64,000 nucleotides of DNA from Unio delphinus (Eukaryota > Mollusca > Bivalvia > Unionida > Unionidae): positions 2,193,501-2,257,500 of the forward strand of contig JAQISU010000345.1 of NCBI GenBank assembly GCA_029339505.1, in the 5' to 3' direction. The notes beneath the pieces were generated by a model, which did no database searches, had not been told where the DNA came from, and worked only from the letters and a program-made list of their open reading frames with translations. This document shows, piece after piece, positions 1-64,000 of this stretch (position 1 is its first letter; every line of letters begins with the position of its first letter). Made by a program: the position numbers and the translations under genes.

Positions 1-214
1 CAGCCGCAGAGAGAGTAATCTGAACTCCCTTTTTATCCTTGAAAGCATCATTGAAATGTTTCACCTGACGAGTTGTCAGCGATAATTTATTTTCACCACC
101 CGTCATTTGATTAGGTTTCAACGTGATTGTGGTTCCACATTTTTTAGCCGATTCTGATTGCAATTTTTTGATTTGACCAGGAGTTAACGTAACACTAATA
201 ACACTATATGACAT
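1..214 (-). CDS. Partial small protein with TLTPGQ motif (element A)
   Basis: This is the 5' part of a minus-strand gene whose ATG is at 212-214. The gene runs off the left edge after about 71 codons. The N-terminus reads MSYSVISVTLTPGQIKKLQ and is followed by a Gly-Gly-Glu-Asn segment and a second lysine-rich segment, LTTRQVKHFNDAFKDKKG. From memory, short proteins opening with TLTPGQ and lysine-rich repeats sit next to the capsid gene in related invertebrate virus-like elements, so a minor structural or DNA-binding role is possible. That role is inference. The gene lies 40 bp upstream of the capsid gene on the same strand... in genome order to its left, and is therefore downstream in the minus-strand gene series. 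Confidence 0.55.
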   Translation of the reverse strand, partial: MSYSVISVTLTPGQIKKLQSESAKKCGTTITLKPNQMTGGENKLSLTTRQVKHFNDAFKDKKGVQITLSAA

Positions 215-253
215 TATATATAATTGATTGATTCTAATTCAATGAAAAATCGT

Positions 254-1717
254 TCAAAGATTTTCTACTGGTGCATCTACCACTCTCATTCTTCCACCAA
301 CACCTTCAAGTAACATTGATTTATCACTAAGAATGACAGCAACTGCTCTATAATTCGGGATAAGGATAGGAGCAACCCCAGCAACTGGTGGACCAGTCGG
401 ACGGGTTACACGGGCTCTAAAGTGTATATCAACGACAGATTGTCTCATCAAATCAAGATGTTCCAATGAAAAGTAATAAATCGGATAAAGGCTTTTAAAA
501 TCCAATTGTGATATTTGCAAACCGGTATCCACATTTTGATCACGTGCCATAAATGACAACAGGTTATGATAGACACGTGCAATATGATTCTGACCGTAAT
601 CAAGTTGTATATCCTCGGATGGTTCCTGCTGTCCGTTTATTCTCAGCGAGACTTCACTAACACCTAACTGATCAAATATCATATGACTTCGTTCTTGATT
701 ACCAACTCGCGCAGCATTCTGTAACGCAATAAATATATGACGTGGAGCTGAAACCCCTTGTTTTGATGCCAGGTGCCATGTGAATGTACCATCAACACTG
801 TCTTGTTTAATATCCGTGGTCACTGATAACCAACTTAACAACGACTTTCCTCCTTGGTCCATAAATGATAGTAGTCGCTGTTCGTCTGTGATTGATGGAG
901 TTAACACTGGCATCCATAATGATAGTTTTGTTAAAATGACTTTACCGGCAGCAACCCCAGCATTACGCCAGATTGCATCATCATCAGTACCCTTTCTCAC
1001 GAGTGCTATTGTGTGTTTGGCTCCATAAATAACTTTTCGGACGTTTCTACAGAATCCAAATATGTGATGTAGTGGAATCGCACATGAAAATCGTCGACGC
1101 TGCCCATGCAACGTTGCTACACGTGTTGCAAATCCTAAATTGAGATTACCATTAACGCCTCCGAGAATATCAAACGCAGCTCCGGGTCTAATTCGACGTT
1201 CTGGATTAGCTGCTTCTTGTTGATTGGCTTCTGCAGTACCCTGTGCTGTTAACACTTTAATGAATTGAAGGTGATCAGCGGTATCAGAGGTATCCTTTGC
1301 AAACATCATAGATGGACCTGCTGATCTTGTATAATCATCAGAATATCTCGCTAACCCTATGATTGTTGTGGCCATATCAACTTCACGGTCAATGGATTCA
1401 ATTTCTTTTCCATCAATGAGATATCTAGCGCTTTCAAATAACGCCATGATGCCGTTATTAACAAAACCAACTCGGACATTTGAGTTATTGTCATATGGGG
1501 TATCAGCTGCAACATTTGTTACAAGTTCTCCTTCTACTTCAATAAATGCCTCACACGGTAGAAAATATTTACTGGTATCATGAACTTGAAGTTCAATTCG
1601 CGATCGGAGATCTGGTTGTACTGCGTGATAAGAATAAAATTGATAATCGCGTACAGAATCATCTTTACGCACTGGGGCGTCTATATCAAATGCTGGATCA
1701 GATGATTTTTTGAACAT
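254..1717 (-). CDS. Putative major capsid protein of element A (double jelly-roll type expected)
   Basis: 487 residues, uninterrupted, ATG at 1715-1717. The sequence is rich in beta-strand-like segments and lacks membrane segments. Recognisable stretches include YKVIYGAKHT-like VRKVIYGAKHTIALVRK near residue 230, HIFGFC just before it, and a C-terminal SVVDIHFRARV followed by AVAVILSDKSM. From memory, this pattern defines a widespread family in invertebrate genomes that sits beside packaging ATPase and integrase genes and is taken to be a double jelly-roll capsid protein. The fold is not provable here. Neighbours on the same strand are other structural candidates, which supports a virion module. 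It has no resemblance by eye to the Polinton capsid protein at 40569. Confidence 0.6.
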   Translation of the reverse strand: MFKKSSDPAFDIDAPVRKDDSVRDYQFYSYHAVQPDLRSRIELQVHDTSKYFLPCEAFIEVEGELVTNVAADTPYDNNSNVRVGFVNNGIMALFESARYLIDGKEIESIDREVDMATTIIGLARYSDDYTRSAGPSMMFAKDTSDTADHLQFIKVLTAQGTAEANQQEAANPERRIRPGAAFDILGGVNGNLNLGFATRVATLHGQRRRFSCAIPLHHIFGFCRNVRKVIYGAKHTIALVRKGTDDDAIWRNAGVAAGKVILTKLSLWMPVLTPSITDEQRLLSFMDQGGKSLLSWLSVTTDIKQDSVDGTFTWHLASKQGVSAPRHIFIALQNAARVGNQERSHMIFDQLGVSEVSLRINGQQEPSEDIQLDYGQNHIARVYHNLLSFMARDQNVDTGLQISQLDFKSLYPIYYFSLEHLDLMRQSVVDIHFRARVTRPTGPPVAGVAPILIPNYRAVAVILSDKSMLLEGVGGRMRVVDAPVENL

Positions 1718-1771
1718 TTTATTCTATTTATCAGAGTCTAAATCGGATTTTCCATTTCATCGTGAAAAACG

Positions 1772-2209
1772 CTAGCGTTTTCGTCGTGGTTTTCTAAAGC
1801 CACTTCCCGCTATCATATTTGCAATATTGCTTTGGTCTCCTTGATTTACCATCGACGCTAGTTTTTCATCTACTGCGTTATTTATAATTTTACTAACACT
1901 TGCAGGCATTTCTTCTGTAGACGGTAACGGTTTCTTTTTTCGACTCACTAATGATGTTATTTTATCCTTCGCAGTTGAAAACGCTTTCCCGGCAAGATCT
2001 CCAACAGTACTAATACCCTTATCACGAATAACATCAATGGCTTTCATTCCAAGTTGTTTAGCTAACGGCATCACTTTTGGGGCCGTTCTTGAAAAGAATC
2101 CTAAAATGGTCTTGCCGAGGCCATCTCCGTAGTATGCTCTATAAACTGGAAACCGTGAATTAACTACATAGACGAGGGTTGGTTTATCATGATTGTAATG
2201 GATGATCAT
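1772..2209 (-). CDS. Small basic virion-core-like protein (adenovirus pVI/pX-like)
   Basis: 145 residues, ATG at 2207-2209. Near residue 27 it reads YYGDGLGKTILGFFSRTAPK, a glycine-containing amphipathic segment. A lysine-rich middle (SRKKKPL) and a C-terminus ending GSGFRKPRRKR follow. This layout, an aromatic-G-x-G-x-G start then an FxRxxxP amphipathic helix, matches the small protein next to capsid genes in Polinton-type elements, including the gene at 40101 in this window. A membrane-active or core role like adenovirus pVI or pX is inferred from position and composition. It is 54 bp from the capsid gene on the same strand. Confidence 0.5.
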   Translation of the reverse strand: MIIHYNHDKPTLVYVVNSRFPVYRAYYGDGLGKTILGFFSRTAPKVMPLAKQLGMKAIDVIRDKGISTVGDLAGKAFSTAKDKITSLVSRKKKPLPSTEEMPASVSKIINNAVDEKLASMVNQGDQSNIANMIAGSGFRKPRRKR

Positions 2210-2242
2210 TATTATAAAAACAATAGTGTTTTCAATTGTTAT

Positions 2243-3286
2243 TTAATCGCTATGATACCCATTTGCTAACTCGTCAATGAAATCTCGATAAGTTTTGATA
2301 TCCATGATACCACCGGCAAATAATCGTCTACAAATATCAGCTGCTTCATTAATTATTTCTGGAGAGTTATTTCCAGCTCGGAACCCTCCTACAAGAACAT
2401 CTAATCGTGATATATCATTGATAACACTATCAGGACAAGTGTTTCCAATCCTTGGATTTTGCAATCCACTTCCGCTATAACCAGCTGCTTCATCTAGTTT
2501 TTCTAAATCCGTAGTTTGTAAATAATCATCATCATCATCAGGTGGTAGTTGTTGTTTTTTTTGTCTCCGTGTTGGTGTTTGACGTCGTTCTTCTAAATCA
2601 TCATCATCATCAGGTGGTAGTTGTTGTTTTTTTTGTCTTCTTGTTTGTCTACGTGTTGGTGTTTGACGTTTTAGTTCTTGCCGTTCTTCTATTTCTCGTT
2701 GTCGCTCTTCTATTTGTTCTCTTTTATAATTACTAATTCCCTTTTTAAATTCCTTGTATCCTATCTCATCCTTATTCAAACGACCAATCCCTTTATTTAG
2801 TTTATACAAATAATCGAACCAATCATTACTTGATATTCTATCATTTTTATACTCGTCCTTTAAAAAATCTTTTTTTGAATTATAGCTTTGAGCAGCAAAA
2901 TTACCAAAGGCTTGATAATCCTTTGATTTCAATAAACTAGGTTTTTTTATTAATATTTTAGCATGATCAGTAAATTTATTCAGCAGAGAAACAGTCGTTT
3001 TTTTCGGATCAGTTTGTTCAGTTTGTTCAGTTTTCGCTGCTAGTTTTTCAAGTTCACCAATAACAGATTTCCCCGTCTCGGGACCATCTCCCAGTAAAGC
3101 ACGCTCTACTCCTTTCGTTGCTGTGGTTACTGGTTTAAACAACTCTTCAGACCCCAGAGCAAAATCAGTTTGTAAACTCTGTCGTTGTTGCAGTTTATTC
3201 CTGACAGAGTCGCGAATTGGTATAAATTTCTTAATTGCATCTAGTCGCTCACGAGCCAATCGGGTCGTTAATGCTTCATTGACCAT
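2243..3286 (-). CDS. Conserved element protein of unknown function, 347 aa
   Basis: ATG at 3284-3286, 347 residues. The N-terminal half is charged and helical. A central low-complexity part (about residues 190-255) has two copies of a unit with RRQ/TPTRRQ followed by KKQQLPPDDDDD, an acidic run after a basic run. The C-terminal 90 residues read LEKLDEAAGYSGSGLQ... then LVGGFRAGNNSPEIINEAADICRRLF. The GS-x-AGNNS...EI pattern is one I recall from C-termini of proteins in related elements. Function is unknown; a structural or scaffold protein is possible. It lies 33 bp from the gene at 1772 on the same strand. Confidence 0.5.
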   Translation of the reverse strand: MVNEALTTRLARERLDAIKKFIPIRDSVRNKLQQRQSLQTDFALGSEELFKPVTTATKGVERALLGDGPETGKSVIGELEKLAAKTEQTEQTDPKKTTVSLLNKFTDHAKILIKKPSLLKSKDYQAFGNFAAQSYNSKKDFLKDEYKNDRISSNDWFDYLYKLNKGIGRLNKDEIGYKEFKKGISNYKREQIEERQREIEERQELKRQTPTRRQTRRQKKQQLPPDDDDDLEERRQTPTRRQKKQQLPPDDDDDYLQTTDLEKLDEAAGYSGSGLQNPRIGNTCPDSVINDISRLDVLVGGFRAGNNSPEIINEAADICRRLFAGGIMDIKTYRDFIDELANGYHSD

Positions 3287-3392
3287 TATTTGAAATCAGA
3301 AACCATTTTTCAATTGTAAAACAATTTTTCCCATCGATGATTCCATCCTTAACGGTCCAATTTTTTATTGCTGTGAAATATTTTTATTTTCG

Positions 3393-3461
3393 CAGTGTGA
3401 AATATTTTCACTGATTCAATCAAAAAATGACAAAAAAAAATGAAAATCTCAAGGAGATTTT
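3393..3461. promoter_or_regulatory. Two short hairpins between minus-strand genes
   Basis: Positions 3393-3413 form a 5-bp stem (CAGTG/CACTG) with an AT loop. Positions 3443-3461 form a perfect 8-bp stem (AAAATCTC/GAGATTTT) with a 3-base loop, next to an A-run. They lie in the 209-bp gap between the 118-aa and 347-aa genes. They could affect transcript ends or starts; nothing more can be said. Confidence 0.3.
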
Positions 3462-3495
3462 ACTGTCTGACAAAATCTTTTGAGGGGCCGGTCAA

Positions 3496-3852
3496 TCAAA
3501 ATAGTTCATTTTCTTGAATTAACGCTCGTAAGTTTCTAATTTTAGAATTAACTTCCTTTTTCAATTCATATTCGTTACCCAATTCTTTTCGTATTCCTTC
3601 CACGATAGTATATAACGGAACAAACACATCTACTTCACTGGAAAATGCAAGAGAGTCTCGAATAGAATTTTGAATTTTTTTGATGAGTGCATATTTCTTT
3701 GGCAACATATACTTGTTAGTGCTAACTCCGTATTCTATATCCTGAAAATCCGACTTGATTTGATCAGGATTTAACCCATCTGACAATCTAATATTCTGAT
3801 TTTTCAATTTTGCAATTTCAACTATGATGCTATTCATAATTTCAGAATTCAT
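3496..3852 (-). CDS. Hypothetical protein, 118 aa (element A)
   Basis: ATG at 3850-3852, 118 residues, same strand as the structural genes. It is mostly helical and charged, with no cysteine motif and no membrane segment. I do not recognise a family. Supporting it as a gene are its length in AT-rich DNA, balanced composition and collinearity with the genes to its left. It is the last gene before a 380-bp AT-rich repeat block, which may hold its promoter. Confidence 0.45.
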   Translation of the reverse strand: MNSEIMNSIIVEIAKLKNQNIRLSDGLNPDQIKSDFQDIEYGVSTNKYMLPKKYALIKKIQNSIRDSLAFSSEVDVFVPLYTIVEGIRKELGNEYELKKEVNSKIRNLRALIQENELF

Positions 3853-3894
3853 ATATGATAATACATATTTCTAATTCATTTTTCAAAAATAAAA

Positions 3895-4278
3895 GAGCCG
3901 TTAATATTTTTAAAAATTCAGTCTGTATATATAACTATCTTTTTTAAAAATTAATTCTGTATATATAAATATCTTTTTTAAAAATTCAGTCTGTATATAT
4001 AAATATATTTTTTAAAAATTCAGTCTGTATATATAACTATCTTTTTTAAAAATTAATTCTGTATATATAAATATCTTTTTTAAAAATTCAGTCTGTATAT
4101 ATAAATATCTTTTTTTAAAATTAATTCTGTATATATAAATATATTTTTTAAAATTAATTCTGTATATATAACTATCTTTTTTAAAAATTCAGTCTGTATA
4201 TATAAATATATTTTTTAAAATTTCAGTCTGTATATATAAATATATTTTTTAAAATTAATTCTGTATATATAAATATAA
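3895..4278. repeat. AT-rich tandem repeat, about 32-36 bp unit
   Basis: About ten degenerate copies of a unit that pairs a T6-A5 run with TTCAGTCTGTATATATAAAT or AATTCTGTATATATAAATA. Two unit variants alternate. The block has no coding capacity. It sits between the structural gene series and the early or unknown region of element A. It could be a promoter cluster or replication-related DNA unwinding region; this is inference. Confidence 0.8.
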
Positions 4279-4380
4279 ATGCAGACAAAAATAAATATCA
4301 ACCATGATGAGCGATTATCAGTCATTTGGCCCCCTTGATATAGGCCGTTGTGGTTCTATTTGCATTCATTGGGTCCCTTA

Positions 4381-4602
4381 TTAGGCCTTTGTGTCTTTCA
4401 TAGGGTCCTTTGTTAGAGCATTTTTCTGTTTCTGTTTTATATCAGAATGTTTTTGCTCTTTTAGATATGACCCTATGACCGTTTCTATTAGCCTATAATT
4501 CATTCTGGGGTTACCCAATGTGCATCCACGTTTTGGCCGGTAATTCATTTTTGAACACCATACGGGGTAACCCAAATGTGATGGAGAGCTAATTACATCC
4601 AT
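4381..4602 (-). CDS. Doubtful small ORF, 73 aa
   Basis: ATG-initiated 73-codon frame, rich in Lys toward its end, with CSKMNYRP and CTLGNPRMNYR segments. It starts about 20 bp after the stop of the next ORF, with an AATAAA between the two on this strand. No family recognised. It may be a small accessory gene or chance. Confidence 0.2.
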   Translation of the reverse strand: MDVISSPSHLGYPVWCSKMNYRPKRGCTLGNPRMNYRLIETVIGSYLKEQKHSDIKQKQKNALTKDPMKDTKA

Positions 4603-4621
4603 GGATGGTATTTATTTTAGG

Positions 4622-4849
4622 TCATTTATATTTACATTCACCGGAAACATATTCCCCTAAGAGTGAATCTAACTCGTCAAATAACGGGTTATAATCACAA
4701 GAGGGTATGTTTACGTGAAATGACCTAGAGGTTACATATATACGACAACACATCTTTGGAACTCCTTGGTTGCCTTCACATCCAAGTAAGCCCAAGGGAA
4801 ACCCGAAACATACATCTCCGGAAGGGAGGCCTAACATGGCAAACGCCAT
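4622..4849 (-). CDS. Possible small early protein, 75 aa
   Basis: ATG in good context (AAGATGG) at 4849, 75 residues, with five cysteines and an acidic C-terminal half. Upstream on the minus strand are a CRE-type palindrome TGACGTCA at 4879-4886 and GATATATACGG near 4920-4930, so a promoter is plausible. No family recognised. Its position in the gap between the structural genes and the replication gene is where accessory genes would be expected. Confidence 0.3.
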   Translation of the reverse strand: MAFAMLGLPSGDVCFGFPLGLLGCEGNQGVPKMCCRIYVTSRSFHVNIPSCDYNPLFDELDSLLGEYVSGECKYK

Positions 4850-4878
4850 CTTAGACCGCCCAGAAGATATGCTTGGGG

Positions 4879-5050
4879 TGACGTCACAACATATACTTAA
4901 TTAAGGACAGCACAAATACCGTATATATCTCCATTCAGATTGTAGGTATACATATACTTAATTAACTTAATTAAGGACAGCACAAATACCGTATATATCT
5001 CCATTCAGATTGCAGGTATACATATACTTAATTAACTTAATTAAGGATGG
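4879..5050. promoter_or_regulatory. CRE palindrome and duplicated 70-bp TATA-bearing unit
   Basis: TGACGTCA lies at 4879-4886. A 70-bp unit holding TTAATTAAGGACAG and CCGTATATATCTCC is then present twice in tandem (starts near 4901 and 4971), with a partial third copy at 5041. On the minus strand the units face the small ORF at 4622. They look like repeated upstream promoter blocks. Confidence 0.45.
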
Positions 5051-5141
5051 ATTATAATTCAATGATGATGTAATATGGATTATAATTCAATGATGATGTA
5101 ATGATGATGGGACGGCACAGACATCACAAACATGAAACGAC

Positions 5142-5289
5142 GGGGCTGATTTTCAAAGGCCAATTCGACCAATCAAAGCAACCCATGAAATTAAACCCGG
5201 TTGCATGATTGAGTAAAAGTCAACCACGCACACGTGTCAATGGCGTGGGTTATTTTTTGACTGGTCGGATTGGCCTTTGAAAGCCCCAG
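5142..5289. repeat. Imperfect inverted repeat, about 34-bp arms
   Basis: The left arm 5142-5177 (GGGGCTGATTTTCAAAGGCC...) and right arm 5258-5289 (...GGCCTTTGAAAGCCCC) are inverted copies with a few mismatches. The spacer is 80 bp and contains CACGTG. No coding capacity. It lies just before a TATATAAGG box at about 5309, so it may be an operator or an ancient terminal repeat. Confidence 0.6.
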
Positions 5290-5299
5290 CTTTAAACCT

Positions 5300-6160
5300 T
5301 TCATTTAGTATATAAGGCGACTAATACAGCAGCGTCAATCCACAGAGTGTGTTATTTTATTTTCTTGAATTACTTGTTAATGGTGCTTCACAGTATTAAA
5401 ATGAAACAGAATATTTGCATAAAGCACTAAAAAAAAAGAATATAATCGTTTGAAAACATTTTATATTTGATTTCTTTTCTAATTAATTATATCCCAAGCC
5501 GCTGAATCACAATTTAGGGGCAAATAACCCACGCCATACTGTAATGTAATTTTTATAGATGTAGCATTTGTACATCTTTTATAGGTGCCATGTCGGCATC
5601 CTCTTTTTTTTAAAATCTTTATTCAATATTTACATATTAAATTATACAAATGATAGTCTACATACAGACATTTAAAAACACTTATATTTACACATAATAG
5701 TAGAAACATATAAGAGTAGGTGGGAGGGGTTGTTATTCCCTCCCTTATCATCTCGACAACATCTAAGTGAGAGAGTATATAAAGGAAATTAATACATCAA
5801 TCCGCAAGTATGCTATTTTATTTTCTTGAATTACTTATTAATGGTGTTTCACAGTATTTAAATGAGACAGAATATTTGACTTAAACACTAGAACAAAGAA
5901 TATAATTGTTTGAAAACATGTCTTTTCTTACAAAACAATGCCCAGCGCTGAATCACAATACCCATTAAACAAGTTAACACAATCTAAGGGAGAAAGTATA
6001 CACGTGTGTTATCCTGTAATGCCTGTATCTCCGGATCACATCCTATGTTATGAAATACGCATTAATCGCACATGACACAGAATATTTGACTTAAACACTA
6101 AAAAAAAAAGAAAATATATCTTTTCCTAAAAAGAAATACCAAGCTGCTAAATCACAATGA
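5300..6160 (+). repeat. Three diverged promoter-like modules in a gene-free stretch
   Basis: A module is repeated at about 5309-5460 and 5777-5935, with a shorter version at about 6055-6150. In order it has GTATATAA(A)GG, a tract with TATTTTATTTTCTTGAATTACT, GTxTTTCACAGTATT, (ATGA)GACAGAATATTTG, then AACACTA with an A-run and GAATATAATxGTTTGAAAACAT. Each module is TATA-led on the plus strand, but no ORF of useful length follows. The stretch from 4850 to 6338 otherwise holds no gene I can support. Small non-coding transcripts are possible. Confidence 0.5.
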
Positions 6161-6338
6161 TAACTCCCTTGGTTATTATCATTTAAGAGTGGTCTCCCTT
6201 GGTGTTATAGACGGTACGCGTGTACTGTATTTTGACATACGAAAATAGAATTTTCTGATAATACTATTACGGAATGCTTCATAATTAACAAGCACGGAGG
6301 GGTGAGGTCTGAATTCTTGGTTCATTTGTATAATAACA

Positions 6339-6680
6339 CTATTTTTCTAATTCATTGTTTGGTTTAATTATAAGTCTCTGTATATAATCTTGAGCAGTCT
6401 TTATTATTTTGTCATCGTTGGGGTCAATGGCAGTATTTTTTATTTTTTTATCATAATAGCGTTTTAGCTCCCTGTATCGTTTTCCGCCGCACATAATGCA
6501 TAATTGCGACCTCCCCCTGACCCCAACCCCACATTGAATACAGGGTAACGGACCTCGGCTTCCCCGACGAAAGCTTTGCATATGATACCAACAGAATTCA
6601 TTTCTGCATGATTTGTTACACGGTGTCACTGATCCAATCATAAGCCATTTGCAATGATTCATTATACTTAAATCTTTCAT
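6339..6680 (-). CDS. Small zinc-binding protein, 113 aa
   Basis: ATG at 6678-6680 (an internal Met at residue 7 could also start). Cysteine and histidine pairs are plentiful. The N-terminus has CNKSCRNEFCWYH, followed by CIQCG and CIMCGGKRY, which together resemble two treble-clef or zinc-ribbon knuckles. A basic helix follows. I recall similar short proteins with CxxCG...C..CGxKR in related elements, function unknown. Divergently arranged with the polymerase-helicase gene: only 24 bp separate the two start codons, so they probably share a promoter region. Confidence 0.55.
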   Translation of the reverse strand: MKDLSIMNHCKWLMIGSVTPCNKSCRNEFCWYHMQSFRRGSRGPLPCIQCGVGVRGRSQLCIMCGGKRYRELKRYYDKKIKNTAIDPNDDKIIKTAQDYIQRLIIKPNNELEK

Positions 6681-6704
6681 TTAAATACTTGTTTTAATTA
6701 TAGT

Positions 6705-9626
6705 ATGGAGGAGTTCGAGAGATTATCGAAAATTAAGCCCTGGAAAAGTGTTCAATTCAATCTTGATAGAGTTTCTGATACACCAAAGAATAAAATTCTT
6801 GATAGAACCTTGATTAGTAAAATCAGAGACTGTTTTAATGAATTCAAGCGTGATGGGGCAGCTCATTGTTGGTCAACATTTCGAATTGATGGTGTTGTTG
6901 ACGCTACCATGAATGATGAAAAAGCAGCAGTGATAATCTCACGTCTTGGGGAAGAAAGAAATTTTTTTCGAATAAAATTCCTTATCCGTGATAATGGAAA
7001 ATGGATCATTAGGGACAAATACGAGCCTATTCTTAAGGACAAAAAAACTGTCACTGTGACTCAGGATTCAAAACCAGGAATTTTGACTGGACTTGATAAA
7101 CCCTACTATGAAAGATCTTATCCTGTCACAGTAGTTGTTTACGGGATATATCCACTCAATGAAAAACCTGATATTTCAAAACTAGCACCCATGAAATATT
7201 CGACAGGGCTCAATTGTGTAGCAACACGAATAATAGAACACTTCACAAATGCGTCCCGGGGAAATAAACTAACTGATCTAAGACGAAAAAAAATAACCGA
7301 ATGGGAACTGACAGTGAAACAGCATGGGGCAACAATTCAAGATATAGCCAAATTAGAAACATCATTGAGATTTCCAATATCGGTAAGGACAATCACCGGA
7401 GAAGTATTATACGAATCGAAATATAAATCACAGGGAGCTCCCATTGAAATTATTGATCATAACGCACACGCGTGGTCATCTGCAGTAACAATATTCCCAC
7501 GGGATAGAACCGTAAAATATCTGTTTGGAACCGAAGAGTTTTTTTCAGAGCAGAAATTATTTGATGCTATTTACCATTTGAGTAAAAACGATTCTGTGTC
7601 AGTGTGGCTATTTCATAGTACTTCAGACGAAGAATGTAGATTTGATCAGTTTGTAAGGCCCAACGGAGAATTGTACCGTACTGAAGAGCTGCATAATCAA
7701 ATGAAACAACTAGCTAGTGAATTTTCTCCCCAGAGTTCTCTGGGGGAAGACAACGATCAATTATTAGCAAACTGTTTTACACTTCCATCAGTTGTAGCAC
7801 ATTTTGCTAGGAAGAAAAACGCGTGGAAACCAACCCGAAGTGAGTTCTTATCAGATGTCAAATTGTCCTGTCTTGAATACAGCCATGGAGGATTATGGAA
7901 CACAAAATACACAGCTGATACCGTTATTTCAGTTGATATGATTGCATGTTATCCAGGAAGTTTTCTTGGGTATGGAGAGTGTGAGAAATATTTCAAACGA
8001 TTTGGACACCCTACACACGAAATGACCCGTGTTGCTATTAATGGACCACTGCCACATTTCGATTTAACCGGATTCGCTTGTGTAGTATCATTTGAAATGG
8101 CTGAAGGACTTCATCCGTGTAGTTATCTTTGGATTGGTAAACACATGTCTGAAAAACACTGGATGCCAATAGTGTTATTACGGTATATGCTTGATTGTAA
8201 GATGTTAAAATCATTAATTGTCAGTGAAGCAATTATATCCTATCGAGCACAGAAATCAGTCTGGTTACCACAACCTGATCTAGAAAAAATAATTAGCGAA
8301 GAGCGAAAACTGTTTCCTGATTTTAATGAACAACAAATCATGGATTGGTCCAGACAGTTGTTTGAAATCAGAAACAATGAAGCAAAAGATCTTGGACGAA
8401 GAATAATCGGTAAATTTACCCAAGGTGGCAAAGATGATAATACGAGATATTCTTCACGATTGATTATAGACAATGCTGAATACGATTTTGTAATCAAAGA
8501 TTTAACGAATAGGGGCTTATATGTCAATCGTAAGGACGCATTTATGTCCGATGGAACCAAATTGGGTACAATTGTTACTTACACTGATGGATACCATCAG
8601 CAGTACACATATTTGAGAGCTTCTATGCTTGGTTATGCTTCTATCAATCTGTTTTCAATGATCAATAGATTTCCTACCACCGCAGTTAGAGTTGCTACTG
8701 ACTCATTTTACATAAATAGCAAAATGGCTGATTTTAAGGCTACTGGCAACGAGAATTGGGGGTCATGGAGAATTAAGAAGGAAATGCTTCATGATTATAT
8801 TCCATCAGCAGATGTTACCATTGAAAATAATTACTTAGAAAGCAATCAGTGTTCAGAATTTTCTAGTGCACCACCGATTTCTGATCCAATCTGTAGATAT
8901 AAAACAGTTTATTTAAACGGCTGTGGTGGGTCAGGAAAAACAACCCGGGCAATTGAGTTATATCGTGTTTCCAATCCAAACATGATTGTGCTAACACCGA
9001 CTCACAGACTCGCCAGAGAGATGAAACAACGAGGGGTAAATGCCTGCACTTATCATAGTTTCTTTAGATGGAAAGGAGATAAATGGACTCCTGAGCGCAT
9101 GGGAGAGAAATTTATTCCTGAAATTATCATGTGGGATGAAATAGACACAGTGTCCGAAGATGTCTTAAAAATATTTCTTGAGTGGTTGTTATTGAAGAAT
9201 ACAAAAGTCGTCATGTGCGGGGATCACGGCCAACCTCCACCATTTGTCGGTGCATCCCCCCATGAATGGCTAAAGGGTTTTGTAGACTATTATGAAGAAA
9301 TTGATACCGATCATAGATCACTTGATAATGAATTAAAAGAATTTAAGAAACTAATTAGATTACAACCGGATAGAATCCAGTGTGAAATAGCCCGTGAAAT
9401 AATTTCGGAAACTCCCATGAATGAGTTTTGGGAAGCGTGGAGACCAAATGATTTAATCATTGCAAGTAGAAAAATAGTCAGGGATACACTTCAGATGAAG
9501 TTATTTGAATTGCATAAACAAAAATTTGCAGCACTTCCAGTACCGTTATGTTATAGGCCATCGGATACACGAAAACAGAACATCGAAGTTGATATTCCAG
9601 GACCAAAATCCGAAGGATTTCAATGA
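6705..9626 (+). CDS. Fused DNA polymerase B / SF1 helicase, ends at an in-frame TGA
   Basis: 973 codons from ATG 6705 to TGA 9624-9626. Polymerase motifs: motif A as SVDMIACYPGSF (Asp about residue 411), motif B as GRRIIGKFTQGGK (Lys about 570), motif C as VRVATDSFYI (Asp about 666, ATDS in place of the usual DTDS). I see no family-B exonuclease motifs in the N-terminal 400 residues. Helicase motifs: Walker A GCGGSGKT (Lys about 745), Walker B IIMWDEID (Asp about 811), motif III CGDHGQPPPF (about 842). It would copy and unwind the element DNA. From memory, close relatives occur in cnidarians and arbuscular fungi. The frame continues after the stop with helicase motifs V and VI, so the TGA is a nonsense change in this copy or is read through. 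Confidence 0.75.
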   Translation: MEEFERLSKIKPWKSVQFNLDRVSDTPKNKILDRTLISKIRDCFNEFKRDGAAHCWSTFRIDGVVDATMNDEKAAVIISRLGEERNFFRIKFLIRDNGKWIIRDKYEPILKDKKTVTVTQDSKPGILTGLDKPYYERSYPVTVVVYGIYPLNEKPDISKLAPMKYSTGLNCVATRIIEHFTNASRGNKLTDLRRKKITEWELTVKQHGATIQDIAKLETSLRFPISVRTITGEVLYESKYKSQGAPIEIIDHNAHAWSSAVTIFPRDRTVKYLFGTEEFFSEQKLFDAIYHLSKNDSVSVWLFHSTSDEECRFDQFVRPNGELYRTEELHNQMKQLASEFSPQSSLGEDNDQLLANCFTLPSVVAHFARKKNAWKPTRSEFLSDVKLSCLEYSHGGLWNTKYTADTVISVDMIACYPGSFLGYGECEKYFKRFGHPTHEMTRVAINGPLPHFDLTGFACVVSFEMAEGLHPCSYLWIGKHMSEKHWMPIVLLRYMLDCKMLKSLIVSEAIISYRAQKSVWLPQPDLEKIISEERKLFPDFNEQQIMDWSRQLFEIRNNEAKDLGRRIIGKFTQGGKDDNTRYSSRLIIDNAEYDFVIKDLTNRGLYVNRKDAFMSDGTKLGTIVTYTDGYHQQYTYLRASMLGYASINLFSMINRFPTTAVRVATDSFYINSKMADFKATGNENWGSWRIKKEMLHDYIPSADVTIENNYLESNQCSEFSSAPPISDPICRYKTVYLNGCGGSGKTTRAIELYRVSNPNMIVLTPTHRLAREMKQRGVNACTYHSFFRWKGDKWTPERMGEKFIPEIIMWDEIDTVSEDVLKIFLEWLLLKNTKVVMCGDHGQPPPFVGASPHEWLKGFVDYYEEIDTDHRSLDNELKEFKKLIRLQPDRIQCEIAREIISETPMNEFWEAWRPNDLIIASRKIVRDTLQMKLFELHKQKFAALPVPLCYRPSDTRKQNIEVDIPGPKSEGFQ

Positions 9627-10184
9627 CAGATTCTCGTATTAAATGATATTGTGCTGGTTGATATCAATGTCGTTGAAGATGCATTGCGTGCTAATAAATC
9701 CCCATGGACGCTAGGTTATGCAGCAACAATACACTCTTCACAGGGATTGACTATATCGGATACAACTGTTTGGATAGTAGATAATCGCATAGAATGGTCG
9801 AATTTAGTCTATCTCGCAGTGTCTAGAGTACGAAAAATAAATCAACTTCGAAGAATTGTCCTGACAGAGTCAGGCGATGATGAAATCATTAGCAATGATA
9901 ATGACACCACAATAGATGATATTATTGATAAAAAACTCTCCGGTTACAAACAACAAGACAAAAAAAAACAACGAGAATTTGATATTGATGCTGAATTAAT
10001 AATTACTCTGAAGCAACAACAGAATAATCACTGCGCGAGTTGCAATTGTATAATGCGTTGGCAGTATTCGGATAAGGATCCTCGCCAATTCACCGTAGAC
10101 AGAAAAAATAACAATCCCGGTCATGTCAGAAATAATGTGATGTTGACTTGTCTTGAGTGCAATAGACGCAAGGGTGCTAGTTAA
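9627..10184 (+). CDS. C-terminal part of the same protein: helicase motifs V/VI plus HNH nuclease
   Basis: The same reading frame as the gene above, resumed directly after the TGA; the first ATG-like start would be near 9651. It holds the SF1 motif YAATIHSSQGLTISD and LVYLAVSRVR, which the upstream part lacks, then an acidic linker. An HNH-type zinc nuclease domain comes last: CASCNCIMRW, FTVDRKNNNPGHVRNN, TCLECNRRKG. The HNH core has Asp-Arg where many families have Asp-His. The upstream and downstream parts together would be about 1,160 residues. The stop TAA at 10182-10184 overlaps the convergent integrase stop by 8 bp. Confidence 0.7.
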   Translation, partial: QILVLNDIVLVDINVVEDALRANKSPWTLGYAATIHSSQGLTISDTTVWIVDNRIEWSNLVYLAVSRVRKINQLRRIVLTESGDDEIISNDNDTTIDDIIDKKLSGYKQQDKKKQREFDIDAELIITLKQQQNNHCASCNCIMRWQYSDKDPRQFTVDRKNNNPGHVRNNVMLTCLECNRRKGAS

Positions 10185-11130
10185 GCCCATGTGGTGGTAA
10201 TTGAGTATCCTCAGGTATCACTTGTAATTGTTGTCTAGTAAAACCCCGTTGAGGGGCAGTTGAATCCAGTTTATAGATTGGAGGTCTACCCGTAGATCGT
10301 GTTATACTAGATATCTTATGTGCAGTAACACTCCAAATAGGATCAGTAGCCCTTTTTGTGCCACCCTCAAGCTCTCCTGGTTCGTATAAGTACCTCACAA
10401 TGACATTACTACCAAGAATTGGTTGGGAAACGCTAAAATCTTTTTGAATTTCCATTTCAGGTATTGACTTCTTTTTAATCGCATTGATAGGTTTCATGTT
10501 GATGGTTCTAGTAATCTCGTTATTCAGTGCAGTAATCACAGCTGGTAACCTTTTAACCCATTCACGGGATCTTTTTTCTTGGATGAATTCTTTTGCGTAT
10601 TGATATCCAAATAACCGCTCAGCAAGGGTTTTATTAAATCGTTCTACAATGGCCTGATCACGATGAAGTGCAGTATGCCCTCGTCTGATAGCGACATTGT
10701 GATATTTCATTGTAGATAACACTGCACCCTGAAATTCCTTGCCCGGGTCAACTTGTAACAGATTTGGCCAGTGCAGAGGACTCCTTCGATAAATCCTTTC
10801 AAATGCAGAAGCCACTTCAGTGGCTGATTTTGTTTTTAACGGTTCTGCTTCTTTGTATCGACTTGCAATATCAACTACGGTTAATGCGTATTTGTAACCA
10901 CGATCATGTGGCAGAAATAATAGATCAGCCTGATGAACTTCATTGGGTCCGGTCACATCAAAATGCGAGAAATTGATTTGTTTAGGCGGTGGTAGATAAA
11001 TTTGCCATATTGCCTGTTTGGATAACCAATGAGCCGCAGTGGTTTTTTTCACTTTCGCAGTACTAGCGAGTTTATGGATTGCTGATTTACCCCTCCAGTA
11101 TCCTCTTGGGGAATAATAAATAGATTCCAT
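10177..11130 (-). CDS. DDE integrase (rve type) of element A
   Basis: 317 residues, ATG at 11128-11130. The catalytic triad is readable: Asp69 in HQADLLFL, Asp128 in LQVDPGKEF and Glu163 in AIVERFNKTL, giving the retroviral/Polinton D,D-34-E spacing. A short N-terminal domain opens MESIYYSPRGYWRG. The C-terminal part has GSNVIVRYLYEPGE and a WSVTAHKI segment, an SH3-like arrangement, and no chromodomain, unlike the Polinton integrase at 37618. It would cut and join the element ends into host DNA. It starts 7 bp after the PLA2 frame ends, so the two may share a transcript. Confidence 0.85.
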   Translation of the reverse strand: MESIYYSPRGYWRGKSAIHKLASTAKVKKTTAAHWLSKQAIWQIYLPPPKQINFSHFDVTGPNEVHQADLLFLPHDRGYKYALTVVDIASRYKEAEPLKTKSATEVASAFERIYRRSPLHWPNLLQVDPGKEFQGAVLSTMKYHNVAIRRGHTALHRDQAIVERFNKTLAERLFGYQYAKEFIQEKRSREWVKRLPAVITALNNEITRTINMKPINAIKKKSIPEMEIQKDFSVSQPILGSNVIVRYLYEPGELEGGTKRATDPIWSVTAHKISSITRSTGRPPIYKLDSTAPQRGFTRQQLQVIPEDTQLPPHGLN

Positions 11131-11137
11131 GTTGTTA

Positions 11138-11667
11138 TTAATTACCAGCCCCTAACATCAATTTACTTTTCATAGCCGATTTTATCAAAAAGGAAGCCAA
11201 TTTTTCTTTGAAAGATTTATCAGAAATAGCATTTAACGCATGAATTAATTTCACATCTGCTAGATGCCTGTGCTGCAGATTACTGCTTTTATAAGATACA
11301 TCATGAAGGTGACAGGCCTTATCAATAGCGTTTATTGGTTCCTCACCGGGTCGGGGCTGATTTTGATCATTGAGTCTGATATCAAGTCTTGTTCCCGGTC
11401 CACAGTAGCTATATCCTGAAAGGTGCTTTTCTCCAGGGTATTTTGCCCATGGGGTTCCAGGGAGTTTTGCTAATTTGGCTGCGATATCACCTCCTCTTTT
11501 GTTTTTAAAGGTTCCTTGAGTTCCTTGGGTTTAGAAACAAATCTAAATTTCTTTGTACTACATTGTACGCATTTACCAGAAAGCGCTGATCGGTTATTTT
11601 TAGTTGTAATCGTCGTCAAGTCATCTGTGCCAGTACGCGCCTTACACTTCACGCAATATAGATCCAT
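11138..11667 (-). CDS. Zinc-ribbon plus parvovirus-type phospholipase A2, two frames
   Basis: The first frame (11470-11667, 65 codons) has two CxxC pairs, LYCVKCK and GKCVQCSTKK, a zinc ribbon. The second frame is -1 to it and runs from about 11510 to the stop at 11138-11140. It holds YCGPGTRLDIRL, the calcium loop, then NAIDKACHLHDVSY, the His-Asp catalytic pair of the phospholipase A2 domain found in parvovirus VP1. Such enzymes open endosomal membranes during entry. At the overlap the minus strand has the heptamer TTTAAAA (11503-11509), in the correct phase for a -1 ribosomal slip. The decayed copy at 62386 has the same two-frame arrangement. A plain frameshift mutation remains possible. 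Divergent start to the ATPase gene, 17 bp apart. Confidence 0.75.
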
Positions 11668-11684
11668 AATTTATGTATAGAGAT

Positions 11685-12344
11685 ATGAATATAATTGATT
11701 TTTCAGCGACTAAAACAAGAGAACCAGTGAAGCATCATGCAGCGCTACCAAACTCTATCCGCGCAATTATAATCGGACCATCTGGATCCGGTAAAACGCA
11801 ATTGTTGCTCAATTTAATAATGAGATGGATGAAGTGGGATAAGTTGTATTTAATTGCCCCTAGCGTAGATGATCAACGATGCTATGAAGTGCTAAAAGAT
11901 TTTAATGAAAACGCTTCAGAGATTGCCGCCGAGGATGTTATTGAATTTATAACCGATATTGACGAGGCGCCATCCGTGAATGACCTCGATGGAAGTATCA
12001 ACAATTTAGTTGTATACGACGATGTCATGTTAGATAATCAAAAAAATCCTGCTAGAATATTTTCCAGAGGCAGGCATAAAAACACTGATGTGATCTATGT
12101 CACTCAACGCTACACTCAGATTCCAAAAGTGATTAGAGATAACTGTAATATGCTTGCTGTATTCAACGGCGTTGATACACATACGCTACGAAATATTTGG
12201 CAGACATGGTGCTCCGATATGGACTTCAATCAATTTAGAAATTTCTTTAGTCATGCTCAGTCTACCCCACACGGATTTGTAACAATAAATTTACATGACC
12301 CTCGAACACGATATCGTATCGGACTGGATCAAATATTCGGTTAA
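11685..12344 (+). CDS. FtsK/A32-type DNA packaging ATPase of element A
   Basis: 219 residues from ATG 11685. An in-frame ATG four codons earlier (11673) exists, but the copy at 62368 begins at the equivalent of 11685. Walker A is GPSGSGKTQLL (about residues 31-41) and Walker B is NLVVYDDVML, followed by the RGRHKNTDVIYVTQRY sensor segment typical of A32-like genome-packaging ATPases of Polintons and large DNA viruses. It would pump DNA into preformed capsids. Divergent from the zinc-ribbon/PLA2 gene with 17 bp between starts. It is the last gene before the terminal hairpin. Confidence 0.85.
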   Translation: MNIIDFSATKTREPVKHHAALPNSIRAIIIGPSGSGKTQLLLNLIMRWMKWDKLYLIAPSVDDQRCYEVLKDFNENASEIAAEDVIEFITDIDEAPSVNDLDGSINNLVVYDDVMLDNQKNPARIFSRGRHKNTDVIYVTQRYTQIPKVIRDNCNMLAVFNGVDTHTLRNIWQTWCSDMDFNQFRNFFSHAQSTPHGFVTINLHDPRTRYRIGLDQIFG

Positions 12345-12359
12345 CCCCAACTGAAAGTT

Positions 12360-12524
12360 CTAGCAGCAGAGGGGGCGAGTGACAACGACGTTGCGACGCG
12401 AATGTTTTCAGACAAGGGTCAGAGACTTATTTTTTCGCGAGAAGGGTCCAGTGTTATTTTGGAGGGGGTATAATCAAAAATAAAAACAAAAAAAAGTTGT
12501 CTGATTCGCCCCCTCTGCTGCTAG
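12360..12524. repeat. Inverted-repeat hairpin at the right end of element A
   Basis: Arm 12360-12386 (CTAGCAGCAGAGGGGGCGAG...GACAAC) is inverted at 12496-12524 (GTTGTC...CGCCCCCTCTGCTGCTAG), with about 110 bp between. An inner pair, GACAAGGGTC and GAGAAGGGTCC, are direct-like repeats. A related hairpin sits at the matching place in the copy at 61529-61710. Outside the hairpin the two loci show no similarity by eye, so it marks the element border. Confidence 0.75.
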
Positions 12525-14120
12525 CGAGAAGTAGACACCGAATAAGGACTAAACAACGTTCTTCTATATACATACTAGGTTTTGTCTTTTGTTTCATAAT
12601 AATTGCTATTTATATATCCCTTTGTTACTTTTTAAATGTTAAATAAACATTGCAGGTGGCATATTGTCATGTAAACTAACCCTAAACACACGAAAAGAGT
12701 TAGGTTTACAATTCATGATTTAAAACTATTATCCACACAATATAAATAGATGTAAAATCTAACAACGTAGTCACAAAGTTGTTTTAATTGTCATGTTTGA
12801 TTTCAGCACATCAATATCCTTCATAAATAGCACATTTTTCTTCTGAAGCAGACTACTTCTAAAATATTTTTACCAGTGTTATAGCACTATTGCTCAGATT
12901 GCATCCTTATCATGCATCACATTCCATTCCAGATTGTTGCCTCATCACGCACAATAGGTCTTGACAGATTGTAGCTCCATCATGGAGCATTGGCCTTGAC
13001 AAAATTGTCGCCTCATCACGCATCATAGTCCATGACAGATTACATCATCTGAATAAACTTATAATTATTTCATGAATAATAAATAAGCATGTGTGCTGCA
13101 CGTTAATTGGTATGAAACAAAGTAATGTGAAAGCTTCACTGAGATCACTGGTAAGCAGCAGTTGTCTCCCTTTTATTAATGGACAAGTTGAGAATTGCGT
13201 TTTTTCAAAATTGATCTTTGTCTAGAGCTTTTATCCTGAATAAAAGACGACGGTAAGACGTTTTGGTCACGATCAATTTTCTTGCATATTTCTTTCATGT
13301 TGTACGCAATTTACAATAAACATTATGTCTGTCCTAGCTGATATTGTACTCGGACGTCAGCTGCTTTAAAAGTATATAGACATTAAATTAGACACAACTT
13401 TATTTTAATTCTAACATGCCATTATCTACTTCACGAACCACTGCTGTCTCAGCTCAGCCCTCTTTGTTTCATGTCTCGGGGATGTGAGAAAGCTTTCCAG
13501 TAGCTTCCATTTGATCGGTTATTTTTACCTTGACTTTCATGGGTTCTTCCACTAGTTATACTGTCCGTAAGCTATAGCCCATCATGTGCTGAAAATGGCT
13601 TTCAACCCAGAATTGCAAGAAAAACATCTACTTTTACGAAAACATTTCAGGCAATACAACAAGTCCTGTTTCTGAGAACTTGAGAACGCAGAAGTTTGGT
13701 CACTTTTAACAGGAGTATCCTTCCCCCACCCCGTGCATCAATGTAAATACTGAATGTATCTTAATGGTGAGTATTGTAAACAAACATTGTTACACATTGT
13801 TACACATTGCTACACATTGTTACACATCGTTACACATTGTTACAGTGGAGGAATTTCCATTCGAGTATGCTACCACGCTTTCTTCAAACTATTGTCATTC
13901 AATCAGTCAATGAAATGAAAATACACGTTTCATTAACAGAATGACCCATCTTTTTTCGAATCAAGTAAAGAAAACATAGGCACGTACTCACAAGTGTGAC
14001 GTACGTCAAGGACACTGAAGAAAAGTTAATCAGTTCATGGTTGACAGGTAAACGTGGTCTCAACGTCAAGCACAAGGTTTACTGAAATCTGGGCACTCAA
14101 TTAACCCCATGTATAATCCA
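12525..14120. other. Host DNA without genes; short tandem repeats
   Basis: No ORF above background. About three degenerate copies of a 60-bp unit with GCCTCATCACGCA and CTTGACAGATTG lie at 12895-13040. Six copies of an 11-bp unit (ACACATTGTT) lie at about 13786-13845. Confidence 0.6.
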
Positions 14121-14122
14121 AT

Positions 14123-15085
14123 ATTTGATATAATTAGATAAGTTAAACTTTGTTTCGGTATTAAAGACGAGACAAGCTCAATTTGTCGCTAACAACATTC
14201 AATATTTGATATAATTAGATAAGTAAAACTTTGTTTTGGTATTAAAGACGTGAAAAGTTCATTTTGTCGCTAACAGCATTCAATATTTGATATAATTAGA
14301 TAAGTCAAACTTTGTTTTGGTATTAAAGACGTGAAAAGTTCATTTTGTCGCTAACAGCATTCAATATTTGATATAATTAGATAAGTCAAACTTTGTTTTG
14401 GTATTAAAGACGTGAAAAGTTCATTTTGTCGCTAACAGCATTCAATATTTGATATAATTAGATAAGTCAAACTTTGTTTTGGTATTAAAGATGTGAAAAG
14501 TTCATTTTGTCGCTAACAGCATTCAATATTTGATATAATTAGATAAGTCAAACTTTGTTTTGGTATTAAAGACGTGAAAAGTTCATTTTGTCGCTAACAG
14601 CATTCAATATTTGATATAATTAGATAAGTCAAACTTTGTTTTGGTATTAAAGATGTGAAAAGTTCATTTTGTCGCTAACAGCATTCAATATTTGATATAA
14701 TTAGATACGTCAAACTTTGTTTTGGTATTAAAGACGTGAAAAGTTCATTTTGTCGCTAACAGCATTCAATATTTGATATAATTAGATAAGTCAAACTTTG
14801 TTTTGGTATTAAAGACGTGAAAAGTTCATTTTGTCGCTAACAGCATTCAATATTTGATATAATTAGATAAGTTAAACTTTGTTTTGGTATTAAAGACGTG
14901 AAAAGTTCATTTTGTCGCTAACATCATTCAATATTTGATATAATTAGATCAGTCAAACTTTGTTTTGGTATTAAAGACGTGAAAAGTTCATTTTGTCGCT
15001 AACAGCATTCAATATTTGATATAATTAGATAAGTTAAACTTTGTTTTGGTATTAAAGACGTGAAAAGTTCATTTTGTCGCTAACA
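14123..15085. repeat. 81-bp minisatellite, about 12 copies
   Basis: The unit runs CATTCAATATTTGATATAAT...TTTGTCGCTAACAG with an 81-bp period (for example starts at 14197 and 14278). Copies are nearly identical except at the left end. The array abuts the last exon of the host gene: the stop codon and preceding codons are made from a unit sequence, so on the minus strand the array is the 3' UTR or downstream flank. Confidence 0.9.
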
Positions 15086-15360
15086 GCATTCATCTTTAAA
15101 CGTATAGTACTTTGCTCCTGTATAACTCTGAAGGTCATGGTCATAATTTTTGTCGAACAATTGGCAGATCTTGTTTGTCTCGTGGATGACGAATGACTTG
15201 CAATTCAGGGTTCGACTGCACAGGTCGGCACACTGGATGGAAGAAGCGGTTGACATCACGTTCAGGGTCGAGATGGAGCTGTTTGGTGATTTATCATTGA
15301 TGTTGACTTTGTAAAAGCCCTTGGTTGCAATGCAGCTATCGATCACAGTGTTAGTGGAAA
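15080..15360 (-). CDS. Host gene last exon: PAN/apple-like domain
   Basis: The acceptor is CATCTTCCAG just before 15360 (minus strand) and the exon starts in phase 1. It encodes 92 residues ending KDECC and a TAG at 15080-15082. Cysteine pattern: DSCIATKG, then CADLCSRTLNCKSFV and ICQLFDK, then GAKYYTF, which fits a PAN/apple domain used in secreted adhesion proteins. No full gene can be read locally, but the phase matches the donor of the LamG exon at 51584. The intron between would be about 36 kb and contain the Polinton. Extra exons in between cannot be ruled out. Confidence 0.65.
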
Positions 15361-18300
15361 CTGGAAGATGAAAAACGTATATTTCAAGTTAATATATTAA
15401 TGCAAACATGATCTTTATATAAATAATAAAGATACACTTTGCTAATTAAGGAATACAACCAGACTGCTAGAATGTTTGAGAAAATAAATTATCGACGCAA
15501 TACGATATCTTAACTAAACATTTAATGTAGTTTAAGCAATTAAATATAAACGTTAAGGATCAGTGTTTACTCGATGTGATTTTCTTTAATGGACGACGTC
15601 AGGAATGTAGGTTTATATTACAAAATGTATGAATTAGATTCATCTTCGCATTTAAAAAAATCAAAATGATTAATGGACATACTTTTCACAAGCACTTACT
15701 TAAAGTTCTCGTTCTGCTTATTCATCAAATCTTTTAGAATGATCTGCGATAATACTGCTAAATGTTTTCCACTGTTCTAAAAATGATTGATGTATGGATA
15801 TGTCCCATCAGAATCATCCCTAAAAAGCAATAGAAACATCCCATGCTGCTCTAAAATAGTTCCACATTTCAGTGTTGTATGGTACACACCACTAAGCCAT
15901 AAATCAGTCCAATGGGAGAGGCTTTCAACTTAGTTGCTACTGGTAATATTTATTGAATTAAAACTTGATATGAAACATTCAAAGCATTTTAAGCACTTAT
16001 TTAACTGAACGAATACATGTTTACTTTCAAACGTTCCGTGTAATAAAAGCACTGAAGTAATCAATTCAACAAAGAAATCTCAGAACTAAATGTATAAACA
16101 TGTTTTGGTCGTTACTGAAAATATTGTTTTAGACTCACTGATACATTAGTGAAAGAACATGAGAACACCAGAAGCTTTGATCGATTCTAATGTGTTTGAC
16201 ATACCTTGGACAATTAACAAAAGAAATAACAAAAATAGTCATGCTTTTAGTTAGCCACTATCTTTATCGGAATATGCGCAACACTATATCTTTGAAGCGG
16301 ATACAAGTCTATTTATTTACGATTATGGCCACTTCTTTACAATTGTAATTTGAGACAAGCTATAGAACAATGTATCGATCTCTTTGATTCAGATGCTTAT
16401 CACAAACATGGAAGCTAATCTAATTTGTAACTTTATCAAGCTTTTAATCATTATGATAAACCATACCGAATATCAAACAATATTTTAACCCTAAAAGAGA
16501 AGCTGTAAGCCTAAAAGGAAGTAACAGGACAATATGAGAGTTAATTTATGCTATATTACCGCCTTGAAATAATGTGGCTGGATACAATTTACGTCATCTG
16601 GGAGACTGGTGAGTTTATTTTCTTCTGTAAGTTACCATTTAAACCACTCTTTTATATAGGACAGATGACATATTCCCCTACGCCCACTATCAAATGACTA
16701 ATACTCACTGCTTGTTCTTGTTTGGGCTTTTAGCGCATGATAAGGTACGAAAGCGTTATAAGCCTCTTTGTAAGAAATTGACCATATTTAGACAGATGTC
16801 ACCTTGTTCACGGTTCTTTTTAGGCAATGAATACAATAGTCCAATGAATCCAAAGTCACTACAAAGAGTATATGCCGGTGATTTCTGAAAATTCTTCCAA
16901 AAGTAAGGGACATTACATAAATGGAATTTAAACCCTGTCGCTAATTGCCTGAAACATAATAGGTCACCGAGTATTTAAAAACTGATTAAATTTTGATGGG
17001 TTTGAAGACCATTGTGTCCTCTTATAAAAAACAAATAGAACAGGATACGATGATGAGTGGGTGGAGTTATTCAATTCGACGCGATGATGAATAGGATCAC
17101 TCCAGGTTTCCACTATACGAAGTTCGAATTACGGCAGATCGTAAATCGCTAATTGTTTCCATCGGTTTTACATACATTTTGTTGACTTTATAATTCTCAT
17201 ACAAAGGGTTGTAAGAAATAGATATAACCATTTTTGACAACTGTATGGGGATATAATTGTCTCAGTTTTTACATGGCATGCTGTATTGGACGAGTCCCGA
17301 TGGTGCGAATACAATATTAAAATATACATGAATGTACAATAGTTTCTCAATGCATTTCGAAAAGTATAGATATATATGATGTAATCCACAGCACTTTATT
17401 TAAAGAATGTTGAAGTGCATTTTTTGGCGATGTTAGATGATCGTCTGCCCCTAAGTGACCAATGTCCTGATCGTCTGCCCCTAAGTGACCAATGAGCATT
17501 CCAACAGGTATTTTCGCACTAACTGAGGAAACAAAATCCCCTCAGCATTCTTTACGTCCGTAGAATGATTCATTATCACACAGCCAAGCTGCCCAGGTCA
17601 ATTGTCTTTTAACATGACATACCATCTAAACAATAGAAAAATATTGCAGAGAAGTTTGAAATCTGTCGAGAGATAAATGAAATGAAAAAAGTTTAAATAC
17701 GTGGAATAATGATGATCAAAATAAGTTGTTAAGCCATAGTCCTGAACGAAACAGACGGCTAAACGATGTGACATACCGACGAACTAGATGACTTAACTTT
17801 ATGTAACACTTACAACGATTCTAGAAATGTAAACGTTGTTACCTTATCCTAAACCTATATTAACGCTACAATGACTAAATACCATGTAAATAATTGGAAA
17901 GTAGGTACCGATTTCAGGCTATTCAAACAAAATGGTTTCTTTAGTTTTTCTTTACATATTTGCATGATAGTTAAAAATGGTATATCATGGACTATTTATC
18001 GTTATTTTAAACCCAAATCTTATTTTCATAAACATATGTTCTTGTACATCTAGCCAGATGTTTATATGCCAAACAAACAAATTTGGAACCAATCAGAATA
18101 CGACGTGATACTAATGAGGAGTATTAATTAAATTTAGTTACGAGTTTCCTTATTTTGCCCCGTTTAGAAAAAATAAACATCAGCAAACTCAATCAGTTAG
18201 TTTAAAGAATATTTTATTAAATTAAAAATTCGATTTTACTATGTAACTCTCTTAAAGCCGATCTGGCGTTATAACATTTTATCTTTGTTTATATGTTGCT

Positions 18301-19147
18301 GTTTATAACGCACAACGGCGTCGTTGCATTCCAATTTCATACAGAATTCTTGTTAATGAATTAACATTCATGTAAAGTGTAAAATCTTTTTGGGGGATTT
18401 AATTTTGGTGTTTTAAGCCAAAGATACAGTGAACGAGATTTAAAGGGAGAGATAAACCATATTATGTATTCCGCACTTCGTAGAATTTACTAGATCTTTT
18501 GTCAGTCCCATGTATTGCAATAAAAATGTTCTACTGGATCCGAATGGCCGTAGATACTCTTTGACGTAATTAACATGTCATTAAAACATGGTTATGTCAA
18601 TCAATGCACATGTACATTATCATTACAGTGGTACCGACTTTGAAATTAATATAGCTTGTTAGAGTATTGTCAGAAATATAATCCTTGAAATTGGTCAAAA
18701 ATATCATATACTGGATAAGCCAAAGAATCAATCATATCCGCCATCTGATAGAGAGAACATGGAAACATCAACTTGAAATCAATATTGTTGATTCCATATA
18801 ACTAACAGAGAGAGCATGAAAAACCAACTTGAAATCAGTCTTGTTGATCCACATATAACTAACAGGATTATTGCAAATGCAGACATTTTCACGGTGGGAC
18901 CCTGACATTTATGATATTCGAATGGCGTATACAAATCATGCAAATTAAAAAATCAACGAAAAAAATGAAAGTCAAAAAAAAAGATATTATAACACTTGAA
19001 TGAAAAAAGGGGCGCAGTCTAGGATATAAAATATCATCCAGAAATTTCCAAGTGATAAAAGCCGTGCAAAACATGCATAGTTATTGTTTGCAACATTTTT
19101 ATGTAAAAGAGAAACATTTATAATTCAGCATGAAAATATAATCATCA

Positions 19148-19232
19148 AACATACATACATACATACATACATACATACATACATACATACATACATACAT
19201 ACAAGATACATACATACATACATACATACATA
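19148..19232. repeat. (CATA)n microsatellite
   Basis: About 20 tandem CATA units with one interruption (AAGATA) near 19203. Confidence 0.95.
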
Positions 19233-20049
19233 CGTTACCAGCTGTATGAATATAATTAACTTCCATATAGACAACATAGATGCTGCCTGTAAGTTATTGC
19301 ATAGATCAACATCGAAGAATACTCCAAGAAATATGCAGCTATGTATCTGGTTATTTGGTTCTTAGGAAAATCAAACTAATAACACAGACCTGTATCTGTC
19401 TGTACATTATGCGACGTTTGCTCTGGGTCTATTTTTTTTGCTTCAAACTGGATCATAATTATAGGTGAGTGTTTACACAATATCCACAAGAAACAGAGAC
19501 ACTATTACTAAAGAAAATTCTTCACGAATACTCATTACAAACATCGAAGAAAAATCCCCAAGTAAAAAGATTAAATAACAAGAACACTAAAAAGAGAACA
19601 ACGAAACGAAGGAAATAGAACTTTGTCACAGATTTATATTTCTAGCATGAACATGTTATGTTTTATCTGTCGAACAATTTCTGTTGTAATAGGGGTAATG
19701 TATTGTTTAGATTTAACATAACTAGAGAGCTTCACAAATACAAAATTGTAGTTTGTTTCATTGGGCAATCATTCAGTCTATCGACCGATTAAAAATACTA
19801 ATTACCTACCTTATGCAAATATTCTTTAGATTGTATTCACAACATACTATTCAAGTCTATTTTTTATTTAAACTGGTTTAAAAATGTATCAATGAGAGAA
19901 GAACTTGAATTTAATGTGGTTAAAAACGGAGTGTGGTTACTGTTTCGATATCTCCTGTAATACTTTATATTTTTTATTCATGAAAACAATCTGATTTTTC
20001 TTTTCCATTAATTAATTCATTCTTGTTAGGACACCCACCCCCCATCTCC

Positions 20050-20052
<3 letters not shown>

Positions 20053-20114
<62 letters not shown>
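20053..20114. repeat. (TC)n microsatellite
   Basis: About 30 uninterrupted TC units; followed by unique DNA. Confidence 0.95.
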
Positions 20115-20117
<3 letters not shown>

Positions 20118-21183
20118 GTTACTTGATCTGGTTAACGTGGTGAAGCGGTAGGGGTTTTTCATTCAGAATAATGTCTACAGACTCCAGAATAGATGTATGT
20201 ATCAGCTGACTTAAATATCATTTTCCAAATGAACTGATAAATTGTCAGCGACTGAATAAATCGTGAAATGTGTTCATCCGCCATTCCTTCAGTGTAATTT
20301 CGTCATAAACTTCCAATGTGTTCATCCGCCATTCCTTCAGTGTAAATTCATCATATACTTCCAATGATAAAACTTTTAGAGAAACAGCAAAGAACCCAAA
20401 CAGGGTTATTGGTAATTATCAAGAATCAATTATGGAAATTGCCAAAGCATGGTTGTTGGTCGGTTTTATCAATTAAGGATTGTATCAAAGCAAGCTGTTG
20501 ATTATGTTTAACAATCAAACTAACATCCATGTCTCAAAACAATAAAACAATGGCTGTGATCTTGTTGTAAAGCATCACTTATCTAATTATAATGCCAGTT
20601 TAATATGTCCACAAACTTCTCGTTTGAATTAAGACCTAAACAAATTCAATACGAGCCACTATATTAAGATACACTCAGAATCAATTAAATATTTAGTTTG
20701 GCAAGTTCAGCTGATGTGTGATGTTACTGCATTCCATCAATGTTCATGGTATCAGTGCATGCTAGAGATGTGCTGGTGAAGACAAGAGAAACTCCCTACC
20801 CCCACCCCACCCCACTCCACCCCAACAACAACAAATCGCTTTAAGTTAAGTATAAAAGTAGTATTTAAAAGACAAAATAGACTAATCAGTTATTAGATGT
20901 AATCGGGAAATTTGTACATAAACGTCACTGTCTTAATATTTGTTTCAAAGTTTGGAATCACTTTAAATAATATAATGATACATGTTGAGCTGTCAAATAT
21001 AGAATAAAAGGCCTATATATGTTTGTTTTTTTTAAAAATAAAACGATGTGTGAAAATATTTGATTGATCAGTTGGAAATATTTCGTATTGTTTCGCCGAC
21101 ACTAGTGACAGTATTAATATGTAAGTATCTTGCTGGTATGTACATATGGGTGAGGGCAGATAGGTATGTTGGACTGGAGTCTG

Positions 21184-22859
21184 TCAGTGAAACGTAGCAC
21201 AGAGACCAAATTTTGTGCACCTCTCTGCACATGGGATGGTAGCATCATCTTCAGTTGGGTGGCTAGATTTGTATAATTGGGTATCAGTAGCGTACAAATG
21301 GTGAGACACTGGGTGATAATCTATGACACTTGAGAGCAGCTGAACCAAGAGAACAGGTCCAAAAACAGACCCCTGTGCAACTCCACAACATAGAGCAGCT
21401 GGGCTAGAGTGTATTCCATTTGTGCTCACAATTTGTGCTCTGTTCACCAAGTCGGCTTGAACCACATTTACGCTGTATTGTGAATATGAAATACATGCTG
21501 GAGACGGCGAAGTAATATACCATGGTATATTGTGTCAAATGCTGCAGACAAATCAAGGACGGTGTGAACTGCAAACCTTCTGTTTTCCAAAGCAGAGATA
21601 ATGTCATTAAATACATTTAGAAGAGTAGTTGCAGTACTGTGGCAAGGGCGATATGCAAACTGTGGCAAGGGCGATATGCAAACTGTGGCAAGGGCGATAT
21701 GCAAACTGTGGCAAGGGCGATATGCAAACTGTGGCAAGGGCAATATGCAAACTGTGCATAGCTATAAAGAATGTTTGAATTCAGATCAGTTGCAAGTTCA
21801 ATTGGAACTAATTTTTCTAAGATTTTCGATATGATTGGGATATTAGAAACTGGGCTGTAGATCTTCAAATCATTTTAGTTTGCTTCTTCTGCAGAGGCAT
21901 TACAATGGCAGTTTTGAAAAAGTACTGGATGAGAGAGAGGTATTAATAACATAAGTTAGTGAAAGCAATACGGGATCTATGCATTCAAGCAACAGTGATA
22001 TTAGAATTGGATCACGATCGCATGACTTTATTGCATTCTTCTTCACGATTGTACATACTAAATCCATAAAGACAGGTTAAAATGCTGCTAACGGTTGACA
22101 CTGAAATTCTGTATCTCAACTGTATGGTGACGACGAGTCATTTGAAATTATGTTGTCAAGCATATCTCGAATGGTTTGTACTTTGTCACGGAGGAAATAT
22201 GCAAACAGGCCCGTAAGGTCGACTGTAGAAGAAGTGGTGTCCATTTCATCTTTGACATTAGCTTGTTAGTAATCTCGAAGAGCTCTTTGCAGCTAAAACT
22301 TTCCGTGATCTTATATATTGGGATGATTTCGCTGCATGGACTGTATTTGCGACATTCTTCTTAGTAGCTTCTTAGCAACGATCTTATCAACGTTAGTTTA
22401 GATAAATCCCAAAGTCTCCCAGCTTTATGGCGGTCTTTTTTTCAGTGCGAAGCTATTCCCTATCATTGATATACCACGCAGAACACTTTTGAATTGATAC
22501 TCTGTATTCGTTGGCTGGGGCATGTATTTCAAGTAATGAACGCAGGCAGTTATCGAGTTGTTCCACTGTTGGATGTAAACAAGCTGCTAGTTTTGCATGG
22601 ATGTCATGCATTAGTTGTTTTCTATATATCATACGGAGGTTCCTCTTAGTGGCAAATAAAGGTGGAGAGTTAGGGACTGCTACGTCTAAATGACATATAA
22701 TGTAGAGGTGATCTGATGCAAGTTCATGGGATACAAGAGTGGACCGTAGAATATTATCATCAAGTCTATGAAGAATCCAGTTTAAAATGTGTCCATGTTT
22801 ATGGGTGGATTGGTTAACTGAATGTTTGAGGTTGAAAACATTGATGTAATCTAAGAGTT

Positions 22860-22914
<55 letters not shown>

Positions 22915-23141
22915 TAATAATAATAATAACAATGAGGACTTTGTATAGCGCATAATCTTTATAAGCTCTAAGCGCTTTACAACATCTATAATGAAATGAC
23001 TACACTACAGAAAAACAAATAACAAAAATTATGAAATTGGACAACATAAAACATGCTGAAAACATATAAGATAAAAAACATTTTGAAGTGTAAGTGAACG
23101 TTGAAATCTCCAAGAATAATCAGGTTGGCACCTATCGAATT

Positions 23142-23143
<2 letters not shown>
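21184..23143 (-). pseudogene. Decayed LINE (CR1/jockey-like endonuclease and reverse transcriptase)
   Basis: Reading the minus strand from 23143 gives [12 protein letters not shown] (endonuclease motif). Further on it gives VSHELASDHLYIICHLDV, then ISKILEKLVP, FDTIYHGILLRRL, and GVAQGSVFGPVLL with LYATDTQLYKS, the damaged YxDD box. These pieces are spread over three frames with stops. A (TAA)n tract (22861-22929) interrupts it. A 23-bp unit, TGTGGCAAGGGCGATATGCAAA, is tandemly repeated about five times at 21640-21755 inside the RT region. A fragment of the same family lies on the plus strand at 48000-48917. Confidence 0.8.
22861..22929. repeat. (TAA)n microsatellite
   Basis: About 20 TAA/AAT units with one AAA interruption, inside the decayed LINE. 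Confidence 0.95.
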
Positions 23144-24310
<1,167 letters not shown>

Positions 24311-24311
24311 G

Positions 24312-24812
24312 TTTTGTCTAAGAAAGAGCACTGTTTTTAACAACTACTAAGAAAGAGCACTGTTATTAACAACTACTACGAAAGAGCAGTTATTAACAAC
24401 TGCTACGAAAGAGCACTGTTATTAACAACTACTACGAAAGAGCAGTTATTAACAACTACTACGAAAGAGCACTATTAACATCTACTACGAAAGAACACTG
24501 TTATTAACAACTACTACGAAAGAGCAGTTATTAACAACTACTACAAAAGAGCACTGTTATTAACAAGTACTACGAAAGAGCACTGTTATTAACAACTACT
24601 ACGAAAGAGCACTGTTATTAACAACTACTAAGAAAGAGCACTGTTATTAACATCTAATACGAAATAACACTATTATTAACAACTACTACGAAAGAGCACT
24701 GTTATTAACATCTACTACGAAAGAACACTGTCATTAACAACTACTACGAAAGAGCACTGTTATTACCAACTACTAAGAAAGAGTACTGTTATTAACATCT
24801 ACTACGAAATCC
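24312..24812. repeat. Minisatellite, 24-29 bp unit
   Basis: About 17 copies of a unit like ACTACGAAAGAGCACTGTT followed by ATTAACAACT. A shorter variant lacking CACTGTT's first part is interspersed, so unit length alternates. Confidence 0.9.
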
Positions 24813-25246
24813 ACCTTTAGCCCTCAAAAGGGTACGTGTCACTTAAATATCACACGTAACAGATAATATCAGACATTAAACGATTGAAGACTATGTAGTG
24901 TAATGAAATTTATCGCACTGACACAAAATGTGTTAAAGAGTTAATAATTACAAAAAATTTATCGCACTGACACAAAATCTGTTAAAGAGTTAATAATTAC
25001 AAAAATGATCGCTGATCAGAATTCGTATGATATTCTAGAACACACCATTCACATAAACATAATAACAACTTGATCAAAGATTTTACCCAAGGAAAGTCAT
25101 TTACACTCAAAGACAAAGGTCATTTAAACCGTATTAGTTTGGTTGCAAATTTGCATGGCAAATAAAGTCTTATACCTATATTTTGATGTAGGTTGAAAGC
25201 AAACTTTCATATTCATGCCAATACTGATGGAGAAAAAAATAGTACG
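24813..25246. other. Host DNA with a 68-bp duplication
   Basis: A segment containing TTATCGCACTGACACAAAAT and GTTAAAGAGTTAATAATTAC is present twice in tandem at about 24908-25005. No gene. Confidence 0.5.
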
Positions 25247-25575
25247 ATTACTAAAACATTCACTACACGTATACCATTAAAACATTCACTACACGTATAC
25301 CATTAAAACATTCACTACACGTATACCATTAAAACATTCACTACACGTATACCATTAAAACATTCACTACACGTATACCATTAAAACATTCACTACACGT
25401 ATACCATTAAAACATTCACTACACGTATACCATTAAAACATTCACTACACGTATACCATTAAAACATTCACTACACGTATACCATTAAAACATTCACTAC
25501 ACGTATACCATTAAAACATTCACTACACGTATACCATTAAAACATTCACTACACGTATACCATTAAAACATTCCC
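25247..25575. repeat. 26-bp minisatellite, about 12 copies
   Basis: Near-perfect tandem copies of a unit with CATTCACTACACGTATACCA and TTAAAA. The array ends about 66 bp before the Polinton left end. Confidence 0.95.
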
Positions 25576-25641
25576 GGTGGGCGGAGTGGTCTTAAGAACT
25601 CGCATTTACAGATCATTTGACCTCTCACCTCCGTCCGCGTG
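25576..25641 (+). repeat. 5' half of a tRNA-derived SINE interrupted by the Polinton
   Basis: GGTGGGCGGAGTGGTCTTAAGA resembles a tRNA-Leu/Ser A box. The matching half with a B-box-like GGGTACGAGTCTC begins at 46251, on the far side of the Polinton. The 6-bp CGCGTG target duplication lies at 25636-25641 and 46246-46251. Confidence 0.5.
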
Positions 25642-26003
25642 AGTAGTAATATGGGGCACTATAGCGACAATGGAAAATCCAGTCAAAAAGTGCTTGGGGC
25701 ACTATGGCGACAAGATTTATAGCGACAAGGGAAAATCCAGTCAAAAACAGCTTGGGGCACTATAGCGACAAAACAGCTTGGGGTATTATAGCGACAAGGG
25801 AAATTGAACATAGTGGGCCTGTATAGCGACAAGGGAAATTGAACAGGGTGGGCCTGTATAGCGTCAAGGGAAATGGAACATAGTGGGTCTATATAGCGTC
25901 AAGGGAAATTGAACATGGCGGGTCTGTATAGGGACAAGGGAAAAAAGGGTGGCAATGAAAGCTACTATCTTTTCGAGACCTATGAGTGGCCCTGAAAAGG
26001 GCC
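25642..26003 (+). repeat. Left terminal inverted repeat, 362 bp
   Basis: It matches the reverse complement of 45884-46245. Inside are nine copies of a short motif, TATAGCGACAAGG and close variants (GCGTCA, GGGACA), spaced 20-40 bp. The inner edge at 26003 is exactly the edge of a histone-type stem-loop that serves the outward-facing gene at 26031. Confidence 0.95.
25988..26003 (-). terminator. Histone-type 3' stem-loop (minus strand)
   Basis: On the minus strand it reads GGCCCTTTTCAGGGCC: a 6-bp stem and TTTC loop, as in metazoan histone mRNA 3' ends. It is followed by ACTCA and, about 13 bases on, by CGAAAAGA, like the U7-pairing purine-rich element. It lies 28 bp after the stop of the gene at 26031. 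Confidence 0.75.
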
Positions 26004-26030
26004 GTTATGTGTAATGTTAACGTTGTCTTG

Positions 26031-26264
26031 TTAACACAGAGGACATCTCACAGATCTTCTTCTCTTCCTTAAACTTCTCCTTACTGTGGGTCCATAGAAG
26101 AGAACTCTCTTCAAGCAACCTTGTCTTTCCACATAGACTCTTCTCTTCCAATAGGCTGTCTCCGTCCTATGAATGACACTCCATGATGATCTGACATACA
26201 TGGGTATGTCAGTCCTAAACAGCATACTTGACACAAGGGTTGACGATTCAACATTAGTCCACAT
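26031..26264 (-). CDS. Small basic protein with 3' stem-loop, 77 aa
   Basis: ATG at 26262-26264, 77 residues, the leftmost gene of the Polinton and transcribed outward. It is basic toward the C-terminus (RRSLRKRRRSVRCPLC). No family recognised. Support for a real gene is its context: a TATAAATA box about 43 bp upstream on this strand (26307-26314) and a histone-type stem-loop just downstream. The divergent partner starts at 26483, so the region between is a two-way promoter. The Arg-rich tail could be a nuclear-localisation or nucleic-acid-binding signal. Confidence 0.5.
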   Translation of the reverse strand: MWTNVESSTLVSSMLFRTDIPMYVRSSWSVIHRTETAYWKRRVYVERQGCLKRVLFYGPTVRRSLRKRRRSVRCPLC

Positions 26265-26299
26265 CTTCTGATGAGAACAGGTGAATCGAATGCCGTGTA

Positions 26300-26440
26300 C
26301 TGCGGTTATTTATAGGGGAAGAGCGGATTGAAACGGATTGAGTGTATCCACCAATCCAAACGTGCGTTACAAAAGTCAGACACAGCCATCCAATCGGAAG
26401 AGAGCAGTCTGTGACGTCACCTTTTCTATATAGAGGTACT
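26300..26440. promoter_or_regulatory. Bidirectional promoter with CRE palindrome
   Basis: TATAAATA faces left (26307-26314, minus strand). TGACGTCA at 26412-26419 is followed by CTATATAGA at 26425-26433 facing right. The rightward gene starts about 50 bp downstream at 26483 and the leftward about 43 bp downstream at 26264. Confidence 0.55.
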
Positions 26441-26482
26441 AGCGCCTGTGCGCAGTCAATCGATTCAAGAGAGTTGTCAATC

Positions 26483-27133
26483 ATGGCGGACAGTAAGAAG
26501 ACAATGAATTGGAGTGAGACAGGAGTAGAGACAGCAAGTCATGGACCAACAGTGACTACTAAAGTCATGACAAATCTACATCCAGAAGAAGTTGATTTTA
26601 ACTGGGATATTGTGGATTTTTTAACATCGCAAGAATTTATTCCGGAACCTTCGTTGCCTTCTGTATCTTCTTATGGACACGTCGATGATTTTAAACAAAG
26701 ACAAAAAGAAGCATTGGAGCGATTTTTACAACAACAGAAAGTAGAAGAACAAGCTTTTCTTATGCAACAGCAGGAAGAAGAAGAAGCAAGAAGAAAACAC
26801 CAGGAAGAAACAGTAGCAGCAGCAGCAGCAACGGAGAAGAAGAATGAAGACCAAGGACAGAAAGAAAATAGTGAAAATCAAACGGTTACGACGGTACTTT
26901 TAGATATTTTAGCTGAGTTAAGGAGTCTGAAACAAATGTATCAGACTTCTTTATCACGGCCGAAGAGAAAAAGACCTTCTCGAGCGAAACAACCTGATCT
27001 CTCTGTGACTACGTCTACCTTACCACCGTTAGTGATTTCTACCAAATCATTGACAGGAACCACCAGTCCCGAAGTAGGCCTTGGCCGTGGCAAAGGCTTA
27101 AGACAGCTCAAGAGGATTTCATCCCGTTTCTGA
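26483..27133 (+). CDS. Coiled-coil protein with 3' stem-loop, 216 aa
   Basis: The ATG at 26483 (MADSKKTMNWSETG) is chosen because it follows the TATA box; the open frame begins earlier. Residues 75-130 form a Gln/Glu-rich coiled coil (RQKEALERFLQQQKVEEQ, QQQEEEEARRK). A second helix, LLDILAELRSLKQMY, is followed by KRKRPSRAK, a likely nuclear signal, and a Gly-Arg-rich end. No family recognised. The acidic N-terminus with a coiled coil and basic tail would suit a regulatory or nuclear phosphoprotein; that is inference. Followed 34 bp later by a histone-type stem-loop. Confidence 0.6.
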   Translation: MADSKKTMNWSETGVETASHGPTVTTKVMTNLHPEEVDFNWDIVDFLTSQEFIPEPSLPSVSSYGHVDDFKQRQKEALERFLQQQKVEEQAFLMQQQEEEEARRKHQEETVAAAAATEKKNEDQGQKENSENQTVTTVLLDILAELRSLKQMYQTSLSRPKRKRPSRAKQPDLSVTTSTLPPLVISTKSLTGTTSPEVGLGRGKGLRQLKRISSRF

Positions 27134-27166
27134 GTTTGTTTTGTTTTAAACACACAAAACACCAAC

Positions 27167-27182
27167 GGTCCTTTTCAGGACC
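27167..27182 (+). terminator. Histone-type 3' stem-loop with downstream element
   Basis: GGTCCTTTTCAGGACC: 6-bp stem, TTTC loop. 5' flank ACCAAC, 3' flank ACTCCAA. The purine run CGAAAAGAAATAC lies at 27196-27208, about 14 bases after the stem. The stem differs from the other copies by compensated base pairs (T-A replacing C-G), so pairing is kept. Confidence 0.75.
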
Positions 27183-27443
27183 ACTCCAATTATTTCGAAA
27201 AGAAATACTATGTCAATTGCCTATTTCAATGAAAACTCAAAAGTCCTTTATTTTTTTAAAAACCCATGATGTACGTGTGAGTGAATGAATGTGTGAGTGT
27301 AGGTAATTATACTATCAAATCAAAACCAAGAGACACTTACGTTTTTTCTCTTTAGTTTATTCTAGTACAAACGTCACAATTCAAAATCACAACATAACAT
27401 AACACAAGACCACTTTAAAAAAGTTCATAGGTTTTCTTCTGTT

Positions 27444-27890
27444 TCACTCTTTCTGTTTTTTCATTTTCTTTACTGTCACAGCTTTTTTTTCTTCCTCTTC
27501 ACTTTCGTTTCGTCTTCTTTTCTTGTGAACGTGACGGGGTTCTTCCTTGGGGGAGGGTACCTCTTCTTCCTCCTGTTCAGAATTTCTTTCCTCCTCCTCC
27601 TTCTCCTCCTCCTGTTCCTGTTGTTTCTTAGGGCAGTTTGGAGACCAATGTCCTTTCTCTTTACAATAATAACAGGTATCTTGACTTTTGTCTCTATTGT
27701 AGCCTTTTTTATTTTTGTCACGATCTGAACATTCTGTAGCCCAATGTCCTTTCTTCTTACAGATATAGCAAGTATCTTGACTTTTATCTCGATAGGAAGG
27801 AGAGTAGGCCGTCGGCTGGTCTGACGAAAACTTTCGTATGACCCCACGTAAAGCTCTAATGAGAAGTTCCACTTGTGTAGGTTCTTCCAT
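27444..27890 (-). CDS. Double CCHC zinc-knuckle protein, 148 aa
   Basis: The ATG at 27890 (MEEPTQVELLIRAL) lies about 55 bp after TATATATAAAG on this strand (about 27944-27954). Two zinc knuckles, CYICKKKGHWATEC and CYYCKEKGHWSPNC, are separated by about 20 residues and preceded each time by DKSQDT, so they arose by duplication. The rest is Glu-rich (EEEKEEEE) and then Lys/Arg-rich with KKRRRNE. Knuckles of this type bind single-stranded RNA or DNA. An AATAAA on this strand at 27356-27361 can end the transcript. Divergent from PolB. Not a standard Polinton gene. Confidence 0.7.
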   Translation of the reverse strand: MEEPTQVELLIRALRGVIRKFSSDQPTAYSPSYRDKSQDTCYICKKKGHWATECSDRDKNKKGYNRDKSQDTCYYCKEKGHWSPNCPKKQQEQEEEKEEEERNSEQEEEEVPSPKEEPRHVHKKRRRNESEEEEKKAVTVKKMKKQKE

Positions 27891-27939
27891 CGTTCTGGTC
27901 AATGTGAGAGTGAAAGGAATACTGAACCGTTAGACACTA

Positions 27940-27985
27940 ACCCTTTATATATATGCACGGATCGAACATGAATATATAGGGGTTA
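27940..27985. promoter_or_regulatory. Divergent TATA boxes for zinc-knuckle and PolB genes
   Basis: TTTATATATATG (27944-27955) serves the minus strand and GAATATATAGGGG (about 27969-27981) the plus strand. The start codons are 27890 and 28026. Confidence 0.5.
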
Positions 27986-28025
27986 TGGTCTTTAAAAGGT
28001 AGTCATTTGACTTTTTGCAGACAAG

Positions 28026-31000
28026 ATGAAAAGGCCACATCATGTTGTGGAGAAAAGAGAAAACAGTAAGAGACAGAAACGTAATGTATCGCCTAGCACA
28101 GTAGCTGAAGTCTTGGCTCAAATTCATGCCAGTGATTTTGAAGATGACATGAGTGAGCCCGAATCCACACCCAGACAATCCACGTCCAAGCAAAGTGCAC
28201 CACCCTTAGTAAACCCTGAAAATTACTATCACATTCGAGAGACAGAAAAGCGTTCCTCTCGAAAATTTAGAACAACGGCTTACACGTATGCCGTAAAGTT
28301 TAAAGATTTCAAGGCCAATGTACCTTTGGAGAATACAGAAGGGTTCATTACTGAGGTGTGGGATTCTGTATTAACTGCATTGAAACAGCAATGTCAAGCC
28401 AAAGAAGACGATCGCTTGAGACTTTCTATTCATCACGATAATTTAAAGTCTCCCGTTTGGATCGAGTTTACTAGCCCATCAGAATTAACACCTTCCAAAG
28501 TCATCGACAAAATTCAACATGTGCAACAATCCAACGACAAGTTTCACATTGACGATGGAAAAGCCACACTGTTTATGACCCACGTGTCTCTTCCCCAGGG
28601 GACAGGACGCAAAAAAGTATTATTGGTCGACAACCTTCGCAGCATGAAGCGAAGCCTCGTCCAAATTAACAATCCTCAAGACAAGATGTGTTTAGCCCGT
28701 GCTGTCGTCGTGGGACGAACGTATGTCAACAAGAACGACACGACAGAATGGAAAAGAGCCTGGAAAACTATTCAACGATCGGACCGAGCCAAACAACGAA
28801 GTGAAGCAGAACTTCTGTTACAGCAAGCGGGGATATCCAAAGACACCCTTAGCGGCATTCCAGAAATGCAAAAATTGCAAGACGTCTTGTCTCCACATTA
28901 CACTTTGAAAGTACACCCTCAAGAAGTGCGTGGACCTCTTTTGTTTCGAGGCCACGATTTCAAAGACGGAAAATACATTCACGTCTATCATCACGATGGT
29001 CATTTTGATACCATTACCAGTATCACTGGATTTCTGAAATTCAGTTACTACTGTGAAAAATGTGACTATGGTTATAACAATCGAGAACAACACAAGCATT
29101 GTGGATCGAAATGTGAGGGATGTTTGGCCTCTCAACCTTGTCTGGACCAAGGACAAGAAAGAGTGCATTGCCTTGTGTGTCAGCGCACTTTTGTCAGTCT
29201 TACCTGTTACCAACAACATTTGAAGATGCAAGGTTCACAGCAGAAAAGTGCTTGTCAACTGCTGAGATTGTGCCCTACTTGTGGCCAAGGCATACGTACT
29301 AGTAATGCCAAGTTTCACGTTTGTCGAGGGAAGAAACGATGTCACATTTGTCGCCAAATTGTGGACTTGGAGCACGAATGCTTCATTCAAAAATATCAAC
29401 CCCAACCAAAAGATACCCAGAAGAAAGGGAATTTTATCTTTTTTGATTTCGAATGCATGCAAGAGACCGGTATTCACATTCCCAATTTCTGCGTGGCTCA
29501 CCGTGCGTGCGAGCAGTGCATCCAAGAACCTATCTTTAGTCATTGCCCTTACTGCAGCAAGATTCCTGGAGGACGTGAAAAAATCTTTCGAGGGTCAAAT
29601 ACGCTAGCCGATTTTGCCCAATGGATCCTAAATCCCATCGACGAAACGTGGAGTCCAGAAGACATCGAACGTTACGGAGAGTGTCATCGCCATGCCACGG
29701 TCATGGCTCACAATTTCTCGGGATACGATGGGCAATTTCTGCTCAGATACTATGCGGAACAAAGTACCGAACGGCCTCAAGTGACTTTAAACGGAGTCAA
29801 AATCATTTCTATGCAAGTAGGACAAGTACAGTTTAAAGATTCGATGTGTTACTTGGCCATGCCATTAAGTCGCATGCCTAAAACGTTTGGAATGACAGAA
29901 ATGGCTAAAGGTTATTTTCCACACTTTTTTAATACCAAAGCCAATCAACATGCCGTTCTACCCCATTTGCCGGAGGCTGACGACTACGACCCCGACAACA
30001 TGCGCACCGAACAACGAGAAGCTTTCTATGCTTGGTACCAGACTCACGCCTCGGACCCTTTTGACTTTCAAGAAGAAATGTTAAAGTACTGTCGATCTGA
30101 CGTGGACATTTTACGACGTTGCTGTGGAAAATTTCGAGAATTGTTCATGGAATACGGAGGGATCGATCCTTTGAAAGAAGCTTGTACCATCGCCAAAGCG
30201 TGTTCCTTAGTGTACCGAAAACGCTTTATGCCTGAAAATACTCTAGCGGTCATCAGTCCTCAAACGACAAATTTTGTCAAACGTCAATACTCGGTCAAAG
30301 CCTTACGCTGGCTCCATTACTTGTGCGACAAGGAAGACAAATGGATCCAACACGCTCGCAACGGAGGAGGCGAAAAGACCATCGGAACGTATTCGGTAGA
30401 TGGTTGGGACTTAGAAAACCCTCAGATTGTGTACGAGTTTAACGGATGTTTATTTCACGGATGTCCCCTATGCTACCCTCAACGAGACACCAAAAATCAG
30501 TTTTTACAACGAACCATGGAAGACTTGTACCAGACCACGTGTCAGCGACGTTTGAAGTTAGAACAGCAAGGATACCAGGTGGTGGAAATGTGGGAACACG
30601 AGTACGATCAGCGTTTGAAAACTGATCCCGAGTTTAAACGCATCGTAGAAAGTTACAAGTGGGTGGACCCCCTGAACCCTCGGGATAGTTTGTACGGAGG
30701 ACGAACGAATGCTACTTGTTTGCTGTACCAAGCGGACGAGGAGAAGGGAGAAGAAATCAAATACTTGGACGTGTGTTCGTTGTATCCTTACGTGTGCAAA
30801 TATTGTCACTTTCCCGTAGGGCATCCAGAATTGATGACAGAACACATTGATTTGGACCACATTCGACAGTACGAAGGATTGATCAAGTGTAAAGTCTTAC
30901 CACCCACAGACTTGTACCATCCCGTATTACCTCACCATTGCCAAGGAAAACTGATGTTTCCTTTGTGTCGCACATGTGCCGAAACGTGCAACCAAGACCA

Positions 31001-32096
31001 ACCTTGTCATCACACTCAGGAAGAACGTGCCTTGACAGGAACGTGGGTGAGCGTGGAATTGTTTAAAGCTCTGGACCTGGGATATCAACTGTTAGAAGTG
31101 TACGAAATTTACCACTTTCCCAAAACACAACAATACTGCAAGGGCGACGAGAGACAGAAAGGTATTTTTGCAGACTACGTGGATGCTTTTTTAAAACTAA
31201 AACAAGAAGCTAGTGGCTATCCTTCCTGGTGTCACACTCCCGAAGACCAAAAGATATTCAAAGAAAAATATCGGGAGCAGGAAGGTATCACTTTAGACCA
31301 CATCGAGAAAAATGAAGGAAGGCGATCGTTTGCCAAAGTGATGCTCAATTGTTTGTGGGGTAAAATGGCACAACGTCCGTCTTTACCCAAGACGGAGTAT
31401 TTGTCCGAGCCGTCTCGCTACTTCCAGATGATTCACAACCCAACCAAAGTCATCAAACACGTGGACGTCATTCGTGAGGACTTGATCTTAGTCAATTACG
31501 AAGAAGAACTAGACTTTGTAGAAGCCGACACATTTGGAAATGTCATCATTGCGGCTTACGTGACAGCCCACGCTCGCTTAAAATTGTACGAAGTGTTAGA
31601 ACTGTTAGGAGATCGTGTGTTGTATTTTGACACGGACAGTTGCATTTACATTCACCGACCGAACCAGTGTAACCCTACCATCGAAGGAGACCGTTTAGGA
31701 GCCTGGACCGATGAACATCCCGACGACAAGATTCTATGTTTTGCAAGTGGCGGTCCTAAAAATTACGGCTACGAATACCGTGACCCACAAGGAAAAATGC
31801 ACACTGAATGTAAAGTGAAAGGATTGACTCTTAATTATCGCACCAGTCAAGTGGTGAACTTTGACGTGCTACAAGAAGCCTTGCAGTCGGGACAGGATGA
31901 AACGTTTCAAGTGACTACCCACGAACCGCACAAGATTGTCCGTTTACCCACACACCAAATTGTTAGCCGACCTTTGGAAAAAGTCTACCAAATCGTGTAC
32001 CAAAAGAGAGTACGACCTCCCAATCACTTCACTCTACCGTACGGTCACGTCGAAATTGGGCAGCATATAAAAAGGGACATTGTCCAAGACCAATAG
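28026..32096 (+). CDS. Protein-primed family B DNA polymerase
   Basis: 1,356 residues. N-terminal 320 residues unassigned, then a cysteine/histidine cluster (residues about 340-460: CEKCDYGY, CLVCQRTF, CPTCGQG, CHICRQIV) of several zinc fingers. The 3'-5' exonuclease motifs follow: FFDFEC (Asp about 474), HNFSGYDG (about 562) and YCRSDVD (Asp about 692). Polymerase motifs: A LDVCSLYPY (Asp about 915), B KVMLNCLWGK (Lys about 1104), C YFDTDS (Asp about 1202), then KVKGLTLNY. The enlarged region between exonuclease and motif A fits TPR-type inserts of protein-primed enzymes. It replicates the linear genome, priming from a terminal protein that I could not identify. The next gene's TATA lies inside its last codons. 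Confidence 0.95.
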   Translation: MKRPHHVVEKRENSKRQKRNVSPSTVAEVLAQIHASDFEDDMSEPESTPRQSTSKQSAPPLVNPENYYHIRETEKRSSRKFRTTAYTYAVKFKDFKANVPLENTEGFITEVWDSVLTALKQQCQAKEDDRLRLSIHHDNLKSPVWIEFTSPSELTPSKVIDKIQHVQQSNDKFHIDDGKATLFMTHVSLPQGTGRKKVLLVDNLRSMKRSLVQINNPQDKMCLARAVVVGRTYVNKNDTTEWKRAWKTIQRSDRAKQRSEAELLLQQAGISKDTLSGIPEMQKLQDVLSPHYTLKVHPQEVRGPLLFRGHDFKDGKYIHVYHHDGHFDTITSITGFLKFSYYCEKCDYGYNNREQHKHCGSKCEGCLASQPCLDQGQERVHCLVCQRTFVSLTCYQQHLKMQGSQQKSACQLLRLCPTCGQGIRTSNAKFHVCRGKKRCHICRQIVDLEHECFIQKYQPQPKDTQKKGNFIFFDFECMQETGIHIPNFCVAHRACEQCIQEPIFSHCPYCSKIPGGREKIFRGSNTLADFAQWILNPIDETWSPEDIERYGECHRHATVMAHNFSGYDGQFLLRYYAEQSTERPQVTLNGVKIISMQVGQVQFKDSMCYLAMPLSRMPKTFGMTEMAKGYFPHFFNTKANQHAVLPHLPEADDYDPDNMRTEQREAFYAWYQTHASDPFDFQEEMLKYCRSDVDILRRCCGKFRELFMEYGGIDPLKEACTIAKACSLVYRKRFMPENTLAVISPQTTNFVKRQYSVKALRWLHYLCDKEDKWIQHARNGGGEKTIGTYSVDGWDLENPQIVYEFNGCLFHGCPLCYPQRDTKNQFLQRTMEDLYQTTCQRRLKLEQQGYQVVEMWEHEYDQRLKTDPEFKRIVESYKWVDPLNPRDSLYGGRTNATCLLYQADEEKGEEIKYLDVCSLYPYVCKYCHFPVGHPELMTEHIDLDHIRQYEGLIKCKVLPPTDLYHPVLPHHCQGKLMFPLCRTCAETCNQDQPCHHTQEERALTGTWVSVELFKALDLGYQLLEVYEIYHFPKTQQYCKGDERQKGIFADYVDAFLKLKQEASGYPSWCHTPEDQKIFKEKYREQEGITLDHIEKNEGRRSFAKVMLNCLWGKMAQRPSLPKTEYLSEPSRYFQMIHNPTKVIKHVDVIREDLILVNYEEELDFVEADTFGNVIIAAYVTAHARLKLYEVLELLGDRVLYFDTDSCIYIHRPNQCNPTIEGDRLGAWTDEHPDDKILCFASGGPKNYGYEYRDPQGKMHTECKVKGLTLNYRTSQVVNFDVLQEALQSGQDETFQVTTHEPHKIVRLPTHQIVSRPLEKVYQIVYQKRVRPPNHFTLPYGHVEIGQHIKRDIVQDQ
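32063..32074 (+). promoter_or_regulatory. TATA box inside the PolB 3' end
   Basis: GCATATAAAAAGGG begins about 32063, 60-65 bp before the BIR gene ATG at 32131 and 30 bp before the PolB stop. Confidence 0.45.
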
Positions 32097-32130
32097 TTCA
32101 TTGTGACTAACACAGCCAAGCGAAAAGAAG

Positions 32131-32679
32131 ATGAATCCATTTAAACAGACATCATTCAAATTTGGGAATTCTCAAGTGGAGTGCGATGCTAAACCTTACG
32201 ATTGTAGTGATGCCAGGCGCTGTGACATTAGCGATTCAGCAGGATATCGTGGGAACTTTGCTATGACTACTACCCCTATATCTACCCTGGAAAGTGATGC
32301 TGTGCGTGTCAAACCTGAGGGATGCGAAAGCGGTGCGACACGTTATCGTGGACTCCTAGGAATTTCACCGTACCTGCATCGAACAGAAGTGAGGAGAGTC
32401 GAATATTCGTTCCCGACGAGTTTGCCTGAATACTGTCACTTTAAAAGTCGATTCCAAACCTTCAAAGATAAATGGCCAAAATATCTGCCTGGACCAACTC
32501 CTGAAGAATTAGCCAGAGCTGGATTTTTCTACTTGGGCGAAGGAGATAAAGTCAAGTGTTTCAGTTGTGGTGTATCCATTTACGAGTGGGAAGAGAAAGA
32601 TTCCGCTTACTTGGAACATGCTCGATGGTCTCCGAATTGTCAATACCTACCTTTAGTAGGACCTAGTGATTGGAAGTGA
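32131..32679 (+). CDS. BIR-domain protein (IAP-like)
   Basis: 182 residues. The C-terminal 80 form one BIR domain: FKSRFQTFKDKWPK, then LARAGFFYLGEGDKVKCFSCGVSIYEWEE, then YLEHARWSPNC, giving the C-x2-C-x(n)-H-x6-C zinc site. There is no RING finger after it. BIR proteins bind caspases or their activators, and similar ones occur in baculoviruses and adintoviruses, where they block cell death; for this protein that role is inferred. The first 90 residues (Ser/Thr/Asp-rich) match nothing I know. It follows PolB by 34 bp. Confidence 0.85.
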   Translation: MNPFKQTSFKFGNSQVECDAKPYDCSDARRCDISDSAGYRGNFAMTTTPISTLESDAVRVKPEGCESGATRYRGLLGISPYLHRTEVRRVEYSFPTSLPEYCHFKSRFQTFKDKWPKYLPGPTPEELARAGFFYLGEGDKVKCFSCGVSIYEWEEKDSAYLEHARWSPNCQYLPLVGPSDWK

Positions 32680-32691
32680 CACTACTGCTCC

Positions 32692-33078
32692 ATGTCGTGT
32701 AACACACCTAGACCAGTATATAAACCCTCTCTAAAACATTATATTCAAGGATTACCACACGAATTGCAAGAGAAGATCTACAAGGACGTTTGGCAGGGTC
32801 TTGCTAAAGAAAAATCGCAATGGGTGACTGTAGAACTTTTGTGTCGTGAAATTCACAAGAGGCAAGTGACAAAAATTAACCAACGTGTCAGATTTCTCTG
32901 GATCAAAGGTATTTTTTTGCTCTGCTTCCAATTTAGTACGTTTACCTCTGAAGATGCTTTGATCCTTCTTGACCGTTACCCTGAATGGCAGTGGGACGAA
33001 ATTACACGTTATATTAATCACTTTTGCTTTTTGTGCAAATTTAATTCTGTGTTTAATTCTGGGTTGAATCTACACTGA
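32692..33078 (+). CDS. Hypothetical protein, 128 aa
   Basis: ATG at 32692, 12 bp after the BIR gene. Helical, aromatic-rich, with a hydrophobic middle segment (FLWIKGIFLLCFQF) that could be a buried helix or a membrane segment. No family recognised. A TATATAAA lies inside the frame at about 32717, so a transcript from it would miss this ATG; the start is uncertain. It contains a 25-bp stretch (from about 32774) that recurs in another frame at about 35336 in the core-protein gene. Confidence 0.45.
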   Translation: MSCNTPRPVYKPSLKHYIQGLPHELQEKIYKDVWQGLAKEKSQWVTVELLCREIHKRQVTKINQRVRFLWIKGIFLLCFQFSTFTSEDALILLDRYPEWQWDEITRYINHFCFLCKFNSVFNSGLNLH

Positions 33079-33118
33079 TAGTCTTCGACCTAAAAAAGAA
33101 GTATAAAAGAGAACGACC

Positions 33119-33337
33119 ATGCCACAACCTTTATCATTGGTGATCCAACAGATTCCGTGGAAGGATATCAATGAGAAGATTCACACGGTGAAAGATTACG
33201 AACACTTATTGCAAGAACTGTACCCTATGAATTGGGGTCGACGTGTCGTGTGTGTTTTAGTGACTTGCTTTCTAGGATTTCGTTTACCTGTCGATTCCTT
33301 GTGGACACTTTACGAACACTACCTATCAAAAAAATAA
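33119..33337 (+). CDS. Hypothetical small protein, 72 aa
   Basis: ATG 33119, with AGTATAAAAGAG only about 15 bp before it. Contains a possible helix VVCVLVTCFLGFRLP of moderate hydrophobicity. No family recognised. Supported by position in the closely packed plus-strand gene series and by a 6-bp gap to the next ORF. Confidence 0.4.
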   Translation: MPQPLSLVIQQIPWKDINEKIHTVKDYEHLLQELYPMNWGRRVVCVLVTCFLGFRLPVDSLWTLYEHYLSKK

Positions 33338-33343
33338 GACAGT

Positions 33344-33592
33344 ATGGTGACTCCTTTAAATGTCCACGAGAGACTTATTCTGTTCAAAGCCTTACGTTTT
33401 CATCTGGATAGGTCTCGACCTTTCCAAGAAAAAAAGATTCGTCAACTTTTACGTACGGAAGCAGTGTACGAAGATGTGTGTGTAGCTTGTGAATTACACC
33501 CTCATTGGACAGATGTACGTGACTGGAAAAGTTGGGATTTTGAGGCTTGGACAAACGAAGTATCCCATTATGCCCAAGCGTTGTGTTCCTAA
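33344..33592 (+). CDS. Hypothetical small protein, 82 aa
   Basis: ATG 33344. Charged, Trp-rich end (WTDVRDWKSWDFEAWTNEV). No cysteine pattern or membrane segment. Its last 23 bp overlap the start of the next gene in another frame, a compact viral layout. No family recognised. Confidence 0.4.
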   Translation: MVTPLNVHERLILFKALRFHLDRSRPFQEKKIRQLLRTEAVYEDVCVACELHPHWTDVRDWKSWDFEAWTNEVSHYAQALCS

Positions 33593-33941
33593 AATTCATC
33601 GTCGTGTGAAAAAAGTCACTTTTAATCCTGTGTTAGTAACAGTACCAGAAGAAGAAAAAGAAAAAGAATCTATCACCCAAGACAATCCTTCTGTTCAAGA
33701 CAAAACTGTCATGGACATTTCCCCACAAAGACCCTTTCGAGAAGACACCTATGTGACTGTACCCCCTGTAGAGGAGACTATAAGAACATTACATGCTACC
33801 TCTAGGACACCTTCGTTACCCAAACCACGTTGTACAGTGACTTGTTTATATTCCACTTTGATCGTTTGCCTATGTCTTTTATTCTTGTATTTATCCATTT
33901 GGCTTTTATGTATTTTTGTCTTTCGTGTTGCATTCAAATAA
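33570..33941 (+). CDS. Small tail-anchored membrane protein, 123 aa
   Basis: The ATG at 33570 (MPKRCVPKIHRRVKK) is preferred over the longer frame because the upstream part overlaps the previous gene. A basic N-terminus and Pro/Glu-rich middle are followed by one long hydrophobic segment, CLYSTLIVCLCLLFLYLSI and onward, within the last 35 residues. This fits a C-terminal anchor with a cytosolic or virion-interior domain. The stop overlaps an AATAAA at about 33935. No family recognised. Confidence 0.55.
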   Translation: MPKRCVPKIHRRVKKVTFNPVLVTVPEEEKEKESITQDNPSVQDKTVMDISPQRPFREDTYVTVPPVEETIRTLHATSRTPSLPKPRCTVTCLYSTLIVCLCLLFLYLSIWLLCIFVFRVAFK

Positions 33942-34017
33942 ACGTGTCTTGAAAAAAGTATAAAAACCTCTTGTCTTGTCTGTTTTTGTGTCAATACTGA
34001 CATACCACTACACGACT

Positions 34018-34749
34018 ATGGCTCACTCTACTCTTTCTACTACTCCTTCCTCCTCCACATTCAAAGTCATTGACGAACACTTAGATCAGGCTAGTTGGAA
34101 AGCCTTGTATCTTCGTCATCCTTTTAACATGTTAATTGCTGGACCTAGCGGTTCAGGCAAAACCGAATTTGTCAAACGTTTGATCGAACATAAACATCAT
34201 TTGATCGATCGTCCACCTCAACGCATCGTGTGGTGTTACAAAGAGTGGCAATCGGCATACAGCCTCTTGCAAGAAAGTCAAGGTGATTCCATTGTGTTTG
34301 TAGCAGGCATTCCTAAAGAAGACGAGGGGATCGTGTCTGACCCTAGTCAAACTCATTGGGTTATTTTTGACGACATGTTAGGAGAAGACGAAGAAGAAAT
34401 TAAACTGTGGTTTACACGTAAAGGGCATCATCGTAATGCCAGTGTCATTTACATTACACAAAATTTATTTCAACAAAGTAAAGCCCATCGTACCATTAGT
34501 CTTAATGCTCATTACGTGGTCTTGTTTAAAAGTCCTCGAGATAAATCACAAGTGCAAGTTTTAGCCAAACAGTTAGGAACACCTTGGCTAACTCATGCGT
34601 ACGATGATGCCACTCAAACGCCACACGCCTATTTACTCGTGGATTTAAAACCCACTACCCCTGATTATTTGCGATTTCGTACCGATTTGTTTCACGACTG
34701 GTGTCAAGACGGAGGACCTGTCGTGTACACGTCCTCCTCGTTGACATAA
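34018..34749 (+). CDS. FtsK/A32-type DNA packaging ATPase
   Basis: 243 residues from ATG 34018, which is 59 bp after GTATAAAAACC; an upstream in-frame start (33976) lies close to that box and is less likely. Walker A AGPSGSGKTEFV (about residues 40-51), Walker B HWVIFDDMLGE, then RKGHHRNASVIYITQNLF, the A32-family sensor region. It packages element DNA into capsids. Order ATPase, core proteins, integrase, capsid is typical for Polintons. Confidence 0.93.
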   Translation: MAHSTLSTTPSSSTFKVIDEHLDQASWKALYLRHPFNMLIAGPSGSGKTEFVKRLIEHKHHLIDRPPQRIVWCYKEWQSAYSLLQESQGDSIVFVAGIPKEDEGIVSDPSQTHWVIFDDMLGEDEEEIKLWFTRKGHHRNASVIYITQNLFQQSKAHRTISLNAHYVVLFKSPRDKSQVQVLAKQLGTPWLTHAYDDATQTPHAYLLVDLKPTTPDYLRFRTDLFHDWCQDGGPVVYTSSSLT

Positions 34750-34818
34750 CACTATGAAGCACTAAAAAAATCTATAAAAACCTTGGGTTACTTTAACCTG
34801 GTCTCATACATCGTCAAC

Positions 34819-35718
34819 ATGACGTCCCTTCAGTCTCATCTTCCGATCAAATTGATTCGTGCCTTGTACGGCATCAGTCGCGAAAAAAATCCACAAAGAC
34901 GTGCTCACGTCTTAGAAGCCAGTCTCAAAGAAGTCTTACGATGGTTTACGGTGACAGCACGTCAAATACTGCAAGGCATCATTCACATTCCACATCAAAC
35001 CAAACGCCTTTTTGACAGAAACAAAGTAGCCTTGACGCAACTGGCCAATCCTCGCATTGACACTCACACCAAAAAGCAAATCATATTGAAACCTGGAGGT
35101 AGTGGTTCTCTAGGAGGTGTCATCATTCGTTCCCTTTTAAAATGGGATCCCAATACTCCCAAAGTTCACCCCAAGAAGAAAACAAAAAAAGCCAAACAAA
35201 CCCCAAAGAAAAAGAACAAGGGTACCAAGATCAAAGCACAGAAAAAGAAAAGTCCACAGAAAAATGCGGTCACCCGCAAAAGAGGCACTTCGGCCAGGAC
35301 ACAACCTTACCTTCGTCAACCACGACCTGTAAGAAAAGATCTACAAGGACGTTTGGCAGGGACTACGTTGCCAGTAGCCTCAGGGACTGCCACTTCTCCG
35401 TTGCGGGTGATGCCAGCCAAACCCAATTTGACACCCGTTTTTCCTAATTTGATGAAACATTGGAAATCTGCGTCTCCCAAAACGTCTCCTCCACCGGAGA
35501 CACCCTCGTCCACCTTAGCGTCAGTAGCAGCTGCTCACAAAGTACCTGCCCCCAAAGTCAAAGTCCAAGAAAGATCTGGCATGTTAAAGAGTTTACTAGA
35601 TTTGTCCAAACAAGAACTGTCCCGATTGAGTCCATTGCGAACTCCTTCACGACGTGTGTTACCTGCCATGAAGTTGATACGACGTAAAGATAATCAGTGG
35701 CGACGCATTCCAGTATAA
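34819..35718 (+). CDS. Basic core-like protein, 299 aa, possible pX paralogue
   Basis: ATG 34819, 46 bp after CTATAAAAACC. Residues 10-110 (ALYGISREKNPQRRAHVLEA ... ILQGIIHIPHQTKRLF ... LKPGGSGSLGG) parallel the layout of the pX-like protein at 36376: a helix after a basic stretch, a 'leucine-x-Gly' turn, a lysine stretch, then Gly-Gly. The remaining part is strongly basic (KKKTKKAKQTPKKKNKGTK) and Pro/Ser-rich, suited to coating DNA like adenovirus core proteins V or VII. Homology to the 36376 protein is by eye and weak. Confidence 0.55.
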   Translation: MTSLQSHLPIKLIRALYGISREKNPQRRAHVLEASLKEVLRWFTVTARQILQGIIHIPHQTKRLFDRNKVALTQLANPRIDTHTKKQIILKPGGSGSLGGVIIRSLLKWDPNTPKVHPKKKTKKAKQTPKKKNKGTKIKAQKKKSPQKNAVTRKRGTSARTQPYLRQPRPVRKDLQGRLAGTTLPVASGTATSPLRVMPAKPNLTPVFPNLMKHWKSASPKTSPPPETPSSTLASVAAAHKVPAPKVKVQERSGMLKSLLDLSKQELSRLSPLRTPSRRVLPAMKLIRRKDNQWRRIPV

Positions 35719-35783
35719 AAATATGACTTGAAAACCACGACGTCAATCAGTATTTTTTCTGTACCACTGATGATCACTCCAGG

Positions 35784-36011
35784 ATGCCTCCTCAAAAACG
35801 TGCACACCACCACCACCACCACCACCCTCGTCGTTCTGCTGCCCAAAAAGGAAAAGGAAAAAGACAATCTCGTCATCGTACCAAAGGCTTAAAAACCAAA
35901 CATCGACGTCCTTTCCTCCAAAGACGTAGTCTTTTAAAGAAGAGTCACCAAAAAGGAGGATCCTTTGGTAATTTTGTGAAAGACATTGTTACCTTTTTGA
36001 CGAAGCGGTAG
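35784..36011 (+). CDS. Small very basic protein with His run (pX-like core peptide), 75 aa
   Basis: ATG 35784, 70 bp after GTATAAAAATATG. Residues 8-14 are seven consecutive histidines, natural CAC repeats. Arg/Lys-rich throughout, ending QKGGSFGNFVKDIVTFL, the Gly-Gly-hydrophobic tail also seen in the next two genes. Resembles adenovirus pX/mu in size and composition. Probably condenses DNA in the virion. Confidence 0.55.
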   Translation: MPPQKRAHHHHHHHPRRSAAQKGKGKRQSRHRTKGLKTKHRRPFLQRRSLLKKSHQKGGSFGNFVKDIVTFLTKR

Positions 36012-36087
36012 TTCCCCAAAAAGTAGATAAAAGAGAGTGTGTACCAAGTCATTGACACTAGTAATATTGTGAAACGAACAAGCAAAG

Positions 36088-36318
36088 ATGTCACCTCGCA
36101 GAAAACATTCTTCTTCACCCCACAAAGGAAAGAAAAGGAAAGGACGTTTAGCCAAACATCGACACGTTCATCGTCCAAAGGCCCAAAAGAAAATATCCGT
36201 CCGTCAAAAGAAAAAGATGCTAGTGCAACGCGGAGGATTTTTCCTACCCCATGATCTTTTTCCAGAAAAAGTGATACCACTTATAAATCAAGTGATGGCA
36301 CAACAAAAAAAAAGATAA
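36088..36318 (+). CDS. Short duplicate of pX-like gene, 76 aa
   Basis: ATG 36088. The gene and its leader (GAACAAGCAAAGATGTCACC) duplicate those of the next gene. The protein matches the first 20 and the region from LAKHRHV to LVQRGGF of its neighbour, but lacks the 55-residue helical middle. Its C-terminus is different (LPHDLFPEKVIPLINQ). An AGATAAAAG box lies about 60 bp upstream. It is probably expressed as a compact core peptide. Confidence 0.55.
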   Translation: MSPRRKHSSSPHKGKKRKGRLAKHRHVHRPKAQKKISVRQKKKMLVQRGGFFLPHDLFPEKVIPLINQVMAQQKKR

Positions 36319-36375
36319 AAGAGGGTGTGTTTCAAGTCATGGACGTCAGTGGCATTGTGGAACGAACAAGCAAAG

Positions 36376-36840
36376 ATGTCACCTCGCAGAAAATATTTTT
36401 CTACACCTCACAAAGGAAAGAAAAAGAAAGGACTACCTCCTCGTTTGGTCAAACACGGAGACGTGTTGTCTGTCCTGTCCAAAGCCTCTCCACCCATGCG
36501 AAAACAAATCATTAAAACGGCTTCCAAAGATGTCATCGATACCGTGTGCGAATGTTGTTTGAATGTCTTGAAAGGCACGATACCTTTGTCTTCACACCAG
36601 AAAAAATGCTTAGCCAAACATCGACACGTTCTTCGTCAAATGGTCCAAAAGAAAATACCCGTCCGTCAAAAGAAAAAAATGTTGGTGCAACGCGGAGGAT
36701 TTTTACCTTTTCTTCTTCCTGTGTTGGGAGGATTAGCGAAATCCGGTATCCTATCCAGCATATTACCAGGTTTTTTACAAGGGATGACACAAGGGATGTC
36801 CCCAGGGATGCACCAAGGGATGGCCCCAAGGTATGGGTAG
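36376..36840 (+). CDS. pX-like conserved core protein, 154 aa
   Basis: ATG 36376, about 63 bp after AGATAAAAGAGG. Basic N-terminus, then LSKASPPMRKQIIKTASKDV, CECCLNVLKGTIPLSSHQKK, a Lys/Arg segment and LVQRGGFLPFLLPVLGGL. From memory this is the most widely conserved small protein of animal Polintons/adintoviruses, called pX-like. The C-terminus carries five repeats of GM(T/S/H)xGM. It probably binds genome DNA and may disrupt membranes through its hydrophobic end. Confidence 0.7.
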   Translation: MSPRRKYFSTPHKGKKKKGLPPRLVKHGDVLSVLSKASPPMRKQIIKTASKDVIDTVCECCLNVLKGTIPLSSHQKKCLAKHRHVLRQMVQKKIPVRQKKKMLVQRGGFLPFLLPVLGGLAKSGILSSILPGFLQGMTQGMSPGMHQGMAPRYG

Positions 36841-36877
36841 CAATATGTATGATCCTTCCAGAAGATAAAAGGGATCC

Positions 36878-37609
36878 ATGAAGCACCACGATCTCAGACG
36901 TAACCTTTGGAAGCCCATGGAAGGACGAAAACTGACTTTGGTTCCTTACAAACGATGGATGGAATACCATCGTTGGCAAGAACAACGTACCCCCCATTTA
37001 CCACCCAATCCTGATTTGAACGAGATGTCCCAATTACAACACGAATTGCAATCCTTGCTGCATCGCCACGATTTGTCCGAAACCGAAAAATCGCAAAAGT
37101 ACGGTCAACTTCTGCAACGACTACAACTCTTTCATCGAAAAGCTGTGGAACAAACAGCTCTACCCACACTGTCCGATTTGAAGGCACTAATGAATAATCC
37201 GTCGCCTTTACCCTCTACAGTAGCCAAAACAGACGTCACCCCACCATTACCCAAGGAAGAAAAAGAACCCCATGATCTCTTTCAAACACCCACTGCTACT
37301 CCCATTCCGAGTAAGATTGCCGCTTCCTTATTGACCCCTTCTCCCACGCCCCAACGAGAAGAACTCAAAACTTGGGTTAAAAAGATGATGGCTACTCCTG
37401 CTTCAACAGAAGCGAAAAAGAAAGAAAGGAAACCAGAGGTGAGAAAAGAAAAGAAGACCAAAGCTATCTCATTACCTCCACCACCACCACCACCACCAGC
37501 ACCCTCGACGTCAACTCCTGTGGCACACCGGACACGTAAAACCGTTTCCAAACAACCCGCATTTCGTCCCACCCAAAGCAATATCCTCGAAGAGTGGGTC
37601 ACTTATTAA
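36878..37609 (+). CDS. Conserved Polinton protein of unknown function, 243 aa
   Basis: ATG 36878, 38 bp after the previous stop. KLTLVPYKRWMEYHR near residue 18 is followed at 50-85 by LQHELQSLLHRHDLSETEKSQKYGQLLQRLQLF. The L-x-E-x(4)-L...DLSxxEKxxxYxQxLQR pattern is one I recall from many Polintons. The middle is Pro/Thr-rich, with an eight-proline run near residue 210, and the end is NILEEWVTY. Unknown role, perhaps virion scaffold. Nine bases separate it from the integrase. Confidence 0.55.
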   Translation: MKHHDLRRNLWKPMEGRKLTLVPYKRWMEYHRWQEQRTPHLPPNPDLNEMSQLQHELQSLLHRHDLSETEKSQKYGQLLQRLQLFHRKAVEQTALPTLSDLKALMNNPSPLPSTVAKTDVTPPLPKEEKEPHDLFQTPTATPIPSKIAASLLTPSPTPQREELKTWVKKMMATPASTEAKKKERKPEVRKEKKTKAISLPPPPPPPPAPSTSTPVAHRTRKTVSKQPAFRPTQSNILEEWVTY

Positions 37610-37617
37610 CCTAAACC

Positions 37618-38730
37618 ATGGAGAAGGTCTTAGCCAGCATTTATTACGATCCAGCTCACCCTGCAGGTTACGGAGGCATTCAGAAATTGTATCGTGCTGC
37701 AAAAAGTCGCTTGAAAAAGCTCCGTTTACCTACAGTACAACGATGGTTACAAGAACAAGCGACGTACACTTTACACAAACCCATTCGACGAAAATTTCAC
37801 AGAAGTCGCACTCAAGTGGAAGGCATCGATCATCAATGGCAAGCCGATTTAGCCGATGTCTCTCATTTAGCCACCTACAATCGTGGCTACAAATATTTGT
37901 TTTGTGTCATCGACGTCTTTTCTAAATTTGCCTGGGTCGTACCATTGACATCCAAATCGAGCGGAGAGTTAGTACGAGCTTTGCAACTGGTGTTGAAACA
38001 AAGTGGTCGTCACCCTCTTCGATGGCAAACCGACAAAGGCACCGAATTTCTAAACCAAGCTTTCCAACGAGAATTAAAGAAACGTGACATTCATTTTTTC
38101 ACCACCGAAAATCCTGAAACCAAAGCCAGTATCGTGGAACGTTTTCAACGTACCTTGAAAGAACGCATGTGGAAATATTTTACGCATCAACACACCCTCA
38201 AGTACATCGACGTCTTACCGCACTTAGTCCAAGCCTACAATCAATCTTACCATAGAAGCATTGGACGTGCCCCACAAGAGGTGACACCCGAAAACGAAGT
38301 GGCTGTTTTTGAGCGTCTGTTTGGTACGTCCCGAACGAGGGCTGTCCCCAAGAAAGGTGGAGAAGTGTTAACCCCGGGAGATTGGGTACGCATTGGTAAA
38401 ACCAAACGCACTTTCGACAAAGGTTACTTACCCAATTGGACCACCGAATTGTTTCGTGTTACTGAACGAGTGCGTGGCCGTCATCCTGCCGTCTATAAAT
38501 TGGAAGACATGAACGGAGAAGTATTAAAAGGAACATTTTACTTGCCTGAGTTACAACGTGTCACCAAAAAAGAAGACGACGTGTACGACATTGAAAGCAT
38601 TCTCGAACGAAGAACCCGTAAAGTAGGAAAACGTCGTGTCAAAGAAGTCAAAGTACGTTGGAAAGGATATCCTCCTAGTTTTGATTCTTGGATTGACGCT
38701 GCCCAAGTCATCGACTATAAAAAGAAGTGA
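37618..38730 (+). CDS. DDE integrase with C-terminal chromodomain
   Basis: 370 residues. Catalytic residues: Asp77 in HQWQADLADV, Asp139 in RWQTDKGTEF, Glu174 in IVERFQRTLKE (D,D-34-E). The last 50 residues are a chromodomain: YDIESILERR, EVKVRWKGYPPSFDSWIDAAQVI. The enzyme inserts the element and explains the 6-bp target duplication; the chromodomain may steer it to marked chromatin. Intact active site. Its N-terminus (ASIYYDPAHPAGYGG) echoes the element A integrase. Confidence 0.95.
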   Translation: MEKVLASIYYDPAHPAGYGGIQKLYRAAKSRLKKLRLPTVQRWLQEQATYTLHKPIRRKFHRSRTQVEGIDHQWQADLADVSHLATYNRGYKYLFCVIDVFSKFAWVVPLTSKSSGELVRALQLVLKQSGRHPLRWQTDKGTEFLNQAFQRELKKRDIHFFTTENPETKASIVERFQRTLKERMWKYFTHQHTLKYIDVLPHLVQAYNQSYHRSIGRAPQEVTPENEVAVFERLFGTSRTRAVPKKGGEVLTPGDWVRIGKTKRTFDKGYLPNWTTELFRVTERVRGRHPAVYKLEDMNGEVLKGTFYLPELQRVTKKEDDVYDIESILERRTRKVGKRRVKEVKVRWKGYPPSFDSWIDAAQVIDYKKK

Positions 38731-38735
38731 CCATC

Positions 38736-39155
38736 ATGCCCTTCAATACAGCTTCAGCGACCACAGTGACTACTCCTTCACCCACATCATCTCTGCAAGA
38801 TTTACAAAAGCAACCCTTGTGGGTGTGGTGTGGAGAACGTGTCCCTAAAACCCAAATCGTCTTTTTCTGTCAAATCTTTGTGGTGTATTGTGTCATCGGT
38901 GCAGCCATTGCTAATTTGAGTTTGCAACAAGGAGACAAACAATTGTGGACCATTTTACTCAGCAGTTGCATCGGATATCTTCTTCCCAATCCTTCCCTGA
39001 AATACTCTTACAACGGGAACAACAATAACACTATTGGGAGCCTTGCGTCCAACGTTAGTCCTTCTCCTGGCAGTCACCCTTCCAATCACAATCCTCTTTT
39101 AGATACTCCTTTAACCTCGAGTGACTCCTCGGACAGAACAACATTGGAATTATGA
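38736..39155 (+). CDS. Conserved small membrane protein, two TM segments, 139 aa
   Basis: ATG 38736; a GTG three codons earlier is less likely. A pair of membrane segments is separated by a short charged loop: QIFVVYCVIGAAIANLSL and LWTILLSSCIGYLLPNPSLK. The LWxxLLSSCxGYLLPNPSLK ending is a pattern I recall in many animal Polintons. The C-terminus is Ser/Asn-rich and likely exposed. It overlaps the minor capsid gene by 4 bp (39152-39155). A TATAAAAAG box lies just before the start. Confidence 0.6.
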   Translation: MPFNTASATTVTTPSPTSSLQDLQKQPLWVWCGERVPKTQIVFFCQIFVVYCVIGAAIANLSLQQGDKQLWTILLSSCIGYLLPNPSLKYSYNGNNNNTIGSLASNVSPSPGSHPSNHNPLLDTPLTSSDSSDRTTLEL

Positions 39156-40093
39156 ACAACACTATTAACCAATTTTACTTAACGTTACCCAGTGACAGTT
39201 CCATGGAGGTGTTTCCTAACAACACGTTGTGCTGTTACACGGCTAAATTACCTCAAACCATGCATTTGGATCAAGATGATCATTGGGAAGTAGCTTTAGT
39301 GGAAATAATACACCCGACACAAATAAAAAACATCGTCGAAAATCAAAACACTTTTACAGTAGAAGTGTTTGACGAGCAATTGCAAAAGGCCTTAGACGCA
39401 CGAGGTAAAGGTGGCGAAAAGAAATCAGATGGACCCCCAACTAAAGCCCTGTCCACTCATAAGTTCGTCATTCCTCCAGGTTATTATTTTAGTGGTCAAC
39501 ATTTAGTGACTACGATTGTAACCAGGTTCAATGTTGTGTTTGGTAAAGCCATGGAGTCCCTTGCATCCACAAAAACCCCAAAAAGTGTGACCATTGAGTA
39601 CTATTCAGTGTCTCGTCGACTCATGATGACATTTTTAGAGGAGAAAATGATGGCCATTACTTTTTGTCCTGAATTGTTTGATATTTTAGGTGGAGACGTC
39701 GAGATGCTCAAGAACAAAAAGCAAATACCAGGCATAACCAGTAACTCGGATTTTGCAAAATATTTTCGATTCCCTATTGAATTGAACCAAGGTCTCAACT
39801 TGATGTTTGTGTACTCCGATGTGGCAGAGTACAACGTGGTAGGACACACCTCTGCACCGTTACTACGTGTCATTCCTTTCAAAGTGGATTCTGCCACTAG
39901 CGTTAAAGAAGAAGGTGGAAATACCAATCACGTTCACCGTGAATTTGTACATCCTCATTATTTACCCGTCAGTAAGTCGTATTTCGACAGTGTCAACATT
40001 TCTATAAAAGGAGAACTAGGACAAAATATTCCATTTACCAAAGGAAAAGTCACAGTGAAACTCCATTTTCAAAAACGATTCTCCAACAACTGA
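39152..40093 (+). CDS. Minor capsid protein (penton-like)
   Basis: 313 residues. The N-terminus, FYLTLPSDSSMEVFPNNTLCCYTAKLPQ then DHWEVALVEIIHP, is the hallmark opening of Polinton minor capsid proteins, which adopt a single jelly roll and sit at capsid vertices. No membrane segments. It precedes the major capsid gene by one small gene, the usual order. The start is set by the 4-bp overlap ATGA with the gene before. Confidence 0.85.
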   Translation: MNNTINQFYLTLPSDSSMEVFPNNTLCCYTAKLPQTMHLDQDDHWEVALVEIIHPTQIKNIVENQNTFTVEVFDEQLQKALDARGKGGEKKSDGPPTKALSTHKFVIPPGYYFSGQHLVTTIVTRFNVVFGKAMESLASTKTPKSVTIEYYSVSRRLMMTFLEEKMMAITFCPELFDILGGDVEMLKNKKQIPGITSNSDFAKYFRFPIELNQGLNLMFVYSDVAEYNVVGHTSAPLLRVIPFKVDSATSVKEEGGNTNHVHREFVHPHYLPVSKSYFDSVNISIKGELGQNIPFTKGKVTVKLHFQKRFSNN

Positions 40094-40100
40094 AAAAGTG

Positions 40101-40541
40101 ATGTATCCTGTGTACCGAGGAGTCACTCGACAACGAGGACATGGTTTAGGAGATATGTTTAAATCAGCCTTTCGTTCTGTGGTCCCTGTTTTGAAACCGA
40201 TGGTGACACGAGGATTGCACGCCTTAAAAGATGCCGCATTGACTCACGGCAAAGATTTTCTTCACAATGTTCTCATTGACAAACAAAACCCTAAAGAAGC
40301 TTTTTTGAGAGCAGGCAAAAATGTCTTGCTTCAAACGGGTAAAGAGATTTTGGGTCGACGAGAAAGTCCTATAAATGCCCTGAACGGTACCGAGTCTGAC
40401 ATTCCTGCTTCCCTGACGACACAGCAAGGACAAGGTAGAAAGCGACGACGAAGGCACCCTTTCAAAAGTCTCCGTGCCTCTAAAGTGAGAAAGACGAAGA
40501 AAAAAAGAACCGCTCGAGACTTAGACATTTTTGATTATTAA
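40101..40541 (+). CDS. Small virion protein, pVI-like, 146 aa
   Basis: ATG 40101 (a preceding GTG is not needed). MYPVYRGVTRQRGHGLGDMF then FRSVVPVLKPMVTRGLHALK: a Gly-x-Gly N-terminal stretch and an amphipathic helix, like adenovirus pVI and the element A gene at 1772. The C-terminus is very basic (RKRRRRHPFKSLRASK) and ends DIFDY. A capsid-to-genome connector or membrane-lytic role is likely by analogy. Eight bases after the minor capsid gene. Confidence 0.6.
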   Translation: MYPVYRGVTRQRGHGLGDMFKSAFRSVVPVLKPMVTRGLHALKDAALTHGKDFLHNVLIDKQNPKEAFLRAGKNVLLQTGKEILGRRESPINALNGTESDIPASLTTQQGQGRKRRRRHPFKSLRASKVRKTKKKRTARDLDIFDY

Positions 40542-40568
40542 AAGTGAAGAAAAAAACATAAAGAAAAA

Positions 40569-41936
40569 ATGATGCACCAAGAATCTTGTGCCTGTTCCAA
40601 GTCGGAACTAGATCTCTTTGCCATGCCACCCACGATGATGACCATGCAAGAAGCCCAATGGGTCGAATTTCATCCCGTCTCCTCTTTGACGGATTCAGCT
40701 CCCATCGAGTTTGAAATCAAAGGACAACCCGAAGATTACATCGATCTCAACAACAGTTACTTGTATTTGAAAGTGAAAGTAACCAAAACGGACGGCAACG
40801 CTCCAGGAGCCGATACCCAATCAGCTCCCGTCAACAATTTCATGCATTCCTTGTTCAGCGAAGTGGATTTGTACATGAATAACAAACTGGTCAGCAGTAG
40901 CACGGATACTTACCCTTACCGAGCGTACATAGAAAATCTCTTGACGTACGGAAAAGAAGCCAAAAACACTCATTTAGATGCTTGCGTGGTATGGAAACCT
41001 GACACAGCAAATAAATTTATCGACACAGCCTTGACCGAAGTAGATAATGATGACAATGTTACCAATCCTCACAATGTGGGTTTTAACGAGCGTCAAAAGA
41101 AAATTCTGCAAGGACGTAGTTTAGAACTGTGCGATCGTTTGCATTTGGACATGTGGTTTCAAGAGAAGTATTTGCTAAACGGAGTAGATATTCGCTTGAG
41201 ACTGAATCGTAGCAGTGCTGCTTTCCATTTGATGGCTACTGAAACTGTTGCTGCTCCTACTACTCACCACTGTAAAACCAAGATCGAAGAAGCCAGATTA
41301 TACGTGCGTCGTGTGGAAGTGTTACCTAAAGTGGGAAATGACATCAGTCACACTTTGAGCAGAACGACAGCCAAGTATCCGATACGACGCGTGGAAGTCA
41401 AAACTTTCACCATTGCCGCTGGACTCCGATCTAAGATCGAAGATCATCTGTTCCAAGGACAGTTACCCAAACGTTTATTCATCGGTATCGTCAGCAATGC
41501 AGCCTTCAACGGTGCCTACACTCAAAATCCTTTCGAGTTTAAGCACTACAATGTATCCAAAATCGAAGTCAGTCGCGATGGCAAAACTTTGTGTACCAGA
41601 CCTTTCGAACCCAACTTTGCCCAGAAGAATTACTTGAGGTCGTACTTGTCGCTGTACGAAGCCACAGGACAGTTAGGAACCAACACCAGTCACGGTATTT
41701 CCTACGACGATTATGCAGGAGGTTACGCTTTGTGGGGTTTTGATTTCACTCCAGACCAAGGCAGTGACGAGGGACATTTTCACCCTATAAAATCAGGACA
41801 ACTGCGTGTGGAACTTCAGTTTGCAGCAACAGCAGATCACCCATCTCTTCCCCATACAGTAAATGTCATTCTGTATGCCGAATTCGATAATACCATAGAA
41901 ATCAACAGTTTGAGAGAAGTCATTCTAGACTATTAG
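40569..41936 (+). CDS. Major capsid protein, double jelly roll
   Basis: 455 residues, ATG 40569. Characteristic early segments are PIEFEIKGQPEDYIDLNNSYLYLKVKV and NNFMHSLFSEVDLYMNNKLVS, then YPYRAYIENLLTYG, and at about residue 180 GFNERQKKIL with LCDRLHLDMWFQEKYLLNGVDIRLRL. These are standard Polinton major capsid signatures, with two jelly-roll domains forming pseudo-hexagonal trimers. A complete gene, flanked by minor capsid, small virion protein and protease genes. Confidence 0.93.
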   Translation: MMHQESCACSKSELDLFAMPPTMMTMQEAQWVEFHPVSSLTDSAPIEFEIKGQPEDYIDLNNSYLYLKVKVTKTDGNAPGADTQSAPVNNFMHSLFSEVDLYMNNKLVSSSTDTYPYRAYIENLLTYGKEAKNTHLDACVVWKPDTANKFIDTALTEVDNDDNVTNPHNVGFNERQKKILQGRSLELCDRLHLDMWFQEKYLLNGVDIRLRLNRSSAAFHLMATETVAAPTTHHCKTKIEEARLYVRRVEVLPKVGNDISHTLSRTTAKYPIRRVEVKTFTIAAGLRSKIEDHLFQGQLPKRLFIGIVSNAAFNGAYTQNPFEFKHYNVSKIEVSRDGKTLCTRPFEPNFAQKNYLRSYLSLYEATGQLGTNTSHGISYDDYAGGYALWGFDFTPDQGSDEGHFHPIKSGQLRVELQFAATADHPSLPHTVNVILYAEFDNTIEINSLREVILDY

Positions 41937-41941
41937 ACACT

Positions 41942-42439
41942 ATGGAAGACCCTTGTCCTTCTTTGAATAGTGGAGAATCCATGGAATGGGAGGTTACAGA
42001 GAAAGCAGTTCCCGAAGACCAAAAAGAAGAAGTAGTGATCATGCAATTCAGATGGCCAGAACAGGAACAACAGTTAGTGGCTTGTTTTGCACAACACTTG
42101 GAAGATAAAATGAGAGACATGATTAAAAAAGATTGTTATGGATGTCAAATCGATCATCCCAGTCAAATTCAACACGATAAATGTATGATGATGAGTCAAG
42201 AAGAAAAATTGGATGATTATCTGAACGAAGCTTGGAGTCTCATTTCAGAAGAAGCCGTGTTACTTCAGTGGTATAAAGGCTTACGTGATCATTCCTCTCC
42301 TCCATTGTTTGCTCGAGAAATTGATCGCATCGAAGCTCTCTTGGCCCAGAGTAAAGAGACGAAGCAAACCATCAGTTACTTGTCAGACCGTTTCAAACAA
42401 AAAGTCTGGATTGAATTGATGACTTATCATCACCTGTGA
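41942..42439 (+). CDS. Conserved Polinton protein with GC-x-HPSQ-x-H motif, 165 aa
   Basis: ATG 41942, five bases after the capsid stop. The middle holds DCYGCQIDHPSQIQHDKCM, a Cys/His set (C-x2-C...H...H..C) that could bind zinc, a motif I recall in many Polintons between capsid and protease. The rest is acidic and helical. Function unknown. Confidence 0.6.
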   Translation: MEDPCPSLNSGESMEWEVTEKAVPEDQKEEVVIMQFRWPEQEQQLVACFAQHLEDKMRDMIKKDCYGCQIDHPSQIQHDKCMMMSQEEKLDDYLNEAWSLISEEAVLLQWYKGLRDHSSPPLFAREIDRIEALLAQSKETKQTISYLSDRFKQKVWIELMTYHHL

Positions 42440-42476
42440 AGAAAGGGGAAAAAAAAATAAGGCTACACAACAAAAA

Positions 42477-43034
42477 ATGGATACCTGGGAACTTTATTAT
42501 CTTTTGAACCGTAGTTCGTACACTGCTTCTTGGAATCCTGTCGTGTGTGCTAAAGATGAACTACCTCATCGCAAACCTCAAGAGAATCAAGCTTATGTCA
42601 TCAACACAGATGACAGTCATCTTCCAGGAACTCACTGGGTAGCTGTCTACTTTCCTCAAGAGGGATGTGCGGAGTATTTTGATTCGTATGGATTACCCCC
42701 TTTCGAAGATGATATCATTGACTTTGTGAGAAGAAATGCCCAGACGACACGATTCAATAATGTGAAATTACAAAGCACAGATTCTATGGTGTGTGGACAA
42801 TATTGTGTCTATTATCTGCATCATCGCAGTCTTGGATATTCTTTAGAACATTTAGTGACTTATTTTGATCGTCATTCGTCTCGAAACGATGACAAAGTAG
42901 ATCGATGGTTTTGTGACCATTATGGCTATCTGTTGTCTTTAGCTAGGAAACGTAGTGTACATCAATGGCCCAATGATTTCCATCAGTGGAAATCTCAATT
43001 TAATTCACAAGGTTGTCAACCATGTCAAAGATAA
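42477..43034 (+). CDS. Adenain-like cysteine protease
   Basis: 185 residues. Triad and oxyanion residues in order: His in GTHWVAVYF (about residue 60), Asp or Glu in EYFDSYGLPP (about 71-80), Gln in KLQSTD (about 102), Cys in SMVCGQYCVYYL (about 108). This matches the adenovirus protease/Ulp1 fold used for virion maturation. The start follows an A-rich leader. An AATAAA at about 43131 may end this transcript. Confidence 0.9.
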   Translation: MDTWELYYLLNRSSYTASWNPVVCAKDELPHRKPQENQAYVINTDDSHLPGTHWVAVYFPQEGCAEYFDSYGLPPFEDDIIDFVRRNAQTTRFNNVKLQSTDSMVCGQYCVYYLHHRSLGYSLEHLVTYFDRHSSRNDDKVDRWFCDHYGYLLSLARKRSVHQWPNDFHQWKSQFNSQGCQPCQR

Positions 43035-43061
43035 TGTATTAGAGTTATAGAAGAAAAACAT

Positions 43062-43140
43062 GTTTGTTCTTTGAAAAAATGTTTGTTCTTTGAAATAATG
43101 TTTGTTCTTTGAAATAATGTTTGTTATTTGAATAAAAATG
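43062..43140 (+). repeat. Short tandem repeat after the protease gene
   Basis: About four copies of a 19-21 bp unit, ATGTTTGTTCTTTGAAATA, ending in TGAATAAAAATG. It includes the likely polyadenylation signal. Confidence 0.75.
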
Positions 43141-43264
43141 TTGTGTTTTGAAAACCAATGCGTCTGTCGTTTGTTTTACATTTGTACTCATATAAATGCT
43201 CTTTGACTTTTCTTTCTATCCCTCACATCAAACTATCTAAACGTTTCAAAACCCTAAACCGCAG

Positions 43265-43312
43265 AGGGGTGTTTTCCATCACGTCCGCGCTTGAACCATA
43301 TAAAGCAGGGGT
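43265..43312 (+). promoter_or_regulatory. Shared promoter, copy 1
   Basis: GGGGTGTTTTCCATCACGTC directly followed by CGCGCTTG, then CATATAAAG at about 43298. Transcription would start near CAGTCTGG (about 43320). The same block recurs at 44043 and, diverged, at 45207. Confidence 0.65.
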
Positions 43313-43358
43313 AGTCTCCAGTCTGGCCATCCATTGTTTGACTCACCCTACTACGAAG

Positions 43359-43718
43359 ATGTGCTCAAGACTAGCTAAGCTGAACGAAGCTTATGTCACT
43401 CTGCATCGTATCAGACACAATCTGATGCCAAAGCCTGAAGAGATTGAGAATGTAAGAATGCTACAAGTAACGGAAGACCTCATAGAAGAACTCTTCAGAG
43501 AGGAAATTCAAAAAGAGAAAGAAGAATGGACTGAGAAGTATCGACTTCAAAAGCAGCAGAGGGAGCAGAGAGAACAGCATCAGCAACAGCAACAACATCA
43601 GCAGGAACCAGACAGAAGTTTTGTCGACTGTCGTGTGGACACGAAAGAGTTCTCTTTCTCTTTCCGAAGAAGCAGACCCTATCGTGTAGCCAAACGAGGA
43701 CGCAATCTTAGACGATAA
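43359..43718 (+). CDS. Helical protein with 3' stem-loop, 119 aa
   Basis: ATG 43359 (MCSRLAKLNEAYVTLHRI), chosen as the first ATG after the shared promoter; the frame is open upstream through the promoter itself. N-terminal helices are followed by a Gln-rich coiled coil (QREQREQHQQQQQHQQ) and a basic end (RPYRVAKRGRNLRR). No family recognised. The opening 'LxKLxEAxxxLxxxR' resembles in kind that of the next gene (MNRVQKLRELQMHLENARRL), so the two may be paralogues. Stem-loop 41 bp after the stop. Confidence 0.55.
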   Translation: MCSRLAKLNEAYVTLHRIRHNLMPKPEEIENVRMLQVTEDLIEELFREEIQKEKEEWTEKYRLQKQQREQREQHQQQQQHQQEPDRSFVDCRVDTKEFSFSFRRSRPYRVAKRGRNLRR

Positions 43719-43759
43719 AAGATTGTCATCCTTCCTCGTACACACAAACACAAAAAAAC

Positions 43760-43775
43760 AGCCCTTTTCAGGGCT
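43760..43775 (+). terminator. Histone-type 3' stem-loop
   Basis: AGCCCTTTTCAGGGCT with 3' flank ACCCA, the canonical histone flank, and CGAAAAGAATTA at 43788-43799. Loop TTTC. Confidence 0.75.
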
Positions 43776-43799
43776 ACCCAATATTCTCGAAAAGAATTA

Positions 43800-44042
43800 A
43801 TCATTCAATTTGCTTATGGTATGTGAGGAAGTTAGAAAAAAATTAGAAGTGAGTCTATAATCACTATCTCATTTTACTTTTGTTTTGAAGTGCGTCTATA
43901 AACACAGCGTATTTTTTTCAAAATAACTTGTTCAATTTATAATTAATAGGAGTCAAGTATAAAAGTGTGGGGTGTTTTCTTTTAAATCCGCGTGTTTTGT
44001 TTTTTTGGTAATGATAGGGATAATGTAAGTTTTTGGATCTAG
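43800..44042. other. Gap with a degraded promoter copy
   Basis: AAGTATAAAAGTGTGGGGTG at about 43957-43976 and TGTTTTCTTTTAAATCCGCG at 43974-43993 resemble the shared promoter block. No gene follows before the next full promoter. Confidence 0.4.
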
Positions 44043-44115
44043 GGGGTGTTTTCCATCACGTCCGCGCTTGTGCTATATATAAAAAAGCACTCGTCAGTCT
44101 GGCTACCTATCGTTG
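44043..44115 (+). promoter_or_regulatory. Shared promoter, copy 2
   Basis: GGGGTGTTTTCCATCACGTC then CGCGCTTG, identical to copy 1 over about 28 bases, followed by CTATATATAAAAA (44073-44085) and TCAGTCTGGC at about 44095. Confidence 0.65.
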
Positions 44116-44129
44116 GCGCATCAAAGAAG

Positions 44130-44594
44130 ATGAATAGAGTACAGAAATTAAGAGAACTTCAAATGCATCTGGAGAATGCTAGACGTCTCCTGGACGAACT
44201 GGCAATGGAGGCCGAAGAAGAAGAGATCAGAGTTAAAGAAGAGGAGGAGAGGAAAAAGAAAGAAGAGGAGAAGGAAATGAAAAGGTCAATTTTGCCTCAC
44301 CGCATGATGAGGCAAACTAGTGAAGTCAAGCCTATAGTGAGGACACCTTCACCAGAACCAGTTCGTTCACTACAGGCGCAGCCCCCACTGCCTCAGCCGC
44401 AACAACCACAGACTCATCCACGGTTGCGGAATAGAGGCAGAAATGAAGAGACTTTCACTATCCCTCAAACAGAAGATTGGGATAGTGAAGCCACTCATTC
44501 TCCCTCTGCGCTCCCAATCACAAGAGTGAATTGGGAGAATGATTGGAGTAGGAGATGTGTGTGTGGGGCTAGACCTGGGAGATGTCAGCATTAG
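44130..44594 (+). CDS. Coiled-coil, Pro-rich protein with 3' stem-loop, 154 aa
   Basis: ATG 44130 (MNRVQKLRELQMHLENARRL). Residues 1-55 form an acidic coiled coil (EEEEIRVKEEEERKKKEEEK). Pro/Gln-rich middle (QPPLPQPQQPQ), then a Cys-rich end RRCVCGARPGRCQH. No family recognised. The disordered middle with a Cys tail would suit an adaptor or regulator. The stem-loop lies 27 bp after the stop. Confidence 0.55.
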   Translation: MNRVQKLRELQMHLENARRLLDELAMEAEEEEIRVKEEEERKKKEEEKEMKRSILPHRMMRQTSEVKPIVRTPSPEPVRSLQAQPPLPQPQQPQTHPRLRNRGRNEETFTIPQTEDWDSEATHSPSALPITRVNWENDWSRRCVCGARPGRCQH

Positions 44595-44621
44595 CCAGGT
44601 GTAATTTGAAGTTTTAAAAAC

Positions 44622-44637
44622 AGCCCTTCTCAGGGCT
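44622..44637 (+). terminator. Histone-type 3' stem-loop, loop variant
   Basis: AGCCCTTCTCAGGGCT: stem as in the copy at 43760, loop TCTC in place of TTTC. 3' flank ACCCA. The purine element is AACAAGAAAAGAAATAC (44647-44663), close to the sea-urchin histone CAAGAAAGA type. Confidence 0.7.
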
Positions 44638-44724
44638 ACCCAAATAACAAGAAAAGAAATACTATGTCAATTGCCAATGGGTGTGAGAGAGGAGTAGTGT
44701 GATTATAAACACTGACTCTATTTA

Positions 44725-45165
44725 GATGGTATATGGTGTAATTTTGGATAGTATATAGTATGGTGTGTTTTGGCTGCTTCCCCGTGTGTGTGGTTAGTAT
44801 AGGGTGTGATTTTGGATAGTATATAGTATGGTTTGTTTTGGCTGCTACCCCGTGTGTGTGGTTAGTATAGGGTGTGATTTTGGATAGTATATAGTATGGT
44901 GTGTTTTGGCTGCTTCCCCGTGTGTGTGGTTAGTATAGGGTGTGATTTTGGATAGTATATAGTATGGTGTGTTTTGGCTGCTTCCCCGTGTGTGTGGTTA
45001 GTATAGGGTGTGATTTTGGATAGTATATAGTATGGTTTGTTTTGGCTGCTTCCCCGTGTGTGTGGTTAGTATAGGGTGTGATTTTGGATAGTATATAGTA
45101 TGGTGTGTTTTGGCTGCTTCCCCGTGTGTGTGGTTAGTATAGGGTGTGATTTTGGATAGTATATA
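44725..45165 (+). repeat. 68-bp tandem repeat, about 6.4 copies
   Basis: The unit contains GTGTGATTTTGGATAGTATA, GTATGGTGTGTTTTGGCTGC and CCCGTGTGTGTGGTTAGTAT. The period of 68 is exact between copies at 44761, 44829 and 44897. It lies between two stem-loop gene cassettes. Copies differ by single bases. No coding capacity. Confidence 0.95.
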
Positions 45166-45206
45166 ATAGGATTTGTGAATAGTATCTAATATGACAAGTG
45201 AATGTA

Positions 45207-45275
45207 GAGGTGTTTACTTTCACGTCCGTGCTTAAGATATATATACGCAATCGTCGGTCCTTGGAGCCATTCAAT
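45207..45275 (+). promoter_or_regulatory. Shared promoter, diverged copy 3
   Basis: AGGTGTTTACTTTCACGTCC then GTGCTTAAG and ATATATATACG at about 45237-45247, followed by TCGGTCCTTGG where the others have TCAGTCTGG. Confidence 0.55.
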
Positions 45276-45290
45276 TTTGAACACATCAAG

Positions 45291-45863
45291 ATGAATTTTG
45301 AATTGTTTATCCAACTCCGAGACAGCTGGTTTGGGATCCTTGATGCAGAATATCAAGTGGAAAGACTTGAGGAAGAATTTCAGAGTAACCATGGCTTTGT
45401 AAGCCAACTGAAATTAGCAAGAGATTTATTAGAAGGTATGATAGAGGAGGAAGACCAGAAATTAAGAAGACGTATTAAAAGAAAATATATAAGAATAGGG
45501 GACTTGAAGCAAGCACTTGATCATGTCATCAAAGTCAGGTGTTTTCTAGAAGAAACATTACATCTGATAGAGTGGGAATATGTGAAGTGGGGTCTAGACA
45601 GGCTAAAGAAAGCAGAAGCAATGATGAGAATGGTGATGGAAGAACAGGTGATCCAGATTAAAGAAAACTGGTCTAAGGAGAGAAAGGAAAAAAAGAACAA
45701 AAAGACGAAAGAGGACTTTGATCTACTCAATCTAAGATGGATGAGAGTTCAGGAAAAGTTTAGAGCTATGGGACATCCTGACTGGATTCCCGAAGAAGAA
45801 AAGAAGAAAAAAACAGGAATCATTGGTAAAATCAAAAGGTGGTGGAACAATGGCAGAAAATAA
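45291..45863 (+). CDS. Helical, Lys-rich protein with 3' stem-loop, 190 aa
   Basis: ATG 45291 (MNFELFIQLRDSWFGILDAE), after promoter copy 3. Long charged helices occupy nearly the whole length (RLEEEFQSNHGFVSQLKLAR, ERKEKKNKKTKEDFD). It ends with an amphipathic basic tail, GIIGKIKRWWNNGRK, a possible membrane-binding or nucleic-acid-binding end. No family recognised. It is the rightmost gene; its stop is 20 bp from the stem-loop that forms the inner edge of the right terminal repeat. Confidence 0.55.
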   Translation: MNFELFIQLRDSWFGILDAEYQVERLEEEFQSNHGFVSQLKLARDLLEGMIEEEDQKLRRRIKRKYIRIGDLKQALDHVIKVRCFLEETLHLIEWEYVKWGLDRLKKAEAMMRMVMEEQVIQIKENWSKERKEKKNKKTKEDFDLLNLRWMRVQEKFRAMGHPDWIPEEEKKKKTGIIGKIKRWWNNGRK

Positions 45864-45883
45864 AAGAAGAAGAAGTATCCAAA

Positions 45884-45899
45884 GGCCCTTTTCAGGGCC
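45884..45899 (+). terminator. Histone-type 3' stem-loop at the TIR edge
   Basis: GGCCCTTTTCAGGGCC with 5' flank CCAAA and 3' flank ACTCA, nearly the metazoan histone consensus, and CGAAAAGATAG at 45912-45922. Confidence 0.78.
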
Positions 45900-46245
45900 A
45901 CTCATAGGTCTCGAAAAGATAGTAGCTTTCATTGCCACCCTTTTTTCCCTTGTCCCTATACAGACCCGCCATGTTCAATTTCCCTTGACGCTATATAGAC
46001 CCACTATGTTCCATTTCCCTTGACGCTATACAGGCCCACCCTGTTCAATTTCCCTTGTCGCTATACAGGCCCACTATGTTCAATTTCCCTTGTCGCTATA
46101 ATACCCCAAGCTGTTTTGCCGCTATAGTGCCCCAAGCTGTTTTTGACTGGATTTTCCCTTGTCGCTATAAATCTTGTCGCCATAGTGCCCCAAGCACTTT
46201 TTGACTGGATTTTCCATTGTCGCTATAGTGCCCCATATTACTACT
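45884..46245 (-). repeat. Right terminal inverted repeat, 362 bp
   Basis: Reverse complement of 25642-26003. One difference was seen: TTTTGCCGCTATAG here against the inverse of CTATAGCGACAAAA on the left. It ends ATTACTACT. Confidence 0.95.
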
Positions 46246-46330
46246 CGCGTGGGTACGAGTCTCAGTCAAAGAAGGTACATGTATGTGGGAAAGATTGCCA
46301 GCGCAACCTCTTGGGTCGGTGGTTTTTTCG
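46246..46330 (+). repeat. 3' half of the interrupted tRNA-derived SINE
   Basis: Starts with the second CGCGTG target copy and continues with GGGTACGAGTCTCAGTC, a B-box-like stretch. The end of the SINE is unclear; GTCGGTGGTTTTTTCG near 46315 may belong to it. Confidence 0.45.
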
Positions 46331-46439
46331 TGGGTTTCTAGTTCTCCACCAAATATACTGTCAACAATGTATGTGTAATAGTTAATAAATATCTCCGTAA
46401 GGGAAAAGAGATTTCTGCTTTATCAAGGGTAGCAGTTTG

Positions 46440-46545
46440 AATACTCAATCAAAAGTTATGTAATTCATGTTTAAGCAATGGTCACTCAAAACAGTTACTA
46501 TATACAATGCTATTTCTATGACTAGAAACTTCATCTATATATATA
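46440..46545 (+). repeat. Inverted repeat arm (pair at 49905-50010)
   Basis: About 100 bp including TTATGTAATTCATGTTTAAG and CAATGGTCACTCAAAA. The same segment appears inverted at 49905-50010, 3.4 kb away, with small indels. Confidence 0.75.
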
Positions 46546-46727
46546 GGTACATAATTAAATACATTACGGAATGCATTTAAGTTATAGCTTTACCATAGTA
46601 AAGTTTAGATGTTAATAATAACAGAGGTATAACATTTCCTTTTTGTATAGCTAAATTATTATCATGTATACTTAACAAGATGACTAATGACTTAGCAGAA
46701 CATCTATATGGTCTTCATTGAAGCAAA

Positions 46728-46783
<56 letters not shown>

Positions 46784-47999
46784 TAATAATAATAATAATA
46801 ATAATAATAGTATTAATAACAGTATTATTATTACTATTATTACTTTTAATATTCATAATAATATTTATAATGAAAATATTAATAATAACATTTTTTTATT
46901 AGTAGTAGTGGTATTAGTTGTAGAATAAATATTAATAATAATATTATTATAATTATTGTTATTATTATTAAATGTTGGATCTTTTCATTTTTATACGCAG
47001 ATTGCATTATCCTTTTCTAAGTTAGTCGGAAAACCTTCAGGCTTGGCAATGTTATTTCAAAGATGTATTGTGCTAAATGAAAATTTGTGATCAACAGCTC
47101 AAAAATAAAGTTGCAAGTTTTAGAATGTACTACTTTGTCTAAAGATTTGTAATGCACTGACGTTAATGAAAGATAAAAATTCTAAATAAGTTTATATCTT
47201 ATGGACTTTGTTATGGCTGTTGGTGGTTCTTTCCCGAAACATGTATTACTTTGGTGGAGTGAGCTAAAAGGGCGATATATTTACTTCAAAATAACTTAAT
47301 AAATTTGCACATTAAAAAACAAGCCATTTAAAGAATCTTTATGACAGACTAATAGCGCTAATCTCAACATATTGTTGCCATGTTTGGGGATTTTTTTATT
47401 TCTAAATGCATTTACTATTTTGAAAAACATATGAGGTGTGAAATAAATATGAAATACGGTTTTATTTATGCTCATTTAGGGTGCACGACAATAATAGTAA
47501 ATAGATTTTTTTATTCTGCAAATTACTGGTCTAAGCCATTAGACGCAAAGGAAGAGTGTACAGATCAATATAATGATACAATCTAGAAGCTCTAGCCAAT
47601 AAATTTTACTAAGATTTATTGTCAAAATTTGCATTACGTCTGAATTAATCAAGCGATAGCTAACACAGACATACTGTTACATTCATTTAAATTTAAGCTA
47701 TCGGAAAAATGTATCCAAAGTTGAATTGATCTTCTGAAGAACATTAGTTGAAAATTATTTGGTGTAACTAATGCAAGTTTAAGATAAAAAATTACGCTGA
47801 CAGCATCTATTCTTTTAAATGCGGAAATTCTGTTGCTAAATGCATCGTAATGCATCGTATCCTATAAAGAACTTTATATATACTCAAACTCACTATTCAT
47901 AAACAAATCTAAACAAATATATCTACCCAAACTCACTATTCATAAACAAATCTTAGAAGCCGATAAGAAGAACGTCACAAACATAGTCCATTTAGCAAA
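46546..47999. other. Host DNA, no gene supported
   Basis: AT-rich sequence with a (TAA)n microsatellite at 46728-46810 and a 48-bp near-duplication at 47880-47950 (CAAACTCACTATTCATAAAC twice). Confidence 0.5.
46728..46810. repeat. (TAA)n microsatellite
   Basis: About 27 units with one AAA interruption; the poly-Asn/poly-Ile frames here are not genes. Confidence 0.95.
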
Positions 48000-48917
48000 T
48001 TATCCCACTACTGCACTAAGATCACGGAGAATTCCAGCTGCAAAGAACTCTTCGAGATTACTAACAAACTAATGGCAAGGAAACAATGTACACAACTTCC
48101 AACTACCTTCTTCCCAGTCGACTTTTCCGGGCCTATCCGCAAATTGTTCCGTGACGGGGTACAAGCCATTAGAGATAAGCTTGATATCACAATTCAAATT
48201 GACTCGTCGTCACCAAACAGTTGCGAGACAGAATCTCAGCGACAACCGTTAGCAGCATTTGAACCTGTCTCATTGGATTTAGTACAGACATTCGTGACGA
48301 AGAGTGAACCAAAGTCACGTGAAACTTGATCCAATTCCAACATTACTGCTGATTGAGTTCTTAGATCCAATATTTCCTTCACTCACTGATGTCGTTAATA
48401 CATCTCTCTCATGTAAGGAATTCCCATCATTTTTCAAAACTGCCATTGTAAAGCAACTGCTGAAGAAGTCAACACTCGACCATAACGATTAAAATAACTA
48501 CCGCCCAGTTTCTAATCTCCCATTCATATAAACAATCTTAGAAAATGTTGTTCTAACACAACTTGTATCTCATCTAAATTCAAAGAGTCTTTTTAGTAAT
48601 ATCCAGTCTGCATATCGCCCTTGTGAAAGTACTGAAACTAGTCTTCTGAAAGTAGTTATTATGACATTCTCTCTGCTTTGGAAAACGGGAAAGATTACAG
48701 TTCTCACCCTCCTTGATTTGGCAGCAGCATTAGACACAATATACCATGATATATGACTTCAGTCTTCAGTAGATATTTGGCATTCACAATACAGCCTTTC
48801 TGCAGTTCAATCCATACCTAGTCAACGGGACACAAATTGTATCTACAAATGGAATACACTCCAGCCCAATTGATCTATGTTGTGGTGTTCCACAGGGTTC
48901 ATTTCGTGGACCGGACT
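48000..48917 (+). pseudogene. LINE fragment, same family as 21184-23143
   Basis: Frames with stops give NYRPVSNL, SAYRPCEST, VSTNGIHSSPIDLCCGVPQGS, the reverse transcriptase palm of the CR1/jockey-like family also seen on the minus strand at 21.2-23.1 kb. It stops being that family at about 48917. Confidence 0.75.
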
Positions 48918-49722
48918 CAGCTCTCATGTGTCATATATCATCATCCAGTGTTTCAGTCAGCATTGCAGGGCATAACATCACCAACCTCCGCTTTGCAGAC
49001 GACATTGATGGGCTGGCAGGCAATGAGGATGAGCTTGCCACCTTAGTGAAGAACCTGTATGAAACATATTCCAGATTTGACATGGAGATAAGTGCCAATA
49101 AGACAAAGCTGATGACGAATAGTGGCAAACAAATCTCAACCAAGATTAAAGTCAGAGGACAGGAACTGGAAACAGTGGGCCAATTCAAATATAATGGTTC
49201 CATAATCACGGAGGAGGAATCATGAGCAGGAAGTTTGTCACAAGCAGCACAAACAGTGGCAACTATGTCAAGGCCATCTGGAGAGACAAGAATATCTGTC
49301 TGAAAACTAAAATCAGACTATTGAGAGCACTAGTCATCTCAGTCTTTCTGTATTCACGCGAGGCCTGGGCCCTGATAGCAAAATTACAACGAAGAATCCA
49401 GGTACTTGAAATGAGATTCTACAGAACCATCCTTGGCATCTCATACATGGACCACATCACAAATGAAAAAGTGTGTAACACCATCAGGCACAAAGTAGGC
49501 CATTATAAAGACCTCCTCACCACTGTCAAAAAGAGAAAGCTGAAATGGTATGGCAATGTCACTAGAGCCAACAGTCTATTCACAACAGTACTGCGGGTAG
49601 TGTCCAAGGTAGTTGAAGGAGAGGTAGACAGAGAAAAACGTGGAGTGACATCATCACAGAATGGACCAGGAAACGTTTTGCAGAGACACAGGCATTGGCA
49701 CATGATCGAGACAAGTTGAGGG
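48918..49722 (+). pseudogene. 3' part of a different LINE reverse transcriptase
   Basis: LRFADDIDGLAGNEDELATLV (the catalytic ADD box), MEISANKTKLM, VGQFKYNGSIITEE, then after a frameshift near 49222 KTKIRLLRALVISVFLYSREAW, RFYRTILGISYMDHITNEKV, KKRKLKWYGNVTRA. This is the C-terminal region of the common invertebrate endonuclease-reverse transcriptase LINEs. Broken by one frameshift and 5'-truncated at the join with the other LINE. Confidence 0.85.
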
Positions 49723-49777
49723 AACCGGTCAAATGATCAGCAGCACAGTGCCTCAACGACCAGACTAGATCAAGAGA

Positions 49778-50010
<233 letters not shown>

Positions 50011-50685
50011 CATATTGTGGCCATTGATAAAACAGAAATCTATTTTCCCTTACTGGGATGTTTAGTAACTGAATCTGCTAATTTCATTTGCATTGAGCTG
50101 CATATGCATGCATATTCGTTTCCTTTTTATATTGTGCACTACAGACAACATAACCTTGTTTGTTTCTGTACTATCCGTCGTGCAATTCAAGTAACTGAAA
50201 ATATGCAATCGCAGTCATTTTTGTCAACTGCGGTTTGCTGTATTTTCTGTCGTTTAATTTAATCCAGTTAATTGAAAAGATGTATTCACACATTCCGTTT
50301 GGTCTCCTGCTGTTTTCTGTAATATCCGTCGTTCAATTCCATTAAATAAAAATATAACCGCACAGTCTGTCTCGGATATTGTTATTTACAATACTATCCT
50401 TCTTTCAATAAAATATATATCCATACAGTCCTTTTGGAGTATTGAATTACTAACCCTGCCACATCAACATCAGCAAAACCAACAACATCAACACCAAACC
50501 ATCAACAACAACACGAACTATTACTACTGCTACTACTCGATATTATCATGTGTAGTTGGATTTCAGGGGTTGAGAGGTTTGCCTCGTATCATGTATGAAT
50601 ATCTTCAGCAGCCATCTACCACTTGGAAACTGGACCAGGCCTAAGGCTATGTGAGCGGTTAGTATAATCTTCAACAAAACTTGTT
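50011..50685. other. Host DNA, imperfect internal repeats
   Basis: About three degenerate 90-bp repeats with CTGTATTTTCTGTCGT-like, TTTAATTCCAATTAAA-like and AGTC(C/A)GTTTGG-like parts between 50090 and 50440. No gene. Confidence 0.4.
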
Positions 50686-51085
50686 TACAAATGCTCAGAA
50701 AGATGCCAAAAATTGTTTATGTATGATCAGAAAGATGCCAAAAATTGTTTATGTATGATCAGAAAGATGCCAAAAATTGTTTATGTATGATCAGAAAGAT
50801 GCCAAAAATTGTTTATGTATGATCAGAAAGATGCCAAAAGTTGTTTATGTATGATCAGAAAGATGCCAAAAGTTGTTTATGAATACCCAGAAAGATGCCA
50901 GAAATTGTTTTTGAATGCTCAGAAAGATGCCAAATATTGTTTATGAATACACAGAAAGATGCCAAAATATTTTATAAATGCTCAGAAAGATGCCAAGACG
51001 TGTTTATGAATGCTCAGAAAGATGCCAAAATTGTTTGTGAATGCTCAGAAAGATGCCAATAATTGTTTAAGAATGCTCAGAAGTA
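50686..51085. repeat. 32-bp minisatellite
   Basis: About 12 copies of a unit with CAGAAAGATGCCAAAAATTG and TTTATGTATGAT. Copies diverge toward the right end. Confidence 0.9.
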
Positions 51086-51448
51086 CCAATAAAGTTGCTT
51101 ATAGTGCTTATAAAGTGCCATGAAAATTGCTCACGAATGCCCAGAAATGTGCCATAAATATATATAAGAATAGCTCATTTATCCATAGCCTGTACCCATC
51201 CTTTACAACAAAACTGAATTGCGGACATACCTCGAAAGCTTTACGAAGATTTAATCATCTGTACCAGCCATTACAGACTTAACAAGTTGTACCTTCCTCA
51301 CAGATTTCATTGCTCTATCTGTGCTCAACTTTATTATGATAAGTACTTTGAGGTATTAATCTTCGTTAAATGATCACAACACCACCACGCATACACCCCC
51401 CCCCACACACACACACACCGAACCCACCGCCACACCCATATACATACT

Positions 51449-51489
<41 letters not shown>

Positions 51490-51499
51490 TAATAACAAC

Positions 51500-51557
<58 letters not shown>
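51449..51557. repeat. (TAA)n microsatellite
   Basis: About 35 AAT units with AAC interruptions, just inside the intron after the LamG exon (minus strand). Confidence 0.95.
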
Positions 51558-51583
51558 GTAACACAAAGCATCAATGAACTTGC

Positions 51584-52270
51584 CTGATAAACTTGGCCAA
51601 TTATCGGTACTACATGTGTCTTGTATGTTTGCGATTTCCTTTGGCTTATTGAATACATTGTTCAGGATATTCAAGCACGTGATTCGCCCAGTAAAGTACC
51701 TACTCTCAACGTCCTGAGAACCACCGATTCGAAGCGTTCCTGGCAGTGCCGTCTCAAAGTCGTCTGGATAATTGTTGTCGTCGTCCAGCACTAACGTGGA
51801 ATTTATTATGATTGCTAATTTACCGTTACTCTTGTCACGTGATACAGAAAGAGCAATCCATTGGTCGGATCCGATTTTGCCTGGGAAAGAAACAGTTCCG
51901 TAGTTCTCGGTCCCATTTCCTCCTGTATAGGAAACAATTAATGTGCTTCCATTCAGAACAATTTTGATGTCGCTGTTAAGGGTTGACCAGTTTGACGCTT
52001 TATAGTGCAAAATCGTTCCTTGAAGAGGCTCTTGCGGATACACAAATAACACAAATGTTATGTCGTCAGTGATTAGGCCAGTTGGTATGGGTATATCAAT
52101 GTAAGAATTTCGACACCCTTTTATCAAGAAGGAGTCATATAGTAAGTCTGGGTGACCACTTGCGTATCCGACATTTCCCTTCACCCCAGATAACTTTTTG
52201 GCGGCGATCTCCATCACTTCTATTTTTTTTCCAAGCGGGTATGTGTAGGTAGAATCAAAAGAGTGAATTT
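51584..52270 (-). CDS. Host gene exon 2: LamG-like domain
   Basis: 687 bp, a multiple of three, phase 1 at both ends. Acceptor TTTTTTTCCAG before 52270; donor CAG|GCAAGT after 51584, a GC-AG site of the strong type. The 229 codons give EIHSFDSTYTYPLGKK, CRNSYIDIPIPTG, ITFVLFVYPQEPLQGTILHYK, GSDQWIALSVSRD and GTLRIGGSQD...YFTGRITCLNI, a concanavalin-like/LamG fold. Several Asn-x-Ser/Thr sites suit a secreted protein. It joins upstream to the signal-peptide exon at 57176 and downstream to the PAN exon at 15360, all in phase 1. Confidence 0.75.
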
Positions 52271-52623
52271 CTGGAAAAAAATAATTAAATGTTTTTAAAT
52301 AATCACATAAATTTATCCGTGCGTTATTTGCATAAAAGAAAATTACCAGACAATTCGATAGTTGATACATTTACTTGCAGGAATCCAAATACTGGAAATC
52401 TGGCACGTAATCAATTATACGAACTATATTATTAAAAAATTGTATTTGAAACTGAAACAAGAACCACGAACAAGTTGTTTACATGGATGTTGGCAGAAAG
52501 TTTCTTTTCTGTTGGGAAATATTGTACAATGATACCCTGACATTTGTTGTATGATCATAGTGTATTTTTATTGTTTGTTTGTTAGATTCAAATTTAGCAT
52601 TTTAAGTTTAAGATTCGTTCATT

Positions 52624-53335
52624 GTGGTGGGGGTGAACATTACTTTACAGAATAAACACCAGGTGTTGACCTCATTTCTGACCTGGCTTCAGAGTTGTAA
52701 ACAAGCTGTTAAAATGATTGGATGGTTCCAAGGACATTATGGAGCTTTATATATAAACATCTTTCTATTTTTAATTGGATCATGTGAGTTTTTGAACGTA
52801 AATTTGTTTTAATAGATTCTAGAAGATCACGTGACCCCATTCTTGTTTACGTAAAAACAGGTATATAAACTATGTTTTGGAGCGAGCTATTCAGTAGAAG
52901 TTGGGCTTTTAGAATACTAAGTTGTGTGTCGTTTTGAGTTATTTTAAATTACCTTGTACTGGAAATTATGTCAATTCATTTGGATCAAGAGGAATTATTT
53001 TGTTATTTATCTGGAAAAGAATTGTGCTCATAGATTTTTATTACTAAGAACTGACTTCATCAAGTGACATCGTCTTCCATCTTGGATACTTAGCTGGGAT
53101 TCGAACTTGGAATTATTTGGACATTTTATTACCAGGACTTTTGCAATTTCTGTAGTGGATAATATTTTGAATTATTTTGGATTAGTTTTGGAATTGATTC
53201 TTAAAACCGTAAGTTTATTTTTCTTTTATGGAAAATATGTGTACTCAATAAATTGTTTATTAAGTTTTTACAAGATTGTTATTTTCACTCTTTCTGTGTT
53301 ACTGTTTATTCGAGCCTAAGCATGCAACAATATGC
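52624..53335 (+). repeat. Possible solo LTR or dispersed repeat
   Basis: It has TATATAAAC at about 52863, a following GAGCGAGCTATTCAG, AATAAA at about 53247 and ends CCTAAGCATGCAACA. A diverged relative lies at about 57790-58578, sharing CATCGTCTTCCATCT, TTGGATTAGTTTTGG and the AACA end. No clear flanking duplication was found. Confidence 0.4.
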
Positions 53336-53499
53336 CCATTAATCGAATTGTCTAAAATCAAAGTTTTTGAGTGTATTTTTTAAATCAGATATTGATTACT
53401 TGATATATTTAATCATTTTCTTAAGGAAAAGTTGTACAAGTCATGTAAGCCAATTAAACGTTTTCTGGATCATGCATGAACAACACTGAACATCTTGTC

Positions 53500-54025
53500 G
53501 ATAAAGTTAGTGGTAATTTGTATGGTGAATATTTTCGAAAGGTACAAAGTTAATGGTAATTGGTATTGTGAAAAGTTCCGAATGGTACAAAGTTAGTGGT
53601 AATTGGTATTGTGAAGATTTTCAAAAGGTACAAAGTTAGTGGTAATTGGTATCGTGAAAAGTTCCGAATGGTACAAAGTTAGTGGTAATTGGTATCGTGA
53701 AGATTTTCGAAAGGTACAAAGTTAGTGGTAATTGGTATCGTGAAATGTTCCGAAAGGTACAAAGTTAGTGGTAATTGGTATGGTGAAGATTTTCGAAAGG
53801 TACAAAGTTAGTGGTATTTGGTATTGTGAAGATTTTCGAAAGGTACAAAGTTAGTGGTAATTAGTATGGTAAAGATTTTCGAAAGGTATAAAGTTGGTGG
53901 TAATTGATATTGTGAAGATTTTCGAAAGGTACAAAGTTAGTGGAAATTGGTATGGTGAATATTTTCGAAAGGTACAAAGTTAGTGGTATTTGGTATTGTG
54001 AATATTTTCGAAAGGTACAAAGTGA
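53500..54025. repeat. Minisatellite, about 42-bp unit
   Basis: About 12 copies of a unit with GGTACAAAGTTAGTGGTAAT, TGGTAT and GTGAAGATTTTCGAAA. Two sub-types alternate (GAAAAGTTCCGAA versus GAAGATTTTCGAAA). Confidence 0.9.
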
Positions 54026-57000
54026 TCAACCATATCTAATAGAAAATATTAAATTGAAGATATGCGATCAAGAAAACTTGGAGTGCGAATTTTAATTGTT
54101 GATAATTGTCATGGAGAGTTATATAAGCCTACAAATCTTATTTAAATTGCTCGTTTACCCATTTCACCAAGGATGACAATATGAGACGCGGTAGCGGAAA
54201 AAGCTGGTCCAGTGAGATAGTTGCAGTTCAGATTTCGATGTCGTGTATAGAAAAATCCAATATTACGCTTCGTATCCGAGCTGCGTGTCTTTAAAGTTCC
54301 ATATTCTTGATCGATATTTTATATTTTATATTTTATAGTGGTGGTTTAAAGTTTTTTCTTCTGATGTCGACGTTTTACAGTATATATTTTGAATTACACA
54401 GATGTGGTTGAAATTTCAATATCATAAGTCGAGAATCCCTAATAGACACGTTGAATGTAAATGTTTGTGATAAAAGTTACATTTCATATGGCGAGTATTC
54501 AGATTTCACCTGCTGAATTTCACAGCAAGGAAAAACAGCCTCGATGTTTAAAAGTAACGAGGTCCGTTCACGAGAATTTTTCAACATGTAAATGGCAACT
54601 TCCAAAATGTAAATGCATTAATGTAATGGTGCCTCATAACCGAATACACGACTGGTATATCTTAACCCTCGATATATTTTGAATTGTTAATGTGGATATT
54701 GTGTAATGCTACTTTTAACACTAATTCATCATTTTACCATATAAAAATAGCGATTCTGACGAGCACAATAAAATGCCCAACCACAGCAGTGTAATTCAAC
54801 CGATACGGTCTGAAAACTCAACATGTGAAATGGAACGTTCAGTACAAGCAATGTAATTCAACGTGCTAAGTCGAAACGCTCGATATATGACATTAACATT
54901 TCAACAACAGCCGTGTAATTCAGAAGATAGAGTTTAAAATCTTGACATTGTTATATAATTTTCAAATCACTCCTGTGTAATTAAGAAATGAGATCTAAAT
55001 ACTCAACATATTAAATGGAACTTTTAACATAAACGCATTAAAGCAATATGCAAATTAGGACATTTCGATGCATGACATTAAAATTTCAACCACCACCGTC
55101 TTATTCAAGCGACACAATCTAAATCCCTGACATAGAAAATAAACCTTTCACCCACTACTGTTTAATTCAACAGATACAGTGAAAAATCTCGACCTAGAAA
55201 ATGGAACTTTAAAGACAAGGATTTTTGATGCAACATATGAAATTAGAATAGTGGACATATGACATTAAAATTTCAACGGCAACGTTCTGATTGGACCAGC
55301 TTTTCTCCGCTATGGCGGGTCATATGACAACTTTGCTTATTAAATAATTATACCCATTTTCATACAAGTAAATTTAAGTTAACGAATGTAAGCTTGTAAA
55401 TAAGCAATGCAAAAAATTATTAAACGCTCAGAAACAATCTACTCAGGTCTTCATAATAAACAAATAATCATCGATTTAAAACCTCATTTGCCCAAATTGT
55501 GCGGTTCTGTGTCATTGTGCTAACTCAAATACATAAAATCAAAACTTAAGAAAACTTACCGATACAAATACCATTCAAATAGATAAAAATATAATCCTGT
55601 CATTTTTACATAGATTGAAACCTGCCTACCAAATTTAATTTGAGTAATTCTTTGCATAGGTTCGATAATGATGTAAACACTTTAAAAAAATCAAGGTCTC
55701 AAAAGTAAATTAACAATTTTAACACAATCAAATCAGATCTAATTCAAAGAGATATGAATATTGATACGAAGTGCCTACTAAACTATTGTATTTAACCTAA
55801 CAGTGCCAACAAATTTCCAGGACGAACAGGATAATGCCAAAATAACACCACCGCGAAATTGCTATGGGGGACATCAATATTTTGTAATTTTGGTGAAGTT
55901 TCGGTGCTTTCAATGTTTGGGGCATACATTCAACTACATAACAATAGAAATATAGATGTCGCTGAAGGTAGTGCATTTTAGGGTAATAGTGTCACACTCA
56001 CATTAAAGACGTAATCGTTTACTCTGAAGTATATAGCAACATGGTGTTCAGTTCTCCATGATGCTGATATGCAAGTCGTGTACGGTATGATTTTAATGAA
56101 GGCCTTAACCGGAAGCTGAAGAAGAAGAGGTCGAGTAACTCAGATTTTCTTTTCATGACGTAATGTCAAACGAATATTAAGCTTTTAATTTTTGATGAAG
56201 AAATAACATATGGTATATGGTAGAAAAAATCAAAGTGGTTTAATGGTATGAAGCCAAAACGTTTTTGTACTGAAATTGTATAAAGAACCTGTGTTCAGGA
56301 CGGGCAATTACACTAGTTAATAGTGTATGTATTAATCAGTCTCTGTTCAACTGATGAAGATGAAGGAGTACACAAACTGAAAAATACTAAGGGTATTTTA
56401 ATAACACCGACATTGAGTTAAACAGATCGATCAAGAATGAAAACATCCATGCACCAATACACAGATCCATCATTCAATATATCTTTCCACCCGTCCAAGA
56501 AGAAAGTCAACGATAAAAAAAGAACTGGTTGGTAATTATGATGATGATGACGACGACGAGGATGATGATGCGAGGATGATGATTATGCACAGTAAATTGG
56601 AAAATAATGATCAAAACAGTTGTATGCAACCTTACTGTTTCTGTGTCTTCTCAGACACTTAATGCATAAAGTATCAACGATAGAAATTACTTCGGGTTTA
56701 AATTCAACTCGACGAAAATATACAGATTTTATCAAAGCTAGCAATTAATTGTTGCCTCGTTATACAAGTGTAATAACATTTGTTTAGAAAAGTCGTCCCC
56801 TAAGTACTTGAAATTTGTTCAAATTCCGATTCTATTAAACTATTGAAGATAATTTATACTGTCCTCTGACAGTGTTGTAGTACTGATTCGAACAAAGGAA
56901 TATTCGTAACCTGGGATCAGTTTTCTTTCCATTTCACAAATTTAGAAGAACAAACACATTTTATTTATTATGACTGCAATATTTCCCTATGCAAATGAAA

Positions 57001-57175
57001 GGAATATTTGTTTTTAGCAAAGCAATACAAACAGCCAGATTCCGTTACAATTTTCTATAGAACAATAAGATGCAGTTGATCTAACAGCGTGATTCTACCT
57101 AACTGAACATTCAACATAATTGCAAATATCAATTAGGATATTAAATCCAATGTTGATCATTTGAGCTACACGTAC

Positions 57176-57224
57176 CTGTTAGGGAAAACTGCAGAAACAG
57201 GCACAAACATAACACTACATCCAT
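57176..57224 (-). CDS. Host gene exon 1 (coding part): signal peptide
   Basis: ATG at 57222-57224; 49 coding bases give MDVVLCLCLFLQFSLTG, a short hydrophobic secretion signal, ending at donor ACAG|GTACGT (57176). It ends in phase 1, matching exon 2. Assembled over three exons the frame is 1,017 bp (338 residues). The upstream region has no clear TATA. Exon joining is inferred, not observed. Confidence 0.6.
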
Positions 57225-57567
57225 GGCGTTCTAGTTCAATTCTCCAACTCGGGAAGCTTTCAACTGTGCTTGTCCGTTTAGTCAATTGTATTCTAAGTGG
57301 CACTCAGCCAACTGGACAGCGTGCAATAGTCACGTGACGATGTTTTTTTTCGTTTGTTTGTTTTGTTTGTCAAAAACAGCTTCGGGTTTAATAGGGTTTC
57401 GAATTAAATTCATTTAAATAGTTAATTATGTCATTATCACAACTCGAGTATTGCTACACTTAGCAAGTTTGGAATTGAATGAAAAGCACTTGTCCTGAAT
57501 TCGTTCTGGATAAATAACCGGCAAAAAGAAATAATATATCACTGAAAAGAAACTCAGAATGAGAACG

Positions 57568-57569
<2 letters not shown>

Positions 57570-57598
<29 letters not shown>

Positions 57599-57680
57599 TG
57601 TATGTATGTATGTATGTATGTATGTATGTATGTATGTATGCATGCATGCATGTATGTATGTATGTATGGATGTATGTATT
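57570..57680. repeat. (TATG)n microsatellite
   Basis: About 26 units with CATG and GGATG interruptions. Confidence 0.95.
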
Positions 57681-57789
57681 CCATGAAATTCATTCACTAG
57701 ATATAATGCATTTTTCTTTAGAAAATCAGTTGAATGAATTCTTCTTTGGCAAACAAGGAATGTTGACATATATCCTGACCTTGATTCAA

Positions 57790-58578
57790 GGTTAGTGGCA
57801 GCCATGTAAACAGGTTTCATTTTTATGTTTTAAAATGATTCGTTGTTTTCAAGTTCAAGATCTGACTAGTGAACGAAGAAGTAAGCAACATTTTTTTTTT
57901 TAAAGTAAAATGATTTGTCCTCGTCAGGGTCATGTTAGGAGTAGGTGAGATAAATAATAGGTGACTCCTTCCGCCTCTTCTTTTCTCTCAATTGCACATT
58001 TTTGGGATTTATTAGAATCTGCGTATTATAAAACGATATAATCTTTATTTTGATGAAACATTCTCAGTTCTGTGCTTTTACATCTGACGTTACGTCATTT
58101 TCTTTAGTTGTAGCCAGTTTTTGAATCCATGTTAACTTTTTCCTCAGTTCATTTGCATTTTAAAGGAGTAATTCGTATCAATAGACACATATTTGATGTG
58201 CTCATACAGAATTTTTGGACAAAGTTTATCAAAATCATATTCGGATTTCCAACACCGGAGTGTTAAATCATGCGATTCTACAAGGAATTATAGATAAACA
58301 CAAAACAGATTTCAGCATACGTCATCGTCTTCCATCTCGCATTTTCGAACAGGCCTCGAACTTTAATCCAATTGAACGTTTCATTAGTAGTACATTTGTA
58401 ATTTAATTAGTGGATTATTCTTGGATTAGTTTTGGATTGATTATGAAAACTGTAAGTTCGTTTCCCATGTTTCCAATCTTTTTCCAGGTAAATAAATTAT
58501 TTGTTAAATTGTATAAAGCTTGCTTTTTTTTCTTCACTTTTTCTTAGTTCCTGTTTTTTAGAGTCTAAACACGTAACA
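57790..58578 (+). repeat. Second copy of LTR-like repeat
   Basis: Shares with 52624-53335 the stretches CATCGTCTTCCATCT, GGATTAGTTTTGGATTGATT and the terminal (C)TAAxCAxGxAACA. More diverged on its left half. Confidence 0.35.
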
Positions 58579-58706
58579 GTTGTGTGTATAGTACAAGCCT
58601 CACGGGTCATGTAGACATTCAACACCGACTATTTCAGCAATGGGTATAATTTTTAGAATTTCATTCTACACACCTTTAAGTGGCAAGTATTCACGTCATT
58701 TAGATT

Positions 58707-58708
<2 letters not shown>

Positions 58709-58793
<85 letters not shown>
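58709..58793. repeat. (AT)n microsatellite
   Basis: About 42 AT units. Confidence 0.95.
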
Positions 58794-58794
<1 letters not shown>

Positions 58795-58805
58795 ATATTA
58801 CCTTG

Positions 58806-58990
58806 AAACGAGTGAATAACGGATATATTTCATAGAGTGAATAACGGATATATTTCATAGCGTGAAGAACGAATATATTTCATAGAGTGAATAACGAATA
58901 TATTTCATAGAGTGAATAGCGGATATATTTCATTGAGTGAATAACGAATATATTTCATAGAGTGAATACCGGATATGTTTCATAGAGTGG
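58806..58990. repeat. 25-bp minisatellite, about 7 copies
   Basis: The unit reads GAGTGAATAACGGATATATT then TCATA, with GAATATA variants. Confidence 0.9.
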
Positions 58991-59974
58991 AAGCAAAACT
59001 GTATTTTTCGAGTGACGAAGCGACGTATGAAAATACTAGAGCATTTCACCCACGAAGTTCCTGTAGTGAAAAAATATTGTTATTTTTTCACTACAGTGAA
59101 ATATCAATCTTATTTTAATTAGAAAATCCAGTAATTCACTGCTTAGCATAAAATAAATAGCCATATTCATTTAGAACGTCATTATTTAGACGCCTTGAGA
59201 GGTTCATACGAGAAAAGCAATGTTTAAGTACGATGACATTTTGGTCGATAGGAGCCTAAAGTTGCAATCCAGTATAATCCGGATTGAATATCGCACTGTG
59301 ATGTCACAATGAAAACTTCGCATATTTATAAACATAATCGTTCTACTCTCGATTGTGAGGATTGTACTCTAACCGCTTATAGTTTGACCCAAGTTTAATA
59401 CATGGCCACCATTGTGAAAGTCCATAGCGATATATATTTATTCGTCTGGAAGTTTCTTGGTGACAGTTAAGGTGCACAGCCTTCGATAATGAGGACTGAA
59501 AATTATTATAATTCTTAATAATATTTTTAACTTAATTCAAAAAGAGTAATTACACGACCCACGTGACTTGTACTATTCAGGTAGGTACATAGTCTGACTA
59601 TATATCCCTGTTTGTTTGTTTGTACCCCCCTACCTATTTCATGACGAAAACGTTTAAAGTGATAAAAAGTGCACAGAACTAAGTCAATTGAATCATTGTT
59701 TTTATAATTTCTCATCTGACTGTGACCAGAATGGCACCAATGATGCCATGCCCAACACCTTTCATGCTTAACTGACTTTTCGTACTAACACGGCGCCATA
59801 TTGTGTACACTATGGGCTAGTCTATTTCCATCAGATAACATAATGACGAAATTCATCCTATTCAGTAACTGCCGGATAATCACGTACTTTACCATAACGT
59901 TAAGAGTTTGGAATTATATCCCTTTGCACACATGAACATAGAAATAAAACCGCTTGTTAAATTCACGTAGAAGG

Positions 59975-60240
59975 CGACCGCTCCGGTAGCCTATTGGTTA
60001 GAGCGTCCGCCCCAAATGTGGGAGGTCGTAGCTTTGAATCCTGGTCGAGTAATACCAAAGACTTATACAAATGGTACTAACAGCTGCCAAGCTATGCGCT
60101 CAGCAGGTATAAGCGTTAGGACTGATCGACCTGGTGTCAGTATCATGTGAATAGGTGGGTCATCTTGCTACATGCCTGCAGCATGATGCCCCAGTGCTAG
60201 ACATTACTTTAAACAGCCACATTGCAGACATTGTATCATT
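59975..60240 (+). repeat. tRNA-derived SINE
   Basis: The head CTCCGGTAGCCTATTGGTTA has a tRNA A box, and GGTCGTAGCTTTGAATCCTG a B box. The body contains ACCTGGTGTCAGTATCATGT and GTGAATAGGTGGGTCAT, resembling conserved SINE cores of animals. Not a functional tRNA: the arms do not pair into a cloverleaf. Confidence 0.7.
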
Positions 60241-60274
60241 AGGACTGGGACATTGTTAAAGTTACGTTAAAAAT

Positions 60275-60280
60275 CACACA

Positions 60281-60330
<50 letters not shown>
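60275..60330. repeat. (CA)n microsatellite
   Basis: About 25 CA units after the SINE; a (GT)n tract follows at 60622-60645. Confidence 0.95.
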
Positions 60331-60337
<7 letters not shown>

Positions 60338-61528
60338 CAAATTTGTTGTTGTCATTCTTTCGCTTTGACTGATTCGACATTGTAAATATTGGAAGCAGAC
60401 GAGATATAATGTCCTTTTGTAGTAGTGCACACACCCCTTTCCTGAAAATGGAATTGTCCAGGAACTGGAAATGGATCTCGAACACGTCAGTCTATTATGT
60501 TAAAACGCCGATGATGGCGGTGTTATGGCCTCTCCAGTCAGGTTAGAAATAATAAATCAACGAAGAGACTACGTTCCTTGAGACATTTTATCACATTAAA
60601 GGTTTCCATAATTGAAATCGGTGTGTGTGTGTGTGTGTGTGTGTGGGGGGGGGCTTTACATACAAAAAGGGTAGGTATAATCAAAATATAAATAGGTTTC
60701 CTGGTAGGCAAGAGAAGTTGTTTGTTTGTTTGGTTTCTTGCTTGCTTGCTTTTATGTAGGGGATATTTAGATCGATGGCTTTAGCAAAGCCCTAAATGTA
60801 TGAAGATGCCTGCTTTATCTGAACGCTTGCCATTTCCGTCGTCTGCTAGATACAATAAAACATCTGTTGTAAATAGCAGCTGTTTTAAAGTGTCCTTGGT
60901 TATTGCGTCACAATAACCTAACTGACGTCACAACCATTTTAACGCGTCATCACTAACAGTAACGTGAGTAATAGTTAGAGGCTATGCAATCTGAATTACG
61001 TAAAGACTTTCCTTTATTTGAAAGTTTCACAAATTACATTTCAAATTTCAAGTGCATTTATTTCCACGACGGTGAAATGTAAATGTTTTTTTTTAACGCC
61101 TGTCTTTCAATATGATGTTCTATAGTTCATATTTACCCTGAATTTCGTCCGCCAAAATCTTACCGATTTGGGAGGAATCTCTACACTTTCAAAAAGATTA
61201 AGTTATTCGACTCACATGGAAAAGAAAGACAATGTTTTTGAAGGGACGCATTCTGTACGTTGGCCACCATAATAATGACAAAATGTGTTGAAATATATCA
61301 CACTCAATTAGTCTCTTCAGGTCCAGAATTCGTCAAATAAAGTGTAGATCCGAGTCGGTCAAATTTCCATATCAACCTATAGCACAAGAAATACTCCGAA
61401 TAATTTAAAACAAACATAAATTATTGGTTCGCTACATAGGGATTCAATGCTGTATTTATGCTCGAAAATTTGGCAATATGACTGTATCTTGAAGTTATTT
61501 TTTTTTTGATACCCTATTGCACCTTTAA
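60331..61528. other. Host DNA up to element A'
   Basis: No ORF or recognised repeat apart from the (GT)n tract. Ends in a T-run before the hairpin. Confidence 0.5.
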
Positions 61529-61710
61529 GAGCAGCAGCAGGGGCGAATCTGACAACTTTTTACAGGCGTCGATTTAGCAAACCGAAGCTTCTTACAAAAT
61601 CGAAAAAAGCGTCAATTTGGCAAACTAAGACTCGTAAATGCTTTATAGAGGATCATTTTGCAAAAAAAAAAAAAAAGACGCCACAATAGTTGTCGCACCC
61701 CTGCTTCTGC
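61529..61710. repeat. Terminal hairpin of element A'
   Basis: Arms GCAGCAGCAGGGGCGAATCT...GACAAC (61531-61556) and GTTGTCGCACCCCTGCTTCTGC (61689-61710) are inverted and related to 12360-12524. The spacer is about 130 bp and unlike that of element A. Confidence 0.7.
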
Positions 61711-61728
61711 TATGGGGTTACATTTTTT

Positions 61729-62368
61729 TCAACCGAATATTTGATCAAGTCCGATACGATATCTTGATCTAGGATCATGCAAATTTATCGTTACAAATCC
61801 ATGTGGGATTGACTGAGCGCGACTAAAGTAATTTCTAAAGAGATTATAATCCATATCTCCACTGCACCAAGTCTGGTAAATATTTAGTAGCGTATGTATG
61901 TCTACTCCATTGAATACAGCAAGAATATTGCATTTATTTATTTGAGTGTATCGTTGAGTGACATATATCACGTCAGTGTTTTTATGTCTACCTCTGGAAA
62001 ATATCCTAGCAGGATTTTTTTGATTGTCTAACATCACATCATCGCATACGACTAAATTGTTAATGCTTCCATCAATATCATCAATGCTCGTTGCTTCCTC
62101 GATATCGGTTATAAATTCAATAATATCCTCGCCGGTGATTTCTGCTGCCTTTTCGTTGTAATCCTTCGTAGTATCGCTGATCATCTACACTCGGGGCTAT
62201 TAAATACAACTTTTCCCATTTCATCCATCTTGTTATTAAATTAAGTAGCAGTTGCGTCTTGCCGCTTCCAGATGGTCCGATTATAATCATGCGAATAGAA
62301 TTTGGTAGCGCTGCATGATGCTTAACTGGTTCTATTGATTTTGTCGCCGAAAAATCAATGACATTCAT
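61729..62368 (-). pseudogene. Packaging ATPase, frameshifted copy
   Basis: Starts ATG 62368 (MNVIDFSATKSIEPVKHHAALPN), Walker A GPSGSGKTQLL intact. A frameshift near 62160 shifts into the frame with DDVMLDNQKNPARIFSRG. A few residues are lost at the equivalent of IPKVIRDN. Counterpart of 11685-12344. Confidence 0.85.
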
Positions 62369-62385
62369 GATATTATAATTATATT

Positions 62386-62910
62386 ATGGATCTATATTGT
62401 GTGAAATGTAAGAAGCGTACTGGCACAGATGACTTGACGACGGTTACAACTAAAACTAACAGATCAGCACTTTCTGGTAAGTGTGTACAATGTGATACAA
62501 AAAAATTTAGATTTGTTTCTATGAAATCTGCAGATGATTTTTTTTAAAAAAAAGCGGTGGAAATATCGCCACTAGTCTAACTAAACTTGCGGGAACACCA
62601 TAGGCAAAATACCGAGGCAAAATACATTCCAGGATAAAATTATTGTGGACCCGGAACCAGACTCGATATCAGACTCGATGATCAAAACCAACCCCGACCC
62701 GGTGAAAATCCAATAAACGCCATTGATAAGGCGTGTCATGCTCATGATGTTGCTTATAAAAGTAGCAATCTGCAACACAGACATATCGCAGATGTGAAAT
62801 TGGTTCATGCATTGAATTATATCACTGATAAATCCTTCAAAGAAAAATTGGCTTCATAGTTCATAAAATCGGCGATGAAGGGTAAATTGGAATTATGTGC
62901 TGGTAAATAA
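62386..62910 (+). pseudogene. Zinc-ribbon/PLA2 gene, decayed copy
   Basis: The zinc-ribbon frame runs 62386-62547 and stops right after an eight-T, eight-A run. The PLA2 linker continues in the -1 frame (GGNIATSLTKL), the same relation as in element A. Further stops and a frameshift follow, but NYCGPGTRLDIRL and NAIDKACHAHDVAYK are readable, the PLA2 calcium loop and catalytic His-Asp. Ends TAA 62908-62910. Start 17 bp from the divergent ATPase, as in element A. Confidence 0.8.
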
Positions 62911-62917
62911 TAACAAC

Positions 62918-63857
62918 ATGGAATCTATTTATTATTCTCCAAGAGGATACTGGAGGGGTAAAGCAACAATTGGTAAACTTGCTAGCGCTGCAAAGGTGAA
63001 GAATACCACTGCAGCGGATTGGTTATCCAAACAGGCGATATGGCAAATTTATCTATCACCTCTTAAACAAATTAACTACTCGCATTTTGATGTCAGCGCT
63101 CCTAATGAAGTTCATCAAGCTGATATATTATTTCTGCCGCATGATAGTGTTTACAAGTATGCACTAACCATAGTTGATGTTGCGAGTCGATACAAACAAG
63201 TAGAGCAGCTAAAGACAAAATCATAAAGTGAAGTTGCTTCAGCTTTTGAAAGGATTTATCGAAGTGGTCCTCTGCATTGGCCAAATCTATTACAAGTTGT
63301 TCCTGGCAAGGAATTTCAGGGTGTAGTGTTATCAACAATGAAGGATCATAATGTCATCATCAGACGAGGACATACTGCACTACATCGCGATCAGGCAATT
63401 GTTGAACGATTTAATCGGACTCTTGCTGAGCGGTTATTTGGATATCAATACGCAAAAGAATTCATCCAAGAAAAGCGATCCCGTGAATGGGTCGAAAGGA
63501 TACCAGGGGTAGTTGCAGCGCTAAATAACGAGATTACCAGAGCAATCAATATGAAACCTAACAACGCAATAAAAAAAGTATATACCACAACCACAGCGGG
63601 ATAGCGTTTCTCAGCCAATTCTCAGCAATGTCACCTTGAGATATTTATATGAGCCAGGGGAACTCGAAGGTGGTAAAAAAAGGGCTACTGATCATATTTG
63701 GAGTGTCACTACGCATAGCATATCTACTATAACACGATCATCTGGTAGACCTCCAATCTATAAATTGGATTCAACTGCCCCTCAGCGGGGTTTTACACGC
63801 GAAAAATTACAAGTTATTCCTGACGATACTCAATTGCCTCCGCGCGGCCTTAACTAG
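62918..63857 (+). pseudogene. DDE integrase, decayed copy
   Basis: ATG 62918 (MESIYYSPRGYWRGKATI). In-frame TAA at 63224-63226, a frameshift near 63580 and another before RYLYEPGELEGG. The second catalytic aspartate is lost: LQVVPGKEF here against LQVDPGKEF in element A. The third catalytic residue, Glu in VERFNRTL, remains. Ends TAG at 63855-63857. Confidence 0.88.
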
Positions 63858-64000
63858 CACCGTTGCGTCTATTACACTCAAGACAAGTCAACATTACATT
63901 GTTTCTGACATGACCGAGACTGTTATTTTTTCTGCCTACGGTAAATTGGCGAGAATCTTTATCCGAATACTGCCAACGCATTATACAATTGCAACTCGCG
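63854..64000 (-). pseudogene. HNH nuclease end, partial decayed copy
   Basis: Matches the C-terminal 48 residues of the element A polymerase-helicase-HNH frame: CIMRWQYSDKDSRQFTV then RKNN...GHVRNNVMLTCLECN. The HNH Asp is changed to Gly (FTVGRK). Cut by the window edge. Confidence 0.75.

Follow-up and report, generated by a model that had tools for sequence, protein, structure and literature searches.

In the genome of Unio delphinus, five small genes near either end of an intact Polinton are likely to carry genuine histone-type 3′ ends, so that they would be processed by the SLBP and histone machinery of the host and expressed in step with S phase. The sequence elements, their spacing, their recurrence in relatives and their likeness to the histone signals of the host can all be observed directly in the DNA. 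The replication-dependent histone mRNAs of animals end in a stem-loop bound by SLBP, U7 pairs with a downstream purine element, and they lack poly(A). The base-specific features of this stem-loop are a G-C second pair, a U-A top pair, a UYUN loop and AA and ACYC flanks. To our knowledge, almost no genes other than the replication-dependent histone genes are considered to have such 3′ ends.

The Polinton lies in the window, the whole stretch of 64,000 nt analysed here (assembly GCA_029339505.1, contig JAQISU010000345.1, positions 2,193,501-2,257,500, forward strand), from a host genome of 2.5 Gb. It belongs among the Polintons by its PolB and rve integrase, its capsid and packaging genes, and its TIRs with a 6-bp TSD. 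Pfam matches include PolB (PF03175, 2.1e-42), the rve integrase (PF00665, 2.1e-12) with a chromodomain (PF00385, 1.2e-7) and the packaging ATPase (PF04665, 5.3e-7), together with a weak, below cut-off match to an adenovirus-type protease (PF00770, 0.031); the MCP has 1740 relatives at E<=0.001. The TSD, CGCGTG, flanks the element at 25636-25641 and 46246-46251, and the TIRs are 99% complementary (repeat pair 25635-26006 / 45881-46252).

25642..46245, plus strand: intact Polinton of 20.6 kb, with paired TIRs and TSD
25642..26006, minus strand: left TIR, with its inner edge at a hairpin
45881..46245, plus strand: right TIR, starting 3 nt ahead of a hairpin

Stem-loops behind five terminal genes

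The genes in question are open frames without introns, with TATA boxes located 50-62 nt ahead of the ATGs:

26031..26264, minus strand: hairpin gene, 77 aa, pI 11.3; ORF with TATAAAT 50 nt upstream of the ATG
26265..26482, no strand: divergent promoter region with TGACGTCA, two CCAAT and a TATA box toward each side
26483..27133, plus strand: hairpin gene, 216 aa, with a conserved NWDxVDFL..SQEF motif and a KRKRPSRAKQ stretch
43361..43718, plus strand: hairpin gene, 119 aa, counted from the ATG past the TATA box (longest ORF from 43158)
44130..44594, plus strand: hairpin gene, 154 aa; ORF with diverged copies
45291..45863, plus strand: hairpin gene, 190 aa, with 7 relatives, aligned

The initial annotation had placed one hairpin behind each of them, and all five are real and stand where it put them:

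25988..26003, minus strand: stem-loop GGCCCT-TTTC-AGGGCC, 3′ of gene 26031-26264; exact pattern match, RF00032 32.5 bits (match from 25964)
25968..25975, minus strand: its purine element, CGAAAAGA
27167..27182, plus strand: stem-loop GGTCCT-TTTC-AGGACC, stem same as that of host H1; RF00032 35.3 bits (match from 27162)
27196..27203, plus strand: its purine element, CGAAAAGA
43760..43775, plus strand: stem-loop AGCCCT-TTTC-AGGGCT; RF00032 34.9 bits (match from 43755)
43788..43795, plus strand: its purine element, CGAAAAGA
44622..44637, plus strand: stem-loop AGCCCT-TCTC-AGGGCT; RF00032 33.2 bits (match from 44617)
44650..44657, plus strand: its purine element, AGAAAAGA
45884..45899, plus strand: stem-loop GGCCCT-TTTC-AGGGCC; RF00032 34.9 bits (match from 45879)
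45912..45919, plus strand: its purine element, CGAAAAGA

The purine elements were located by sequence and alignment. The hairpins at 25988 (minus) and 45884 (plus) are the same sequence, present once at the inner edge of each TIR, so the independent hairpins number four and not five. Each follows the stop codon of its gene by 20-41 nt, in agreement with the 20-45 bp first given, and consists of a 6-bp stem and a 4-nt UYUN loop with U at positions 1 and 3, preceded by AA and followed by an ACYC flank. The second pair is G-C and the top pair U-A in all five stems. The purine element was likewise confirmed in every case, although it begins 12-13 nt past the stem, slightly closer than the 13-17 bases originally described.

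The proposed covariance check gave matches at all five places with RF00032, the Rfam histone 3′ stem-loop model (gathering score, 34 bits): three lie above gathering, and those of the 44622 and 25988 hairpins fall 0.8-1.5 bits short of it. At E<=0.5, there was no match in the whole 64 kb beyond these five; a second Polinton family, partly present in the same window, had none. Exact matches to the pattern RGYYCTTYTCAGRRCYACYC number 5 in the window, against 0.00 expected from 100 dinucleotide shuffles; when up to 3 mismatches are allowed, there are again 5, with 0.23 expected.

A hairpin rule for transcript ends is described for giant-virus genes, and the hairpins could be the Polinton's own transcription-end or polyadenylation signals, with a superficial likeness to histone ends. 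Their place right after the stops of compact virus-like genes would suit this explanation, as would the AATAAA beside the hairpin in one gene. However, the base-specific histone features are retained together with the histone-like distance of the purine element, host histone genes look alike, and RF00032 matches occur after these five genes only, all of which makes such an origin improbable. Even less credible is a role of the hairpins as DNA in the TIRs, as a replication start or a contact for integrase or terminal protein: two of the five do form the TIR inner edge, but three lie away from the TIRs, each of the five points the same way as its preceding gene, and the loop and flank bases of the hairpins fit an RNA-protein signal.

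Polyadenylation signals draw a less tidy picture than the initial annotation, in which the other genes used AATAAA. This claim fared poorly, since AATAAA is present up to 400 nt from the stop in 5 of the 20 other ORFs, with ATTAAA in a further 3 and neither signal in 12. Four of the five hairpin genes also lack both signals over this distance. The fifth, at 45291, has an AATAAA at 45859 that overlaps its stop codon, which counts against histone-type processing. Invertebrate histone genes bearing both kinds of 3′ signal exist, and the hairpins might be bound by SLBP in mRNAs that are also, or alternatively, polyadenylated, with a role more in export, translation or localisation than in cutting. 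The motif at 45859 and the invertebrate precedents speak for this possibility; the histone-spaced purine element in all five genes and the four genes without either signal speak against it, and we regard it as unlikely, if less so than the two preceding explanations.

The proteins of the four plus-strand hairpin genes, which were scanned with Pfam, are not histones: no histone was found among their matches, none of which was above cut-off. The 26483 protein has 19 relatives in the protein database, 16 of which were aligned with the window sequence. For the 45291 protein, the modelled structure is all-helical (mean pLDDT 73.7), without a PDB match at E<=0.001, and the sequence profile gave a single match, with an E of 0.72.

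Promoter motif and histone machinery of the host

The H1, H2A, H2B, H3 and H4 genes of the host carry the same stem-loop and purine element, with the same spacing, and GAAAAGA stands at exactly 13 nt in 46 of 71 oriented hairpins. In the histone array (contig C15), a promoter motif precedes H1 and H2B and, inverted, H2A. This motif is also found ahead of three of the five hairpin genes, those at 43361, 44130 and 45291:

43263..43290, plus strand: promoter motif AGAGGGGTGTTTTCCATCACGTCCGCGC, 26/28 identical to the host H1 promoter
44044..44067, plus strand: promoter motif GGGTGTTTTCCATCACGTCCGCGC, 23/24 identical to the host H1 promoter
45209..45231, plus strand: promoter motif GGTGTTTACTTTCACGTCCGTGC, 18/23 identical to the host H1 promoter

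Because these three genes combine the motif with the hairpin, the case for histone-type control is stronger. The motif scores are 23, 21.5 and 13. The highest value that 60 shuffles gave was 13.0, which the weakest of the three equals but does not exceed; the best score among 16 other Polinton genes is 10.5. The region shared by the two left-end genes (26265-26482) scored 8.5 and 9.0, without the histone-array motif, which was also seen in none of 26 copies. Among 38 copies of two right-end genes, only 12 have the motif at >=15/23, and in 4 of the 38 one of 50 shuffles also reached 15. Moreover, the host H1/H2B/H2A motif sits in another repeat family as well, which counts against our reading; its histone form occurs at 549 places. 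HINFP is a candidate reader of the motif, for which the literature searched gave no support.

Regarding the processing machinery, the RNA-binding domain of SLBP was found in the host. No RF00066 match to U7 snRNA was obtained in the host genome, but the same search was also silent in control genomes, so an absence of U7 from the host is not established. A U7 pattern occurred at 19 places (42 for the reversed-pattern control), and none of the 18 that were read had a U7-like 3′ hairpin.

From these signals, we infer that the genes have an ‘early’ role and S-phase timing, and that their mRNAs are bound by SLBP, cleaved with U7 and free of poly(A). Host SLBP would bind the stem-loop of the hairpin-gene pre-mRNAs and the histone pre-mRNA processing machinery would cut at the purine element, yielding short mRNAs without introns, with a stem-loop at the end in place of poly(A). 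In three of the genes, the promoter has the histone-array motif as well. The terminal genes, probably early or regulatory, would thus be made alongside histone mRNAs in S phase, when host conditions would suit the DNA replication of the Polinton itself, and the capsid and replication genes would rely on other signals. The histone-type processing predicted for the hairpin genes is, as far as their sequences tell, probably S-phase-linked. If so, a selfish element would have a new means of sensing and exploiting S phase, and SLBP and U7 would have a second set of natural substrates; with the promoter motif confirmed, a mobile element would have copied both ends of histone gene control.

A bolder version, to which we give somewhat less than an even chance, is that the Polinton acquired whole cassettes of histone control from the host, each with an H1/H2B-type promoter motif and TATA box, a gene without introns, and a stem-loop followed by the purine element, and runs its terminal genes as ‘histone genes’, in S phase only. 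Transcription and processing would then perhaps take place in the histone locus body, and Polinton copies may outnumber the host histone genes in SLBP sites and compete for the processing machinery.

Hairpins in copies of the Polinton

The expectation that the hairpins would be present in related Polintons was borne out in diverged relatives. RF00032 gave 74 scored matches in the host genome, 69 of which fall within the 68 loci fetched; these comprise 64 relatives of the window Polinton, 2 histone genes and 2 loci assigned to neither, and in many of the 64 a neighbouring hairpin gene adjoins the match. Retention was examined at other hairpin-gene 3′ ends in these loci, outside the match used for fetching. 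Of 11 copies each of the 26483 and 44130 genes, 6 and 7, respectively, keep the hairpin (13/22; control 0/22); for the 43361 gene, none of 3 copies passed the strict test (control for all three genes, 0/25). Young copies sampled for the 45291 gene retain it in 20 of 20 cases, ten as a G-U variant, and the TCTC loop of the 44622 hairpin recurs in 9 of 11 diverged copies. In contrast to the expected retention, three copies (L013, L018 and L022) have a different sequence after the 26483 stop. Diverged copies of the 26031-26264 gene have 55-88% amino acid identity.

The compensated stem differences first noticed by eye also held: in an alignment of 4 window and 6 host histone hairpins, 100% of cells are paired and 4 changed on both sides. 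For a set of 22 hairpins from Polintons, two-sided changes affect 11 cells against 4.9 in shuffles, and 92.4% of cells are paired against 86.9%, values that none of 500 shuffles reached. Counted by stem pairs, double changes are not unusual, either in the 22 Polinton hairpins (3 vs 2.0 in shuffles, 90/500) or in the window and host histone alignment (2 vs 0.7, 70/500).

These data bear on whether a histone 3′ end, perhaps with its promoter, was captured once, duplicated with the genes and is now a functionless relic. The 3′ flanks and promoters resemble those of host H1 and H2B, and the hairpin does not stand out sharply in conservation from all its surroundings, which is not decisive: in unselected copies the stem-loop is conserved above its nearer flanks, at 0.71 in the 26483 gene, where the coding tail has 0.80, and at 0.91 vs 0.89 farther downstream in the 44130 gene. 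However, copies with proteins of 35-93% identity to those of the window (best alignments) still have hairpins, and the stem changes are compensated. Moreover, the 150 best-scoring copies of the 45291 protein in the host genome are 99-100% identical and one promoter motif has 2,475 exact genome matches. The family has thus been very active recently, so its signals were recently in use, and we have little confidence in a relic. The Polinton probably exceeds a thousand copies in the host genome, and with such abundance and recent activity the predicted histone-type processing is directly testable in host total RNA.

Scans of IMG/VR with MCP and PolB, and with MCP, integrase and hairpin-gene alignments, returned no Polinton relative. 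Two IMG/VR hits to the hairpin pattern were discarded, one on a contig with phage-type genes and one on a tmRNA-bearing contig, neither with an RF00032 match at E<=1. Host DNA in bacterial MAGs (four loci) contains MCP relatives (26-43% identity) on core or partial fragments only, with no RF00032 match at E<=1; these are no test of the hairpin idea, because the core of the window Polinton is also without hairpins.

Comparison with known systems

The hairpin genes resemble animal replication-dependent histone genes in being short, in their 16-nt stem-loop soon after the stop with an ACYC-like flank, in the GAAAAGA element about 13 nt further on and, for three of them, in the promoter motif; unlike histone genes, they sit in a mobile element, and the four scanned proteins are not histones. 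In adenoviruses, the early regions place fast-evolving regulatory genes at both ends around a replication and capsid core, and their mRNAs are spliced and polyadenylated. The hairpin genes similarly occupy two ends around a core, but are intronless open frames with histone hairpins.

The element shares with animal Polinton/Maverick elements and adintoviruses PolB, the rve integrase with chromodomain, ATPase, MCP, an adenain-like protease (weak match), the TIRs and the 6-bp TSD; in contrast to what we find here, the accessible portions of the literature searched describe no histone-type 3′ ends for them. The initial annotation knew of no such description in Polintons, a statement to be qualified by PMC12220804, which in 8,300 genomes of Polinton-like viruses and virophages counts six histone 3′ UTR stem-loop matches, uncommented in its main text. 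For the matches in those protist elements, the available part of that source gives no gene, host, promoter or function, whereas in the Polinton of U. delphinus the hairpins mark a whole gene class.

Histone-type hairpins in an intact Polinton

The Polinton at 25642-46245 is intact, bounded by a perfect 6-bp target-site duplication (CGCGTG) and by terminal inverted repeats (TIRs) that are 99% complementary, and its terminal gene class shows a real feature: 3' ends of histone type, joined in part by promoters of that type. The initial annotation had placed such hairpins at five sites, and RF00032, the Rfam model of the histone 3' stem-loop, matches exactly these and none elsewhere in the window (E<=0.5). 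Three of them score 34.9-35.3 bits, over the gathering score of 34, and two lie slightly under it (33.2 and 32.5 bits), while a strict hairpin pattern finds five exact matches in the window versus none in 100 shuffles.

25642..26006 (-) and 45881..46245 (+): TIRs
26031-26264 (-): left-end gene, hairpin at 25988 (-)
26265-26482: promoter region shared by the two divergent left-end genes; it contains palindromic TGACGTCA, a pair of CCAAT boxes and one TATA box toward either side
26483-27133 (+): left-end gene, hairpin at 27167 (+)
32131-32679: BIR (inhibitor-of-apoptosis) domain protein (PF00653, E 4.3e-24)
43361-43718 (+): right-end gene, hairpin at 43760 (+)
44130-44594 (+): right-end gene, hairpin at 44622 (+)
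45291-45863 (+): right-end gene, hairpin at 45884 (+)

All five hairpins start 20-41 nt after a stop codon and are followed, 12-13 nt past the stem, by the purine element CGAAAAGA or AGAAAAGA. One sequence, present in both inverted repeats, makes up the hairpins at 25988 (-) and 45884 (+), each of which faces outward after its own gene, so that the independent hairpins number four. Domain matches also identify PolB, a packaging ATPase and an rve integrase with a chromodomain, together with a weak match, below cut-off, to an adenain-like protease; among the 120 matches listed for the major capsid protein (MCP), the animal-named relatives come from clams and oysters, which makes a bivalve the probable host. 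A 68-bp minisatellite lies between two hairpin genes (44661-45272), and 35-bp tandem repeats occur within both TIRs.

Recurrence and conservation of the hairpins

The host genome (2.5 Gb, 1,246 contigs) contains at least 74 RF00032 matches, 69 of them over the cut-off, a lower bound because scoring covered 75 of 434,796 first-look candidates. We read 68 loci, which together account for 69 of the 74 matches, the remainder being four more in the histone array of contig C15 and one at C169:2932045. A window hairpin-gene protein is matched at E<=1e-4 in 60 loci and only the TIR, over at least 311 nt, in four; two are histone genes (L052, L059) and two are of unclear class (L015, L057). With 60 and 4 of the 68 loci related to the Polinton, most scored histone-type hairpins therefore belong to its family, whose proteins are 35-93% identical to those of the window in best alignments, some of them short. 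Three loci (L048, L066, L074) hold seemingly chimeric genes, with 43361-like and 45291-like protein parts ahead of one hairpin.

Because these loci had been selected by a hairpin, the other gene ends within them were tested. Under the strict rule the hairpin is kept in 6/11 copies of the 26483 gene, 7/11 of the 44130 gene and 0/3 of the 43361 gene, and occurs in 0/25 control stretches upstream. The 26483 and 44130 genes together have nine misses. Five are damaged, still recognisable hairpins; three (L013, L018, L022) are related copies with different sequence at that place, and one (L071) runs into a simple repeat. The 150 best-scoring genomic copies of the 45291 protein, with scoring applied to 150 of 4,335 candidates, are 99-100% identical and free of stops (105 at 100%), and 20/20 young copies sampled from these 150 carry both hairpin and purine element, ten of them with one C-G replaced by U-G. 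Judged from these copies and from the 2,475 exact matches of a promoter motif (below), the expansion of this family is very large and recent.

Covariation was assessed on 22 distinct Polinton hairpins: four from the window, six from 26483 copies, 11 from 44130 copies (damaged ones included) and one young variant; neither the five 26483 copies that lack a hairpin nor the TIR copies picked by RF00032 were included. Both the paired cells (92.4% versus 86.9% in shuffles) and the double changes (11 versus 4.9) were reached by 0/500 shuffles; the pairs with a double change, three, were not unusual (90/500). Shifting the pairing partner lowers pairing to 9-61%. For the four window hairpins with six histone ones, pairing is 100% and four cells are changed on both sides (0/500), the two pairs with a double change being ordinary (70/500). 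In unselected copies, mean identity to the window for the stem-loop, coding tail, UTR before the stem-loop, stretch past the purine element and stretch further on is 0.71, 0.80, 0.67, 0.60 and 0.46 in the 26483 set, and 0.91, 0.86, 0.80, 0.68 and 0.89 in the 44130 set. Since stem-loop identity exceeds that of the near flanks but not of all flanks, constraint on the stem-loop is suggested, not proved.

In the protein database the 45291 protein has seven relatives (47-99% in alignment) and the 26483 protein 19, the closest of them perhaps from the same species. One 26483 relative, P0144, extends beyond the usual end with a tail resembling a translation of the hairpin and purine element: at the best offset, 71/96 codon positions (74%) fit the window's 3' flank, whereas 300 shuffles reach 65% at most. 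This is a hint of the trait in another record, known from its protein alone.

Host histone genes and the promoter motif

In the stretch of the histone array that was read (L052), H2A, H1, H3, H4 and H2B all end in this hairpin with an element of GAAAAGA type, and the stem of host H1 (GGTCCT/AGGACC) is identical to the one at 27167 in the window. Across 71 oriented hairpins, GAAAAGA lies exactly at 13 nt in 46, and a purine match is absent in six. The SLBP RNA-binding domain gives two adjacent matches on host contig C166 (profile 1-32, with one internal stop, and 29-70); a search of the host genome for U7 snRNA identified none.

The likeness extends upstream of the right-end genes. Ahead of the TATA box of gene 43361, 26 of 28 bases agree with the host H1 promoter, with 23/24 for gene 44130 and 18/23 for gene 45291. 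The maximum promoter score in 60 shuffles (13.0; mean 10.4) equals the weakest of these three window motifs, and 16 other Polinton genes score at most 10.5; at the left-end pair the histone promoter motif is absent. In the host, GTTTTCAATCACGTCCGC precedes H1 and H2B and lies inverted about 180 nt ahead of H2A; it recurs along C15, with similar spacing on C200, a contig known from its motif places, not its genes. We take the array motif to resemble the HINFP (HiNF-P) site.

Copies with the motif at >=15/23 positions number 11/35 for the 45291 gene, 1/3 for the 43361 gene, and 0/13 and 0/13 for the left-end genes. Within coding sequence of the right-end genes the same test gives 0/38, and in 4/38 copies one of 50 shuffles reaches 15. 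Genome-wide, GTGTTTTCNATCACGTCCGCGC occurs 2,475 times versus 0 for the reversed control which, at about two sites per copy, suggests more than a thousand Polinton copies. For the histone form, GTTTTCAATCACGTCCGC, the count is 549, versus 0 for its control. The 100 places listed include 30 on C15 and C200; of the other 70, 20 comprise five Polinton copies, 14 members of one dispersed repeat family and one that is neither. That family (L113-L115, L118, L119, L121-L125, L127, L130-L132) combines internal repeats with exact GTTTTCAATCACGTCCGC, and shows neither hairpin nor histone match in 701 bases read. The motif is thus not exclusive to histone genes, since Polinton copies and this repeat family carry it too.

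Proposed processing, precedents and other Polinton-type sequences

The terminal genes would probably be processed as histone mRNAs, through SLBP and the histone cleavage complex and without poly(A), with histone-type promoters probably driving the right-end genes. Coupling to S phase would be the likely gain for the Polinton. A contrast with poly(A) use in other genes, proposed initially, is only partly visible: the convergent neighbour gene at 27444-27890 (-) has AATAAA 82 nt past its stop, but 12/20 other ORFs lack AATAAA or ATTAAA within 400 nt, and hairpin gene 45291 itself has AATAAA at its stop.

Histone-type 3' end and promoter are both of known kinds, and their joint use by a Polinton appears new. 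Among the entries listed from the open literature, outside which subscription journals mostly lie, none deals with histone-type 3' ends in animal Polintons, adintoviruses or transposons. The initial view that no description in Polintons was known is qualified by six histone 3' UTR stem-loops counted across 8,300 genomes of Polinton-like viruses and virophages, on which the part consulted says nothing more (PMC12220804). As far as searched, such ends on Polinton terminal genes are essentially undescribed. Histone mRNAs of Lucina pectinata are reported to carry the stem-loop, with purine elements nearby in some only (PMC6210712); the histone-like proteins reported for other animal viruses (PMC11071296) are a different matter.

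A second, different Polinton family is represented by pieces at 254-12344 and 61731-64000, inverted copies on both sides, with a double-jelly-roll MCP, an ATPase and an integrase just under its cut-off; RF00032 has no match in these pieces. Polinton-type fragments also occur in bacterial MAG records (L002-L005: endosymbiont of Escarpia laminata, Thiodubiliella of Bathymodiolus, Breoghania and Rickettsiaceae), probably as host contamination, and one of them (L003:11734-11798) contains a sub-threshold match to the type-P1 twister ribozyme (28.9 bits, E 0.034; gathering score 67.2).
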